Source of the DNA: Arctopsyche grandis
Lineage: Eukaryota; Arthropoda; Insecta; Trichoptera; Hydropsychidae
Direction: 5' to 3'
NCBI RefSeq assembly: GCF_051622035.1
Contig: NC_135361.1
Span: 8,933,001 to 8,997,000 of the forward strand
DNA length: 64,000 bases
The position numbers were made by a program, and so were the translations under genes. Positions 1-64,000 of this stretch are shown piece by piece; the first letter of the stretch is position 1; each line of letters starts with the position of its first letter. A model generated the notes under the pieces. It had not been told where the DNA came from. It searched no databases and saw only the letters and a list, made by a program, of their open reading frames with translations.

Positions 1-859
1 GCTGACGTAATTAAATTACAGTGAGTTTGGATTCGAACATGACTGCACAAGATCAATGTCAATTATTAAGACATAACACGCTCAAATAATTACCATGTGA
101 ATTAATTGAATTATTCCCAAGTATGACAGTTTTCCGGTGAGCGATACAAAATTTTGTTATATTTTCTTTTTAAGGCCGCACGCTCGTGACTCTTTGTATA
201 TTACTTCAAAAGATTCATATCACCAAAAAAGGTCATAACCGTAAAAGGCGAGATTCCTCATTCCGCCGCTGAACTCCCTGATGAATTTCAGACCCTCCAT
301 ACCTTTCTGGCTTTTTCATGGTGAAATTTAATAATAATGAAATGTCCTACTGAACCAGAAACACCTATACAAATGCTACTCTTTTTTCTCGTCAAAAATT
401 ATACATATACAAATTTACATTGCTCGTTCCATTTATACAATATAATAATATAAAATATGTATTCGTTCGAAACATTTAAATAAAAATACGTAGATATGTT
501 ATCAGATCCAACTTCTGTTAAATGAAATATATAATTATTAAAAACACTCTCTATTCGAATTCGAATAAAATGAATAGTGATGGAAGTTTTATTATTACAT
601 CGGAATTGATTTTAATGAGTCGCAAAAATCACTTCATTTGGAAATATTCATTGCTTACATAACCCAAATATGAAATCATTACAATTTTCCACTTAATCTG
701 ATTTTGCCATCAAGCATTATCCATTTTATTTTATCAATTAAAATATATAATATATTATTTCTCCAATAAACAAATACTCGTATAGTTATTTATAAGTACA
801 TTATAGTCGTTTTTTGCCAAAAAAAACAATTATTTAATTATAAGCTTTTTCAACAACAC

Positions 860-1050
860 AACCAGCACTGTAGACTAGTGGTTAGCATATTATGCTTCCG
901 AGTAGAGTGGTCACGGTTCGATTCCCACTAGTAGCTGCAGGCCAGACCTTGATTTGTAACTCCAGGTCGATCGTTTCCTATCAGAGTTTGTCAATTTTTT
1001 TTGTCTTGAAGATCGCCGATTTGTATAATAAAATACTGCAAAAAATTTTC
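860..1050 (+). mobile_element. tRNA-derived SINE copy
   Basis: A tRNA-like promoter is visible: box A TAGACTAGTGG at 871-881 and box B GGTTCGATTCC at 915-925. A non-tRNA body follows, with CAGGCCAGACCTTG and a GTCGATCGTTTCCTATCAGAG block that recurs in the other SINEs of the window. The spacing fits a pol III internal promoter. It is not a functional tRNA, because no acceptor stem closes. Confidence 0.75.
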
Positions 1051-1397
1051 CATAGTCGCTGTGGATGATGTTTGTATGAATTCGCATTGTATAAAATGCT
1101 TATATTGATTGTATTGATCGTATTGTATATGTATTAGTACACGAAGTACACTCTTCGCTTTGGAGCGATCTGTAAGGGCGAGTTTACATGTTCGATTGAA
1201 ATAAAATCAAATATTATTTAATGAAAAAAAATACTGAAATCTTCAACAAATGGTTCGTACTCATTTGAAAGATTTAAAAAACATTAATTTTGAAGCAAAA
1301 TGAAGACCATCTAAATGTAAACTTAAATCACCATAAAGGTCTCATCATTATTAAATTACGTATTAATCAGCAATATAGCTCAGTGGTTAGCGTATTT

Positions 1398-2310
1398 ATA
1401 TATTTAAAGTTTGGACCATTGTAGCATTACAGGTATTCCTAATGCGCCACAATGGTCAAAATAAATAAAACAAAAACAGAAAATAAAAGAAACAAAATAA
1501 TAACTAAAGAAATTAGACAACAAAAACAAAACATATATGTATATACACAAACAACTTATAATAATAATAATTACAAATTATAAAAAAACAACAAAGAAGG
1601 GAATGTCTTATAAAATAAAAGAGAGAAAGAAAAATAAATATAAACATATGCAAATACACAGACAATAATACATAACATAAGGAATGCCTTACACCTACAG
1701 CCAGTTCCAATCAATAAGAACCAATTGCAAATACAAAACATCCCTGTGAGGCCCAAATGGAAGAGAGTAAATCAAGATTCTACTCATAAATCACAATCAA
1801 TCATGAAAACAATAATGAGCGCAGACTACCAGATAAATGGGTTAGAGTAATATCCGACAATGTACATTACACTCACTAGGGTGAAAAATATCACATTCAG
1901 TCTCGGCAGCAACGGTTTCATTAAGAAGTCGAATAGCTCTTGGAATAAGAGCCATTCGAAAAAGAACTGTGTGGGCAGGAGGTACAGCCATCAAATGATG
2001 ATATCTACCATGCACATAGTTATTAGGGACATAAAGTTCCAACAGCTCCAGCAACAACGGGCATGACGTATTACCACGTAGGAGCTGGAGAACGAAACGA
2101 ATTAAAAGTTTGTCCGAAGTTCAAGGAAATTATACCCTAGCATGCCCAAAAGGAAAGGAGTAGAGTAGAGATATGGGTAATACCCATATTCTTTTCTATA
2201 TAGAAAACGAAGAAATGCTTTTTGCACTTTCTCAATCATCAGAGAGTAATTTGCTTCATTCGGATTCCACACAATCGCATTATACTCTAGCTTATTACAT
2301 ATATATGTAT
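1398..2310 (-). mobile_element. Non-LTR retrotransposon 3' fragment, inserted into a SINE
   Basis: Read on the minus strand, the fragment encodes KLEYNAIVWNPNEANYS and RFLYRKEYGYYPY, a typical post-reverse-transcriptase LINE segment. After frame breaks it continues to a VPPAHTVLFRMALIPRA block and a 3' end that forms a hairpin (GACCATTGTGGC type, here slightly mutated) at about 1408-1456. The ends lie inside a SINE whose head is at 1369-1397 and whose body resumes at about 2325-2480. It is a dead, 5'-truncated copy. Confidence 0.75.
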
Positions 2311-2838
2311 ATATAATGCTTTCAACTGAAGGGTCATGATTCATTCCGTGGCCCAGTGTTGCTGGCCAGACCTTGAATACATACAACTCCAGGCCAAATT
2401 TTTACCATCAGGACTTGCGAGCTCATCTAATTTAATTTTTAAAACGTTTCCGCAAAATTGGCATCCTATCCCCTTGTCTAACGAATTTGAGTTTCTACAA
2501 TAGCATCTCCAATTTGTTGTGTATTATAAATATGCTACCCACCCACATAGTCACTACTACTACATACATACATACATACATGCATACTACATACGAAAAT
2601 TGTATTTCTCACAAAAATTTTCTGTATATCGAATTTGTCCATATATTTTTATGTGTAATGTTTGTAATGTAAAAATAGACTTCCTGTAAAAACATAAAAT
2701 AAAAAAAACTTTTTGAACCTATAATAAACCAACATATCTTTTCAACGAATACACTTGGCATCTTATCATATTGTATATGTATTTTGCATGTAGACTACAA
2801 TGAGCAATATTAACCTTAGTGCTTTCGCTTTGTTTCAG

Positions 2839-2883
2839 AACTTGAAGAATCAAATCATGACTACGAACGTCTGGGTCGAACAG
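2839..2883 (+). CDS. nAChR alpha, 45-base exon ([15 protein letters not shown])
   Basis: This micro-exon of 15 codons sits between TTTCAG and GTAAAT. It starts and ends in phase 0. It encodes the loop before beta-strand 2 of the ligand-binding domain, including NVWVEQ, a segment that is almost invariant among insect alpha subunits. An exon this short is easily missed by gene finders. The flanking splice sites and the perfect continuation into EWNDYKLKW of the next exon make the call firm. Confidence 0.93.
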
Positions 2884-5800
2884 GTAAATTTAAATTCTCT
2901 ATTGAATTATTCAACACACACCAGCCCACTCACTGTTGAACTTATTTTACGATGTGACTGAACTGCACGGAAACCTCGACGTCTAAAATAATATAAAATG
3001 TAGACTGATTAATGTCGCTAACTTGGCGCTGAACATAGTGCAGTTCCGCGTAGAGCACGTAATCTGCTTAATATGCAATTGTGCAAAAGTGCATAGCGCT
3101 TCTAATGTGTGGCCGCGGCGAATCGCAACGCTGCATAATTTTTCACTTCTGTCAAAACTGCAACCTGCCATACAGATTCCCGGCAAATTAAATTTCGACC
3201 GTCAAAATAACCGCACACCAAGTGCATTATACGTTTTAACTTGATTTACCTTTTGTCGCGGTAACTATTCGCACAATTCAGTACTCTATTGGATGTAATA
3301 TTAATTAATAGAAATAAAAACAAGACTTGAACATGCTGAGGGATAAAAGCAAAACCGAACAATCTGTCTAACAGGTTTTAATTGAATTCAAAGCAAGGTC
3401 TGTAGTAGAATAATGGAAATTAATATTTAATTAATACAGGGAATTTGATTTTTGATTTTTAAATGCTTTTTATTATTACTAAATTATGCTCACAATACAT
3501 TTTATATCTATTTTAATAGCTACTGATCTACTTATCATTTTCTATTTTACAATTTTATTTTATTTGGTTAGGAATCATAGTATTATATTATTCTAATGTT
3601 AATCTACAGCATAATAGGAAAAAGAGCTCAAAAACCTATTTTCAATTCTTATAAATGCTCATAATACATCTAATACATAATATTAATTAAATACTCTCTA
3701 AAGTCGATGACCTAAAGCAGATTGTGTTTAGGTAATCTGTGATTATACCTGAAGGGTATAGACATTTTGTTGAATCTTCGAGACTCTTCACAAGTGTGTT
3801 AGTATGGTTATTAGAGATTCTGTCATAGAGTCTTCTAGTTAGTTTGTTAGCAATGTCTGTAACAAACGGAATATTATCTATGTCAAACAGTTTTTTCATG
3901 TTAGTATATATGGGTGTATTATAAATTGATTTTAGGGATTTATTTTTATTATTTGGAGCTTGGAAAGATAAGTATTCGAGTTTAAATAGTTCGTTTTTAA
4001 AAACTGTATTATTACGTTATATCAAAAAGAAAATAACATCAGTAAATATATGTATATTGCTCTCCAAAATAATCGATCTAGAAAACTTGTAAATTTAAAT
4101 AAATACACACATACACATGATGAATATAAACTTATCCAAATTCGTTAATGTAAAAACTATTTCCATTAACTTTTTCTTCGAAATTTTCACAACATCGTAT
4201 ACATCTCACTCAGCCAACTTTACAATTTGAAAATATGCTAGATGTATCGTTTTTTTTTTCGCTCTTCAGTGGCAATTGTTCGGTGAAACGTGTCTCTCGT
4301 TGTGCTTCATTATCTCGTTATGACGAAGGTGGAAGGAAGGTTTGCTCCCATTCAGCTTTTCACCAGACGAACAATTTTACAATATGGAAATTTCAATCCA
4401 TGCCACCACAAAGACAAACCCCATCTCGCTAACTAATATAACTACCGCCATGGTTAAATATAGCATACATTACACGCCTAGGATTGTGCAAATTTCGTCA
4501 TCAACATATTACATATACATATATGTATATATGTATACACTACGCAAAAACCACTGTAACCTACTTTAAACAAATTGCTAATGAAATTGTGAACCCAATT
4601 TGAATGAACTGAATATTAAGATTTATTTATTCAATTAACATATTAAATATATTTAAATGCATAAAAATAATCTAGAACTTCAAACTCATCAAAACATAAA
4701 TATTCGTTACTCAATTATATGTAAAAGGGGATAATATGCTTTATTTAATGTGGAATAAAACCATATTCAAAAATGGTTTCAATCTCAAAATAATAATTAT
4801 TATACCGAAATTGAAGTGGATTTTCTCAGTGTTTAAAAGTATGTAATGTAGAAATAACGTGCTTTGGGCATAGAATTTTTTGATAAATGTTTTTTTCATT
4901 ATTTTGTACATTTTCTTAGTGAGCATCATTGAAGTTGATAATATTTTCGTTTATGGCCATTTATAAATATTTCATACATTTTATAATAGCTTTAGCACTG
5001 TAGGTAAATCTAATACTAAGCTAAATATACTGAGTAACAAAAAAAATACCTGAGCGGAGACTTTGACGCTGATTCAATTTTGATACGACAATGATTTTTG
5101 CTTTTTTCTTTTCGTTTATGACAAACGTGTTTGAAAAAATGCGGATTTTTTACAGATTTTTGGCTTTTGCGGTCTTTAACTCGAAATCTAGAATTTCTGT
5201 ACGAAAAATTAGTACTCGAATCAATAGTTACATGTTTTTCTATTGATTTTCATTTTGTATTGTTTTAAAATACATATAATTAATTATATAACAAATTATA
5301 AAACTCAGAAATATACTTTTTTTAAAACATTTTTTTCTATAATAGCTTATATCACTAATTTTTCACTTGTTATAAGGATGGGTTTTATATATTTATATTT
5401 TTTATCTAAACCTACTAATTCGAGCAAATTCATGATCTAAAAATGTATATTTTTGACTTTTAAAATTCGCTATATAAAATTAATTATATGTATATATAAA
5501 GCAATAAAAAACCGAAATACTACATTTTGAGTTAAAGGTTGGAAATGTCAAAAATATGTATAAAATTGCGCATTTTCTTAAACTTCGTACCTCATAAATG
5601 AGAGCAAACCTACAAAAATCATTGTCATTTACGAATTTAGTGTGTCAAAAAGATTGATTAGCCTTCGCTCCAGGTAAGTCAAACGTGACTTTTTGTTGCT
5701 CAGTGCTATCATTGCTAGGAAGTGTCATTCTTAATCTAAACAAACATATAAATTATTAATATACAACCCACAAATAGACATATGTAGCTCTACGTCAAAA

Positions 5801-8800
5801 AAAAAGTGTAGAATCACATTTAAAAGTTGTTAAATTGTATCTATGACACATAAATGATAGGTAACATTATATATAAAATTATTTTTTAAATATAATTTTT
5901 AGCATATGACGTCCCAAATTTCAGACATTGTTTTATTTATGTTAGCTCTTTATAATATAAAAATTATTTATTTTATTATAGGAGTGGAACGATTACAAAC
6001 TAAAGTGGAATCCTGACGACTACGGAGGTGTGGACACTCTACACGTGCCTTCTGAACACATATGGCTGCCCGACATTGTGCTTTACAACAAGTAAGCTAA
6101 GCGACTCGTTTTTCTTGAATAGTTAACACCCTGAGTGCTCCGAAAGTATTCCCGATATTTTCCAGAGAGCGCGCATTAGCCGATGCATATTGCAACAAGA
6201 GACGGGCCTCTTATCTGCCTTATCCTGGGTGCATTAGTTCGCTATAAAGTGCACGTAACGACATGCACTCCGAGCCTTTTTAAAGTGTGCCTCTCGAATA
6301 GGTCAACGATACAGTTGACACCCACCCACCCACCCACAAACCCACTCTTGTATGCATTTGACCCTGTCAAACTGTCGTGCATTATTATCGATTGGGAGCG
6401 TTGGTAAAGTGGGTGGGTGGGTGGGTGGGTCGGTGGGCGGCGGCTGTGATGGTTCAAACGCCTTTTAAATTGATCGAATTGAGTGGAATGTCGTGTAGGG
6501 GTTGGCTTATGGCGTAAGGGAAAGCTTTTTCGTTTAATTTTTTTTTAAATAATAAATATACGAAGTAGTGGTGTATTTATTTAACACGTTTCGTATAATT
6601 GATGTTTATTTTGGGCGATTTTTTCCCATTCGAGTTTCGAGACGTTTAAAATACGAAAATGTATTACATTAGTAAGAGTCGCTTAAAAAATCCTCAATTT
6701 TCGCTTTGAGTGTTTATAATCTCTTATTTTCTCAAATGTATTCATTTATTTTTCCCGTTTTATTCATCCATTTTTGTAGACTATTTTCAAAATTAAAAAT
6801 GTACGTTGGATAATAGTGCTATTTTACCAAGGTATTCTGTCTTCTGAATTGCATTTTTTTTTAATTATTCACTAATAAAGTTTAGATTGATCAAAAGCTC
6901 TTTTCAACTGACATTATTTCAATATGCTTTCAAGTTTATTCAATTTCAATTTAAAGTTGTTTTACTTCATATTTAAATCTTACTAACATTCATTTTTTAT
7001 TCCAGAGAAATAAACATGAATAATTATGAAAACATTTTTTTATTTCCATTACAATGAACCAAAAAGAATTTTATAATTATACGTACTTTACTCGCGTAAA
7101 CTTTCGTGTGAGAAAATCATTGTAAAAGCTCTTCCTTTTAAAAGCACTTCTTTTGTATTTAATATTTAGTTTTCGGGTATAAAATATTTTATATAACACT
7201 CATAATAAAAAAAAGTAAGAAAACTTTTCAATACGGTCGTCAAAGATGCGAAGGGAAAACGAATAACAATTTTTCGCCGAAGAAAAAAAAATCACCACTC
7301 AAGCAATTAGAAGTTTAAACCAAGATGTCGACTTTTTTTTTACTTTGCCTTTCGTTCGCGTAATTTTATGGAAAAGAGGCAATTTTCAGGCATGGAAAAA
7401 AGTTAAGAGTTTCAAAACTAGATTATATAGTAATTATTCGACTCTTTAGAGGAGCTAGAGGTGTGCGAACCTCGACATGAGACCATATCTATGTATCTTT
7501 AATATTATTCTTAATCTCTCTTTCATTGCGCGAGGAAAATATAATACGTAATTACGCGAACACTCCACAAGCGCAAAATGGAGGCAAATTGAGTTGTAAA
7601 AGTAATATCGACACGACGCCATTATATATCAATTAATCTTCAGCGAATAATCTCATTGAGTATGGCCACCTATGTATACATAAAAGTATAATAGTTCTCG
7701 CCGTTGTAATATAACGTAATTAATGAAGTGAAACTGTCACAAGGAGGGATCTCACGAGCTTTTCTCCACGACTGACGTAATCTACCTTTTTTTTAATACC
7801 ACACAGCTAGGCTTAGCACGTCTCCTACCCATCCACTTTCGCGTAATCTCCTTCTGGGGTCAATTTCACATTTCTTCTTATGTCCACAGCGCCGATGGCA
7901 ACTACGAAGTGACCATCATGACTAAAGCGATCCTTCATCACACGGGCAAAGTGGTGTGGAAGCCGCCGGCGATTTACAAGTCCTTTTGCGAAATTGATGT
8001 CGAGTACTTCCCCTTCGACGAGCAGACCTGCTTCATGAAGTTCGGTTCATGGACGTACGATGGATACATGGTAAATCAATTTATTATATATTACATTCTA
8101 AGGTCGTTGTCAATATGATGTTTAATTTTATGTATGTACATATATTTCAGTATTTGATTATAAACTGGCCTGTTCAAGTTCGATCCTCCGATAAGGGTTG
8201 ACATTTCCATTAAAATGGTTTCTAGTATCGACTGAACTTCTTCCAAGATCCGAATGTAATTAAAATCTAGAACATTCCATGCAAAATTGATTGACACCAT
8301 TTGATATTTTTAATTTTACCTATTGAATTTATTAAACTCTTCAATATAGAAAATCGTTGTATTATATTTTTTTTTTTGGATGCGGTGCATCCGCTCTAAA
8401 ATCGCCAGACAAATTGAACGACAGATTAACGGACGCCTGCTTTAAATGCAATTCTCGTCTTCTCGAATGATAGATTGCACATCAGATGACGGATAACCTT
8501 TCGATGTCTGTGCACACCGAAAGGTTACTCGTCATCTGATGTGCAATCTATCATTCGAGAAAACGAGAATTATGTTTAAAGCTGCCGTTCGTTTGTCTGG
8601 CGATTTTAGACCAAACCCATTTTTTTTGTTTTTAAGTTTGGACCATTGTGGCATTAAAGGAATTATTATTGCGCAAAATGGTTGAAAATATAACAGAACA
8701 AAATACATAATGCATAACAAATAATAACAAATATAATGGAAATAGTTCAAACAATAGTCACAATAATGGAAGTACTACAAAACATCCCCGTGAGGCGTGA

Positions 8801-11800
8801 ATGGAAGAGAGAAGATCAAAATTCCATTCAAACATCACATGCAATTATGAAAATGATGATGAGTGCAGGCTACCAGACAAATAGGTTAAAATAATCTGTG
8901 ATAACTTACGCTCACTGTGGTGGAAAATATCACATTCAGGCACGGCAGCAACAATTTCAATTTGAAAAGTCGGATATCTCTTGGAATATGTAAGAGCCGT
9001 CCGATAAAGAACTATATAATCATCCGATAAAGTGGTATAATCATCAAATACATAGATAATGCAATATTGACAGTTTGGTAGTAAACCTGGGTATATCAAG
9101 ATGGTCACATCTAATTAATCTGCCTGGTACATGGAATCTGATTAAGCTTACCAATTCAGAATGCCATTAATAATACCGAATAAACATAAAGTATCATTAA
9201 TTATTCATCTGTCACACAATTTTGATAAATACATTTTTTTATAAATGATAATGCTGCTGACGTTATAGTATTAGCACGTAGAAGCTGGAGAAAACAAATA
9301 GTTAATGAGAAGTTTTTCCAATGTTCAGAGGAATTAAATATACTCAAGCATGGCCAAAAGGAAAGGATTTGGTTAGAGATATGGGTGATACCCATTTCGA
9401 TTGTATATATCTATTCATTGATACATCTTGAGTTTAAAAATCGTAATTAAATTTGATTTCTTTCAGAAATACACAAGCATCCAGTGCGATAGTTAATTTT
9501 AAATCAACCATCTTGAAAAATGCTGCATTTTTATTACGTTTCATACAAAATATATTGTGATAAAATTATAATTATAATAAAATAATAAATGATAAATAAA
9601 ATCTACTCTTAAGAGGTCTGTACACCCAAAATCTTAATTTTGATACCGTTCCTTTCTTTGATATATATATATTGAGTGTATGTATATATTGAGTGAATGC
9701 GACAATATATATCAATATATATAATGAGTGAATGCGACAGTTGCGCTTCGACCAGATAAAACGTATTTTAAATTGACAAAATCGAGGTTTTGTATTCTCC
9801 TATTTTCTCCTCGAAAACTGGACCGATTTTTAAAAAAATGTCATCATCGGTATAAGAAAAATACTTTCTGTGCATCTATCGGCGTATTTTTTTTTTAAAT
9901 CGACCGTTAAATAAGCACGCTGGACTCGTTTCGTGGGTGTAAAAAAGAGGCGATTTTATAGATGCTTGGCGGCTCCTAGCTCCTATAAAAAATAATTAAT
10001 CAAAAAAATAAAACGATAGATGCACCCCAATGGTGGATATCCATAGCATATTAAAAAATAATTTCTCTAGTGCCATAATTGAGGAAGGGAGAAGTATAGT
10101 ACGTTTGTATGGACTAGGCGCTGCTGTCCAGCCCTCTTAATACATTTTTTTGGATTCATGGAATAACAATTTAAATAAAATTAAGTTTTCATTATGTTTT
10201 CATTAACTATTTATTAACAAGTATTTTCTTCAAAACTACCATTTTTCTCATAAACACAGATTGAATTTCCTTTGCTTATTTGTTTTCCTTAATAATGACA
10301 ATTAGTTTGAATCAAGGAAGGAGATTCTCTTTTATAGTTTAAACATATAATATATTATAAATATAAAAATAGCATACTAAAGTTGGTGCTTGTAAACTTT
10401 TTTAGTATTCGGACGGCTTTTCAGCTTTAAGCCCCATTTTAAAAACTCAAACGTTACAAGAATCTCTAATTTTAGTGTTTTTGTAGTAACTCTTCTTTTT
10501 TTAGTTTTATAGACCTAGAATCACCATAAAATATGCCACAGATAATATCATTATTTTAAAATAAACATTATTTTTCGGTCGAACGTTTCAATTGAGTTTT
10601 TTCAGAATTTGAAAACCACCATAAATTAGTCTGAATATTTTCATCGCCCTGGTTTTACGCCCCTATTTCCGTAATAAAGCAATGAATGGACCGGCTAATC
10701 TAATTCCACCGTTGAGTTGCTATCTGTTCAAAGGTACATAGGTACATACATAGACATCGGGCAGTAAATAAACCGCTACAAGTTTATACGTATGAACTTA
10801 TTAATATGACCCTTGTATTAAGTTGCTCAACATTAGTTAAACATCACCGCAATGCATTGTTACGTTGTACGCAACTTGTTAATTATGTTGTACGATTATT
10901 ATTCACAAACTAAAACCGACGATAATAATAAGATCGCCGAGAAAACAAAACAATGCCCAACGACTTAAGACTCTTCGTCGTTTGACATCATCTTAACCAA
11001 TTCGTCGGCACAGTGAGCTCTCCCCTTTCTGCACAAAAAACGGCTAAAATAATTCGGTTTCAGAATCGTTCTCAGTCGGAGTTATTACAGCTAAACCGAC
11101 TGACAAAATGTAATTTTATTTATATACATATACCGCAATAACGACAACTATTCCCCTACGAAGAAAACGTTCGAACGAGGGTGAGTGGAAAGTTGCTCGG
11201 TTCAAAAGCGGATTTGTGTCCTTATAGCCTGGCCGTAGCCGAGTACACAGATTATTATGAAATAAGGGAGTTGTGACCGCTTTTGTTGTGACCGAATAAA
11301 GCTAGCAACCCAACGAACAAAAGAAACTTCAACGAACAATTAAACCGACACAAAGTTTCCATTTACTATTTCAACGGTGCAAAACTACTCGCGACTTTCG
11401 ACGTGGCGTTAGCGCGCCGCGCTACGTACAACACTTTTTGATTTCAGGTCCAAACTTGAAAGAAGAATTAAACTAAAAATATAAAGCAGCTTCTAAGAGA
11501 GTTTTTTAACTGTATTTTAAATTTTTGTTTTAAAAATATATCGTTTTGTATCAATTATGAAATTCTAAAAAAAAAATACGTATATGTTACAGTCGAAGTG
11601 TATTTTCAGTTGTAATATATTCCAACTGGCGTTTTAGGTCATTCATATTAGAATACAATTCAACTAGTACATTATATCTCTATAAGCGCAATTACACTTT
11701 CAACAATCTCCACCAATTGTAAATTTGTAATATAGCAGATGAGTTTTGATAGCTCTGATGACAGTACGAATGCTTTAGAATGCAATAATGCGTTAATATT

Positions 11801-14800
11801 TGCTAGATATTACGAATAAAGACAATAAGTACCATATAATGACGACTCTAAGAATGTGTTCAAAACAAAAATGTGACTTTGAAACTCAATTTACTAATCA
11901 AATGAAGTTTTCACGAAAACCCAACCTTTCCATCTTTCTAATGTACAATGTATAGTTGAACTGTATTTTCAATTATTATATATTTTGACCAGTTGGAATG
12001 TAGTTTTTCATATGAATCAACTTGCGTGGGTTAGACGGAATATATTCCAACTATTCAAAATATATTACAACTGAAAATACACTTCAACTATAACGGTAGT
12101 TGGTACCAGATTAGATGTAATGTATTCCAACTAGTTAAAATATATGTATTATAACTAGAAGATTCACTTCAACTTTAATATACATATACATACATTATGT
12201 TTTTGATACCATTTAAGATTCATGGAGATAATAATGTAATATATGACTGACAAAATTTGAGATAAAAAACATAAGTTCATGCAAACAAATATAGATAAAT
12301 TCATTAATAAATATTTAAAAAAAAATAAGGCGGTCATAAGGGTCAAAAATGGACAAGACATATTTAATACACCTAATTATTAATTATTATGAAGCGCACA
12401 ACTAAGCCCTAGATTAGAATTTTTTACTGAAATTAAAATACAGTAGTCGTTATTTTACATGTGTATATTTATTTATCATCATCCTTGTTTCAAACATTTT
12501 CTTTGTTAACATCATTAGAATCAAAAATAATTTAATAAATTTACAGATTTATGTTTTGCTTTGCTTTAACATAATACTACAGACTCACTGTAAGTCAACT
12601 GGTAAAATAATTGTAATTATTTTAAATGATCATTCTTGCTCTATTCAGCAATAAAAGTGTTATATTTTCGCAATCGATAATCATGGATTTATAGCGATAT
12701 TAAAAATCGATACTTTTTCAATTCGTACATGTGCGTATACGAATTTTAATTTTATTTCATATTAGGGAATAGCGACATAACGTACATATGTACATGTGTA
12801 TTTGTGTAAATTTGTATTGTATATATGTAGTTCAATGTCAAAAGAGTCTGAATATAAATAATTGAAAATATCAATGATCAATTTCGAACGCTCCATACAT
12901 AGCAGTTTAATTACTTTTGTTGAACATTTACCTCGTAAACTAAATCCTTTGTTTAACAAAGGATCAAAGCTCAGCATGTGTGTCAAAATCAAAAGAAAAT
13001 AAGATAAAATAATAATCGAAAATATGCTCATGGAAAGAAAGTTCAACATATGTAAATTTATTATAATAATCTTGGTTATTTTTATAGTATACTACTTTTC
13101 CGATAGAATTTTCTTCTCAAAATGATATCTGAAATCGTCTGCGTATTATATTTATGTTTCAACCAAAGTCAAAACAATCTAATTTTCTTGAAAATATTTT
13201 AAAGAAGTGCATTATATACTTTCAATGTGACTTAAGTGAATATTTTAAACGAAGTTATTCAGAATTTGGTCGACATTTCACTCTACGCTCTGGTGGATGG
13301 TGTTCTCTCCGAGGTTCAATGCTTGTGTCCGCTTTTATACGTAGGTCGACTACCCCTAGGACGCTTGTAAAGGGATTTAATGGCAATGCGAACCTTGAAT
13401 TAGGGTAGAAATTGTCCAAAAGGGGACCCTTTTCGTGCAATAAGGAATGAGGTTACCCGATGAGACGCCCAAAGGAATAAATTATGGTCGGAACATTGAC
13501 TCCATAGCGTCCACCCACCATCTAGTAGTAGTTGCATTGAATTTTTAAATTAAGACTGCCATCGGAATCGGAAAAGCCTTAGACTTATATACAAACTGTA
13601 TACTTTGTATTCCCTAGACGATTAATATAGACCGCCTTTCCTGTAATATATTCTCACTGAAGTGCATTGAAAGTTTTCGTATTCGAACTTCGAAGAGGGC
13701 TTTCGTTTATCTGCGTTTGGACCACAAACGTTCAACATTTTTATCACATTGTGAGATTAAATTTGAATATTAAGTCAATATATAGTGATGTATACTGAAA
13801 CTGTATGTCCATTTTCAGACTTGAATATAATAACATATTGATTTATATTAATATTATATGTACCTATATATTTTTATAAAGCTTGTTTTTGTTTATCAGG
13901 TAAAAATTTACATCATTATATTCACCAAATCATTGTCTTTGATCTTTGTTCTTCACCCTTGTAAGTAAGGGAACAGTTATCAGTTAAATATACTTTCTTA
14001 TACATTTTTATTGCTCGCGTGACATTATGTGAAAAACTCGTCATAAACATCATTTTTCACTAATGTTACTAATATAACTAATTAATAACATTATTATTTA
14101 TATTAATAACTAATTACTAACAATAATTAGTAATTTATATAAATAAGATTGATGTAAAAATATTTTTTTAATAGTTATTGTTCTATGTATGTACATAGTA
14201 ATCATTATCTATTTCATATAAATATATATTTATATTATCTATTTATATAAAAATATATTTACATTATCTATTTCATATAAAAATATATTTACACAAAAAG
14301 GAATCACAGAAATAGTTGGTAGAACAGGGATTAATGTGAAATAATGAAGTATTATTGAGGGATCTGATTGGACATTGAAATAGGATCTTACTTAATAAAT
14401 AATGACTATCAATTATACAATTCAAAAGCTTCAACAAAAAACCCAAATCATAAATTTTCCTCATAGATTGTTAGGAAACAAAACGATCATTGTGAATAAA
14501 TCTGGAATTGCAAAAGGAATGGATTTTTTTATTTATACGTTCCAAATTATAAAAATATACGAAAGGATTCCAAACAATGCTTGGAAATTATAGATAACTT
14601 CTTAAAAATAAGTTGAAAAGCACGGCAACAGTACTATGGGATTTAAAGCGCTTGGATAATCTACAAATGAAACCCAAACTTCTATATATACCTTGTTTAT
14701 TATAATATTAAATTTAATCATTTATGATGTTTCACTTATTTTTATGTTTATAGCATATAATAATAAAAAAAAACTATTCATAATGTTTCATATTTATATT

Positions 14801-17800
14801 CACTTTTAATTATCACCAGTATTTTCGAAGACCACTATATGTATAATATTGGAGCGATGACTTTGAGAGACGAATAGAACTTTTTTGTTTTTTTTTTTGA
14901 TTTTCTGTTGGTTTTCGTCCAGGATATTCTTAAGCCTTTCTATAATAATCTTTGTGAAGAGCTTGTAAGCCACTAAAAGTAGACTAATGTGTCGGTAGTT
15001 CTTTATATCGCTTTTATCACCTGTTTTGTGGATTAAATTGATCGTTGCGTTGTTCCATCCTTCTGGTGTAGTTTAGTTCTGGATACATTTGGTTCAAAGC
15101 CTAGCTAGGATTTTATTTAATTTAGGGGGGAGCTGCCACATTTATGTAATATGTATATAAACACATACTATGTATATGAGCCGTTATATTTGAAAGTGGC
15201 AAAAGATCAATTTTCAGTTCCAAAAACACTATTTCTGTTTTAATTAATTCACAAATTGTTATTACTTTTTTTAATTCGATATTTACATTGATATATACTA
15301 GGAAGGCCTGACAGATAAACCCCAATGCATTAATTAATAAATCCATTGAGACATCTATGGATTTAAACTTGTACATATTTTTTTAAATATTCAGATATTT
15401 GTGACAGCGAGTAGGATGATTTTTGCTAATTTGAGGAACCGTTTCAACAATGAAAATCAGATAAATTAGCGATCTCTGAGAAGAAACGATCGACTTGGAG
15501 TCACAAATATCTAATTCTAATCAGCAGTATTAAAGATTAGCACGGGATCGAACCCAGTAATCTTTCGATGCTAAGCATAAACGCCACCATACTGCTGGCT
15601 AGAATCTGGTAAAAGCAGAATAAATGTATTAGTAGCCATTAGTATTTTCATATATTGCGAAACGCAAAGCATTATATTTAATGTTTTACGAGATATTTCT
15701 CGAAATGAAGAAAAGTGGACTTATGGCACTTTCAATTATAACGGCTCATATATGTAGTAAGTTCTATTTGAAAATGAAATACTCCATTATAAGTTTCTCT
15801 CCGCTATTCGATTAACTGAGTGGAACTTATACGAGTCCAATTCAAACGAAAATAAAAATATTATATAGCCTAAAGAGTCAGTGAGGATAAACGACGAGTA
15901 GTTTCAAAAGCGCGTAACAGAAGACGTCGAGGAGAATAACGGGATCGGAGCTAAACTTTGCTATGGGGAAATAAGAAAAAGCTTTGAAGATTAGCAGGCG
16001 TCGGGGGGCGAACGAGAGAAATTAAAGGAGCAGAAGGGGGTCGGCTCGGGGAGAAAGAGGGGGCCAGGGGGGCGTCGGCGCCGACGGGGGCCTCGAGATG
16101 AGTTTTTAATGAAATGCAAAGCAAAACAAAGTCCCTTTAAAAGTGCTCCTCGGGAATATTTACGTTTGGGTGGGCTGTGCCCCGAACCCCCAACCCCTCT
16201 AGGCGCAAACAGAGCCTTCGCAGAATTGGATTACTTTTTCGTTTATAACGTCCTTCCCCACACTCCCTTCGTTATGAGTAGGCTATACACACCCCCTATC
16301 CCCAGAATAATACATGCATCCATGTTCCAGCTCTCCCAACTATGCCAGCTCTTCACTTATTGACCGCTGTGACCTTCGTTTCTCGTGCTAATTTATTTTT
16401 GATGAGTTTTACTTAATCGCATTTTGATATTTAATAAAGCCACTGCACAGCGATCGCTTTAAAATTGAGAGGTCCAATCTTCATATCCAGACTCAATAAA
16501 ATATCTCAATTTCCTCCATGAGAGAAGGCAAAATTTTACCAAAACGTATCAGTCAATCCTATAACATCTAAAAAAAATCTATTTTCATATTTTATACATA
16601 GATTAAACATCTTTCATCTGAATATATTTATACATACATATATGTGCTTTACTCCAATTATATCATATACCCAATATTATTGTTGATTTAATCTTTAACT
16701 GATCTTTAATCTTTTGTTCTAATCACGATTAATGATCAATTGATACAACCAAGAAATTTATATATTTTATTTTATTCATATGTTAATTAATATTTTTTCT
16801 TGGAATCATTTTGAGCATTTCTTGTCAGAATTGGCTAATAATTATCCTATCCAAAAAATCTTTATTTAATCCTTCGTTCCAATATTTTCATTTTCAATAT
16901 ACTAGACACGCTCTTCCCAAAAAGATTCATTTTTGTTTCACACAATAACTACATACATATATGTTGTTCAAAATATATTTTGATAATATTTGAAATAGCA
17001 TATATGTAAGATATTTTTTATTTTTTATTCATATTTTGTTTTATTTTATTTTATTTTTTCTTTCTCCTTTGTACATTTTTATATACTATTTTAATTTTGC
17101 TCAGTGTAAACAAAGAATGGGATTTATGGATTTTATTTTTAATTTTTACACTTTTGTTATTTTTTTTTCTCTCTGAATGATGTATTATTTTCCTTTTGTT
17201 ACTTTTTTTTTTTATTATTTTATTTTACCATGTTTTCTGCTTTTGCTTTTTTCCTTTATTTACAGTTTACTTGTTTTTATATCATGTTTTTATATCTTTT
17301 TCAAATGTAGGCCATTGTGGCGCATTAGGTTCTTCCTGTAATGCCACAATGGTCCAAAACTATTAAATAAAAAAAAATAAAAAAATAAAAAAAAGATGAA
17401 AAGAATACACATAAAATCTTTTCTGCTGTCTTTATTTCATAAACGACAATTCAATGTTATTTGGAAACAGTGACACAAAAAGAGAACTTATGTAAGTACG
17501 TACTATGAACTTACATATATATGTACTACGACTTTACTCTTTTATATAAATCTGAAGCAAAGTTTAAGTCCTACTTTGTGGAGTGTTCCATATACATAAA
17601 TCTGTAGACATGTTATACATATGTATATGTATGTGCATATGTACATATTTAGATATTTATTTTCAGCATTGAAACCCCGTCTGTCTAGACATGTTATCGA
17701 ATAGGCAGTGGAAGTTTACCTTTTTAAATGCATTTCAGATTTACACACACAAAAATGAAAATGCAAAGTTGGTACACAATAGTCTTTTGTTTATATGCAT

Positions 17801-20800
17801 GTTCCTTATTACTCGAAACGCGGACAAGTGAAAAAACAATAGCTCACAGAACAATGCCTTGCGTGATTCTAGTGCCGTTGCGAACATTAAAAAAATATCA
17901 CGTAAAAATATTATTTCTATACGGACGGTCGTAAATAATTTTAAATTTAAATTTCAACATTTTGGCGTATAAATTGTTGAGGGCAAACCTTGATATGATT
18001 TGGGTTTTTTGTAAACGCTTTAATTGAAAGTTTAAAGAGTAATATAAAGAGCTTTTGTAAAAGGCGTAAAACAAAAAGGAAATTTCAGTAAAAGGATTAT
18101 CAACGAAATTGAACGCTCTCCCAAAAATAGACTAATCGGCTTATTCCTTTATAGAAATTTTAATTGAAAATAAAAAAAATGATAAAATCACGGTAAAGAT
18201 TTGTTGAAAATTAAATGCTTTTGAATACAATAAATTTTTCACATTTGAAATACCTTTGTTTTTCAATTTGCTATACAGCTATGTACTATATTTTCTAAAT
18301 TAATTATTTTTATATATTAATTTAGTGCGATTTATCATTGTACCATATTCAAAATTAATATAACAATTTCTATTAATTACTTATATTTAAATGGGAGCTA
18401 TACGTTAATGATTCTAAGAAGATATTCTTCATCAAATGTAATTATCATATTTTTATACAATTATGAAAGAAAAATATATGAATAAATTACAAATAAACAA
18501 AATAATTATTTTAAGTAAATAAAATGTATCCAATTTATAGAACTCAAGGTTTCAAATTTCAAGTTTCAATTCTCTCTTTGTCGCATTGTAAGTTCTATAT
18601 CATTGCGGTTGAATTTTTTGATGTAGCAAAACTTTCAACTATACTAGAAACGTAATAAAATGTCAGGTACACCGAAGTGGGGCAACGATCTGGTATGATT
18701 TTCCAGGTTTAAATGGCATTTTCCACGGTTTAGAAAATGGACTTTTCCCGTTCGGACTGGGAAGTTTTCCACCGGCGTCATAACTGACGCAGAGCCGCTC
18801 CCGTTTCTGGTTATCTTCTTTCCGCAACAACTTCCGCCGCTTCTCAAACGGTGAATACGATTAACATAATCGGGCAGGGGACCGTTCGGTGGATCCCCCA
18901 TTAGTCAAAAGTTGAGACCGTGGCTTAATTACGGCCCATAAAGTGCGCCTGGCAAAACTCGACCCGTTTTATGGCGGGAAACTTGAAACAGAGTCCAGTG
19001 ACATCGACGCGCGTCCCGACATCTCCACAATAAAACCCCACCGAGCGAGTCGAATTCGAGTTGTGCCAGTTTTTACGACACCTACTCCATCTCAAAATCC
19101 CCTCCCATTACATCATCCCCCCCCCCCAAACAAGTTGGCCAAATTTTACGAGTGACATGTCTTCGATTTTATAGGCGATAAATTTTCAAATTCCATATCT
19201 TTATTATAGAAGCTTTTTTTGCTTCCTGTATACAGAATGTGTACGTTTTAACAATATTCTGCATTTCATGTTCAATTTGTGAAAAGCTATTTTTGGCCAA
19301 TTTTAAGTGTTCGAACGAAGCCACATATATATGTATGTATGTATGTACATACATATGTATATGTAATGCTCGATGTATGTATATGCTAATGTAATCTGCA
19401 TTGTCTATACTGGATAATAGTATATATATATGTACATAAATTAAATAACTCGTCGTTTTTCAAAAAGATTTTCTTTATTTATTTACATGACAACGATTTT
19501 CAACAAATATCATTGATAAAATAATTCAAATATATTCAACTTGCAAAATAAAAAAATTTAGTTATTTTTTTTAATTAAACGGTCTTTATTAATTTTCACG
19601 ATAAACTATACTAGAATAGTCTAAGAATTTTCCATTGCGGCATTATTGAAATGCTTGAAATGTACTTCATAATTCGTGTGTTTATGTTTGGTAATAAAAT
19701 AGACGAAACCTTCAAACAATCTCTGAAGAAAATTCTTATTATAAGTAGAAAAATCTTCCCAGTAATTAGCTCATCCTTAATTGCCATCAAATTTACATTA
19801 TTCACCACCAGGACGCGACTGACCCTTTGTAAATAAATATAATAAAAATAAATTAGTCGAGGAATTCCTTGGTGTAATTTAAGTGCTTACCTGACATTCA
19901 TACATACATACATATATAACTTTGAAATGGGAAAGTTTCTACGAAATACATTTCAATACAGACAAACCTTATAAACTAAAATTTGATATAGAAACCGGGG
20001 TTGTGAAATCGAATGAAAATTTATCGACTCCAACTCCAACTTGAATGATTTTAGTAAAATAACTTGTAAAATAACAAAAATAACTTAGTAAAATAACTAA
20101 AATTCTTGCTAACGTTTAAATTATTAGTAATGTAAATAACTTTATTCAAAAAATAAAGGAATTAAAAAAATCACTGAAAATTGTCATGCTACCCAATTTA
20201 TTGGATTATTGGTAATGAAATTGGTATAAATAAAATGTTAGTTCATTATGTCATACATTATGTTCAGTATGTCATACACATTCATAGTGTATGACATACA
20301 CTGTATATGTATGAATTTCATACACAAAAAAATCAATTTAATAAAAAAAAATATATAAACACAACAAAATAAATACATCAAAATACACAGACACACACAC
20401 AAACATTTTTTCTAGATCATGAAAACGCGATCAGTAATCGATTCTGAATTCGAATCAATCAAAATCTCGAGTTCGAATTTTCGCATGATCACAAAATATC
20501 ATCTATTGCTACTACGTACATATGTAAATAAAGTAAAAATTCAAAGATTTTGTTTAAAATGTAATAAAGAAATAATTAAATTTCAATGTATTGGTGGCTT
20601 TACTTCAATATAACAAAGAAAATAATAAAATGGAGTCGGAGTCGGTTGATTTTTTACGGCTCCGAATCCGCCTCAAACGCTCCGACTCCATGACTCCAAC
20701 TCCGACTCCACAGCCCTGATAGATACGATAATACATCAATCTTTATATTAAAATGTCTGTCTTGACTTGAACTGACGTTGCTATTTATGTGTAGGTGGAC

Positions 20801-23800
20801 TTGAGGCACCTGCAACAGACTCCCGACTCAGACATCATCGAGCTGGGAATAGATCTGCAGGACTACTACATTTCAGTAGAGTGGGACATCATGAGGGTGC
20901 CTGCAGTACGCAACGAAAAGTTTTACTCGTGTTGTGAGGAGCCATATCCGGACATAATCTTCAACTTGACGATCCGAAGAAAAACGTTGTTCTACACGGT
21001 GAACCTCATCATACCGTGCGTGGGCATCTCGTTTCTCTCAGTGCTTGTGTTCTACTTGCCCAGCGACTCGGGCGAGAAAATCTCCCTGTGCATCTCGATC
21101 CTGCTCTCCCTAACTGTGTTCTTCCTCCTGTTAGCCGAAATCATCCCGCCCACCTCGCTCACGGTCCCCCTTCTAGGCAAATATCTCCTATTCACGATGA
21201 TGCTAGTGACTTTGTCAGTTGTGGTGACCATCGCCGTGCTCAATGTCAACTTCCGGTCGCCGGTCACGCACAAGATGGCGCCGTGGGTGCGTAGACTTTT
21301 TTTAGAACTATTGCCGACAGTGCTTTGCATTAAGAGACCCGCGAAAGAGGAGCCGAACTCGGAAGAGGAGGATAAAGGGTTGACGGAAGTGTTCAGTGTG
21401 CCACCGGAAGTGGACAAGTTCACGCCGTACGGGGGCAAAAGGTTCAGCGCGGACTACGACATACCGGCCCTGCCGCCCTCCAGGTTCGAGACCTCCTCTC
21501 CGACAGGGCCGTGCTTCGTGGAGCCACCGTTGCCGCTCCCAGGGGCTGACGATGACCTCTTCAGCCCTGGGGGTGGCAGCCCTTGCGGAGAAGACGGCGA
21601 CGTCAGCCCCACCTTCGACAAGCCCTATATTAGGGAGATGGAGAAGACTATAGAGGGGTCCAGGTTCATAGCTCAACACGTCAGGAATAAAGACTCCTTC
21701 GAGAGTGTAAGTTTTTCATTACTTTTTTAACACATACAAATATAGTTTAATATCAGAGGTCGTGAATTAAAATACCGACCGGAATCAAAAAAAAAATCAA
21801 TTGGTGATTACTAGTCACCGGACCCTGAGGGGGCCGTGTATTGTTCAAAGGTTGTAAATGCATTGTTAAAGGTTTGCCGAACAATAGATAGCACTGTGAC
21901 TATCCTACCTCTAGTGATTACGAGTACGCTTATGGTTAATAAAATACATATCGACCGTCTCCTAGAGTTTGCCTATTTTTCTAATGGTGCGTACGCACCG
22001 GGCCAACGAATGGCACCACAGGCCAACTCTTAAAACCAGTATTTTATTTATATATTATCTTAGCTATCAAGCTAAATTAAAAATACATCTTAATTACTTA
22101 ACTCTAAAATTTATAATTAACTTATATGTACTGTCCCTCACAGAGGTGTTTCTTCGCACCTCGTACAAAATAGTAGCTTACAAAATATCGAAACAAAAAT
22201 TAAAATAAATATTAAAATTAAAACTATTATTATTATAATAAAATTAAATTCAAATATCAAAATACAATTATAATTATTAAATAAGATATTGAAAGTTAAA
22301 GCAGAACACACACAATTTAAATAAATATCGAAATATCGAAACAAAAATTAAATTAAATATTAAAATTAAAACTATTATTATTATATTAAAATTAAATTCA
22401 AATATCAAAATAAAATTATAATAATTATATTAAAATTCAAATTAAATATTGAAAGTTAAAACAGAACATACACAATTTAAATAAATTTGATGTTTTGAAT
22501 TAAGACGATACGCATTTACAACCAGAGAAATATTATGATTTCTCTGCTTACGAGCGAAAAAAAAATCTTGTTATTATTTCTTAAAAGTCGTCACGATATC
22601 CACTGTCCTTTGAGAAAACAATTATACGGCATCACACTTTAGCCTATATACGGTTGTATGAGTTGATTTGAAATTGTATTTGTATTTCACGAATTCGCTC
22701 CCATTCGATCAAAATCCATCCTCTTGCCGGTCATCACAAAGGGAAATAAAATTAATAAATAAATCAGCTCAGAGGTAAAATTTATCGGATGATGTGTGAT
22801 TTTTATTTTGTTTTTCTTTGTGATTGCCGACCGACATAAAAATATAGAATTCTCTATTAATTTTATTTCGACGAAAGAAAAATAAACCCTTTGACAAAAA
22901 ACCGACAACTCTAGTTTTTTGTCAAATGGTTTTTTTACCGATCATCGACGGCTGAAATTGTGTATGAACAGTAGCGGACTTTTAAAAATTAATTCTTTGA
23001 TTTTTTTTCGATCGTAGTGCGTAAATCACAAAATTAAGGACTACCTGTACATATATGATTGTTGATGATCTAATTTTAGCTCATTCTCGAAAATTTATTT
23101 AAATTGTGTGTGTTCTGTTTTAACTTTCAATATCTAATTTGAATTTTAATTTAATAATTATAATTATATTTTGATATTTGAATTTAATTTTAATATAATA
23201 ATAATAGTTTTAATTTTGATAGTTAATTTAAAATTTTTAATTTAATTTTTATTTCGATATTTTGTACGCTACTGGTTTCAAAAGTTGGCCTGTGGTGCCA
23301 TTCGTTGGCCTGGTGCGTACGCACTATAACTTAATTGTTGTCCCCTCACTCTCACAAATTTGGCTTGTCCAAAGATGTCCAAGTTAAATATTTTAATTTT
23401 TAAACACTTACCCACCAATATTAAAAATATTTGCCTTAAAAAAATTTAGGCAATTCATAATACTGAGCAACAAAAAAATCAACGGAGCGGAGACTATTGA
23501 AACTTTAACTTATTTTACCCATTGAATTCGATTATGACTAGAGGTAGGATAGTCACAGTGCTATCCATTGTTCGGCAAACCTTTAACAATGCATTTACAA
23601 CCTTTGAACAATACACGGCCCCCTCAGGCTCCGGTGACTAATTATGACAATGCTTTTTTCTCGTATATGAGATACACATGAGCGATTTTTGCCTTTTGCT
23701 CATTTTTAACTCAAAATTTAGTATTGCTGTGCCAAAAATGAGTATTGAAATCAATATTTGGACGTTTTTTCTATTGGTTATGATTTTTTATTGCTTTAAA

Positions 23801-25964
23801 ATACATATAATCAATTATCTAGAAAATTTTAAAAATCAAAAATATTTTTTTTCTATAATATTCTGATCTAATTCTACTTATTTTTTAACAACAACGTTTA
23901 TAAGGATTTTTTTGTGTCAATATTTTTTCAACGTACTTATTCGAGTTATAAATTATTTTAAATTGAGTAAAAAAAATGCTATTGTACGTGTGTATGATGC
24001 AAGGGCGAAATGAATAATTAAGAGCGCATCACTCCATATCACTCGCTCACGCTCACTTACAGACGATGAGTGGCCCCGCCTAGAAAAGTTCATGTTGTAA
24101 TTTAAAATAATTTACCCCTTGAATTAGTAAGTTCAGATAAAATAAAATATTTAAACTGAAAAACGACGCTTGTAAACAAAGTAAAACAGAACGTTCCAAT
24201 AAATTCATGATAGCTCGAGAAAAAAATATATATACGCGTTTTAAAATAATAAAAAATCACAATCGATAGAAAAAACACCTGACCATTGATTCACATATTT
24301 GCTTATGGCACAACAATACTGTTTTTAGTTATCCCAAACCCCAATAAACTGTTAACATTGCGCATTTTTTAAGCGCTCGTATCTTATAAGCGAGAAGAAA
24401 CCAACAAAAATAATTGTTATATTGTCAAACTTATTAAACATTCATTAATCTTTGCTCCTGTAAATCAAAAACGTGATTTTTTTGGTGTAATTTCAAAATG
24501 AACACTTTATTTGATATATTATATTATATTATAGCATTATACCACACAAATTTTTTAAACATGACGTCACTCGAGTGAGCTTCACCGAATGCCAGGAAAA
24601 CTTCAGCACATTGTCGAACATTATCCATCACATTCCTCGTTATAGCCTTTTTTGAACTTTCTAATTGAAAATTCTGAAATTTTAGAACGGTGTCTTCCCA
24701 ACGGGAATTGACACTACTGGACAGATTCACACTGCACATTTTAATATGATGTAACCTGATCAATATTATCTTCATAAATAACTTTGAGGCATTTTCTATG
24801 CTTTTATTTGCTGGTGTTGCGTTATTGACCGTTTAAATTAAAATGGTCACTTTAATATTACTAAACCATTCCAACCTGAATATGAATATCATATTGAAGT
24901 TCTAAACTTTCTTTAAAAGTTTTAATGTCAATGTATGTAAATAGTTGTAAAATGATTGTATAAATTCATGCCCGTTGACCGTTAAAGAACTTTACAAAAC
25001 GTTAAAAAATACAATATACGAAAATCGAGCAACACATTTTTATGTCACCACTATTAGAATATTTGAAGTCTGATTTTTATAGCTAATTACATTAATAAAA
25101 ACAGACATTTTTACCTGGATAACACTGTTCGACACGAAAAATGGAAAAATCGTGCGATTTAAAAAGCACATATATCTCCGAATCTCGCGCCAATCAACAT
25201 TTTTTATTACCAGATTCGTGTTCACTGGGCATAAATCTATAAGAAAAGTCATATCTCGTCTCTGAACCAAAAAAAAATCGCGATTTGTCGATAAGAGATG
25301 TAATTGGCGTCCATGACTAGTGTTAACTAAATATAAATTAGATTTTTTTTTCGTTAAAACAATAATTACAATTTATTTTATATTAATTTATTCGTACTTA
25401 TATAATATGTATCATAATGAAAATTAGTTGAAGACTTGAATGAGTCATTGTCTACATTTCATGGTGTCCCAAAAAGTACACTTTCAAAATTAAGAAACGA
25501 TACGTATTTTAACATTACTCTGATCTATCGGATTTTTCTTATAAATTTGACCTGTTTTTGATATTTAAATTAGTTGTTTTTATATTTTTTCTTGTTTATA
25601 TATGTATTTTTATATATGTATGTTTGTATATATGTATATGTTTACCCAAAATTTTGGAGGTATGATATTTTTCAATCATGTCAAGGATTGAATATGAAAA
25701 GAGGAGTTGATGTACATATTTATAAATGTAACCGTCTGTTTTTGGCATTAGGTGGAAGAAGACTGGAAATACGTAGCGATGGTGTTAGACAGAATGTTCC
25801 TGTACATCTTCACGTTCGTCTGTCTGCTGGGCACGGCCCTGATCATATTCAGAGCACCGTCCTTGTACGACACCACGAAGCCCATAGACATTCTCTATTC
25901 GAAAATCGCCAAGAAGAAACTAGAACTGCTGAAAATGGGCTCGGCGAGCGATCCAGCTCTCTGA
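2839..25964 (+). CDS. Nicotinic acetylcholine receptor alpha subunit (alpha1/alpha2-type), 5' part outside window
   Basis: This is a subunit of the pentameric cation channel gated by acetylcholine at insect central synapses. Five coding exons join in frame: 2839-2883, 5982-6091, 7890-8070, 20795-21706 and 25752-25964. They encode about 486 residues and a TGA stop. Seen in the sequence: the Cys-loop (two Cys 13 residues apart), the WTYDGY binding loop, the vicinal YSCCEEPY pair that marks an alpha subunit, four membrane segments, GEK at the start of M2 as in cation-selective channels, and a long M3-M4 loop containing GADDDLFSP. The C-terminus, [14 protein letters not shown] followed by a short tail, resembles Drosophila Dalpha1 as I recall it. 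Alpha2 is the main alternative, so I give no symbol. The signal peptide and first exons lie before position 1. The introns are 3.1, 1.8, 12.7 and 4.0 kb. Confidence 0.95.
3690..4020 (-). mobile_element. LINE ORF2 C-terminal remnant
   Basis: The minus-strand translation reads [17 protein letters not shown] and then [19 protein letters not shown]. This resembles the extreme C-terminus of jockey/CR1-type LINE proteins (an IP-x-hydrophobic block, then HxNxLV). Upstream sequence to about 4020 continues in the same style. No reverse-transcriptase core is present, so it is a truncated relic. Confidence 0.6.
5029..5705. mobile_element. Fold-back element, CACTGAGCAAC family (copy 1)
   Basis: The left end reads ACTGAGTAACAAAAA and the right end TTTTTGTTGCTCAGTG, inverted to each other. 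Inside both ends is a GGAGCGAAG-like block, also inverted. The 677-bp element has no coding capacity. It is related to the copies at 23462, 51131 and 62778. Confidence 0.75.
5982..6091 (+). CDS. nAChR alpha, exon with agonist loop A region
   Basis: The exon has 110 bases between TTATAG and GTAAGC. It encodes [16 protein letters not shown] and continues to [10 protein letters not shown]. The W-x-P-D motif belongs to the conserved core of the extracellular domain, and the tyrosine-containing stretch contributes to the binding pocket. It ends in phase 2: AA is completed by the C that opens the next exon, giving Asn. Confidence 0.95.
6092..7889 (+). other. nAChR intron, 1.8 kb, with (GGGT) tract
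   Basis: The intron starts GTAAGC and ends CCACAG. Apart from the CCCA/GGGT pair at 6321-6430 I see only AT-rich sequence. No repeat end or exon was recognised. Confidence 0.8.
6411..6430 (+). repeat. (GGGT)5 tract, possible G-quadruplex
   Basis: Five GGGT units follow one another. A complementary run of four CCCA units lies at 6321-6336. In transcribed RNA the G tract could fold as a quadruplex, or the two tracts could pair as a 16-bp stem around an 75-85-base loop. It lies 320 bases downstream of the 5' splice site at 6092. Confidence 0.7.
7890..8070 (+). CDS. nAChR alpha, Cys-loop exon
   Basis: The exon has 181 bases between CCACAG and GTAAAT. It encodes ADGNYEV (loop A), a [15 protein letters not shown] stretch (loop E side), the Cys-loop [15 protein letters not shown] with its 13 intervening residues, and GSWTYDGYM, whose Trp belongs to loop B of the acetylcholine site. 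It ends in phase 0. It is much richer in G+C than the flanking introns, as expected for constrained coding sequence. Confidence 0.96.
8395..8610. mobile_element. Palindromic MITE, 216 bp
   Basis: The two halves are near-perfect inverted copies. TCTAAAATCGCCAGACAAA opens the left arm and TTTGTCTGGCGATTTTAGA closes the right arm. In the middle ATAGATTGCACATCAGATGA is mirrored by TCATCTGATGTGCAATCTAT. It has no coding capacity. Transcribed as part of the nAChR pre-mRNA, it would fold into a hairpin of about 100 bp. Confidence 0.8.
8632..9400 (-). mobile_element. LINE 3' fragment, same family as 1398-2310
   Basis: The 3' hairpin region (GGACCATTGTGGCATTA) is at 8640-8656. The minus strand then matches the 1398-2310 copy along its length, for example AAACATCCC-GTGAGG, GAAAATATCACATTCAG and GGCAGCAAC. 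It ends with a degraded [17 protein letters not shown] stretch equivalent to the GYYPYLYSTPFLLGML part of the other copy. It has many frame breaks and is non-functional. Confidence 0.75.
11586..12175. mobile_element. Terminal-inverted-repeat cluster
   Basis: GTTACAGTCGAAGTGTATTT at 11586 is mirrored by AAATACACTTCAACTATAAC ending at 12094. The arms pair over about 35 bases with two mismatches. Degenerate further copies of the same arm lie at about 11952 (direct) and 12101-12175 (inverted). This looks like a decayed MITE with partial duplication. No open frame belongs to it. Confidence 0.55.
14895..15120 (-). mobile_element. LINE reverse-transcriptase relic
   Basis: The minus-strand translation gives [20 protein letters not shown], then [19 protein letters not shown] and [12 protein letters not shown]. 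This is the classic non-LTR reverse-transcriptase segment (K-x-GD, NYRPISLL, YK-F-KI). Only about 75 residues survive, so the copy is dead. Confidence 0.8.
15290..15605 (-). mobile_element. tRNA-derived SINE, near full length
   Basis: Read on the minus strand, a tRNA-like head (box B as GGGATCGAACC at 15544-15554 on the plus strand) is followed by the common body with a GTCGATCGTTTC block and GGTTCCTCAAATTAGC. Then come an AATCCATAGATGTCTCAATGG block and a tail with GGAAGGC. The SINE at 42106 has the same order of parts. It is inserted in an older repeat (about 15175-15760) that recurs inverted at 43405-43635. Confidence 0.75.
15880..16370. other. GC-rich island in nAChR intron
   Basis: This block is rich in G then C, with runs such as GAGAAAGAGGGGGCCAGG and a palindrome CGTCGGCGCCGACG near 16073-16087. 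It contrasts sharply with the AT-rich intron. An 84-codon open frame (16109-16363) has no recognisable domain. It may be an intronic regulatory region or an unrecognised alternative exon. Confidence 0.35.
17309..17395 (+). mobile_element. LINE 3' tail with terminal hairpin and A-rich tail
   Basis: GGCCATTGTGGCGCATTAGG and TGTAATGCCACAATGGTCC pair as a stem and are followed by an A-rich tail. This is the reverse complement of the hairpin found at 1407, 8640, 36774, 50069 and 57703. The T/C-rich 400 bases before it may be the remnant of the same element's 3' UTR. Confidence 0.65.
19996..20718. mobile_element. hAT-like MITE, 76 bases before the nAChR transmembrane exon
   Basis: The right end reads GGAGTCGGAGTTGGAGT-type sequence closing with CACAGCCCTG, that is CAGGGCTGTGGAGTCGG inverted, a known hAT-type terminus. 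The left end, CGGGGTTGTGAAATCG, is a degenerate mirror. The flanks ATAGAAAC (19988-19995) and ATAGATAC (20719-20726) form an 8-bp target duplication with one mismatch. No transposase is present. Confidence 0.75.
20795..21706 (+). CDS. nAChR alpha, 912-base exon: loop C, M1-M3 and cytoplasmic loop
   Basis: This exon of 304 codons lies between TGTAG and GTAAGT. In exon residues, the agonist-contacting CC pair is at 46-47, a possible N-glycosylation site NLT at 57-59, M1 at about 64-88, M2 at about 94-118 (GEKISLC onward) and M3 at about 127-152. The rest, about 153-304, is the M3-M4 cytoplasmic loop. It is acidic after M3 and proline- and glycine-rich in the middle, and ends in [16 protein letters not shown], a helix conserved next to M4. 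The open frame runs a few codons past the donor before meeting a stop, so the donor is set by splicing, not by a stop. A hAT-like element ends only 76 bases upstream of the acceptor. Confidence 0.96.
21812..21913 (+). mobile_element. 102-bp MITE with exact 8-bp target duplication (copy A)
   Basis: The element starts TAGTCACCGGACCC and ends ATCCTACCTCTA. It is flanked on both sides by GTGATTAC (21804-21811 and 21914-21921), an exact 8-bp duplication as made by hAT-type transposases. The end TAGAG (minus strand) fits the hAT terminal pattern; the rest of the inverted repeat is weak. The inverted partner is at 23539-23640. Confidence 0.85.
21987..23324. mobile_element. Fold-back element with TGCGTACGCA ends, 1.34 kb
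   Basis: The left arm GGTGCGTACGCACC plus CCAACGAATGGCACCACAGG is mirrored at 23272-23324. Inside, a unit of about 148 bases occurs twice in tandem (about 22185-22332 and 22333-22485) and a third time inverted (about 23098-23262). It has no coding capacity. The palindrome TGCGTACGCA sits at each end. Confidence 0.75.
23462..24488. mobile_element. Fold-back element, CACTGAGCAAC family (copy 2), with nested MITE
   Basis: It opens with ACTGAGCAACAAAAAAATC and a GGAGCGGAGAC block. It ends with TTTGCTCCTG, AAAAACGTGA and T-rich sequence, the inverted counterpart with a decayed last few bases. The middle (about 23990-24090, ATGATGCAAGGGCGAAATGA onward) matches, in reverse complement, the last 100 bases of the window. 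A 102-bp MITE is inserted at 23539. Confidence 0.75.
23539..23640 (-). mobile_element. 102-bp MITE with exact 8-bp target duplication (copy B)
   Basis: This is the same 102-bp element as 21812-21913 in the opposite orientation, with a few substitutions. Its flanks ATTATGAC (23531-23538 and 23641-23648) are identical. The insertion splits a CACTGAG-family element, so it is younger than that element. Confidence 0.85.
25110..25280. mobile_element. Half copy of ACACTGTTCGAC fold-back family
   Basis: AACACTGTTCGACACGAAAA is followed by a GCGATTTAAAAAGCACATAT block, CTCCGAATCTCGCGCCAATC, and ACCAGATTCGTGTTCACTGG, then AGTCATATCTCGTCTCTGAA. It matches the right arm of the element at 38369-38817, while the other arm is missing. 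Confidence 0.65.
25752..25964 (+). CDS. nAChR alpha, last coding exon: M4 and C-terminus
   Basis: The exon follows GCATTAG and encodes 70 residues plus TGA. It opens with [18 protein letters not shown], which continues the pre-M4 helix. M4 follows ([14 protein letters not shown]), then a short extracellular tail with [12 protein letters not shown]. No later coding exon is needed, because the tail length matches alpha1-type subunits. The open frame overlapping it in another phase (25574-25990) carries no receptor features. Confidence 0.96.
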
Positions 25965-25975
25965 AATTCGTCTCT

Positions 25976-26006
25976 CGTCTTTGGCGGTAACTCGCCGCCA
26001 AAGACG
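25976..26006 (+). promoter_or_regulatory. Perfect 12-bp hairpin just after the nAChR stop codon
   Basis: The arm CGTCTTTGGCGG at 25976-25987 pairs without mismatch with CCGCCAAAGACG at 25995-26006 across a 7-base loop. It begins 12 bases after the TGA. Strong stems are rare in this AT-rich locus, which suggests an RNA element in the 3' UTR. Its function is unknown. Confidence 0.6.
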
Positions 26007-26107
26007 TTCTGGGAGCTCATCGTCATGTGGTGGGACGGATGATAAGTTGCAATCGTCATCGGCTACATCGACATGTCATCATCCATCACGCTGAGGCTGC
26101 TGGTTGG

Positions 26108-26130
26108 TAGAGGGCGCATGGCGCCCTCTA
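26108..26130 (+). promoter_or_regulatory. Perfect 10-bp hairpin in nAChR 3' UTR
   Basis: The arms are TAGAGGGCGC (26108-26117) and GCGCCCTCTA (26121-26130), with only ATG between them. This is a very stable GC-rich stem 102 bases after the first hairpin. It could equally act as DNA cruciform or as RNA. Confidence 0.6.
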
Positions 26131-26599
26131 GCCTCGCCTGAGATTTTCGAACAATAAAATAGTTGTTGTGACAGTTGTTCATTGTTAAAGCTCCCGGAAG
26201 TGGACGATCGTTCTTCAAAATCAAAACAAGGAAACATATGATTGAATCAGAACAATCTGCGTCAAACACGTGTGAATTTTTTTGTAATACGTAAATGTGC
26301 CATTTTTAAGTGTACGTGAACAAACACTCGCTGTATGCAATGAAGATTTTTAATTTATTATTTTTTTAGAAGGACTTTTACGAAGCGCTCCTTCTACCAT
26401 TATAAGAGAGACACGTTTTAAATAATTTAACATTTTATATGAAAAAAAAGTATCTTATAAGAAAGTTGAAGAATTTGTATTTTACATGTAATAAATAAAT
26501 AAAATCAAAACTTTCGGCGACCGCACGGTAACGGATCGCTCATTAATTTCCTCGTGTAAGACTGTTAAATATATTATTATTATTATTATATTTAAAATA

Positions 26600-29500
26600 T
26601 ATATATATATATTATTTAGATATTATATCTTAGCCAACGGAATAATCCTATCTGATAAAAATTGATAGTTTTAAATACGTTTTTTTATATGTACACTAAT
26701 AGGAACGAATGTATGTATTTGATTGATTATATTATTATATTATATTATATCAGATTTTCTATGTATAGTTATTTAACAAATCAGGCACATTTACACTGAC
26801 GTACGCGAACAGGTGCAATAACTTCGCTGATAGAAATCGAATGCTATGTCTAAGAGGCTGGCCCTTTTTTTAATGAAAGGTCTCGCTTCTTATACTCGGT
26901 TCTCGTTATTGGGATTTGCTCGCGTTTGTGCTCAGCGGTGTAAACGAGTCTTTATATAGTGCATACTCAGAGGTCGCCCAAGGGGCACTACAACTAACCG
27001 AAGCGCACACGATTTCGTCTTTCAGTTATTTTTTAATTATTTGTGTTGAAACTCAAATTACAAAGGCAATTACACAAGCACCGTGCAAGCTAAGCAACAC
27101 TGCAAAAATATACTCAAGTAATTAAGTTGTTTGCGTTTTTCAATCGTACAAATCAACGTCGCTCTCGTTGTATGGTCTGTTGAGATCGACAAATTTCTTA
27201 GCGCTACAGAAATTTGTCCGTCTGTCAACAATATTACTAGTGTTATGAATTGCGTTCAGTTTTCCAGCGTCTTTTGACTTTTCAGTTTTGCTTTGTGTGA
27301 AATAAACGACGTTCAAGTAAATCACGTCTTACGAACGAAGCTTTTCTTCGTGGCACAGATCCAAATCGTTGGATTCAATTGAGGTGGGTTTTTTATTTTA
27401 TTTTCTTTTTTTAGTTTGTGTTTTTCTTCTGAACCGTTTGTGTATGAAAAATCGCTCGAAAAGTCGCAGTTCACAGTCGCTATATTTTTGTTTTTGTCAT
27501 TTGAAAAATTATTTAGAATGCTTGTTAATTTAAAGCTGTCCTTATTGTGATTGTTTATCTACGCATTCAATACGTTTCGATTTAAGGTAATCGTGTCTCC
27601 TATGTAGTTCGTTTTTATATACATATTATATATGAAATATGTATCAAGATGGTTAACTTCAGAATTATTCGTTAATTATTGATAAGCAAATATAAAGTGA
27701 CTCATCTAAGGAATTACACAAAATGCTCAACCGTTTTAGAAAACTGATTATATTACATAATATGTACTAAACGTATTTTATAATAAATAAATGAAAAAAA
27801 ATGATTAATCACACGCGAATTATAATGTATAAAAAGATATCGTGTTACTTTTTATAAATCTTCAATACTTAAATGATAATTTTTTTAAAAAAACAAAAAC
27901 AAGGAAAATCAAACACACCTAGTTCGCAAAAAACTATAAATAAAATACAATTAAATTTTACTTAGTTTTTTGTACCTTTCAAACAAGGTAAGTCTAATAA
28001 TTAAGTTAAGGTCTTATACATTTTTATTCATTGTAAATGCACGTATGAAAACTTTATACTAATGTAGAAAAAATGATATTTAGTCATAATTATTTATTCG
28101 TTTTATAAATATATTGATATTTTATTGCTCGTCGAGTTTCGATCGGTATTTTTTGTTCTTTCTAAGTCCGCTCACTCATTTTCATATGTAAAATATAATT
28201 TTCAATGTTGATTGTTTGCTTTTTGGACAATTATTTGATTTCGTCGTAAGTGTGCGTGTATGTGTAGATGAATTTTCATTAATAATTTTTGGCTTCTTAA
28301 CGAATGGATAAATCAGATTGTCTTTTAATTGGGTCACGTTCACAATCATTAATTAGAAACTGAGCTTGAATTTTATCAATATTTTTTGTAGATTTTTATA
28401 TTTATAAAATAATATATATATGTATACATATATATATGAGCCGCGTTAATGAATGAGTACATTTTTAAAATAAATCCGTAATTCTACAGTTAGATGAATC
28501 TTAGAGTTGAAATTTATATACTATATATACATATATATTTACTGATTAGGGTGATGTAATTCATTTTTGTTTATTGAGAAATGGCTGTACAATCATTAAA
28601 ACACATCAACAACTTTTTCTATCTTGTATTTACTTTTTCGTTTCTAAACGGTGTCTAAAATCAATTTAAATGCATCCACGAAGCGACACACATCGCAACG
28701 CGAGGAAAATATAAAACGTCATTTGTCGGAAAATTTTACGGAAATCTTTAGGTGCAGAATGCCGCCAAAGGAAAGCTGTTTCCGATGGTATCATCAGAAC
28801 TTTTCCCAACTAGATGTGTAAGCGACGATAAAGGAATTTGTGTAATGGCTCATCGCATTTTCCAAGTTTTCCACCTAGGCTGGGTCACGCTCCAGATGAT
28901 TGATCGGAAAAGCTCAAAGATTTCCCAAAAAAAAAAAAAACTTAATATCATTGCGAAATTTAAAACTATTTATAATAATAAAATATGGATGTATAGTGTA
29001 CGGCGGCAGTACAAACAACACAATTATACATTTAAAAAAATATATACACACACATATGTACATATGTATAATATACGCAAATTTGTATCATCGACATGTA
29101 TGTGTATGTGTGCATATAGTACGTATTTCGTTATACTTTTTAAAAACACAAAATGGATATTGGAATTAAATTTAAATAAAAACCGAAACGACACTTTCGT
29201 TTGATAGATAGTGATTAACATTTTTGTAAATTTACGTTATTTAATTATATTTATGAATATAATCGTAACCGGTAGTGTATAATACACCTTAAAAGCCTAA
29301 AATGACGACTATATGTGGTATTAATTATAGGACTTGTATATGAAAATATGAGATTGTTGTTGATAAATAAATAAATTAATAACAAAGAATAAAAGTTTGG
29401 AATTAAAATTAATTAAAAAAAAAGTGAATTATGACTTACTTTTTCCGATAACATCTGCGATTTCATTACAACAAAAAAAATGTGTGTAAATAAACTATTA

Positions 29501-32500
29501 AATAAAGGATTATTAGACGGGGGGATACCCGATAGATAGTTGACATTTAATATTTGTATTTTGTGAAGAATTAGCTCACACTGTATATTATTAATGGTAG
29601 GCGTTTCCGATAATAATATTATTTATTACAAAATAAAATATAATAATAAAAAAACATACTAAAACTCGCCGTCTTCTATTGTATAATTAGTGCACATTTT
29701 TTTATTAATAATAATATTGTATTAATTTTTCAAACGAAAATATTCAATGAATATTTAATACTATATATATATGATTACACGCATACGGGGAACGCCGGTC
29801 ATTGATAATAATAATAATCTGTTACAATAAATGTAATTTATAAAATAATATTGTAAACTAGTGATAATAAGATATTTTTCCACAAAATTAAAATTATAAT
29901 AGTATTCAGCACATAGGACGCCATTTTATATCGGCCACGATGAGATTATCTCAAATTCACATTATATATTTATCAAATAATCGTATAAGCTGATATGCCT
30001 ACAGCAAAAATATATATATTATACAATTAATATATTATTATTTTTAAGAGAATTATCACACCAGCTAACGTCAAAACGCAAGCAACTGCCATTAACACGC
30101 CCAGTATATACATATATATTTATAAATTTATATGTACGTAAATAAATGAAAAAAGGTAGTTCGCTATTTAAATGTTGTTTTTTTTTTATTTGTTTTTTTT
30201 TATTATTATTTCTTTTTTTTTCGAATAAATTTAAGTTTTAGTTTGCTTAGATTTGTATGAACGTTTCGTTGTTATTGTTTAGAATCACTATCTATATTAA
30301 ATTAAGTCGGAAGCAGGCACAGGGTGTAACAAAAGGCTGCGTGCATGATTTTCATATTGAAGAAAAAACGGTATTCTTGATAAGAGACGTACTTTTATGT
30401 GAAATTAAAAAAATATTTAAAAATCGAATTAAATTTAAAAAATTAATAAATCATTGAAAATATGGTTGTTCTATATAATGAAGTTTAACCCCTTTGCGTT
30501 AGTTGTCTCCGTTTTCGTTTACGTGTGCGTTTAAACCCCCTTATCTCGTGTGTTATTATTATGAAAAAAATAATAATAAATAAAAAAAATGGATGTGCCA
30601 AAACAAAGCTCATCGAGTCGACGAACCATGTACGAATATATGAACCGTGTCGCTATAAGTTATTTGCTCAAACTAATTGTAATTTAATAAGACAAAGCGT
30701 TAATTTTATTCAAAAGTAAATAATCAATCATCGAAAAAGCTCCTATACTATCGCAGCACGCAAAAAAACCACTGTGTTTTTGTTTGTCAACAATGAAACC
30801 TCAAAATAACGTGGTGTTGAAATTGGGTTGTGTATAAAATCATGTGTCAAAAAAAAAAAACTATTATAGCAATCATTGTATCCAAAAATAAATAAAGAAG
30901 TGTATAGATAGCCTAAATATTTAATAATGTGTATGCGTATTTGAATATTTTCATACAACGAATTAAGTTGAGTAGCTAGCATGATTGATGTATAAACAAA
31001 ATTTATAATTATTATGTCTACGTTATTTCTTCTTTGATACAAAAGGTCTTGCTTTTGGTTTGTACTTATTAAATATATTCGTGTTTGGACGTCTGTGTGC
31101 GCGTGTCTGTGTTTCTCGTGTACGTGTATACTTTCAATACATATTCAATCAATATTTATTATATAATATGTATGTAATGTGAAAAAGGGTCAAATTTTTC
31201 ATTTCATCTACTTCAAATCGAATGTCTTCCATTACGTTCGACATAAACTTAAAATTATCCACTTGTTTGTCGTTTGCGTTGATTTGTTACTTTTTTATTA
31301 TTAATATGTACTTTTTTTACTACTTAAACTAGACTTCCAAACTAAGGTAAATTTTATATTTAAAAAAAGTAATAATTATTTACACATTGTATCTTCGCCA
31401 TAATGTTATAATTGTACTAAAACACTTGTTAAATATCTGTCCATTTGATAAGCTTAACTTTTAAGCGTAACTGATGTTTAATTGTAAGAAAGTTAATATT
31501 TTCTTTCTTTGCTCAAAAGTTTCACTTTATTGAACGCAATACTATTTTAATTTAAGCCGAGAACATTTTATACGATTGAAACATATTCAAATTTATACAA
31601 ATTTACTTTGTAATTACACAAACTCTTTTTCCATCGTGGATCACCTGTTTTTTGTATATAATTTTATGTATTTATCATTGTAACCATTGCGTTTAGTGTA
31701 ATATATATTCATATATATATATAAAATAAATAAATAAATGTCTTTCCATAAATATTCCTCCGTGTAATTGAAAGTAGATTGTTAAAATGAAATGTTTATT
31801 GTTAAAAAAAATTATGATGACGAAGATGATGATAAAATATCTAAATAAATAAATCAAAAATTCAGACGGCTGATGTTGAGTATAAAATTATCTGTGTATT
31901 GAAAATACGATGAAAATTAAAATATGTACTTATAAAAATCAATGACGCTTATTCATATTGTAAAAATTAAAAATTTGTTGCGATTTAGGGCGTCTTTGAT
32001 TTAATTCGATTGCAAAAAGTGTGACGACAACTGAATCATGTTTAGATTTGCGTTAAATTCAAACAACAGTCGCAATTTTTCAGATGTAATTTATGTTTTC
32101 TTACAAAAGGAAATATCTACATATTATGGCTTATGGCAAATTTGAGAAAGTTACAATGTATGAAACTCTTCTACATATGTACAAACGATCTCAAATCTCA
32201 CATCCAATATAAAAAAATAGTTCTCAATTACCTCTTCTATTCTTCAATCTGATGTTGTGTAAAGTTATATTTTTCCGTATATTGGTTTCGTTCGCGACAG
32301 TTAAGTTAAATTTTTAAAAAATAAAAATAAAACAAACACCATATAGATAATCAAAATATTAGTCAACGTAGCCATAAGCTAGCTTACCAACGACATGGAT
32401 TGAAAAAAAAACTTTTTTACGACGCACAATTGTATTTCAAATGAAAAATCAACATCTTTAGGTAAGGGCACCCCTCGTAGTTTATTTTGTTGTGGTAAAT

Positions 32501-33267
32501 GACCGAAGAAGTGGGCTGCAAGAGTTACTTTTTTTGAGACTTTTAGGCCCAAATCATCGGTCAAATGCCACCAACGATAATAGACGAGCACTAAAATAGT
32601 GACAAATTGCCCAACTTTCGAACAAGTTAAACAAAACCGTGATGAAACACTTCCCCAGGAACGTCGTTTCTCTATTCGTACAAAATAAATTTTAAAATAC
32701 TTTAATCCATTGTGACCGTATAATATAATACTAATTTTATCGTTACTATTATATATACACATATATATAATCGTGCTGTCGAATTGTGTTGTAAAGTTGT
32801 TCTATTTGTTCGAAAGTGAAGCAATCTACACCTTAGATAGCAAAATCATTTGAGCTGAGCTTCCAAAACATTTAGGTGTATATACTTAATCAAATTGTAT
32901 GTATTTTAAAATATATTTGTAACGAAAAACATTCCGTTATGATCGTGCGGATTTCTTTTTCAAACTTCTTTGTGAGTTCAACTTAATAGTCTTTACTTTT
33001 CACTGTAGTCTTTTGTATCTTTTTCGATGTTTGTAGTCTGATAGTTCTATTCTAAAAAATATATCGTTATATTGTTTCATATTTCGATTAGATTTCGTTT
33101 TAGTTATAATTGTTTTATTAAATTTGAAGAGATTTTAAATCAATTCAAAGTAAAAAAAAAATGAAAACATCGATCGATTCAGGTACTTTATGGAAAGATT
33201 GTTGAATTTAAAATTGAATGTGTATGTTCCACATAAAAATATATTGTTAAGTATATATGTATATATA

Positions 33268-33337
<70 letters not shown>

Positions 33338-34363
33338 ATTTCTTAATTATTAAGTATTCAATCATTGTTAATTAAAAAACCTCTATTGAACCTATACTTA
33401 CTGTTATAATAATATATGATTATTATCATTATTATTATTCTTATTGTTATTATAATTATTTTTTAATTTTATTGTACAAAAACTTTTGTTTTTTACGATC
33501 ATTACAGCTACAGCGGCAGCAGGGATTGGTAACGAAAAAAATACCGATTTTTCGTAAAAACAATAAAAAAAATGGATTAATCAATATTTCAGAAGTTTAA
33601 TCATACTTATTTATTTTTGAATTAAAGATTATTGATTTTCAATGAGTGTAAATACATTTTTGCCTTCTTCAAAGAATTGATTTTCATTCGAACAGACTTT
33701 GTATTTTGTAATTTCTATCAAACAAAAAAAAATCTTAATTTTTTTCGGTATCAAAAATCTCACCGCAGTAGAGAAAATGATATTCACTGGCAAACACCAC
33801 TTTAATATAAAAAATGTTATATAAAAATTGTAATATATTAGTGTGTAAACTAGTCATTAACATTGTATTGTAAATTAGGACAAATTGAATGAAAATAAAA
33901 AAAAAACAATAATATCTCATTTATATATGAAATATATAATTAAACTATTGAAAAAAATTACAAACAGCTGTGACATTTGAAGTGTGCATTTACTATACTT
34001 ACATGTGCGTTAACATGTGCACATTTGGTGTATTATACATTAATATACATATGTACGTATGCGAACGTATGTATGTGTAATTGAATAAAAATAATGATTG
34101 TAATAAAAGTTTACATAGATATTTGATTCATACCTTGAGGGAATAAGCACTAACACTATTGTTTATTATAATTATAATAGAATGTATTGTAAAATAAATA
34201 AACTATGAATTAAATGTTATGCGTTAATAATAAAAAAAAATCATCATGTTTTATTTATGAATTATTTCATTCTATCGCAAACCCTCAAAAGGGATATTTC
34301 CTCAGTGCAGACGCCTCTAGGCCTTTGCGAATAAAATCAAATATAAAAAAAACTATCACACAT
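26600..34363. other. Intergenic AT-rich region, no convincing gene
   Basis: This is nearly 8 kb of AT-rich sequence with TA microsatellites and many short poly-T/poly-A runs. A 150-codon open frame at 28752-29204 begins right after a good acceptor-like TTTAG and has unbiased composition for its first 55 codons, then turns AT-rich. A 127-codon minus-strand frame at 32379-32762 has no recognisable motif. Part of the region could be long nAChR 3' UTR. Confidence 0.5.
33272..33332. repeat. (TA)n microsatellite
   Basis: About 30 TA units. Similar tracts occur at 40119-40176, 42792-42890 and 45629-45697. The IYIYIY open frames over them are artefacts. Confidence 0.95.
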
Positions 34364-35412
34364 CTATTTTGTTATCTTTTTGGTACCAAACGAGGGCGTA
34401 TAATAGCCCAAAGCTAAATCCAATAAAGACACCGGACACATCCGATACTTTCGCTGACAATCCATTTTCGCTTTGCCGTTCCTTTGAGCTGAATCGTACA
34501 AATGATGATCGATGGGCTCCGAAGATAGAACTTCAGACGAGGGTAAGCTGTAATTAATTGGACAAAAATTATTTATATATACCTATCTAGATTATCACAG
34601 TCTTCTAAATCTACCGTAATGAAAATAGCTTCACTCAAATTAAAATTAAATCGTCTCTTTTGACACGCTTATTATTACCTGAACACTTTTTTGAAAAGTT
34701 CTTCTACGAGAGAGCCTCCTGTAGGCATAAGCCTTTGGGAAGCTTCACACAAAGCTCTATAAATGCATTCTCTGCCGCTGTAACCCATACTGAAATCAAA
34801 CACGTAATCCAACTGTGAGTGTCATTCTCAAAAAATTGAATTGATTTCACAATACAAGTGGAATTTGCGACTCACTCGTTCATGATCAATTCCAATTTGG
34901 AATACAAATCCCTTCTGAATCGCCTTGCAACCAAAGGATGTGGGACTTTATTTAATTTTGTGAGAACTTCTATCGTCGAATTCTGATTGGGCAAATCGTA
35001 TGCAATGCCCCAATTCAGGCCCCAAGTGTAAATACCGACCGAAGGTTGGCCCAGAACACCCACAGTCATACAAATAGCCATCTGTAATGCAAAATGTATG
35101 TAAATTTCCAATGAGAGTGTGAGACGAGCTGGTAAAACGGAGCGGGGGAGGGTGGAAAAAAAGTAAATAAATAAAAACGAGATCCTTTTGTGGAGGATAT
35201 ATCCGTTAAAAATTCGTTCGTCTCGAACAAACGAATGATAATGGACTTACAGAAAAGCTAGCGCCCTCTGGAAAAGAGAGATATCGCCTTTTTCGCGACA
35301 ACACTTTGGAAATGTCCTTTTCCATTATTTCAGAGTCTTCAGAGGCGACCGGAAAATGAGCAAGACACGCCAAAAACGCTGCCAGCGCGAACGTCTTCTT
35401 TGTCAATTCCAT
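34364..35412 (-). CDS. DM4/DM12-family secreted protein (220 aa, four exons)
   Basis: Minus-strand exons are 35251-35412, 34876-35081, 34679-34789 and 34364-34547. The frame closes at 663 bases. A signal peptide is clear (hydrophobic MELTKKTFALAAFLACLAHF, then PVAS). SRKRRYLSFPEG at residues 39-50 combines a furin-like basic site with the family's F-P-E-G motif. The next segment has GLNWGIAYDLP, then a second basic site VARRFRRDLYSKLE. The core has C131 and C137 (GRECIYRALCE) and the end has C190 and C197 (DCQRKYRMCPVSLLDL), the usual DM4/DM12 cysteine pattern. The molecular role of the family is unknown to me. A likely 5' UTR intron spans 35429-35979, because a good acceptor sits 16 bases above the ATG and a GTGAGT donor lies at 35979. 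Confidence 0.88.
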
Positions 35413-36762
35413 TCTGAACTTTTAAAGACTGCAAAAAAAGGAAAACACTTTAACAGTCGAGACATAATCAACTTAAGGAACTTTGCTCCGAATCATCGCG
35501 TCGCCGTGAAATTTCAACGAGAATAACAAAATTCGGCTCGACTCGGACTGAATTTATCGAAAGCAGAAAAACGGGTACAATTTTAACCCAACCCTACTTA
35601 TAATAACAAAGTTTCAAATAACATGTTTTCAAAATCTTCATTATATTAAATTGAATTCCTACAAAACCCTTTCCGAAAACACAATCTTAAAGGTCAAACT
35701 TTTCCGTACAAAATATTATCAACCACACATTTTACAAAAACCGCACACCGCTAAGTGTGTCAACAAATACCGTCAAAAATAAATGTAATTTCTTATCAAC
35801 ATCATCACCATTACTGAGCAACCTTCATTCGCAATAAATCACAATTTAAATTCGCTTCATTGTTAAGGAATTGTTCGCGATTATATACATCTAATATAAT
35901 ATAATTTCATCGCTATTACATTAATACAGTTATGTATTTTTAATAAAATAAGATTTTTCTCATGTAATCACATACTCACTTTATTTCGCACTAGGAAGAA
36001 GATCAAAAATCACAAAACTTTTATGCTGCGTGGCGGTTTAATATTATTCGCAGAGTAATTTTCGCACGAATTTGGCGTCTCACGATATTCCGAGTAAAAA
36101 TTACGCGGATACACTAGCTGAAGTTTGAGTTAAACAATTCCATTTATCAACGGCCACTTTCACCATTACTCTGCGAAACGTGTTCGGCTTCAGGGGGATG
36201 GGCGATGTCGAGAAGGAAAAAAAGTAAAATTACACAGCGAAATACACTCACACACACACATACACACGTGCGTATAGATAAAACACTCACACAAGTACGT
36301 AAATGTATATATATATATACAAAAAAGTGGGAAAATTCCGGAAAATTCAGCGGAGGCGGCTAACGGCTAAAAAGATTGAGCTGCCGTCAACGGGATAACA
36401 TTGTTGAAAACGTCAGTCAACTATCGCAGGCTATATCACTCAAGCTTGTGTTGTTCACAATGAACGAACCACGCACTTTATACTTTGAATTTTAAATGAA
36501 TGGTGATGTTATTTATTATTTAATTTAAAAAATCTTAAATCATAAAGTATTTTACTCTCTGGACATCTTTCAATTGAGGATTTAGCAGCAAAAAGGGTAA
36601 ATAGGCTTTTTTAATGATACGCAATTACTGAAAAATCAAGAATTTAATAACGATTTAAAAATGTAGTATCATTTTTCATTGCTTTAGCTTCCCAACAAAT
36701 TGTTACCAATGCCAAATTTATCAAATATTTTTTTGTTTTATGTGATTTTTATTTATTTATTT

Positions 36763-36960
36763 ATTTAACGTTTTGGATCATTGTGGCATTACAAGAAGAA
36801 CCTAATGTGCTACAACGGCCTACATAATAAAATAAGAGAGGGAGAAAACAAAAAAAAAAAAAAATTAATGGATAGAACAAAAAGAAAAGTAAAAAATGAT
36901 ACAGAATTTAACACAATCATATGTTATATATTTTATGTAGAGTGAAAGCATATTTCAAGT
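36763..36960 (-). mobile_element. LINE 3' tail with terminal hairpin
   Basis: A (TTTA)n run on the plus strand, the reverse of an A-rich tail, is followed by TTTTGGATCATTGTGGCATT and AATGTGCTACAACGGCC. This is a mutated version of the hairpin seen at 1407, 8640, 17309, 50069 and 57703. Nothing of the coding part remains. Confidence 0.6.
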
Positions 36961-37226
36961 GAAAATATATTCTCACCAATTCAAGCAGTGATAATGTATC
37001 AAACAATGAATTTACAACGTTTAACTCTATAAATTTAACCCTGACAACCCAATCTTAAATGAATAGGGCCAATCCTTACTTAACGTAACCTAACCTAACC
37101 CTTAAATAATACGAACCCTAACAATCTAATCTTAAATGAATAAAACCAACCCTGTTATGATTTCACTTGTATATATTTTCACTTGAAATATAATTTCACT
37201 GTGACATATATGTACATACATATAAC

Positions 37227-37370
37227 CAGCAACATAGCTCAGTGGCTAGCTTATAGTTCAATCAACATAGGGGTCATAGGTTCAATCCTTGGCCCAGTGC
37301 TGTTGGCCAGACTTTGGATATATGTGAATATAAGTATATCAGAGTTTGTCCATTTTTTTTTTTGATTTCG
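37227..37370 (+). mobile_element. tRNA-derived SINE copy, truncated
   Basis: Box A is TAGCTCAGTGG (37235-37245) and box B is GGTTCAATCC (37279-37288). CTTGGCCCAGTGCTGTTGGC and TATCAGAGTTTGTCC follow, as in the SINE pieces at 2340 and 950. The 3' tail is replaced by T-rich sequence. Confidence 0.75.
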
Positions 37371-38368
37371 ATGTTGAAATTTCACCCGATTTCATTCTCA
37401 CCATTATTTGAATATAATTTACCAAATTTATAATAATAATTTTATAACTTTATACAAAGTACTTATGAACATATGTATGTATTTACGAATTTGGCCGTAG
37501 GTGTCGCCTTGGGACAAAACGTGTAATGAAATTTTTTTTTTAAATACATTAATAAGTATGTATACATGTACATTGTATTTTGTATTTGACCACAATTATG
37601 CATTCGAGACGTTTGTTATGTCAATGTGGTGTTTAATTTTAAAAAAATATATGTATGTCATGAAATTTATTTAAATGTATGAAAGAACCACTCTTATAAA
37701 TAAAGTGGTATAAATTAATTTTTGATATTTTAATAAATAAAATTATCACTAAAAAACATAAATATAAAAAATTTGATATATATATAAGTATTTTGAAATA
37801 AAATACAGATAATCACATCTATAAGGAATTCTTCTTCAGCTTATTCTTTCATTCTTTCATCTCATTATTATAATTTAAAAGAAAAAAATAGCAATGGTCT
37901 TTAAAGTTAAATTTACAGGTAAATGAATACTAAAAATATTAGTATAGTATAATATTTCATATTTAGTACATATATTTTTAATTAAAACACAATAATAGTT
38001 ATTGATATCTACCGCATGTAATACAATTTTTCTGACTAAAACACGTTCTTATAGTTAGTTATCATTTTTTAAACAAATATTATATATGTTCATAAATATT
38101 CTCACATACATCTATAAAATAATATAAAGCATAAAGTTTCAATTATGTAGTATAGGTGTTTAAAATATTTGTCTACCAAAAATGAGGACAAGGAAATGCA
38201 TAAAAATCGCCATAAAATAAATAGAGAATCTACAAACGAACGCATCGGGAAATTTAAAATATGATCAACAACCGAAGAAGTTAATCCAATAAGGACATAT
38301 AAAGTCTAGTTTTTGACGTTGAACAACACTATTGCATTAAAATAATGCTTAAATCACTGGTTTCAATA

Positions 38369-38817
38369 ACACTGTTCGACAAATGACGACTTTTTTATTG
38401 GTTCAGAGACGAAATATGACTTTTCTTATAGAATTATGCCCAGTGAACACGAATCTGGTAATAACAAATGTTGATTGGCTCGAGATTCGGAGATATACAT
38501 ATGTGTTTTATAAATCGCGCAATTTGAACTGGATGACTACTTAGATAGATTTGAAAGCTGAAAAGTACTACAAATGGAAGATAAAATATCCGACTATAGA
38601 TTCCAATATTCATTTTGAACAGGAAATTGACAGATTTTGAGACATCGACCGAACAACACCAAGATATAGAAAAATCGCGCGATTTATAAAACACATATGT
38701 ATATCTCCGAATCTCGAGCCAATCAACATTTTTACTACCAGATTCGTGTTCACTGGGCATAATTCTATAAGAAAAGTTATATCTCGTCTCTGAACCATTT
38801 TTCCTGTCGAACAGTGT
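38369..38817. mobile_element. Fold-back element with ACACTGTTCGAC ends, 449 bp
   Basis: The ends are ACACTGTTCGAC and its exact inverse GTCGAACAGTGT. The arms extend over about 150 bases each: GGTTCAGAGACGAAATATGA, GCCCAGTGAACACGAATCTG and TTGATTGGCTCGAGATTCGG on the left are all mirrored on the right. The centre of roughly 110 bases is unpaired. It has no coding capacity; the open frames over it are mirror images of each other. A half copy lies at 25110-25280. Confidence 0.8.
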
Positions 38818-40115
38818 AATCAATAAATTCATTGATTTAAAGTCACTTCGCAGATTTGCGATAAATATCTGACACCCCATAACTGGCCGTAATAAATAAA
38901 ACTATTGTTAATCTCGATAGTATACAACGATCAAATAAATTAATCTACATATCATATAAAACATAAAATCTGATACTTAAACTGAGGCAAGAAATCCTAA
39001 GCTAGGCCCTACCTAATTTTACCTATGAACACATGGGGCGAGTTCACTATATGTCCATATACTATACATAAGTCCAGGCTATTTTATAAGAATAACCATG
39101 CGATCTATATGTATATTAAATATTGTATTCTTCCGTTTGAACGACGTAGACAAATGAAAAAAAGCCAGTTCTGGAAGCTTTCTCACCGGCAGCGATAGAT
39201 GGCACTGTCAGCGGTGCGGTGCTAGAACAGTTTACAGGCGCAAATTATTTCGGGCCCTTTTTTTCGCAAACCCAATTCGGTTCTGAATAGCTTTTTTAAT
39301 TGGATGAAAAGACGTGCAAAATACGAACAAAACTCTTTTAATTTTATTTTTTGTCTTCGAAAATTTCCATTAAGCGAACCGCAAAGGCGAACTAAATGCG
39401 AACGAAGCGACTAAGGATATTCGAGATGTCCTTTGTACTGACTGAACTGATTGGCTTTTTCCGACATTTCGATGGGTCAATGGCCGATCTAGTCCAGTTG
39501 CGTATTACAGCTCGAAATAACAGTAGTGTTATATAATCTAATTCACAAGTTGAAAATTATTTGAATAAACGATTGAATTCATGACGCATTCCATACAAAA
39601 GTGTGTCACTTGAATTTTCATGGTTATAAATTCATAGGGTCAACTGAATACAGTCGTAAAAAGTTTGAAATAAGTATATATGAATATATTAAAATATGAC
39701 GAAAGCTTTCGGGTTTTATATACATACATGTATTTATGATCTACCCATATATAAACATCACAGAAAATAATAACATTATTCTGACAAAAGACAGAACATG
39801 TTTTATGACGGATTATATCTCACAGACATCAGATGCTACAATTATAAAATATGAGCGTTCATCTAATTTTCTTTACAATTAAAATTAATCATTTTTAATA
39901 TCATATTTAAAAGTTCATAAATATTACACTCATATTTGCATCCTGCTTATTTTATTTTTCCTTGAATGTTTTTTTTCCGTATTTTATTCAATTATTATTT
40001 GGTCATTATTCTTAGTATTATATATGTATGTATGTACATATTATACATTTATCCCATATCTATGTACATATTATACATTTATCCCATATCTATGTAAATA
40101 CCAACATTCTTATAT

Positions 40116-40178
<63 letters not shown>

Positions 40179-42006
40179 CCCCAAAAATTTATCTCGGGCC
40201 CCTAGCGAAGTAAATGCACCACTGGATTTTATACTTATTGTTAATAATTGTTTCTATTTTTAAAAATGAATAAATTTATTAATTCAAATAGTACAAATCT
40301 AAAATGAACTTCAAATAAGAATACACCACAGATTTTCCGAAAAATATTCAAATTTATTTTGGTTAAATAGTTTAATATCAAATACAGTATTATTATTTAT
40401 ATAAATCTCACAGTATTATTATTTATATCATTTCACCAGATTTTCAAAAAAAAAATCATTAAACATCGTTAATTATAGCATCAATTATTGTTCTATTTAT
40501 AAAAAAATACTATACTATGTTTTTTTTTTCACAGGTGCAATCTATGTTTTTTGCCCACTAAGCCGACGGTAGTATGTATATATTGTCATGACACAATACT
40601 TGACAGTTTTTTCAATTAAATGCGGATTAAATGATTTTTATTCGCAAAAAAAATTAAGTACCACGATTTATTTCTAACCTTAATATGTAAATAAGTAACG
40701 TAAGTAATCAGCACGTGAAATTATGAAAATGATTTTGTAGATTCCAATGCTGATTTCTCTCACTACCTACTATTAATCTTTGAAGGACAGAGCGTCGAGA
40801 TCGAACGAGTGTCCGAGTAAGACCCCAGTATTTTTTAATCAAAATACAGCTTTTCTCAATACAAATGGGTTCAATATATATCTTATTAATCATTTTATAC
40901 ATCACCATAAAAAAGTTTTTATCCTATAGCATGTTTTTGACTATCTTTGTATTAAAAAATAACAACAAGCATCAACACGCAAACGCACATAGGTAAGGCC
41001 AACAGGCGACTGCATGGCTCAATAGCCACGCGCCAAAAGCGACGAAAACAATAGCTTACGAAAATAAATCTGTCTGTTTCTCTCGCATTGATTCATCGAT
41101 CAACAAGAATATGTAAGCGAACAGTCAAAAACATGACTTATCGCTACCGCCCATAAATCATAGTTTGAAACGTAGAAATGTATAAATGTATTTTTTTAAG
41201 ATGTACCCCTTACAAAAAAAATTTCTTGTAGTTCATTCTATAAATACAAGAAATATAGGGTGTATAGCTTTGAAAACAACATATTTATTACGAAAAACGT
41301 CAAAATTGGGGCACTTGCATACCCCACTTCGGTGAGGGAGGGTTAAATACAATATGACTAGATTTGAGATATTTCCATATATGAAATAATTTGAGATAAA
41401 TGCTAAAAACGACTCATTTTATTACTAATTAATATGTATGTTAACTAAAGAAACTGTCTGGAATGTGGTATAAAATTTCTACATAATAGAACTGCATTGA
41501 TTTTTTATATACTAAGTGGCTATAAATACCCGAAGAATTCGAACCACCGAATGAAAATATGTTACAAATGTACAAATAAATAAATAACGAAGGTGTTTGT
41601 GGCTGTTGAGATGCTCAGTCCTACATGTGCTATATACGAGTATGTATGTAGGTACACAGAAACGTCGACGAATATTGGATTTCAGTTGTGCCAGTGGATT
41701 CCAATTAGCAAGCGTAAACATGGCCAGGTGTTAAGGAAACGGTCACGGAAACGTCCTCAAACATCACGACTGTTGACAGACCGGTAGGGTAACCGGTTCA
41801 CACGCAAACCCCGGTTAATCGAATAGCAGTGTATGGGGGCTCCAGTTAATGTGCTTCCATTGAACGCATCTGCGCTTGTTTATCCCTGGGAACGATTTCT
41901 TTCTATTATTATTACTATACCCCGAGAAATTCAATTATAGGCAGTTTTCTTTATTTGTTCATACATATGTATATAATATAACCAACTTTGTTTTCTTTTA
42001 TAAAAT

Positions 42007-42640
42007 ACTAGTGGTTTTACCCGGCTTCGCTCGGTATTTGTAATATAATTTTTAATATAAACCGCTTAAACATGGTTAATCTAATAGTAAACATTCATTT
42101 CGCAAGCCAGCAGTATGGCTTAATGGTAGCGTGTATGTTTAGCACCAAGTGATCAGTGGGTTCGATCCGCCATACTGCTGGTTAGATTTGGGGGAATTTG
42201 TGACTCAAAGTCGATCGTTTCTTATAAGATGTAGCCAATTTTATCTGATCATTCTTGAAATGGTTCCTCAAAATTGGCAAAAAAAATCATCTTTCCTGAT
42301 GTCAAAAATCTTCTGTATTTATTGTGTGTATAATTTTTAAAAATTATGTACAAAATCTAAATCCATAGATTTCTCAATGGATTAATTCTGTAATTAATTG
42401 TTATTTCGTGTTCTTCAGCTTCTGAAAATACAGTGATTTATTAAATAATAAAATGCTGCATTGTTTGTAATTAATTGTCCAGGAAGGCGAATTGGGGTCT
42501 TCCTGTCAAGCCTTCCTGGTATATATCTATGTAAAAATAAATAATATTCAAACATCGTCATAGAAACTTTGATTTGTTTTTGAAGCTCCCAACCAAACCT
42601 TACAACCTTATAAAGTCTTTTTCGAAATTATATATTAGAT
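42007..42640 (+). mobile_element. Dispersed repeat (TACTAGTGGTTTTACCCGG start) with nested SINE
   Basis: It starts TACTAGTGGTTTTACCCGGC and ends with GAAATTATATATTAG. The same ends bound the copies at 54744-55170 and 62902-63122. A complete SINE (42106-42540) lies inside. The class is unknown. It lacks inverted repeats, so Helitron-like or another non-TIR mechanism is possible. Confidence 0.6.
42106..42540 (+). mobile_element. tRNA-derived SINE, full length with tail hairpin
   Basis: Box A is TGGCTTAATGG (42116-42126) and box B is GGTTCGATCC (42159-42168). The body has AAGTCGATCGTTTCTTATAA and AATCCATAGATTTCTCAATGG. The tail folds back on itself: AGGAAGGC and GCCTTCCT enclose a TTGGGGTCTTCCTGTCAA loop region (about 42481-42520). 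The tail resembles LINE 3' ends, as expected when a SINE borrows LINE machinery. Confidence 0.75.
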
Positions 42641-42789
42641 ATATTTTTTTAATATTATTACAAATGGAATGAATTGTTGGGATCGGAGTTTGGTGTTGTG
42701 TTTATTCAAGCTCACACATGTGTATCAAGTCAGTTTATTTACACACAAGCAAAAAAAATAATTGTTTACATAATACACATATACATATA

Positions 42790-42894
<105 letters not shown>

Positions 42895-42914
42895 ATTTGG
42901 AAAGGGTTTCAATT

Positions 42915-45625
42915 TCAAATAACTCTAGCGGAAGACAACAATAGTTCTAGCGGGGAGAATGGGCACTTCTTTTCGCCATTGTATTCGTTGCAATCCTCTA
43001 CTTTGCTCGCTTTTTTATAACGATCATTAGGTCCACCATTTTCTGGAACGCTGAAAAAAAATTACAGAATTCAATAAAGATTTCCCGCACTCGGTACCTA
43101 CGGGTTTTCTTTCGAAACGAAACTTTCTACGTTTTCCTCCCTTTTCCGTCTCGAATCTTTAACAATGTTTTTTTTTTGTTCCAATGCAACGGAAGGGTCG
43201 TAATAATAATTTTATATTATATGAGCATATATATGTAGAACTTTTTGTATAATATGAACAATATATTAAATATTTAATGTGTATCTACAAAATATGTATT
43301 TACATACATATTTAATATATGTATGTACATTTGCTTAAAGAAATAAAATTGGTGTTTAAAAAATATTTTGATTTTTATATTACAAATAATATATGAGCCT
43401 TTGTTTAAAAGTGGTATAAGTCTACTTTTCTTCATTTCGAGAAATATTTCACAAAACATTAAATATAATGTTTTGCGCTTAACAATATTTAAAAATATTG
43501 GCCTGTAGTACGTTTATTCTGCTTTTCCGAGTTTCAAAATAAATGATAACAATTTGTTAATTAAGTCAAACATAAATAGTGTTATTAGAACTGAAAATTT
43601 GACTTCCTCTACTTTCAAATATCATATCACGTTCTTTGAGTTTGAGGTTTGAATAAATTGATATATCAATGAAATTTTGTTATTGTTTCCAATTTTTAAA
43701 TAAAATTTAAGTTGAATTTTGTTATTGTTCTCAAATTCAATCAGATTAAAATGCCAAGTTTCAAAAATAATACAATGTAGAATAGTTGGCTATAATTTCA
43801 AATCACGTATCAGTTCCTTTTCAAAACCACCCATTAAATCCTAAATGTGAAAAATACGATTGGGAAATAAAATCTATAGAAACTTGAAACACTAAACTAG
43901 ATTGAATTTTAAATGATTATCATTTTTATATTCGATCATACTGATTTACTTATCTTCAAAACATTTCCCTGAACAATTATATCAACAATCGTTTTAAAAA
44001 CGCAATATTTAATTGAAACATTCTATTGATTACATTATTTTAATCGAATAAATTGTTTTTTTTTTAATAAAAATCGTACTATCTACTATATAATAATATA
44101 TATTTCAAAATAAATAACACATCTTCAATGCCGAATAAAAGCTACAGACTTTGAAAGCGTGAGTGAAACGAAACTTTATCGTTTGATCCCGCAGTATGTG
44201 ACTGGTATTCAGAGTCCGAAGCCACCCCTCAAATGGGGTCGTTGAGAGCCAAAGGGTAAAAATAGCCCATTCCAGAACTCAAATGGGCCGAAATGAAATA
44301 TAATCCACGGTTACGATCCGTACGAAATATAAATAAACATGCTTAAATACGTTGGAATCGACATTAGACGTAATATGTACATTTAAAAATAAATCCGTAT
44401 TTAAGGAATTAAGACAGAAATTTCCCGTTGACTCTAATATGTAGTCGGCGGTTCAAACTCGTGTTAATTGTGTTGAAGTTTAAAATTTATTACTTTCAAG
44501 ATTGTCCCCTCGCTCGTGCGAGCTATAATGTCTGTTTAGAAACAATCGTATGTTTCAATTACAGCGCACAGACTAACATTACAATTAAGATTATTATTGA
44601 GCTTTGCAAATGAGCGATAAATTTGGGAAACGCCCCTGTTTTTTGATGTCGTGAAAAAAGGCGAAAATTTCGTCGTCGGAAAATTTCGTATTTAATCAAA
44701 CAAGACGCTTCTCAGTCCTCGGGGTTAATTAGTCATAGCTTCCCGTCTTTGCGGATTATCCCACCGGAAGCAGCTGGTGTGTTAACCCAGAGATCCCCGG
44801 AAAAACCACCCGACGCTAACAGTAAGTGGAGACGAAAGGAAAATCTCACCGTATTTGTCACAACACGTGACGACTTTATGACACTTTTTTGTGTGTGAAT
44901 TCAAATCTTACCGTGAACGCGAGAGATGCTGAACACTCAATGGAATAGTAAACTAACACCGTAGCACGCTTTTGGTAAAATAAAATATTACATAATAATA
45001 AAGAATACAATAAAAATAAAAATGATAAGTTAAACTTTTACGTACTGATATACATAATTATAATTGCATTAAAGCACATTTAAAGTCGGGTAGTTTAATA
45101 TTAAATCTAGAAATTCATATTCTTATTAAACCAAACCAAAAAATTCGGATATGACTAATCCACGACTTTATCTAAATATTTAATTGAGGAATATAAGAAG
45201 TATAAAAAAAAGTTCGATACTGAAACATATCTACATATCCATTCACACATACTGGCTATGAGAGTACTTTCGATACGATTTTGAACGCTAATATAGGGAA
45301 ACTCACACAAGACAAAAGTTCTTCTTTCGGTTTTCGGATTTTGTTCAAAATGTATATATATATATATATACATATGTATATATAATTTTTCATTTTGATA
45401 TATTCAGTGGTATGGAAAAAATCATGTGGTCACAACATTTTTGACTTCTCCGAGAAGAAAAAGTCCCACTTCCGGTTAATTAAATTTTTTTTTATCATAT
45501 TGATACATCATATTGATACAAGAATTATGCCTTAATTTTTCTCGCGAAGATCACACATATTCAAAGGGTCAACAGCCAATTCCGGTTAGTGGATGTTCAC
45601 CATATTTTATATATGTATATGTATG

Positions 45626-45698
<73 letters not shown>

Positions 45699-47141
45699 CT
45701 TGGTATTAATGTATTAAACTTAATGTAGATATGAAATTTTAGTTTAATACAACGAAATGTTTTTGAGAAAAACACAAAAAACCTCAATTCTGTAGAGTGA
45801 AAGTACTAATTCCGGTTATGGTAAAAATATTTAAAAATATATTAGGGTATAAAATTTATAATTTCTATTACTCATAGAAAAACTTCTGTCTGATCCGTTG
45901 AGTGGTTTGGGAGATAATTGAATCCAAAAAATTAAAAAAGAGGACATCCACATATGTATGTATGTATATACAAACGGAATGTACCATTTCCGATCAATTA
46001 AAAAAATTAAAAGAAATTTACGTTGTATAGATTAGCATTTCAGTTACTGATACTATGTTTCAGTTTGATATGACAAACAGTGTTCAAAACATCCCAGAAA
46101 TTCACTGACACACATACTAATACACACATTTTTTCTAGATCATGATAACGTAATCAGTAGTCAATTCTGAGTTTGATTTTTTAAAATCAGTCAAAATCTT
46201 GAGATAAATTTTTCACCAATCAGTTCGATCAGTCAAAAGTATTTAGTTCGATTTTTCGCATGATCACAAAACTTAATCTATGTATTGTTACTACGTACAT
46301 AGATAAAGTAAAAAAATAAGAACAATTGCACTTTAAATAAACCAACGTTTCTTCCAAACTTGGCTTATGAGTATTAATACATTTATATACCATGAATACT
46401 TACAATAGTAAAATTCTAACTATGTCTTCAATGAAACTAGCGTCCTTTGGAGCTAACAAATATTTTACTTCACATAGCGCTCTCAATACGCAGCTTTCTC
46501 CATTGAATCCATGTCTGAAAATTGAAACAATCACAGATGAATCTCAACCTTCATGTTATATTATAGTTAAATATTATACGACTTTAATTACACTTCAAAT
46601 GCCCCTTCGATGCCTCTCCATAGTTCCCTTCTCTGCTTATGGTGCAAACCGAGTCGTGGATGTTTGTAACGCAAGAGTTCTCGAAGTCCGGGACTTTTGA
46701 AAAGGACATCATTCTCCAGAGCGATGTTCCATCCAAGTGGGATTCCGATTAGCAGAGCTTTGACGAGCGAGATTGTAATCTGTTTGAAATGACATTAATC
46801 AAATTTAAAGTTTCAATTTCGCGACGAGCAATCAGTCATCGAGGGGGGGTTTAAATATTTTTTAACGAAAGTATACTTGCAACAAAATTACTGCCTTCGG
46901 GAAAGCTCAGAGCTCTCCTCCTCCTCGACAAGAGCACCCCAGAACTTTTAACATTGGGACACTTCGTTTCAATTTCGCCTAAATTACTTTGGTTCGGCAA
47001 CACGAACGATACGCCGTTGGCCCCAATGTCTTTGTTTGTGCAAGAGTTATTATATTCACAATTCCCAGTCTCTCCTTGGCACGGAGACGACAAACTGAGA
47101 AATCTGATCAACAACACCAATAGTCCAACGTCGAGTTTCAT
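42915..47141 (-). CDS. DM4/DM12-family secreted protein (231 aa, four exons)
   Basis: Minus-strand exons are 46881-47141, 46592-46779, 46404-46514 and 42915-43050. They total 696 bases and close in frame. Start chosen: MKLDVGLLVLLIRFLSLSS, a clean signal peptide; an upstream in-frame ATG at 47192 gives a poorer one. The mature N-terminus has two extra Cys. LLSRRRRALSFPEG (residues 70-83) is the basic site plus FPEG, HHKQRRELWRGIE the second basic site. C158 and C164 (ESCVLRALCE) and C207 and C216 (DCNEYNGEKKCPFSPLELL) complete the family pattern. Intron 1 uses a GC donor (GCAAGT at 46875-46880). The last intron is 3.35 kb and carries repeats, so the terminal exon is easily missed. The function of the family is unknown to me. 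Confidence 0.85.
43051..46403 (-). other. Last intron of the 42915-47141 gene, 3.35 kb
   Basis: The donor is GTAAGT (46398-46403, minus strand) and the acceptor TTTTTCAG (just above 43050). It contains part of a dispersed repeat (43405-43635, inverted to 15175-15760), a (TA)n tract (45629-45697) and a region of scattered TTCCGGTTA motifs (45470-45820). A GC-richer patch at 44150-44880 has no recognised content. Confidence 0.7.
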
Positions 47142-48809
47142 TTCGGTGCCAAATTCCACTTTATATCGATATGCAATTTCTGCAACATACACACAAAAGG
47201 AGAAATAAATAAACTATCTCAATAAATAAATTCAATGAAAATTCGAACGCGTTCAAATTTGTCGAGCTCGTTGCTGGTTTATTCGAATTTTACTGTTGGT
47301 AGAATCAATTAGATACGGAAAGTTTTTACTACTACGTACTACGATGTATTCAATAGATGTGCTCTTGCAGTGTGGATACAGTTTGTAGATTTATATTTTC
47401 CTTTTGATTTTTATTATAAGAAGATTAGAACCGTTTGTATCGAAGACGAAAATGAACTGACGCACGTAACACTGAACTTTACCGTTATGACCAAAGATTG
47501 TTTACACAATTTAAAATGCGTGGATATTCAATTTTTCATTTATTTTGACACTATTTATATGCATTTAGATACGTACAATTTAAGTGGATTATTCATTTAG
47601 TATAATATAGAGTGTAACGTGTAAAATTACTCAAATTTAAAACCAAACACGGAAACTATAAAATTTACCGTATTGTTTTGGTACTTTATTACAATGTGTA
47701 AAAGACAACTGATTTTTTTTTTTTTTTTTATTGTTTTACGCATCAAAATATTTAATTAATTTCGTATATATTTGTATGTAAATATGTGTTTGCAAACTAA
47801 AAGCTAACAAACAAAATTAATACTTCAACTTAATGTACATAGTATTACAACAAGAAATAATAGTTAATAAATTAAAAAATGTATTTTTTATTTTATTGAT
47901 AAGATCTTTTTATTTATAATTCAACATGTACATAGTTTATACAAAATCTAAAAATCCCAAAAACGTACAAATAAGTCGTCGATATACTGGCAAAAATTTT
48001 ATGTCAAAAATTGGATGCTTTCAATTTCATTTTTTTTAATTTCATTTTTTTAATTTGCTAAGTCAAAAAATGAATAGTGATTTCATAGATGAACTCACTA
48101 TTCACTATTCAAAAATGAATTGTGGTCACAAAATAGAGATCTTCAAACTTCTTGATTTTTGAAAAAATCGATTTTATCATAGCAAGGATTTTTGACTTAC
48201 ACTTGCCAGTATACCAAAGATATAATATAATCGAAATAAATGAGCACTTAAAATAAACAATTATTTTCTATTAAAAACAATTATTTTATTTTAACAGCTA
48301 TTAAAAACAATTATTTTATATAATTTTGTTATAATTATAGTTATAATTTTAGTTGTTTCTTTTGTTATTTGTTACATATTCATTAGAAATTTGCTACTAA
48401 ATAAATAAATCAACGAACCACTAGAATAACATTGACGAAATGCCCATTTACTATATATAAAAATATTAGTCTAACAATGAAAACACAACATCACTTTTAT
48501 TGTATTTTATTTGAATCATTCCGAAAAGGTACCGTACAAAGAAAAAAAATATTTTTGACTTCAAGCTTTCTGGCATTGTACCGACGAAATATTGTATTAT
48601 AATTTAAAAATATAAATATTCATCTCTTTTTTTAATACACAAGACAACATAAGTTCATTTTTCAATCTACGACAGCTTTTGCAGAGTTATTTTTTTTATA
48701 AAATACAATACAGATGAAACAGCGAAACAATATATAACATTGTCAGCTGAATCTTTCAAAAAGTTTTCTAAAAAATATATTATAATACAAAATCTTTCCA
48801 AAGCCACTT
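47142..48809. other. Spacer between two DM4/DM12 genes
   Basis: It separates the 5' end of the 42915-47141 gene from the 3' end of the 48810-53095 gene. A possible 5' UTR acceptor (TTGCAG on the minus strand, near 47178) lies just above the chosen ATG. A 231-bp MITE-like element (47983-48213) is the only repeat recognised. Confidence 0.55.
47983..48213. mobile_element. MITE-like element, 11-bp inverted ends
   Basis: TATACTGGCAA at 47983 is exactly mirrored by TTGCCAGTATA ending at 48213. A second block, GTCAAAAAT, is mirrored inside. A TA target site is possible. It has no coding capacity. Confidence 0.55.
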
Positions 48810-51800
48810 TCACTCCATTGATGAATTGCATTTCGGATAAAGTTCACCGCAATTTTCCCGAGACAGGTGTGCTTTGTCGTACGCCTTGTGATGCATCGAT
48901 TCGAAGTCCTTGCCGCTGTGTAATCTAAAAAATAAAGAAATATGAAAGAGAATTTGGAATTTTAATATACCCATATATTTTTATAATTTAATAAATTAAG
49001 TAGCTTACGTAAAGATTGCCCTCATTATTTCATCGAGGAAAGAACCTTGTTCTTTTTCATTATCCTGTCCCGTCTCGCAGAGCGCTTTGAGGACACAGTG
49101 TCTTCCGTCGTGACCCATCCTGCAATAAATAAATTACCATTTGACTTACCCGAATTAAAAATTCCCTTGTTATATAATATTTACATAATTTTCGGCAAAA
49201 ATTCCGCATATTGAATTATAATTTCACAAATTATTTAATGCGTCGAAATTTGTCTTAGCTCTTTGGTAAGCATTTGTTTATCAATTGAAAGGTTGAAATA
49301 TTGCTCATAAATATGAAATATATCCATCTTTGATAAAAATGTGCGAATAACTATTCAACTGTTTACTACCAGTATGCCGATTTTATCTGACAGAGATTAC
49401 GAAGACAAATTTTGCATTGCCAAATCAAAGTCAATCCATATTAGTTCCATTTGAGAAGGCAAACGGGAAACTAGATAAAAACTACTTCCTGGAAAATTTC
49501 AACCAAATCAAAGCGATAACATTACACATAAAATAAAATAAATTCACTCACCCCCTAAGTAGTCTCTCAATTTTTTCATACAGAGCACTCCTACTAACCC
49601 TGTGAAATTCGACACTCTTCCAATTCATATTTTTCGATTTTAAATAGTCTCGATCTTCATGTATTGTGTGCATCATTTTCCTATCGACTGCAGTCACGGA
49701 AGCCCTTTTAGATTTTTTATGCAATTCATCGACACTTCTTTTAGCCAATGCTGGATTTATAATGATTTTCCTACGTCTAAGATGCTCTTGACGATTCTTC
49801 CAATACTTCTTATAGCTCATATCGTACTTTTTTGCAAACTGCTTTTTGGCATTTGGTTGGATTGGCTCTCCCGTATATCTTTTATGAAAACAAAATTATC
49901 GGAAATAAACATAAAGAATCACAAAAACGTAAAATCAAGTTTGAAAAATTTATACGATTTCATTCATCTTTCTCAAAGCTTTACCTCATTTTAAAGTTTC
50001 ATCTTACATTCGATACTATTTTATCTATTTTATTGACTTCAATTACTTTTTATTTATCTTTTAAAGCTTGGACCATTGTGGCATTAACGGAATTCCTAAT
50101 GCGCCACAATGGTCAAAAATATAACAGAAAGGAAAAAAAATAATAGCTATATATAAATTAATACATATTATACATACAATTCATAAAATAAATAAAAAAA
50201 TCAAGCAATAGAATTAGTCACATAACATATTTATGAGACTGAAGAGTGAATAAAAATTTCAACTTTCCATCTACATAAATCATCGTCTCTTCCTTTTTAT
50301 TACATACCTCTTTTATGTTTCACTTACTATTACTACTAAGAAAAAAAATTGCCTATTATCCGATCGTTTTTATACTTTGCCATATTGATCATTTTGGTCA
50401 TCAATATAAGTAAAGGTATCATCCGCCATCACGATGGTGAAAAAATATCGTATTAGACGCGTTTGAAAATTCTCCCACGAAGATGTGTCTGACGTTAATC
50501 GCCCAAAATGTTTGGTACCATTGTTCGCCTACTGCGATCGCTTTGGCGTTTTCTTGGTGAATATTTCTTTTCGCCGTTATCTATCTTTGTCAGATTTTAA
50601 TTACTTGAAGCCTATAACTATTTATTTTTATATATATATAAAATGTTTAAAAAACACAAGAAAACTGTGCCTTAATCAATTTAATGAATATAATATATAT
50701 AAAAAGAGACGCGATGTAAATATGTATGTATGTATATACATATATAGAAAAACTTGGATATCGAAAAACCAAATTTTCGATACCAGGAGCAAATGTTGTG
50801 CGTAGAGATAATATTGTAAAATTTAATTAATGTATATGAGTGACGTTGCAACCCAAAGCGTATGATAATTATAATAATGGTATAAAATTTAATTAATATA
50901 ATTTAATTAATAAGTGAGGTTGTGTCCGAAATTGTAGCAATACTAGCGCCCATCTTGACCAATAGGGCGCGTTTAAAAAACCCATTTTTAGATATATTGT
51001 TTTTGTTATATGCGCATGCATAAATTAAATGTTGAGCTCCGCGTCGCGCGAATAAATACGTCGATATAAAAACGAGATATAAAAACGTACGCAATGTACG
51101 TTTGTATATATGTACATGTATTATTAATTACACTGAGCAACAAAAAATCACGTTTTTGAGTTACCAGAGCGGAGACTAGCCAATCTTTACTAAGTTTAAC
51201 CCACTGAATTCGAATATGATATTGATTTTTGTTGGTGGGCGACCGTTTACGAGATATGAGCGTTTAAGAAAATCCGCGATTTTTACAGTTTTTTGGCTTT
51301 TGCGGTCTTTAACTCAAAATTTAAGATTGTTACGCTCAGACTGAGTATTGTAATCAATAGTCAGATATTTTTTCTATTAATTGTTATATTTCATTGCTTT
51401 AAAATACTTCTCATTAATTGTCTAGCGAATTTTAAAAGTCAAAAATATATTTTTTTTTACGGATTTTTTTCCGTGCTATTTTTCATTTATTTGGCAAATT
51501 TTTTATTTCACCAGTCCGACCGCTGTACTCTGTGAGGTGGATTATATGCCATCTCGCTTGCACCTAACATATTACGCGATACAACCATATATACAACGAA
51601 AGCATTTAAATTGCAATTACCGCTTGAGTTAGTACGTTTACATAAAAAAAAATATTGAGTTAGAAAACCAATCCTTATAAACGTGGTGAAATAAAAAATT
51701 TGCTAAATAAATGAAAAATAGCACGGAAAAAAAATCCGTAAAAAAAAATATATTTTTGACTTTTAAAATTCGCTAGACAATTGATTAGAAGTATTTTAAA

Positions 51801-53095
51801 GCAATGAAATATAACAATTAATAGGAAAAATATCTGACTATTGATTACAATACTCAGTCTGAGCGTAACAATCCTAAATTTTGAGTTAAAGACCGCAAAA
51901 GCCAAAAAACTGTAAAAATCGCGGATTTTTTTAAATGCTCATATCTCGTAAACGGTCACCCACCAACAAAAATCAATATCATATTCGAATTCAGTGGCTC
52001 AAATTTAGTAAAGATTGGCTAGTCTCCACTCTGGTATTTTTTTTTTTTTTTTGTTGCTCAGTGTTATTATAATATAATCGATTTCGAGTGCGATTTCTAT
52101 TCTGATTTCGATTTTGATATCGAAGGCGGCAACCTGGGGGGTGGTGGCCGTAAGGGCGCCGGGGGCGCTAGAGGCACTAGGGGCGGTTCCCGACTTTTGC
52201 CGGTTCCCATTTTTTGCTTCGGTTCCAGATCCAGATTGCTGTTTCAGTTCCAATTCTGATTAATTATTACTATACGTATTGTAACTTTATTTTAAATCAT
52301 ATTTCAATTAGTTTCCGAAACCACCCGTTAAAATTTCAACGGGCACAACACTAGTTATTTGATATTAGTCACACACACGGCATCGGTTTTTTTTATTATG
52401 GTCATACTTATCATCCAGACAGAGTTAAAATCTAAGTCTTTGACCTATGTACATATGTATGTCATCTGTTTTTATCGCAGATAAATATTCAACAGCAAAA
52501 ATAACGGAAATTTGTCGAAGAATCGGATAAACAGATCTCGTACAAATTTTCATTGTGGATAAAATTTCATGTCTTACCGATTAATCAATACGTTTTTCAC
52601 CGGCGGTTTCGGATACTTCTCTCCGTCTTTTGTGTCTATATAAGTAATTTGCCCTTTGTCGTTTCTATGTAAAGCGTCTGCGTGATGATTAAAGGGGGAA
52701 TATGGGTCTTGAGGCAGTTGCCAGGCCAACGATGCCGTTGCTCCCATATAAAAAATATCAGCGATTTGTATATTCGTCGAATACGTCAAACAAAACACTG
52801 AAAACAACAAATATACGACTTCAATAGACAATGGATACATTTTTACATAATATAATGTATAAAGTGGGTGTGTTCTCATACCAAGTTGCAGCGAACTGCC
52901 TTCCGGAAAAACGAGATAACGTTTCCGCCTCGAGAGTGCGTTTTTCATTCCGGGTTCGTACATTTCTTCTTGTCTCTGAATCGCTTCTTGTAACGTCAAA
53001 TTGGAATTGTGCAAAACGACTTGACATCGTCCGATAACAAATACATGCACGAGGAGAAATATCTGCAAAAAACTATACACGCCCATATGCAACAT
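48810..53095 (-). CDS. Long DM4/DM12-family protein with basic insertion (328 aa, five exons)
   Basis: Minus-strand exons are 52882-53095, 52578-52797, 49552-49878, 49009-49119 and 48810-48924. They total 987 bases with consistent phases (1, 2, 2, 2). Signal peptide: MLHMGVYSFLQIFLLVHVFV. LSRRKRYLVFPEGSSLQL (about 54-71) is the basic site and FPEG motif. Exon 2 carries an aromatic stretch ending SLAWQLPQDPYSPFNHHAD. Exon 3 is unusual: about 109 residues, very basic (KKYWKNRQEHLRRRK, KKSKRAS), before the family's SRSALYEKIERLL. C262 and C268 (GRHCVLKALCE) and C316 and C323 (NCGELYPKC) follow. The protein stops right after KCNSSME, so it lacks the SLL tail seen in the relatives. Intron 2 is 2.7 kb and holds a 933-bp fold-back. 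The function is unknown to me. Confidence 0.85.
50066..50260 (-). mobile_element. LINE 3' tail with terminal hairpin
   Basis: TTGGACCATTGTGGCATTAA and TAATGCGCCACAATGGTCAA form a 12-16 bp stem with a short loop. AT-rich sequence on the 3' side on the plus strand is similar to the region following the hairpin at 1407. This is the best-preserved hairpin of the set. Confidence 0.65.
51131..52063. mobile_element. 933-bp fold-back element, CACTGAGCAAC family (copy 3)
   Basis: The arms at about 51131-51512 and 51685-52063 are inverted copies with only a few differences, ending CACTGAGCAAC and GTTGCTCAGTG. The two arms even give the same translation on opposite strands ([10 protein letters not shown], then R or K); I read this as a by-product of the palindrome, not a gene. 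The centre of about 170 bases contains GGATTATATGCCATCTCGC. TTA on both sides may be a short target duplication. Confidence 0.85.
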
Positions 53096-53668
53096 TTCTG
53101 AAATTGATTACTCTTTCCGAACGCGTTAAATTGCCACGCACATTTGCCCAAACAAAATCACTTCTAATTACTGTTGATTCAAGCTCTAAATGTATATTAT
53201 TATCAGTGGTTCACTGTGGTGAATTAACGCCGATTATTTATCATTAACGATAGTAAAAGTGGAAATTGTCACGGTTCCATTCAGTTTTGACAGTAAATTT
53301 GACAGTTGTGCGCACTGAACTGACGATATATCGTAACTTTAGCTCGTGTGACAAAGATAAAAAAATACGAAACGTTACTCTCATATTAACAGCCTTAGCG
53401 GAATAATACAGTTAGACGTAACAGATTTTTGTAACGGTTCAATGGTAGTGAATTTCTTGTCTATTCAGAGTAGTGGATGTGGCAAATACGTATTGTATCT
53501 ATTTGCATATTTAAATGTGGACCTATTCAATTATTATAAATAAATATTATTAAGTAGCTGTGGGTTTTAAATTTGTCTTTAAGACATTTCAAAATCTTTT
53601 ATGTCAAAGGATCTTTTTACATTGTATGATATAAAAATATGAACATGATATTAGACATACATACATAC

Positions 53669-54679
53669 GGGCTAGGCGTTCCAAAAAACCGCCCGAAATA
53701 AAAACCGATTTTCGGTTTTCAAATAAAAAGCCGGTTGGCCGGTTTTCACCGGTTTTAGAAAATTAAGATTTTTTTTAAAGTTTAAAATTTTTATATAGAA
53801 AAAAAATGTAAATAGTTTTTTATGAATTAAATTGAGTTATAAACATTATGAACTTTCATAAGATCATTATTTTATATTATTATTACAAATATTACAATAA
53901 ATACAATTTGTATAATATATCACAGCCGTAAAATGGCAGATCCTAAATACGCACAAATAATTAAATGATTTAAATAAGCTACTATCAAGAATATGTTATT
54001 AAAAAAATAATGTGTAACCTCGCAAAAAAACTATAATTATGGAATCGTGAATAAATATTAAGAACTGCCGAGATTCAAAGATATAGATAAAGAGATATCA
54101 AAGATAAAGACATTTCGAAGCTGTTTTTACGCATCTGTTTTAGCTTAAAAATCCAAAAACAAACCGTTGCAAATGTCGGAAAAAAATTCATTTTAAATCC
54201 ACAATAAAAGTAGGTATGTGGCCTTCCAATTCCTTCGAAGAACAATCAATTATATATCGGAAATTCCTATGCATTTTGCCATAAATCATTTAAGTTTAGA
54301 CTACTGTTTTGTTGTTGACAAGTATGTACAAGGATTTGCGATAGTAACATTTTTTTTATATACCTAAAGTTGGGTAGGTCATTGAAATTACATACTTTCA
54401 ATAATAATTTATTGGTCTTCGTCCATTACTAAATCTCAAAGAAACCGCTCAAGAAAGAAAGTGTGTACCTTTTTTTTGTTCAAAGAAATATACGCCTATT
54501 ACCTAAGAGAGTTTATACATAATTTGAAATTCATAATTGTTAATTTTGAGGAAAAAAACATTAATTAAAGAAAACCTTAAAAAGCCGGTTGATCAAACCA
54601 AAGAGCCGGTTTTCGGTTTTTTTGATAAATGGTCAAAAAGCCAGCTTTTCGGTTTCGGTTTAAACCGGCTTGGAAGCCC
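53669..54679. mobile_element. hAT-like non-autonomous element, CCGGTTTT-rich
   Basis: It begins GGGCTAGGCGTTCCAAAAAA and ends AAACCGGCTTGGAAGCCC. Blocks such as AAACCGGTTTT and TTTCGGTTT near both ends are mirrored and resemble ends of known hAT-type elements. The flanks share TACATAC, with the adjoining G making TACATACG on both sides, but the site lies in a CATA microsatellite, so the 7-8 bp duplication is only suggestive. No transposase frame is present. Confidence 0.6.
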
Positions 54680-54743
54680 TACATACGTATACATAAATAC
54701 GCATGTAAATAATAAGCCACATTTTCAAAGGTAAAATGTAGTT

Positions 54744-55170
54744 TACTAGTAGTTTTACCCGGCTTCGCTTAAACATGACTAATCTATGTAATAGTAAACA
54801 TTTTATTAAATTTATTTGAATAGTTTTATTTTATATAAATTTATTTGAATACTCATTTGTTTTTTTATTAAATTGACTGTCACTGTATGTAACTGTCTCT
54901 TTCGAAATTATATATATATATACCAGAGCCTGCGTCCCCGGAGCCTGCGTCCCCGGAGCCTGCGCCCCCGGAGCCTGCGCCCCCGGAGCCTTCGCCCCTG
55001 CCTATGACCCCTAGGGCTTCGCCCCGGGGTCTTCAAATCCTTTGAATCGAAAAAAATCGATTCGGCGCGAATGAATGGAAAAAAAATCGAATTTGTCTAC
55101 GAACTACGAACTACGAACGAAGATTACATATATACATACATACAAAGTATCTTTCCAAATTATATATTAG
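54744..55170 (+). mobile_element. Dispersed repeat (TACTAGT...TTTACCCGG family) with 15-bp minisatellite
   Basis: It starts TACTAGTAGTTTTACCCGGC and ends AAATTATATATTAG, like 42007-42640 and 62902-63122. Unlike those copies it carries five 15-bp units at 54926-55000. Confidence 0.6.
54926..55000 (+). repeat. 15-bp GC-rich minisatellite, five units
   Basis: The unit GAGCCTGCGTCCCCG is repeated five times with few changes. One frame would read Pro-Glu-Pro-Ala-Ser/Pro repeats, but the frame is not part of a longer open frame. It is strikingly GC-rich in an AT-rich setting. Confidence 0.9.
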
Positions 55171-55309
55171 AAGATGTACAATATAAAGTATCTTAACATC
55201 ATAATATAATAATTAATATTTAATTTCCCATATTATGTACATATGTATAGGTCTATGTATGTAATATGAACCTGTATGAAAAATAAACTACATACATAGT
55301 ACGTCTTTT

Positions 55310-55700
55310 AGTGCGTGATTTATCTCCTCAACTTAGGGACGCGTGCTTCTGCGGAAATTTTCAGGTTAATTCGGACGAGGGTGACCATCCGTTGCGAGAG
55401 ATATCATACCAGTTAATAGTTGCGTTATACGAGTTTAATGTTTGAGTAACGCTCCTAGTCCGCTGGTCATTTATATTAGCGGGGCTGTACGCTACACCGG
55501 TTACACCGGCGACAAAGTTAAACTTAGCCCCTTCCCAAACCATCCCGGTTAACAACTAAACTACCCGATAAATTTGCGGCCATCCCTATTGACCGACTTC
55601 TGAGCTTTACCAGGGCTGTGAACCCCAAGGGCTTTGAGCCCCAAATCATGCCGATTTCCATCGCTTCACGTGCAGATTACCGTTCTGTACTCTTGCCAAA
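55310..55700. other. Unassigned GC-richer segment
   Basis: Base composition is clearly higher in G+C than the flanks, without TA microsatellites. A 65-codon minus-strand frame (55361-55555, containing NSYNATINWYDISRNGW) and a plus-strand frame with RLLSFTRAVNPKGFEPQIMP are open but match no family I know. It could be a decayed coding sequence or transposon part. Confidence 0.3.
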
Positions 55701-56284
55701 TCAATTGGATGCATACGATAACAAATTAAGCTAGTATAATATACATATAATAGTCTTACATTCAACCTATTTATTCAGTTCTAAAAATAAAAATTGTATG
55801 CAGATAAATTTTATTTTCATATTATTATTATATTCCCCTCTAAAAAGAGTGATGTGTAAACTTATATTCCGAGTAAACCGGATAAGAGCCCTGTCGCGAT
55901 AATATTTGCATAGGATCGCAAAACTTATTTACATTCAACATAATACAACCCTCACAGAAACATCAGTACTATATCTATACATACTTCAGTTTTGAAGGTT
56001 GATAACACTAATATATAAAATAAAACGTTTACAAATAATATTCCGTGAGCTGTTTGGTCATTTGTTTAACACAATTTGGGAACCGTTAGTTAGAAATTTT
56101 CACTGATTTGTTCCACATTTCCGTTTCCAGTTTGAACTGTATCGCACTGATTTAATCTCACAAGGTGATGTTAGTTGAACATACGTGGTCAATTCGTAAC
56201 AACGGAATTTTCATTGGCGCACGGTGGCGCCGGGAAATTCGTAAAAATTGTATGTGTTTTTGCTGAAAACTTCATTTTTAAATA

Positions 56285-57034
56285 ATGATTCGTAAAGTGT
56301 GGACGTTTAGCTTGATTTTAGCATTGGTAGTTGTATGTGTTTTTGCTGATCAACAACCAAAATCGAGAGTCAAAAGATACCTTAGTTTTTTCCAAAGTTC
56401 TGTCGTCTTTGTAAGTGAAAGTGTATTAATACTAATGAAAATGAAATTAATTACTATATTCAATTTAATTCTTTATTTAAGTTAAATGTCATTTGAAGGT
56501 TCGACTCAACAGCAAACATAATATGGTGGCGGGAACCAGGATATATGCACAAGGAACGGGCTTTCGAGTAAACTTCCCAGTTCCCAAAGGGACATTTCAC
56601 AAAAGGCACAGAATACACAGACGCGACGTTTATCAAAGTTTAGAAGAACTCATTATGCAGTAAGTGAGCACCCGATATTAAATTAAATACAATTTAACAT
56701 ACATTTAATAATTATTGTATTACTTTAATACAAAGTCACGGTTACGATGGTCGAGCCTGCGTTCTCAAATCACTTTGCGAAGCTTCTAAAGTTGTTACAC
56801 CACAGTCAAATATATTGTTGAAGTTATACAAGAAAATTTTCACGTTAGTAATTTCATCAAGATATTCAATATTATTTATAATTATCATTTTCACTTTTAT
56901 ATAATTGAAATTTCAGGATTCCTGAAGGCGATGATCAAAACTATCCATATTTAGCATCCGAAAAATGTGAAGAACTAGATACTCATTGTCCAATATCATT
57001 ACTTCAACTATCGAGATTCACAGATGATTCATAA
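56285..57034 (+). CDS. Small DM4/DM12-family secreted protein (170 aa, four exons)
   Basis: Plus-strand exons are 56285-56410, 56499-56659, 56736-56843 and 56917-57034. They total 513 bases with TAA. The signal peptide is MIRKVWTFSLILALVVVCVF; SRVKRYLSFFQSSV (residues 28-41) is a basic site followed by a changed FPEG motif (FFQS). A second basic cluster is RHRIHRRDVYQSLEEL (about 79-94). C104 and C110 (GRACVLKSLCE) and C149 and C156 (CEELDTHCPISLLQL) match the family exactly. Introns are only 73-88 bases. Its last exon ends 964 bases before the end of the convergent gene at 57998. An AATAAA lies near 57187. The function is unknown to me. Confidence 0.9.
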
Positions 57035-57997
57035 TTTAATATAAGATCAAAATATTATATAAAAGAAATATTTATGTAATGTATTTATATGTATCACCCA
57101 TGTCGTTTTTATTTATTATATTATTTATTATAATTATAAAAAAATATAAATCTGTCTACTGTAATATATTTGTGTTATATTTAAAAATAAACCTATTACA
57201 ATTTTCTACATTTTGATTCCATTATATTTAAATTGTATGCACATATTAACGACAAGGAATCTTATATTAATATATTTTTACTCTTAATTATTAACATAAA
57301 AAATTTTTTATATCACAATTTTCAATGAAAATTTTGTAACTGTTATTACATATATATGTCAAAAAATATTCATACATTTAAAACTTTAAAAACATTAAAG
57401 AAACCGATCTTCCTACATATATCTCTAGACAAATTTAGACAAATTTAGATAAATTTAGACATCCATAGACAAATTTGCAGTATTTATACAAATCAGCGAA
57501 ATTCAAGGTGCTGAAAAAACACTAAATCTTGCGAGAAAATGGAAAAAAGTTTCAATGAAAATCAGATAAATTGTCAAACTCTGATAGAAAACGATCGACC
57601 TGCAATCACATATCCAAGATCTGGCTAGCAGCGACTGGTGGGATTGAACCCACGACCACTTTGTTCGAAGGCATTATTTATTTATTTATTTATAGTACGT
57701 TTTGGACCATTGTGGCATTACAGGAAGAACCGAATGCGCCACAATGGACTACATTTGATAAAGAATTATATGCTAAGCACTAGTACATACATACATATGT
57801 ATATGTATGCTGCTGATATAACTGAATGTATTAAGTGTATTATTTATTTTTAATTAAATTGCGGTGTGTACTGCTCAGTCAATTTAAAAAAATAGACGGT
57901 GGATTATTCGTTATTTATTTCTTAAATTTAAACTTAAAGTCCATAGTAAATTTAATAAATAATTTATTACTTTAATATTAACATATTCATAAGTTAG
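57035..57997. other. Convergent spacer with nested SINE
   Basis: It holds the 3' ends of two genes. AT-rich sequence is followed by a SINE on the minus strand (57553-57790) into which a LINE 3' tail (about 57670-57765) has been inserted. Confidence 0.65.
57553..57790 (-). mobile_element. SINE head split by a LINE 3' tail
   Basis: The SINE body (GATCGACCTGCAATCAC) and box B (GGGATTGAACC at 57640-57650, reverse strand) are followed by (TTTA)n and the hairpin GGACCATTGTGGCATTACAGG with AATGCGCCACAATGG at 57703-57750. The rest of the SINE head (ATGCTAAGCACTAGT) resumes at about 57769. Confidence 0.65.
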
Positions 57998-60541
57998 TTA
58001 TTCTAATACAGATATTAAATCAAACAATCCGTGGCCATTGGGACAGTGTGGATATAATCTTTTACAGTCGTAAAAATTTTCCCCGGCTTTTCTTGCTGCT
58101 CCATAATCAATCAGGCTGTTATCGGAAAATTCATCATATCTCGGTCTGAAACATCCATTCAATTTCAGTTAAAAATGTAAATAATATAATTATTCGTTTT
58201 AAAATATAAATTCAAATTTACTTACGATAAAATATGATGTAGCAGTTCACCGAAATAGCCATCGTGATGAATGGGAGCTTCTGATGCTTCGCATATTGTC
58301 CTCAACATACATTGAGTACCGTTAATTCCCATACTATAATATAAAGTAAAATTCAATTAAAAATAAAATATTTATAATAATAAAACAGTAGTATAATTTT
58401 CTCACTGGTTCATTGAATTTTCCAACGAATGATAAAGAACACGTCTCTCCTGTTCGTATTGTACTAAATCGGTTTCCACATCCCTCTTTCTTCTAGCGAC
58501 ATTCACGTAAGGGAAATATTTATCGAAAAAAGTTATGTTTGGTGGCACTGGATATTGGAATTGAAAGTTAAAACCGAACACTAAACTGACATTAGCTGGG
58601 TTTTTTATCGGAATTGCCCAACCTAACAGCAACTGAAATATTAAAGTCAATTAAGAATTTGAACATTAATATGTACATATCTACTAGTTTTATGCTCGAT
58701 AAAATATCATCGCATTAGCTATGGCATATTAAGTTTTTAAATAAAAAAAATTTAAATAAATATGTCGTTCCTGTGTTCGATCCGTATCGCGGTCATATTA
58801 TTTTCAAATACCTTTTAAATATAATTAATTTAGTATTTATATTTGATTGTATAATATGAAAAAAAAAATGGTTCAAGACCGCGCTAAATCAAATTTCCGT
58901 TATGTATTTTTTATATGGCGTGCCATAAGCAATTTTTAACCTGTAACAGACCAGTAATACACTGATAGACCCGATGAAAATTTAATCGGGTGTATTATAA
59001 GTAAAATCTACCTACCTACCTACCTACATACATATGTATATACATGTGTATACATACATATGTTGTTCCCAACCTTTTTGACGCAAGTCAAAAAGGTTGG
59101 GAACTTGAAGGTTGGGAAAGAAAGGTTGAATTTAAACAGCAATCGAAAGATTAATCAATTAATTAATTAAATAAATTTTCCTAGAGGAAAAATTGGTAGC
59201 AAACAGTATATATATAGAAGTTTTTTCTTGATTTGTTATTATATTTCTACATTTTGTTGACAGTGTTTTAGCTGTGACGTACATACAAACATATGTATGT
59301 CGAATCAAAGTGACTATTATCGTACGGCGAGCGCTATCGCACACAGACACACGCACAGAATATCGCTATTATATGTATATTTATTTATTTATTTTACATT
59401 TTCTACCAGGAAGGCCTTACAGGTGAACTCCAATGCGCCTTCCTGGCCAATTACAAGCAATACAGCATTTTTATTTATTATACAATTCACTGAATAACGA
59501 GACACTGACTTAAACTCGCAATTTAACGAGACATCTGTGAATTGTACATCATTTTTTTACTGTAAATTAATCGTACTCGAATAGTGGTGACACAGTACAT
59601 ACATAGATAGGAAGGATTTTTAGCCAATTTTTAATCGGGAACCGTTTCAACAATGAAATCAGAGAAAATTGGTAAACTCTGATAGAAAACGATCGACCAA
59701 GAGTCATAAATATCCAGGTCTGACCAGCAGCATTACAGATATACTCAGAAAAATTATTTTCAATCGAGGTCAGCTCATGGGATCGAACCCGGCGCCTCTA
59801 AGCTTAAAGACCGAGCTATGCTGCTGGCTAAATGTAATATGTATATGTACATATATGATATAATGCTGCTGGCTATGTACATACATATATGTATATGATA
59901 TTACATTTTTGATACTCCAATGGGTGAGCCTTATATGGATTAAAATTTTTTGATATTTAATATTATTTCAAATATAAAAGCTTCAACCCCTCATCTTCTA
60001 TTTTCAAACTAATGCTATGGATCAAACTAGTGTTATGGATCGTTAAACAAAAATCTAATTTTTAATTGTGTAAAGAATTCAAATGAATGGGATCCTTAAT
60101 ACGAGCACCACTTGAAGGGCGATATACGACGCAACGGTGAACTACTGATCCTTCAGCTTATCCCTAAGAGCCGATAAGAGCTCTTTAGAAGTTTAATTAT
60201 ATTTAGAGGCTATTTATCTCGAAATAGAGGAGGCTGAAGTTGCCGGCTATTCATACGTCTTTTTTTTCGTTCCGTTTCGCAATCCATTGTATCTGAGGTT
60301 GAGTTTTAATGGCTTTTCAAAGTAATTAAGCGCAATTTTATCAGCGGCATTTTTCACATCCGCATGTCAGTTATGAAAATTCAAACGAACCTTGAAAGTT
60401 CCACCTAGTGGAAAAACCAATGGTAAATTCCTCTTCTCTCGGTGGTGTAAGTCGTCGATTCCCGAAAAATCATTTGCGTCCGAACAATACCTACACAAGA
60501 GCCAATACGTTGACAAAACACCAACGATGACAGAAGTTTGC
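57998..60541 (-). CDS. DM4/DM12-family protein, first exon not found
   Basis: Minus-strand exons are 60391-60541, 58406-58632, 58226-58333 and 57998-58145; they join in frame to TAA. The first exon listed begins with an acceptor (TTTTCAG) in phase 2 and has no in-frame ATG before an upstream stop, so a short start exon must lie above 60541. HREKRNLPLVFPLGGTFK is the basic site plus the FP-x-GG motif. LLLGWAIP and a FNFQFQYPVPPN stretch follow, then ARRKRDVETD and QERRVLYHSLENSM as basic sites. The core TQCMLRTICE and the end DCKRLYPHCPNGHGLFDL give the four cysteines (C-x5-C, C-x6-C). Intron 1 is 1.76 kb. The function is unknown to me. Confidence 0.82.
59066..59103. repeat. Hairpin, 14-15 bp stem
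   Basis: CCCAACCTTTTTGAC is followed closely by GTCAAAAAGGTTGGG, with only GCAA between. It may be a MITE relic or a palindrome left by an excised element. Confidence 0.65.
59385..59830 (-). mobile_element. tRNA-derived SINE, full length, minus strand
   Basis: Read on the minus strand: a tRNA-like head (box B as GGGATCGAACC at 59779-59789), the common body (GATCGACCAAGAGTC), GGGAACCGTTTC, and at the 3' end a tail hairpin, AGGAAGGCC and GCCTTCCTGG, at 59409-59443. It has the same order of parts as the copies at 15290 and 42106. Confidence 0.7.
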
Positions 60542-61228
60542 CTGAAAATAATATAAAATGATTTTTTATTATATGTAATTCATTCTGGAAGCGTATATTT
60601 CGGATTATGATTCATCAATGTTTGGAATTCTAAATAGATAATGCTTATATCACGATGTATCGTATTCGTACTGATTTTATAGAAGGAATGCTAATGAAAT
60701 TATTTGAATTCGACTATGCATAACGGTTGTTGTAATTTAATGAAGATCGCCAAATAAAAAATACCAAACAAAATCACATCTTTGAATCAATGTCTTATCG
60801 AATAAACTAAGACAATTGATTTTGCCAAACAATATTAATATTACTTCAATATAAAACCATCAAATTTACAACGGATATTTTGATATTTTTCAATGATTCA
60901 TTTTACACATTTATCTAAACATATTCCACTTATCTAAGAGTCATACATAATGATCAATACGTTTATGAAAAAGCCTTGTTTTGCATTGAGGAATATTTGT
61001 ATAAATTTATTGATTGAACTTCGCGGTAATTAAACTTCAATTAGAATCAGTCTATTACATTAAAAAATATATTAAATTTAAATAACATAAGTACACAAAG
61101 AGTTACTATTATATAGTAAAGTAAAAGAGTTAATATTGCAGTTTGTTACTGTTTTTGTATTCTATCAATGTACACTGCTGACTTTTCAAAATAAGCATTA
61201 TTTTTTTTGTTTTTCCAATACTTAATAT
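60542..61228. other. Region upstream of the 57998-60541 gene
   Basis: It should contain that gene's start exon and promoter. I could not find an ATG followed by a phase-2 donor that also gives a convincing signal peptide. The rest is AT-rich. Confidence 0.4.
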
Positions 61229-61875
61229 ATGAATAATACAATTGTCCGATCACATTTTATATATTATGGATCTGTTTGTAAATTTACGAAGATAAAGATT
61301 CCTTCAGAACTTAAATCACTTTCTTACAACGAAATATTGAAAAGAATGAATCTCGGTACACTGAAGACGAGAAGAATAAGAGGCGACTTAATCGAAGTCT
61401 TTAAAATACTAAATAATCATTATAAATGTCATATGTCTAATCTTATTATATTCCACGAAAACACTCACCTCAGAGGTCACTCACTTAGACTCCAAAAAGA
61501 AAAATCTAATGAATTGATCAGAGATTCCTTCTTTTCAAACAGTGGTGGTTGAAATAGTCTTCCCAATGATATGGTTAACTCTGATAACGTTAATATTTTT
61601 AAGAATAAGCTTGATAATTTTTTTAAAACTAAAGGATTTCCGCAATTCTTCTTTCCCAAAATCATATTTCTGTTATTTTTTATGTTTACTTTTTTTTCTC
61701 TCTTATTTTTATTTTTAATTTATTTTTGTTATTTTTTTGTCATTTTTTAATATATTTTATTTTTCTCATTTAATTTGCAAATATGTATAAATTGTTTTTT
61801 ATGTATGATCTAACCCCTTGGGTCTATCGGCTTTGCCGCCCCCCCCCCCCCAAATATATTAAATAAATACATAAA
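61229..61875 (+). mobile_element. LINE ORF2 C-terminal fragment and 3' end
   Basis: A 107-codon frame reads KRMNLGTLKTRRIRGDLIEV, then FKILNNHYKCHMSN, HLRGHSLRLQKEKS and RDSFFSNSGG. This is the typical C-terminal region of CR1/jockey-type LINE proteins (R-x-RGDLI, T/L-RGH-x-x-L, FF-x-R). After a stop, SLPNDMVNSDNVNIFKNKLD and FFKTKGF continue the same protein. A C13 run (61839-61851) and an AATAAA-rich tail end it. Confidence 0.8.
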
Positions 61876-61876
61876 C

Positions 61877-62170
61877 AAAAGATAGGCTACAACAATTACA
61901 AAATAGAGCCATGAGGAATATTTTAGATGTAAAAACATGTACCAATAAAAAATTGAATGTGATGAATATTAGTAATACTCTGAAAGAGCGTATGCTGGTT
62001 TTTATTTATATGCTAAATATAATAAAGTATTTCATAAGAGGAATATGTGTACTTCAATATTATAGACAATTGTTGTATTAGGAGTAATAATACATATGTT
62101 GGTTCTATGGAGTTTCAAAATCATAAAACAAAAAGTAAACTATATGAAGGTTTATTAGTTATAATTAGTT
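61877..62170 (+). mobile_element. Second LINE fragment
   Basis: Translation gives RLQQLQNRAMRNILDVKTCT and LKERMLVFIYMLNIIKYF, then after a frame break TYVGSMEFQNHKTKSKLYE. These are LINE segments between the reverse transcriptase and the C-terminus (LQ-x-x-NRA-R). It is a degenerate relic. Confidence 0.6.
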
Positions 62171-62777
62171 CCAAAACACTAGTATAAAATAAACTAGTAT
62201 AAAAATTTACAATATTGTTAGCTTGAGTAACAATCACGTCATTGCGATATATGTATGTATGTGTAATAAGTGAAATCGATCATTTTTATAAAATTGTAAT
62301 TATTAACCAAAAGCAATTACTAACCACATCATCCTTGATCCTTATCTTGAAGTTGGCAAGAAGGGAAGTCGTCTTATATTGTTTATATGTAATATAGTAG
62401 TCAGTTGTTGACACAGAGCGTGGTCGATGTCGAGTATGGATAAAATGTTGTAGTCATGACCGTCGAAACGGGTGCTCTAATTGGACAAATAAATATTTCG
62501 TATGTGCTTCCATCTGTTGGTTTGAATAATGGTCTTGTCCATTCCTGATGCTGCTTTCGTGCAACCTTTTTGTCCACTAATCCCCTCCTACTCTTCCATT
62601 CAATGCGTCCTACGAAGTCCTCTCCAGGACTGTCCAGGATCACTAAGTAGTGCTGAGAGGAACGACATTTCAACTGCAACTACGCAATATGTAAGATATA
62701 TCTTTAAATTATGTAGAATATCATATGTGTGCATGTTCAAACATAAATACATATGGACAGAAATATTGTTTAAATAA
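62171..62777. other. Unassigned stretch
   Basis: A GC-richer segment at 62400-62690 has open frames on both strands without recognisable domains. It may be the decayed part of a transposon; I cannot name it. Confidence 0.35.
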
Positions 62778-62901
62778 CACTGAGCAACAAAAAATCACGT
62801 TTTGTACCCACCGAAGCAGAGACTAATCAATCTGTACTGAGTTTGACTCACTAAATTAAAATATGACAAAGGTGTTGGTTGATTTTTTCTCATTTATGAT
62901 A

Positions 62902-63122
62902 TACTAGTTGTTTTACCTGGCTTCGCTCAGCATTTGTAATATAAACAGCGTAAACATGGCGAATCTAATAGTAAATATTAATTTGTTTTTTTATTAAATT
63001 TATTTAAATCGAAAAAAAAATCGACTCATCGTCATAGAAATTTTGACTTGTTTACAAAATTCCCAAACAAAGATATATACATACTTACATACACAAAGAC
63101 TCATTGGAAATTATATATTAGA
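62902..63122 (+). mobile_element. Dispersed repeat (TACTAGT...TTTACC family), short copy
   Basis: TACTAGTTGTTTTACCTGGC at the start and GAAATTATATATTAGA at the end bound about 220 bases. Comparison with the uninterrupted copy at 51244 (GAGATATGAGCG) shows a clean insertion at TGATA/TGAGCG with no long target duplication. Confidence 0.65.
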
Positions 63123-63269
63123 TGAGCGTTTAAAAATATGCGAAATTTTTATAAATTTTTGGCTTTTGCAGTGTTTAACTGAAATTTTAGTATTGTTGTG
63201 CTATAATTGAGTATTAGAATCAACCATCATGTGTTTTTCTATTGATTGTGATTTTTATTGCAATAAAAT

Positions 63270-63715
63270 ATGTATATTCTATTTTATAACCTTTTTCCAA
63301 TATTTCCAATATTTTTATACTTTAGTTTAGTTATGTAATGTGCTATTTAATCATGTTATAGCTTTCATTCTTTTCCTTTTCATTTGTTTATTTTGTATTT
63401 ACCTTTTTCATTTGTTTTATATTTGTAAATTTCAATTTCTTCTTATATTCTATTTTATAACCTTTTTCCAATATTTCCAATATTTTTATACTTTAGTTTA
63501 GTTATGTATTGTGCTATTTAATCATGTTATAGCTTTCATTATTTTCCTTTTCATTTGCTTATTTTGTATTTATCTTTTTCATATTTTTTATAATCTTTGT
63601 AAAAATCTGTTATTGGACTCGGATGTTACATATATTATATATTTACTATTTGTTTTTTATACATATCTACATCCTGTTGTCTGTTGATTTTTCAATAAAT
63701 AAAATAAAATAAAAT
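63270..63715 (+). mobile_element. A-tailed insert with internal tandem duplication
   Basis: A unit of about 170 bases starting ATATTCTATTTTATAACC occurs twice in a row (about 63272-63440 and 63446-63610) with few differences. Then come a GTTATTGGACTCGGATG block and a tail of AATAAAATAAAATAAAATAA. The tail suggests a LINE 3' UTR; the coding part is absent. Confidence 0.55.
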
Positions 63716-64000
63716 AAATAATTGACTATCTTACGAATTTTAAAAGTCAAACATATATTTTATTTTTACACATCTCGAGCTATCATGCCTTTATTAGACA
63801 ACTTGTATAGACTTACGTTTACAAGGGTTGGTTTTCAATCTCAATATTTTTTATTTTATCTGAACGTACTAGTTGAACAGTAAATGATTTTAAATTACAT
63901 TATGAAATGTTCTAGGCGAGGCACTTATCGCTTGTAAGCAGAGTGAGCAAGTGAGATGGAGTGATGCGCTCTTCATTCTTCATCTCGCTCTTGCATCATG

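Follow-up and report, generated by a model that had tools for sequence, protein, structure and literature searches.

A cluster of DM4/DM12 genes in Arctopsyche grandis predicted to encode secreted pro-proteins with a furin-type site

The window analyzed is a stretch of 64,000 nucleotides of Arctopsyche grandis contig NC_135361.1 (forward strand, positions 8,933,001 to 8,997,000). In agreement with a previous reading of the sequence alone, it contains five DM4/DM12 (PF07841) genes, all located within 34364-60541. The gene at 56285-57034 is on the plus strand, the other four on the minus strand. The gene models, in window coordinates, are as follows.

34364..35412, minus strand: g1, 220 aa, coding exons 35251-35412, 34876-35081, 34679-34789 and 34364-34547
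42915..47141, minus strand: g2, 231 aa, coding exons 46881-47141, 46592-46779, 46404-46514 and 42915-43050
48810..53095, minus strand: g3 (the long gene), 328 aa, coding exons 52882-53095, 52578-52797, 49552-49878, 49009-49119 and 48810-48924
56285..57034, plus strand: g4, 170 aa, coding exons 56285-56410, 56499-56659, 56736-56843 and 56917-57034
57998..60541, minus strand: g5, coding exons 60391-60541, 58406-58632, 58226-58333 and 57998-58145
9004.9k, 9009.3-9012.9k, 9024.0k and 9027.9k of the same contig, beyond the window: four further cluster genes (g6 to g9)

The cluster thus extends past the end of the window and comprises nine DM4/DM12 genes in approximately 62 kb. The g2 model is complete, its last exon (42915-43050) lying 3.3 kb from the rest, and its intron 1 is probably of the GC-AG type. 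A non-GT first donor and the lack of a tail exon in the motif scan had raised the suspicion of a pseudogene, which was dropped when a profile located the tail. For g5, a short first coding exon with a start codon was not found, and the motif scan offered no candidate. The first exon of g7 was located by a profile built on the other eight proteins and reads RHRR at the basic site described below, evidence that is partly circular because the search profile itself contains this site. The donor of this exon, GTAACA, is not strong. An alternative g7 first exon, suggested by the motif scan at another place, was set aside in its favor. A candidate start exon for g8 (MIINRILVS, motif scan) is in phase and was left out of the model.

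A genome search with PF07841 returned 11 matches of 59.2 to 32 bits, at least one per cluster gene and all above the curated cut-off of 22 bits. All nine assembled proteins, including the four from beyond the window, match the profile (best E 1.9e-25, threshold E <= 1), and a C-terminal fragment of g1 scores 77.2 bits against it. The cluster proteins are 24-35% identical to g7, and their alignment holds one glycine and four cysteines that are invariant, the latter located near the C-terminus (C197, C203, C256 and C263 in g7 numbering). DM4/DM12 is a known, large and annotated family whose domain is described in the literature as being of unknown function. Drosophila harbors 30 such genes, and the domain is among the more frequent ones in fly genes without an assigned function (PMC8664486). 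Since the genes belong to this family, the earlier description of an "undescribed" secreted peptide system is too strong.

All nine proteins carry a basic motif directly ahead of a conserved LxFPxG sequence (site 1). The motifs of the five genes in the window are those previously read from the sequence.

35284..35295, minus strand: g1 site 1, RKRR, preceding YLSFPEG
46914..46925, minus strand: g2 site 1, RRRR, preceding ALSFPEG
52919..52930, minus strand: g3 site 1, RRKR, preceding YLVFPEG
56366..56377, plus strand: g4 site 1, RVKR, preceding YLSFFQS
60430..60441, minus strand: g5 site 1, REKR, preceding NLPLVFPLG

When the proteins are anchored on [Y/x]LxFPxG, arginine occupies P4 and P1 in all nine and lysine or arginine P2 in eight, while P3 is free. 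Site 1 therefore reads R-x-x-R in 9/9 and R-x-[KR]-R in 8/9, g9 (RHGR) being without a basic P2. In sequence terms, this is the classical furin pattern. In total, 13 R-x-[KR]-R motifs were observed, whereas 20,000 composition-keeping shuffles gave 0.95 on average and 6 at most, a statistic that treats as independent nine paralogues from one genome, which are not. Nine of these motifs end at site 1 and four lie in the linker ahead of the four-cysteine core; none occurs in the 147 pro-segment, 361 hairpin and 889 core residues of the nine proteins. Site 1 is therefore probably a convertase site. Mean pairwise identity among the nine proteins is 0.10 upstream of the site, 0.62 inside it and 0.365 downstream. 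The origin of every copy by paralogy within a single cluster would suit a motif carried along by recent duplications without selection, but the divergence of the proteins, 24-35% identical to g7 and 10% to each other just upstream of site 1, makes this explanation highly improbable.

A hydrophobic leader is present in 7/9 proteins, with Kyte-Doolittle maxima over 11 residues of 2.35-3.62 (hydropathy only, without a signal-peptide predictor). The values for g5 (1.87) and g8 (0.35) are below this range, and both models are without the short first coding exon. In five of the nine proteins, an N-glycosylation sequon lies within six residues behind the hairpin segment, compared to 0.23 expected for this interval, which was chosen after looking. 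No PDB chain matched g1 at E <= 1. An AlphaFold2 model of the second coding exon of g5 alone, computed with eight relatives, reached a mean pLDDT of 65.6 and a pTM of 0.30, which is insufficient for searching folds with it. It comprises two strands at a block pLDDT of 54-57 and a long helix spanning residues 41-74, with a pLDDT of 55 in residues 41-50 and of 77-92 from residue 51 on.

Downstream of site 1, the best 19-residue hydrophobicity is 1.46-1.97 in g1, g2, g5, g6 and g9 and exceeds a usual cut-off for membrane segments, 1.6, in g2, g6 and g9. Together with the table note of a planthopper Osiris study that labels DM4_12 a transmembrane domain (PMC12825958), these values could mean that the basic cluster stays uncut and serves as a topology signal ahead of a membrane segment. 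However, g3, g4, g7 and g8 reach only 0.65-1.15, the best stretch of g4 and g8 falls in the core, and the g5 exon model predicts strands for the segment, at low confidence. Nor does a topology signal require arginine at exactly P4 and P1 while P3 is left free. We consider this explanation improbable.

A second basic site had been proposed at a matching position before the helix of the core. In the window, the candidates are the following.

34911..34922, minus strand: g1 site 2, RFRR, preceding DLYSKLE
46627..46638, minus strand: g2 site 2 candidate, KQRR, preceding ELW in a linker without R-x-x-R
49590..49601, minus strand: g3 site 2, RVSR, preceding SALYEK
56610..56621, plus strand: g4 site 2, RIHR(R), preceding DVYQ
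58483..58494, minus strand: g5 site 2, RRKR, in the linker, 14 residues ahead of the core

R-x-x-R occurs in the linker of 8/9 proteins, compared to 1.2 expected, and R-x-[KR]-R in that of 4/9, compared to 0.16 expected, but their position varies: g1, g3 and g4 have R-x-x-R at the helix boundary, g5 to g9 at other places in the linker. The second site does not occupy one matching position, and g2 has KQRR only. The long gene, in which the site was said to be altered, retains RVSR. On this pattern, a cut at site 2 that yields a middle peptide and a core is possible. The case is weaker than for site 1 because the motif moves, the full consensus occurs in 4/9 only, and the arginine at the helix start, which is steadier, may be structural.

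The structural interpretation holds that site 1 alone is cut and that the mature protein is a single chain of hairpin, linker and core, the linker basics and helix-boundary arginines serving the fold. In 8/9 proteins an arginine lies four residues before the helix Tyr/Trp, a second one three residues before it being confined to g1, g3 and g4, and the Pfam profile mildly favors arginine at this boundary. The model of the isolated g5 exon (pTM 0.30) places the boundary RR inside the helix in a block of pLDDT 92 and the upstream RRKR in a block of pLDDT 55. These points and the linker motif without a fixed place favor a single cut, whereas the linker counts speak against it; we give this interpretation, which overlaps with the preferred one below, an even chance. 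The opposite extreme is cleavage of both sites in every member, yielding a propeptide, a free middle peptide and a core. The same linker counts are in its favor, and no cysteine is common to all hairpin segments of the nine proteins; therefore no conserved disulfide would retain a released middle piece. It is nevertheless unlikely in view of the KQRR of g2, the linkers of g3, g4, g7 and g8, which offer the minimal R-x-x-R only, and the varying positions. Of the previously suggested division into three parts, the cut at site 1 has good support (P4 and P1 arginine in 9/9, basic P2 in 8/9, free P3, unconserved upstream sequence), but the separation of middle peptide and core is no more than possible, the motif moving and the full consensus being limited to 4/9.

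We favor the interpretation, with a probability of roughly 0.66, that the cluster encodes secreted pro-proteins with a furin-type cut at site 1, a possible linker cut in some members and an extracellular role outside epithelial cells. The leader, seen as sequence, would carry the chain into the ER, after which a furin-type convertase would cut behind R-x-[KR]-R, approximately 8 to 54 residues behind the leader for the leader ends assumed. As the P4/P2/P1 pattern suggests, this cut would expose a conserved LxFPxG N-terminus with a probable beta-hairpin behind it. In some members, the hairpin segment may also be split from the four-cysteine core by a second cut in the variable linker, the start of which would often be glycosylated. 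The mature protein would most likely reside outside epithelial cells, e.g. in the cuticle or another apical matrix. This location is suggested mainly by one honeybee table of InterPro terms enriched with larval age, in which DM4/12 stands beside cuticle and chitin-binding terms with 9 genes for control larvae and 10 for infected ones (PMC9764631), and hence by co-regulation in a different insect. Neither DM4 nor furin nor any of four gene numbers of presumed fly family members occurs in the main text of a study of fly wing cuticle genes (PMC4883753). A function in signalling or in the gut would be equally compatible.

More speculatively, DM4/DM12 proteins in general might be convertase-activated secreted factors, in which the hydrophobic hairpin is exposed, often glycosylated at its end, and subsequently either set free or retained as a second chain next to the four-cysteine core; they would then represent unrecognised two-chain ligands or matrix assembly units, a tentative suggestion. 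A convertase site, if shared and strongly conserved, would give the family a testable biochemistry: the mature N-terminus, the cutting enzyme and whether two chains persist. If conserved, site 1 should also be respected in the design of constructs and antibodies for DM4/12 proteins.

No link between DM4/12 and convertase cleavage was found in the literature searched, a scope outside which most subscription journals fall. In collections not meant to hold insects, no relatives were found of the g1 protein among viral contigs (4 pattern-matching stretches) or of the conserved exon pair of the C12 paralogue in bacterial genomes (197 stretches) and viral contigs (19), a result that has no bearing on orthologues. 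The cluster has in common with the DM4/DM12 family (PF07841, IPR006631) the profile match of all nine proteins and the invariant glycine and four cysteines, but the Pfam model starts at the helix boundary and does not cover leader, site 1 and hairpin. Two planthopper Osiris proteins, 17 and 24, carry an added DM4_12 domain, which they share with the cluster and for which four conserved cysteines are described (PMC12825958). DUF1676, the Osiris domain, is absent from the six Pfam families that the nine cluster proteins match at E <= 1. Convertase-processed insect pro-proteins, such as attacin precursors, and ZP matrix proteins are built of a leader, a pro-segment, R-x-K/R-R and a mature part; without any claim of sequence relation, it is this presumed layout that the cluster proteins share with them.

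The PF07841 (DM4/DM12) profile was searched against the whole genome (475.7 Mb, 189 contigs, with insect-like gene content), and 16 candidates were scored, the resulting counts being lower bounds. At least 11 matches were obtained, every one above the cut-off: nine lie at 8,967k-9,029k on C7, the contig of the window (G000:C7:8933001-8997000), and one each on contigs C12 and C8. The sequence-only reading had placed five genes of this family on both strands at 34364-60541, the fifth without its first exon. This arrangement was confirmed by gene models in which exons were joined from reading three-frame translations.

DM4/DM12 genes (g1-g5, window positions; g6-g9, positions on C7 beyond the window; paralogues outside the cluster by contig)
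34364-35412, minus strand, g1, ATG to stop
42915-47141, minus strand, g2, ATG to stop
48810-53095, minus strand, g3, ATG to stop
56285-57034, plus strand, g4, ATG to stop
57998-60541, minus strand, g5, model without its short start exon
9004.9k, plus strand, g6
9009.3-9012.9k, minus strand, g7
9024.0k, plus strand, g8, model without start exon
9027.9k, plus strand, g9
G000:C12:24691200-24692038, divergent DM4/12 paralogue
G000:C8:33254914-33255237, divergent DM4/12 paralogue

All nine assembled cluster proteins, including the five of the window, match PF07841 and share one invariant glycine and four invariant cysteines. The exon that encodes the first two cysteines is flanked by phase-2 introns in 9/9 genes, and the intron after the FPEG exon is in phase 0 in eight (phase 1 in g3). 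A profile built from the remaining tail exons located the last exon of g2 at a distance of 3.3 kb (16.1 bits, E 0.003; six-frame ORFs, 124 kb), and the acceptor, phase and two cysteines of this exon are all in order. This gene also likely contains a GC-AG intron (donor GCAAGT, window 46875-46880). The g7 first exon was matched with 11.3 bits (E 0.076) by a profile that itself contains site 1, the basic motif directly before LxFPxG. In its favour are a start codon (ATG), a hydrophobic leader, the correct strand and a donor in phase 0; the donor, GTAACA, is not strong, and a motif scan pointed to a different place.

The basic site reported before the FPEG-type motif of each window protein is present throughout the cluster. 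In a gap-free comparison anchored on LxFPxG, site 1 shows Arg at P4 and P1 in all nine proteins. P2 is K/R in eight proteins and G in the ninth, g9, whereas P3 varies, being K, R, R, V, E, Q, H, R and H from g1 to g9. Without g7, R-x-[KR]-R occurs in 7/8 and R-x-x-R in 8/8. Furin specificity predicts such a pattern, in which P4 and P1 are constant and P3 is free to vary, and all nine cluster members carry what reads as a clean convertase signature. Pairwise identity is 0.62 across the four columns of the site, compared with 0.10 across eight columns upstream of it (-13 to -6, extending into the leader where the pro-segment is short) and 0.365 across seven columns downstream. Behind the assumed leader ends 13 R-x-[KR]-R motifs were counted, compared with a mean of 0.95 and a maximum of 6 in 20,000 composition-keeping shuffles (12 vs 0.87 expected on earlier, incomplete gene models). 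Nine end at site 1, two of them overlapping in g8, and four lie in the linker between hairpin and core, whereas none occurs in the pro-segment (147 residues), hairpin (361) or core (889) of the nine proteins. Because paralogues are not independent, these figures show non-random placement and not independent origins; the contrast between the conserved site and the unconserved upstream residues is the better argument.

The second basic site, proposed before the helix, stood in part. R-x-x-R is present in the linker of 8/9 proteins, where 1.2 would be expected, and R-x-[KR]-R in that of 4/9, where 0.16 would be; no shuffle out of 20,000 attained either count. For these counts the ends of the hairpins were placed by eye, and the g7 and g2 models were then incomplete at ends clear of the linker. 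However, its place varies: g1, g3 and g4 have it at the helix boundary and g5-g9 farther upstream, and g2 has only KQRR. A separate and steadier feature is a single Arg four residues ahead of the helix Tyr (Trp in g2), present in 8/9 proteins and lacking in g6. When altered copies of a g1 fragment were scored against PF07841, Arg gave 77.2 bits at profile positions 1 and 2, compared with 75.4-76.0 and 75.2-76.6 for eleven other residues at each. Arg is thus the best tested residue at both positions, by a margin similar to that of the neighboring Asp (76.2 with Ala) and far smaller than that of the helix Tyr (70.1 with Ala). Such a preference would fit cleavage or a structural role alike and does not tell them apart. 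Among the paralogues outside the cluster, whose first exons were not found, the C12 protein has RRGKR in the linker ahead of the helix, satisfying R-x-K-R, but no such motif was read from the C8 sequence there.

An N-x-S/T sequon lies within six residues of the hairpin end in g1, g5, g7, g8 and g9 (5/9 vs 0.23 expected, a count that no shuffle out of 20,000 attained, the six-residue span having been picked after the sequences were viewed), which fits passage through the ER. AlphaFold2 predicted for the second coding exon of g5 strands at 2-9 and 17-24 (low confidence) and a helix at 41-74, confident only from about 51. Behind site 1, five proteins reach a maximal 19-residue hydrophobicity of 1.46-1.97; since the other four reach just 0.65-1.15, a membrane helix is not a general feature, although g2, g6 and g9 may have one.

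Upstream of the cluster, nicotinic-type acetylcholine receptor subunit exons with a vicinal Cys pair (PF02931, PF02932; window 7732-8115 and 20795-21727, plus strand) probably form one gene; fly DM4/12 genes presumably likewise lie near such receptor genes. A g3 intron harbors a foldback element (window 51162-52036; 309-nt arms, 96% complementary, 257 nt apart), and a GC-rich tandem array of 4.9 copies of GAGCCTGCGCCCCCG (window 54926-54998) lies in AT-rich surroundings.

Of the suggested undescribed secreted peptide system, the genes themselves are ordinary members of a known family; what is of interest is the convertase signature in all nine, for which the literature search found no report in DM4/12 proteins. 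CG13616 and CG33342 are presumably DM4/12 genes. Both are among the dsx-affected genes in the excerpt of PMC2656526, with cuticle proteins on the same list. Excerpted literature terms the domain one of unknown function or passes over its function; it records 30 Drosophila genes with IPR006631 (PMC8664486) and, in honeybee larvae, nine age-changing DM4/12 genes in control and ten in infected animals, tabulated beside cuticle and chitin-binding terms (PMC9764631). In the part of a fly wing cuticle paper covered by a term check, none of six terms was found (PMC4883753). Taken together, the available parts of these sources and of PMC12825958 make the extracellular matrix of epithelia our best guess, and no more than a guess, for the site of action.
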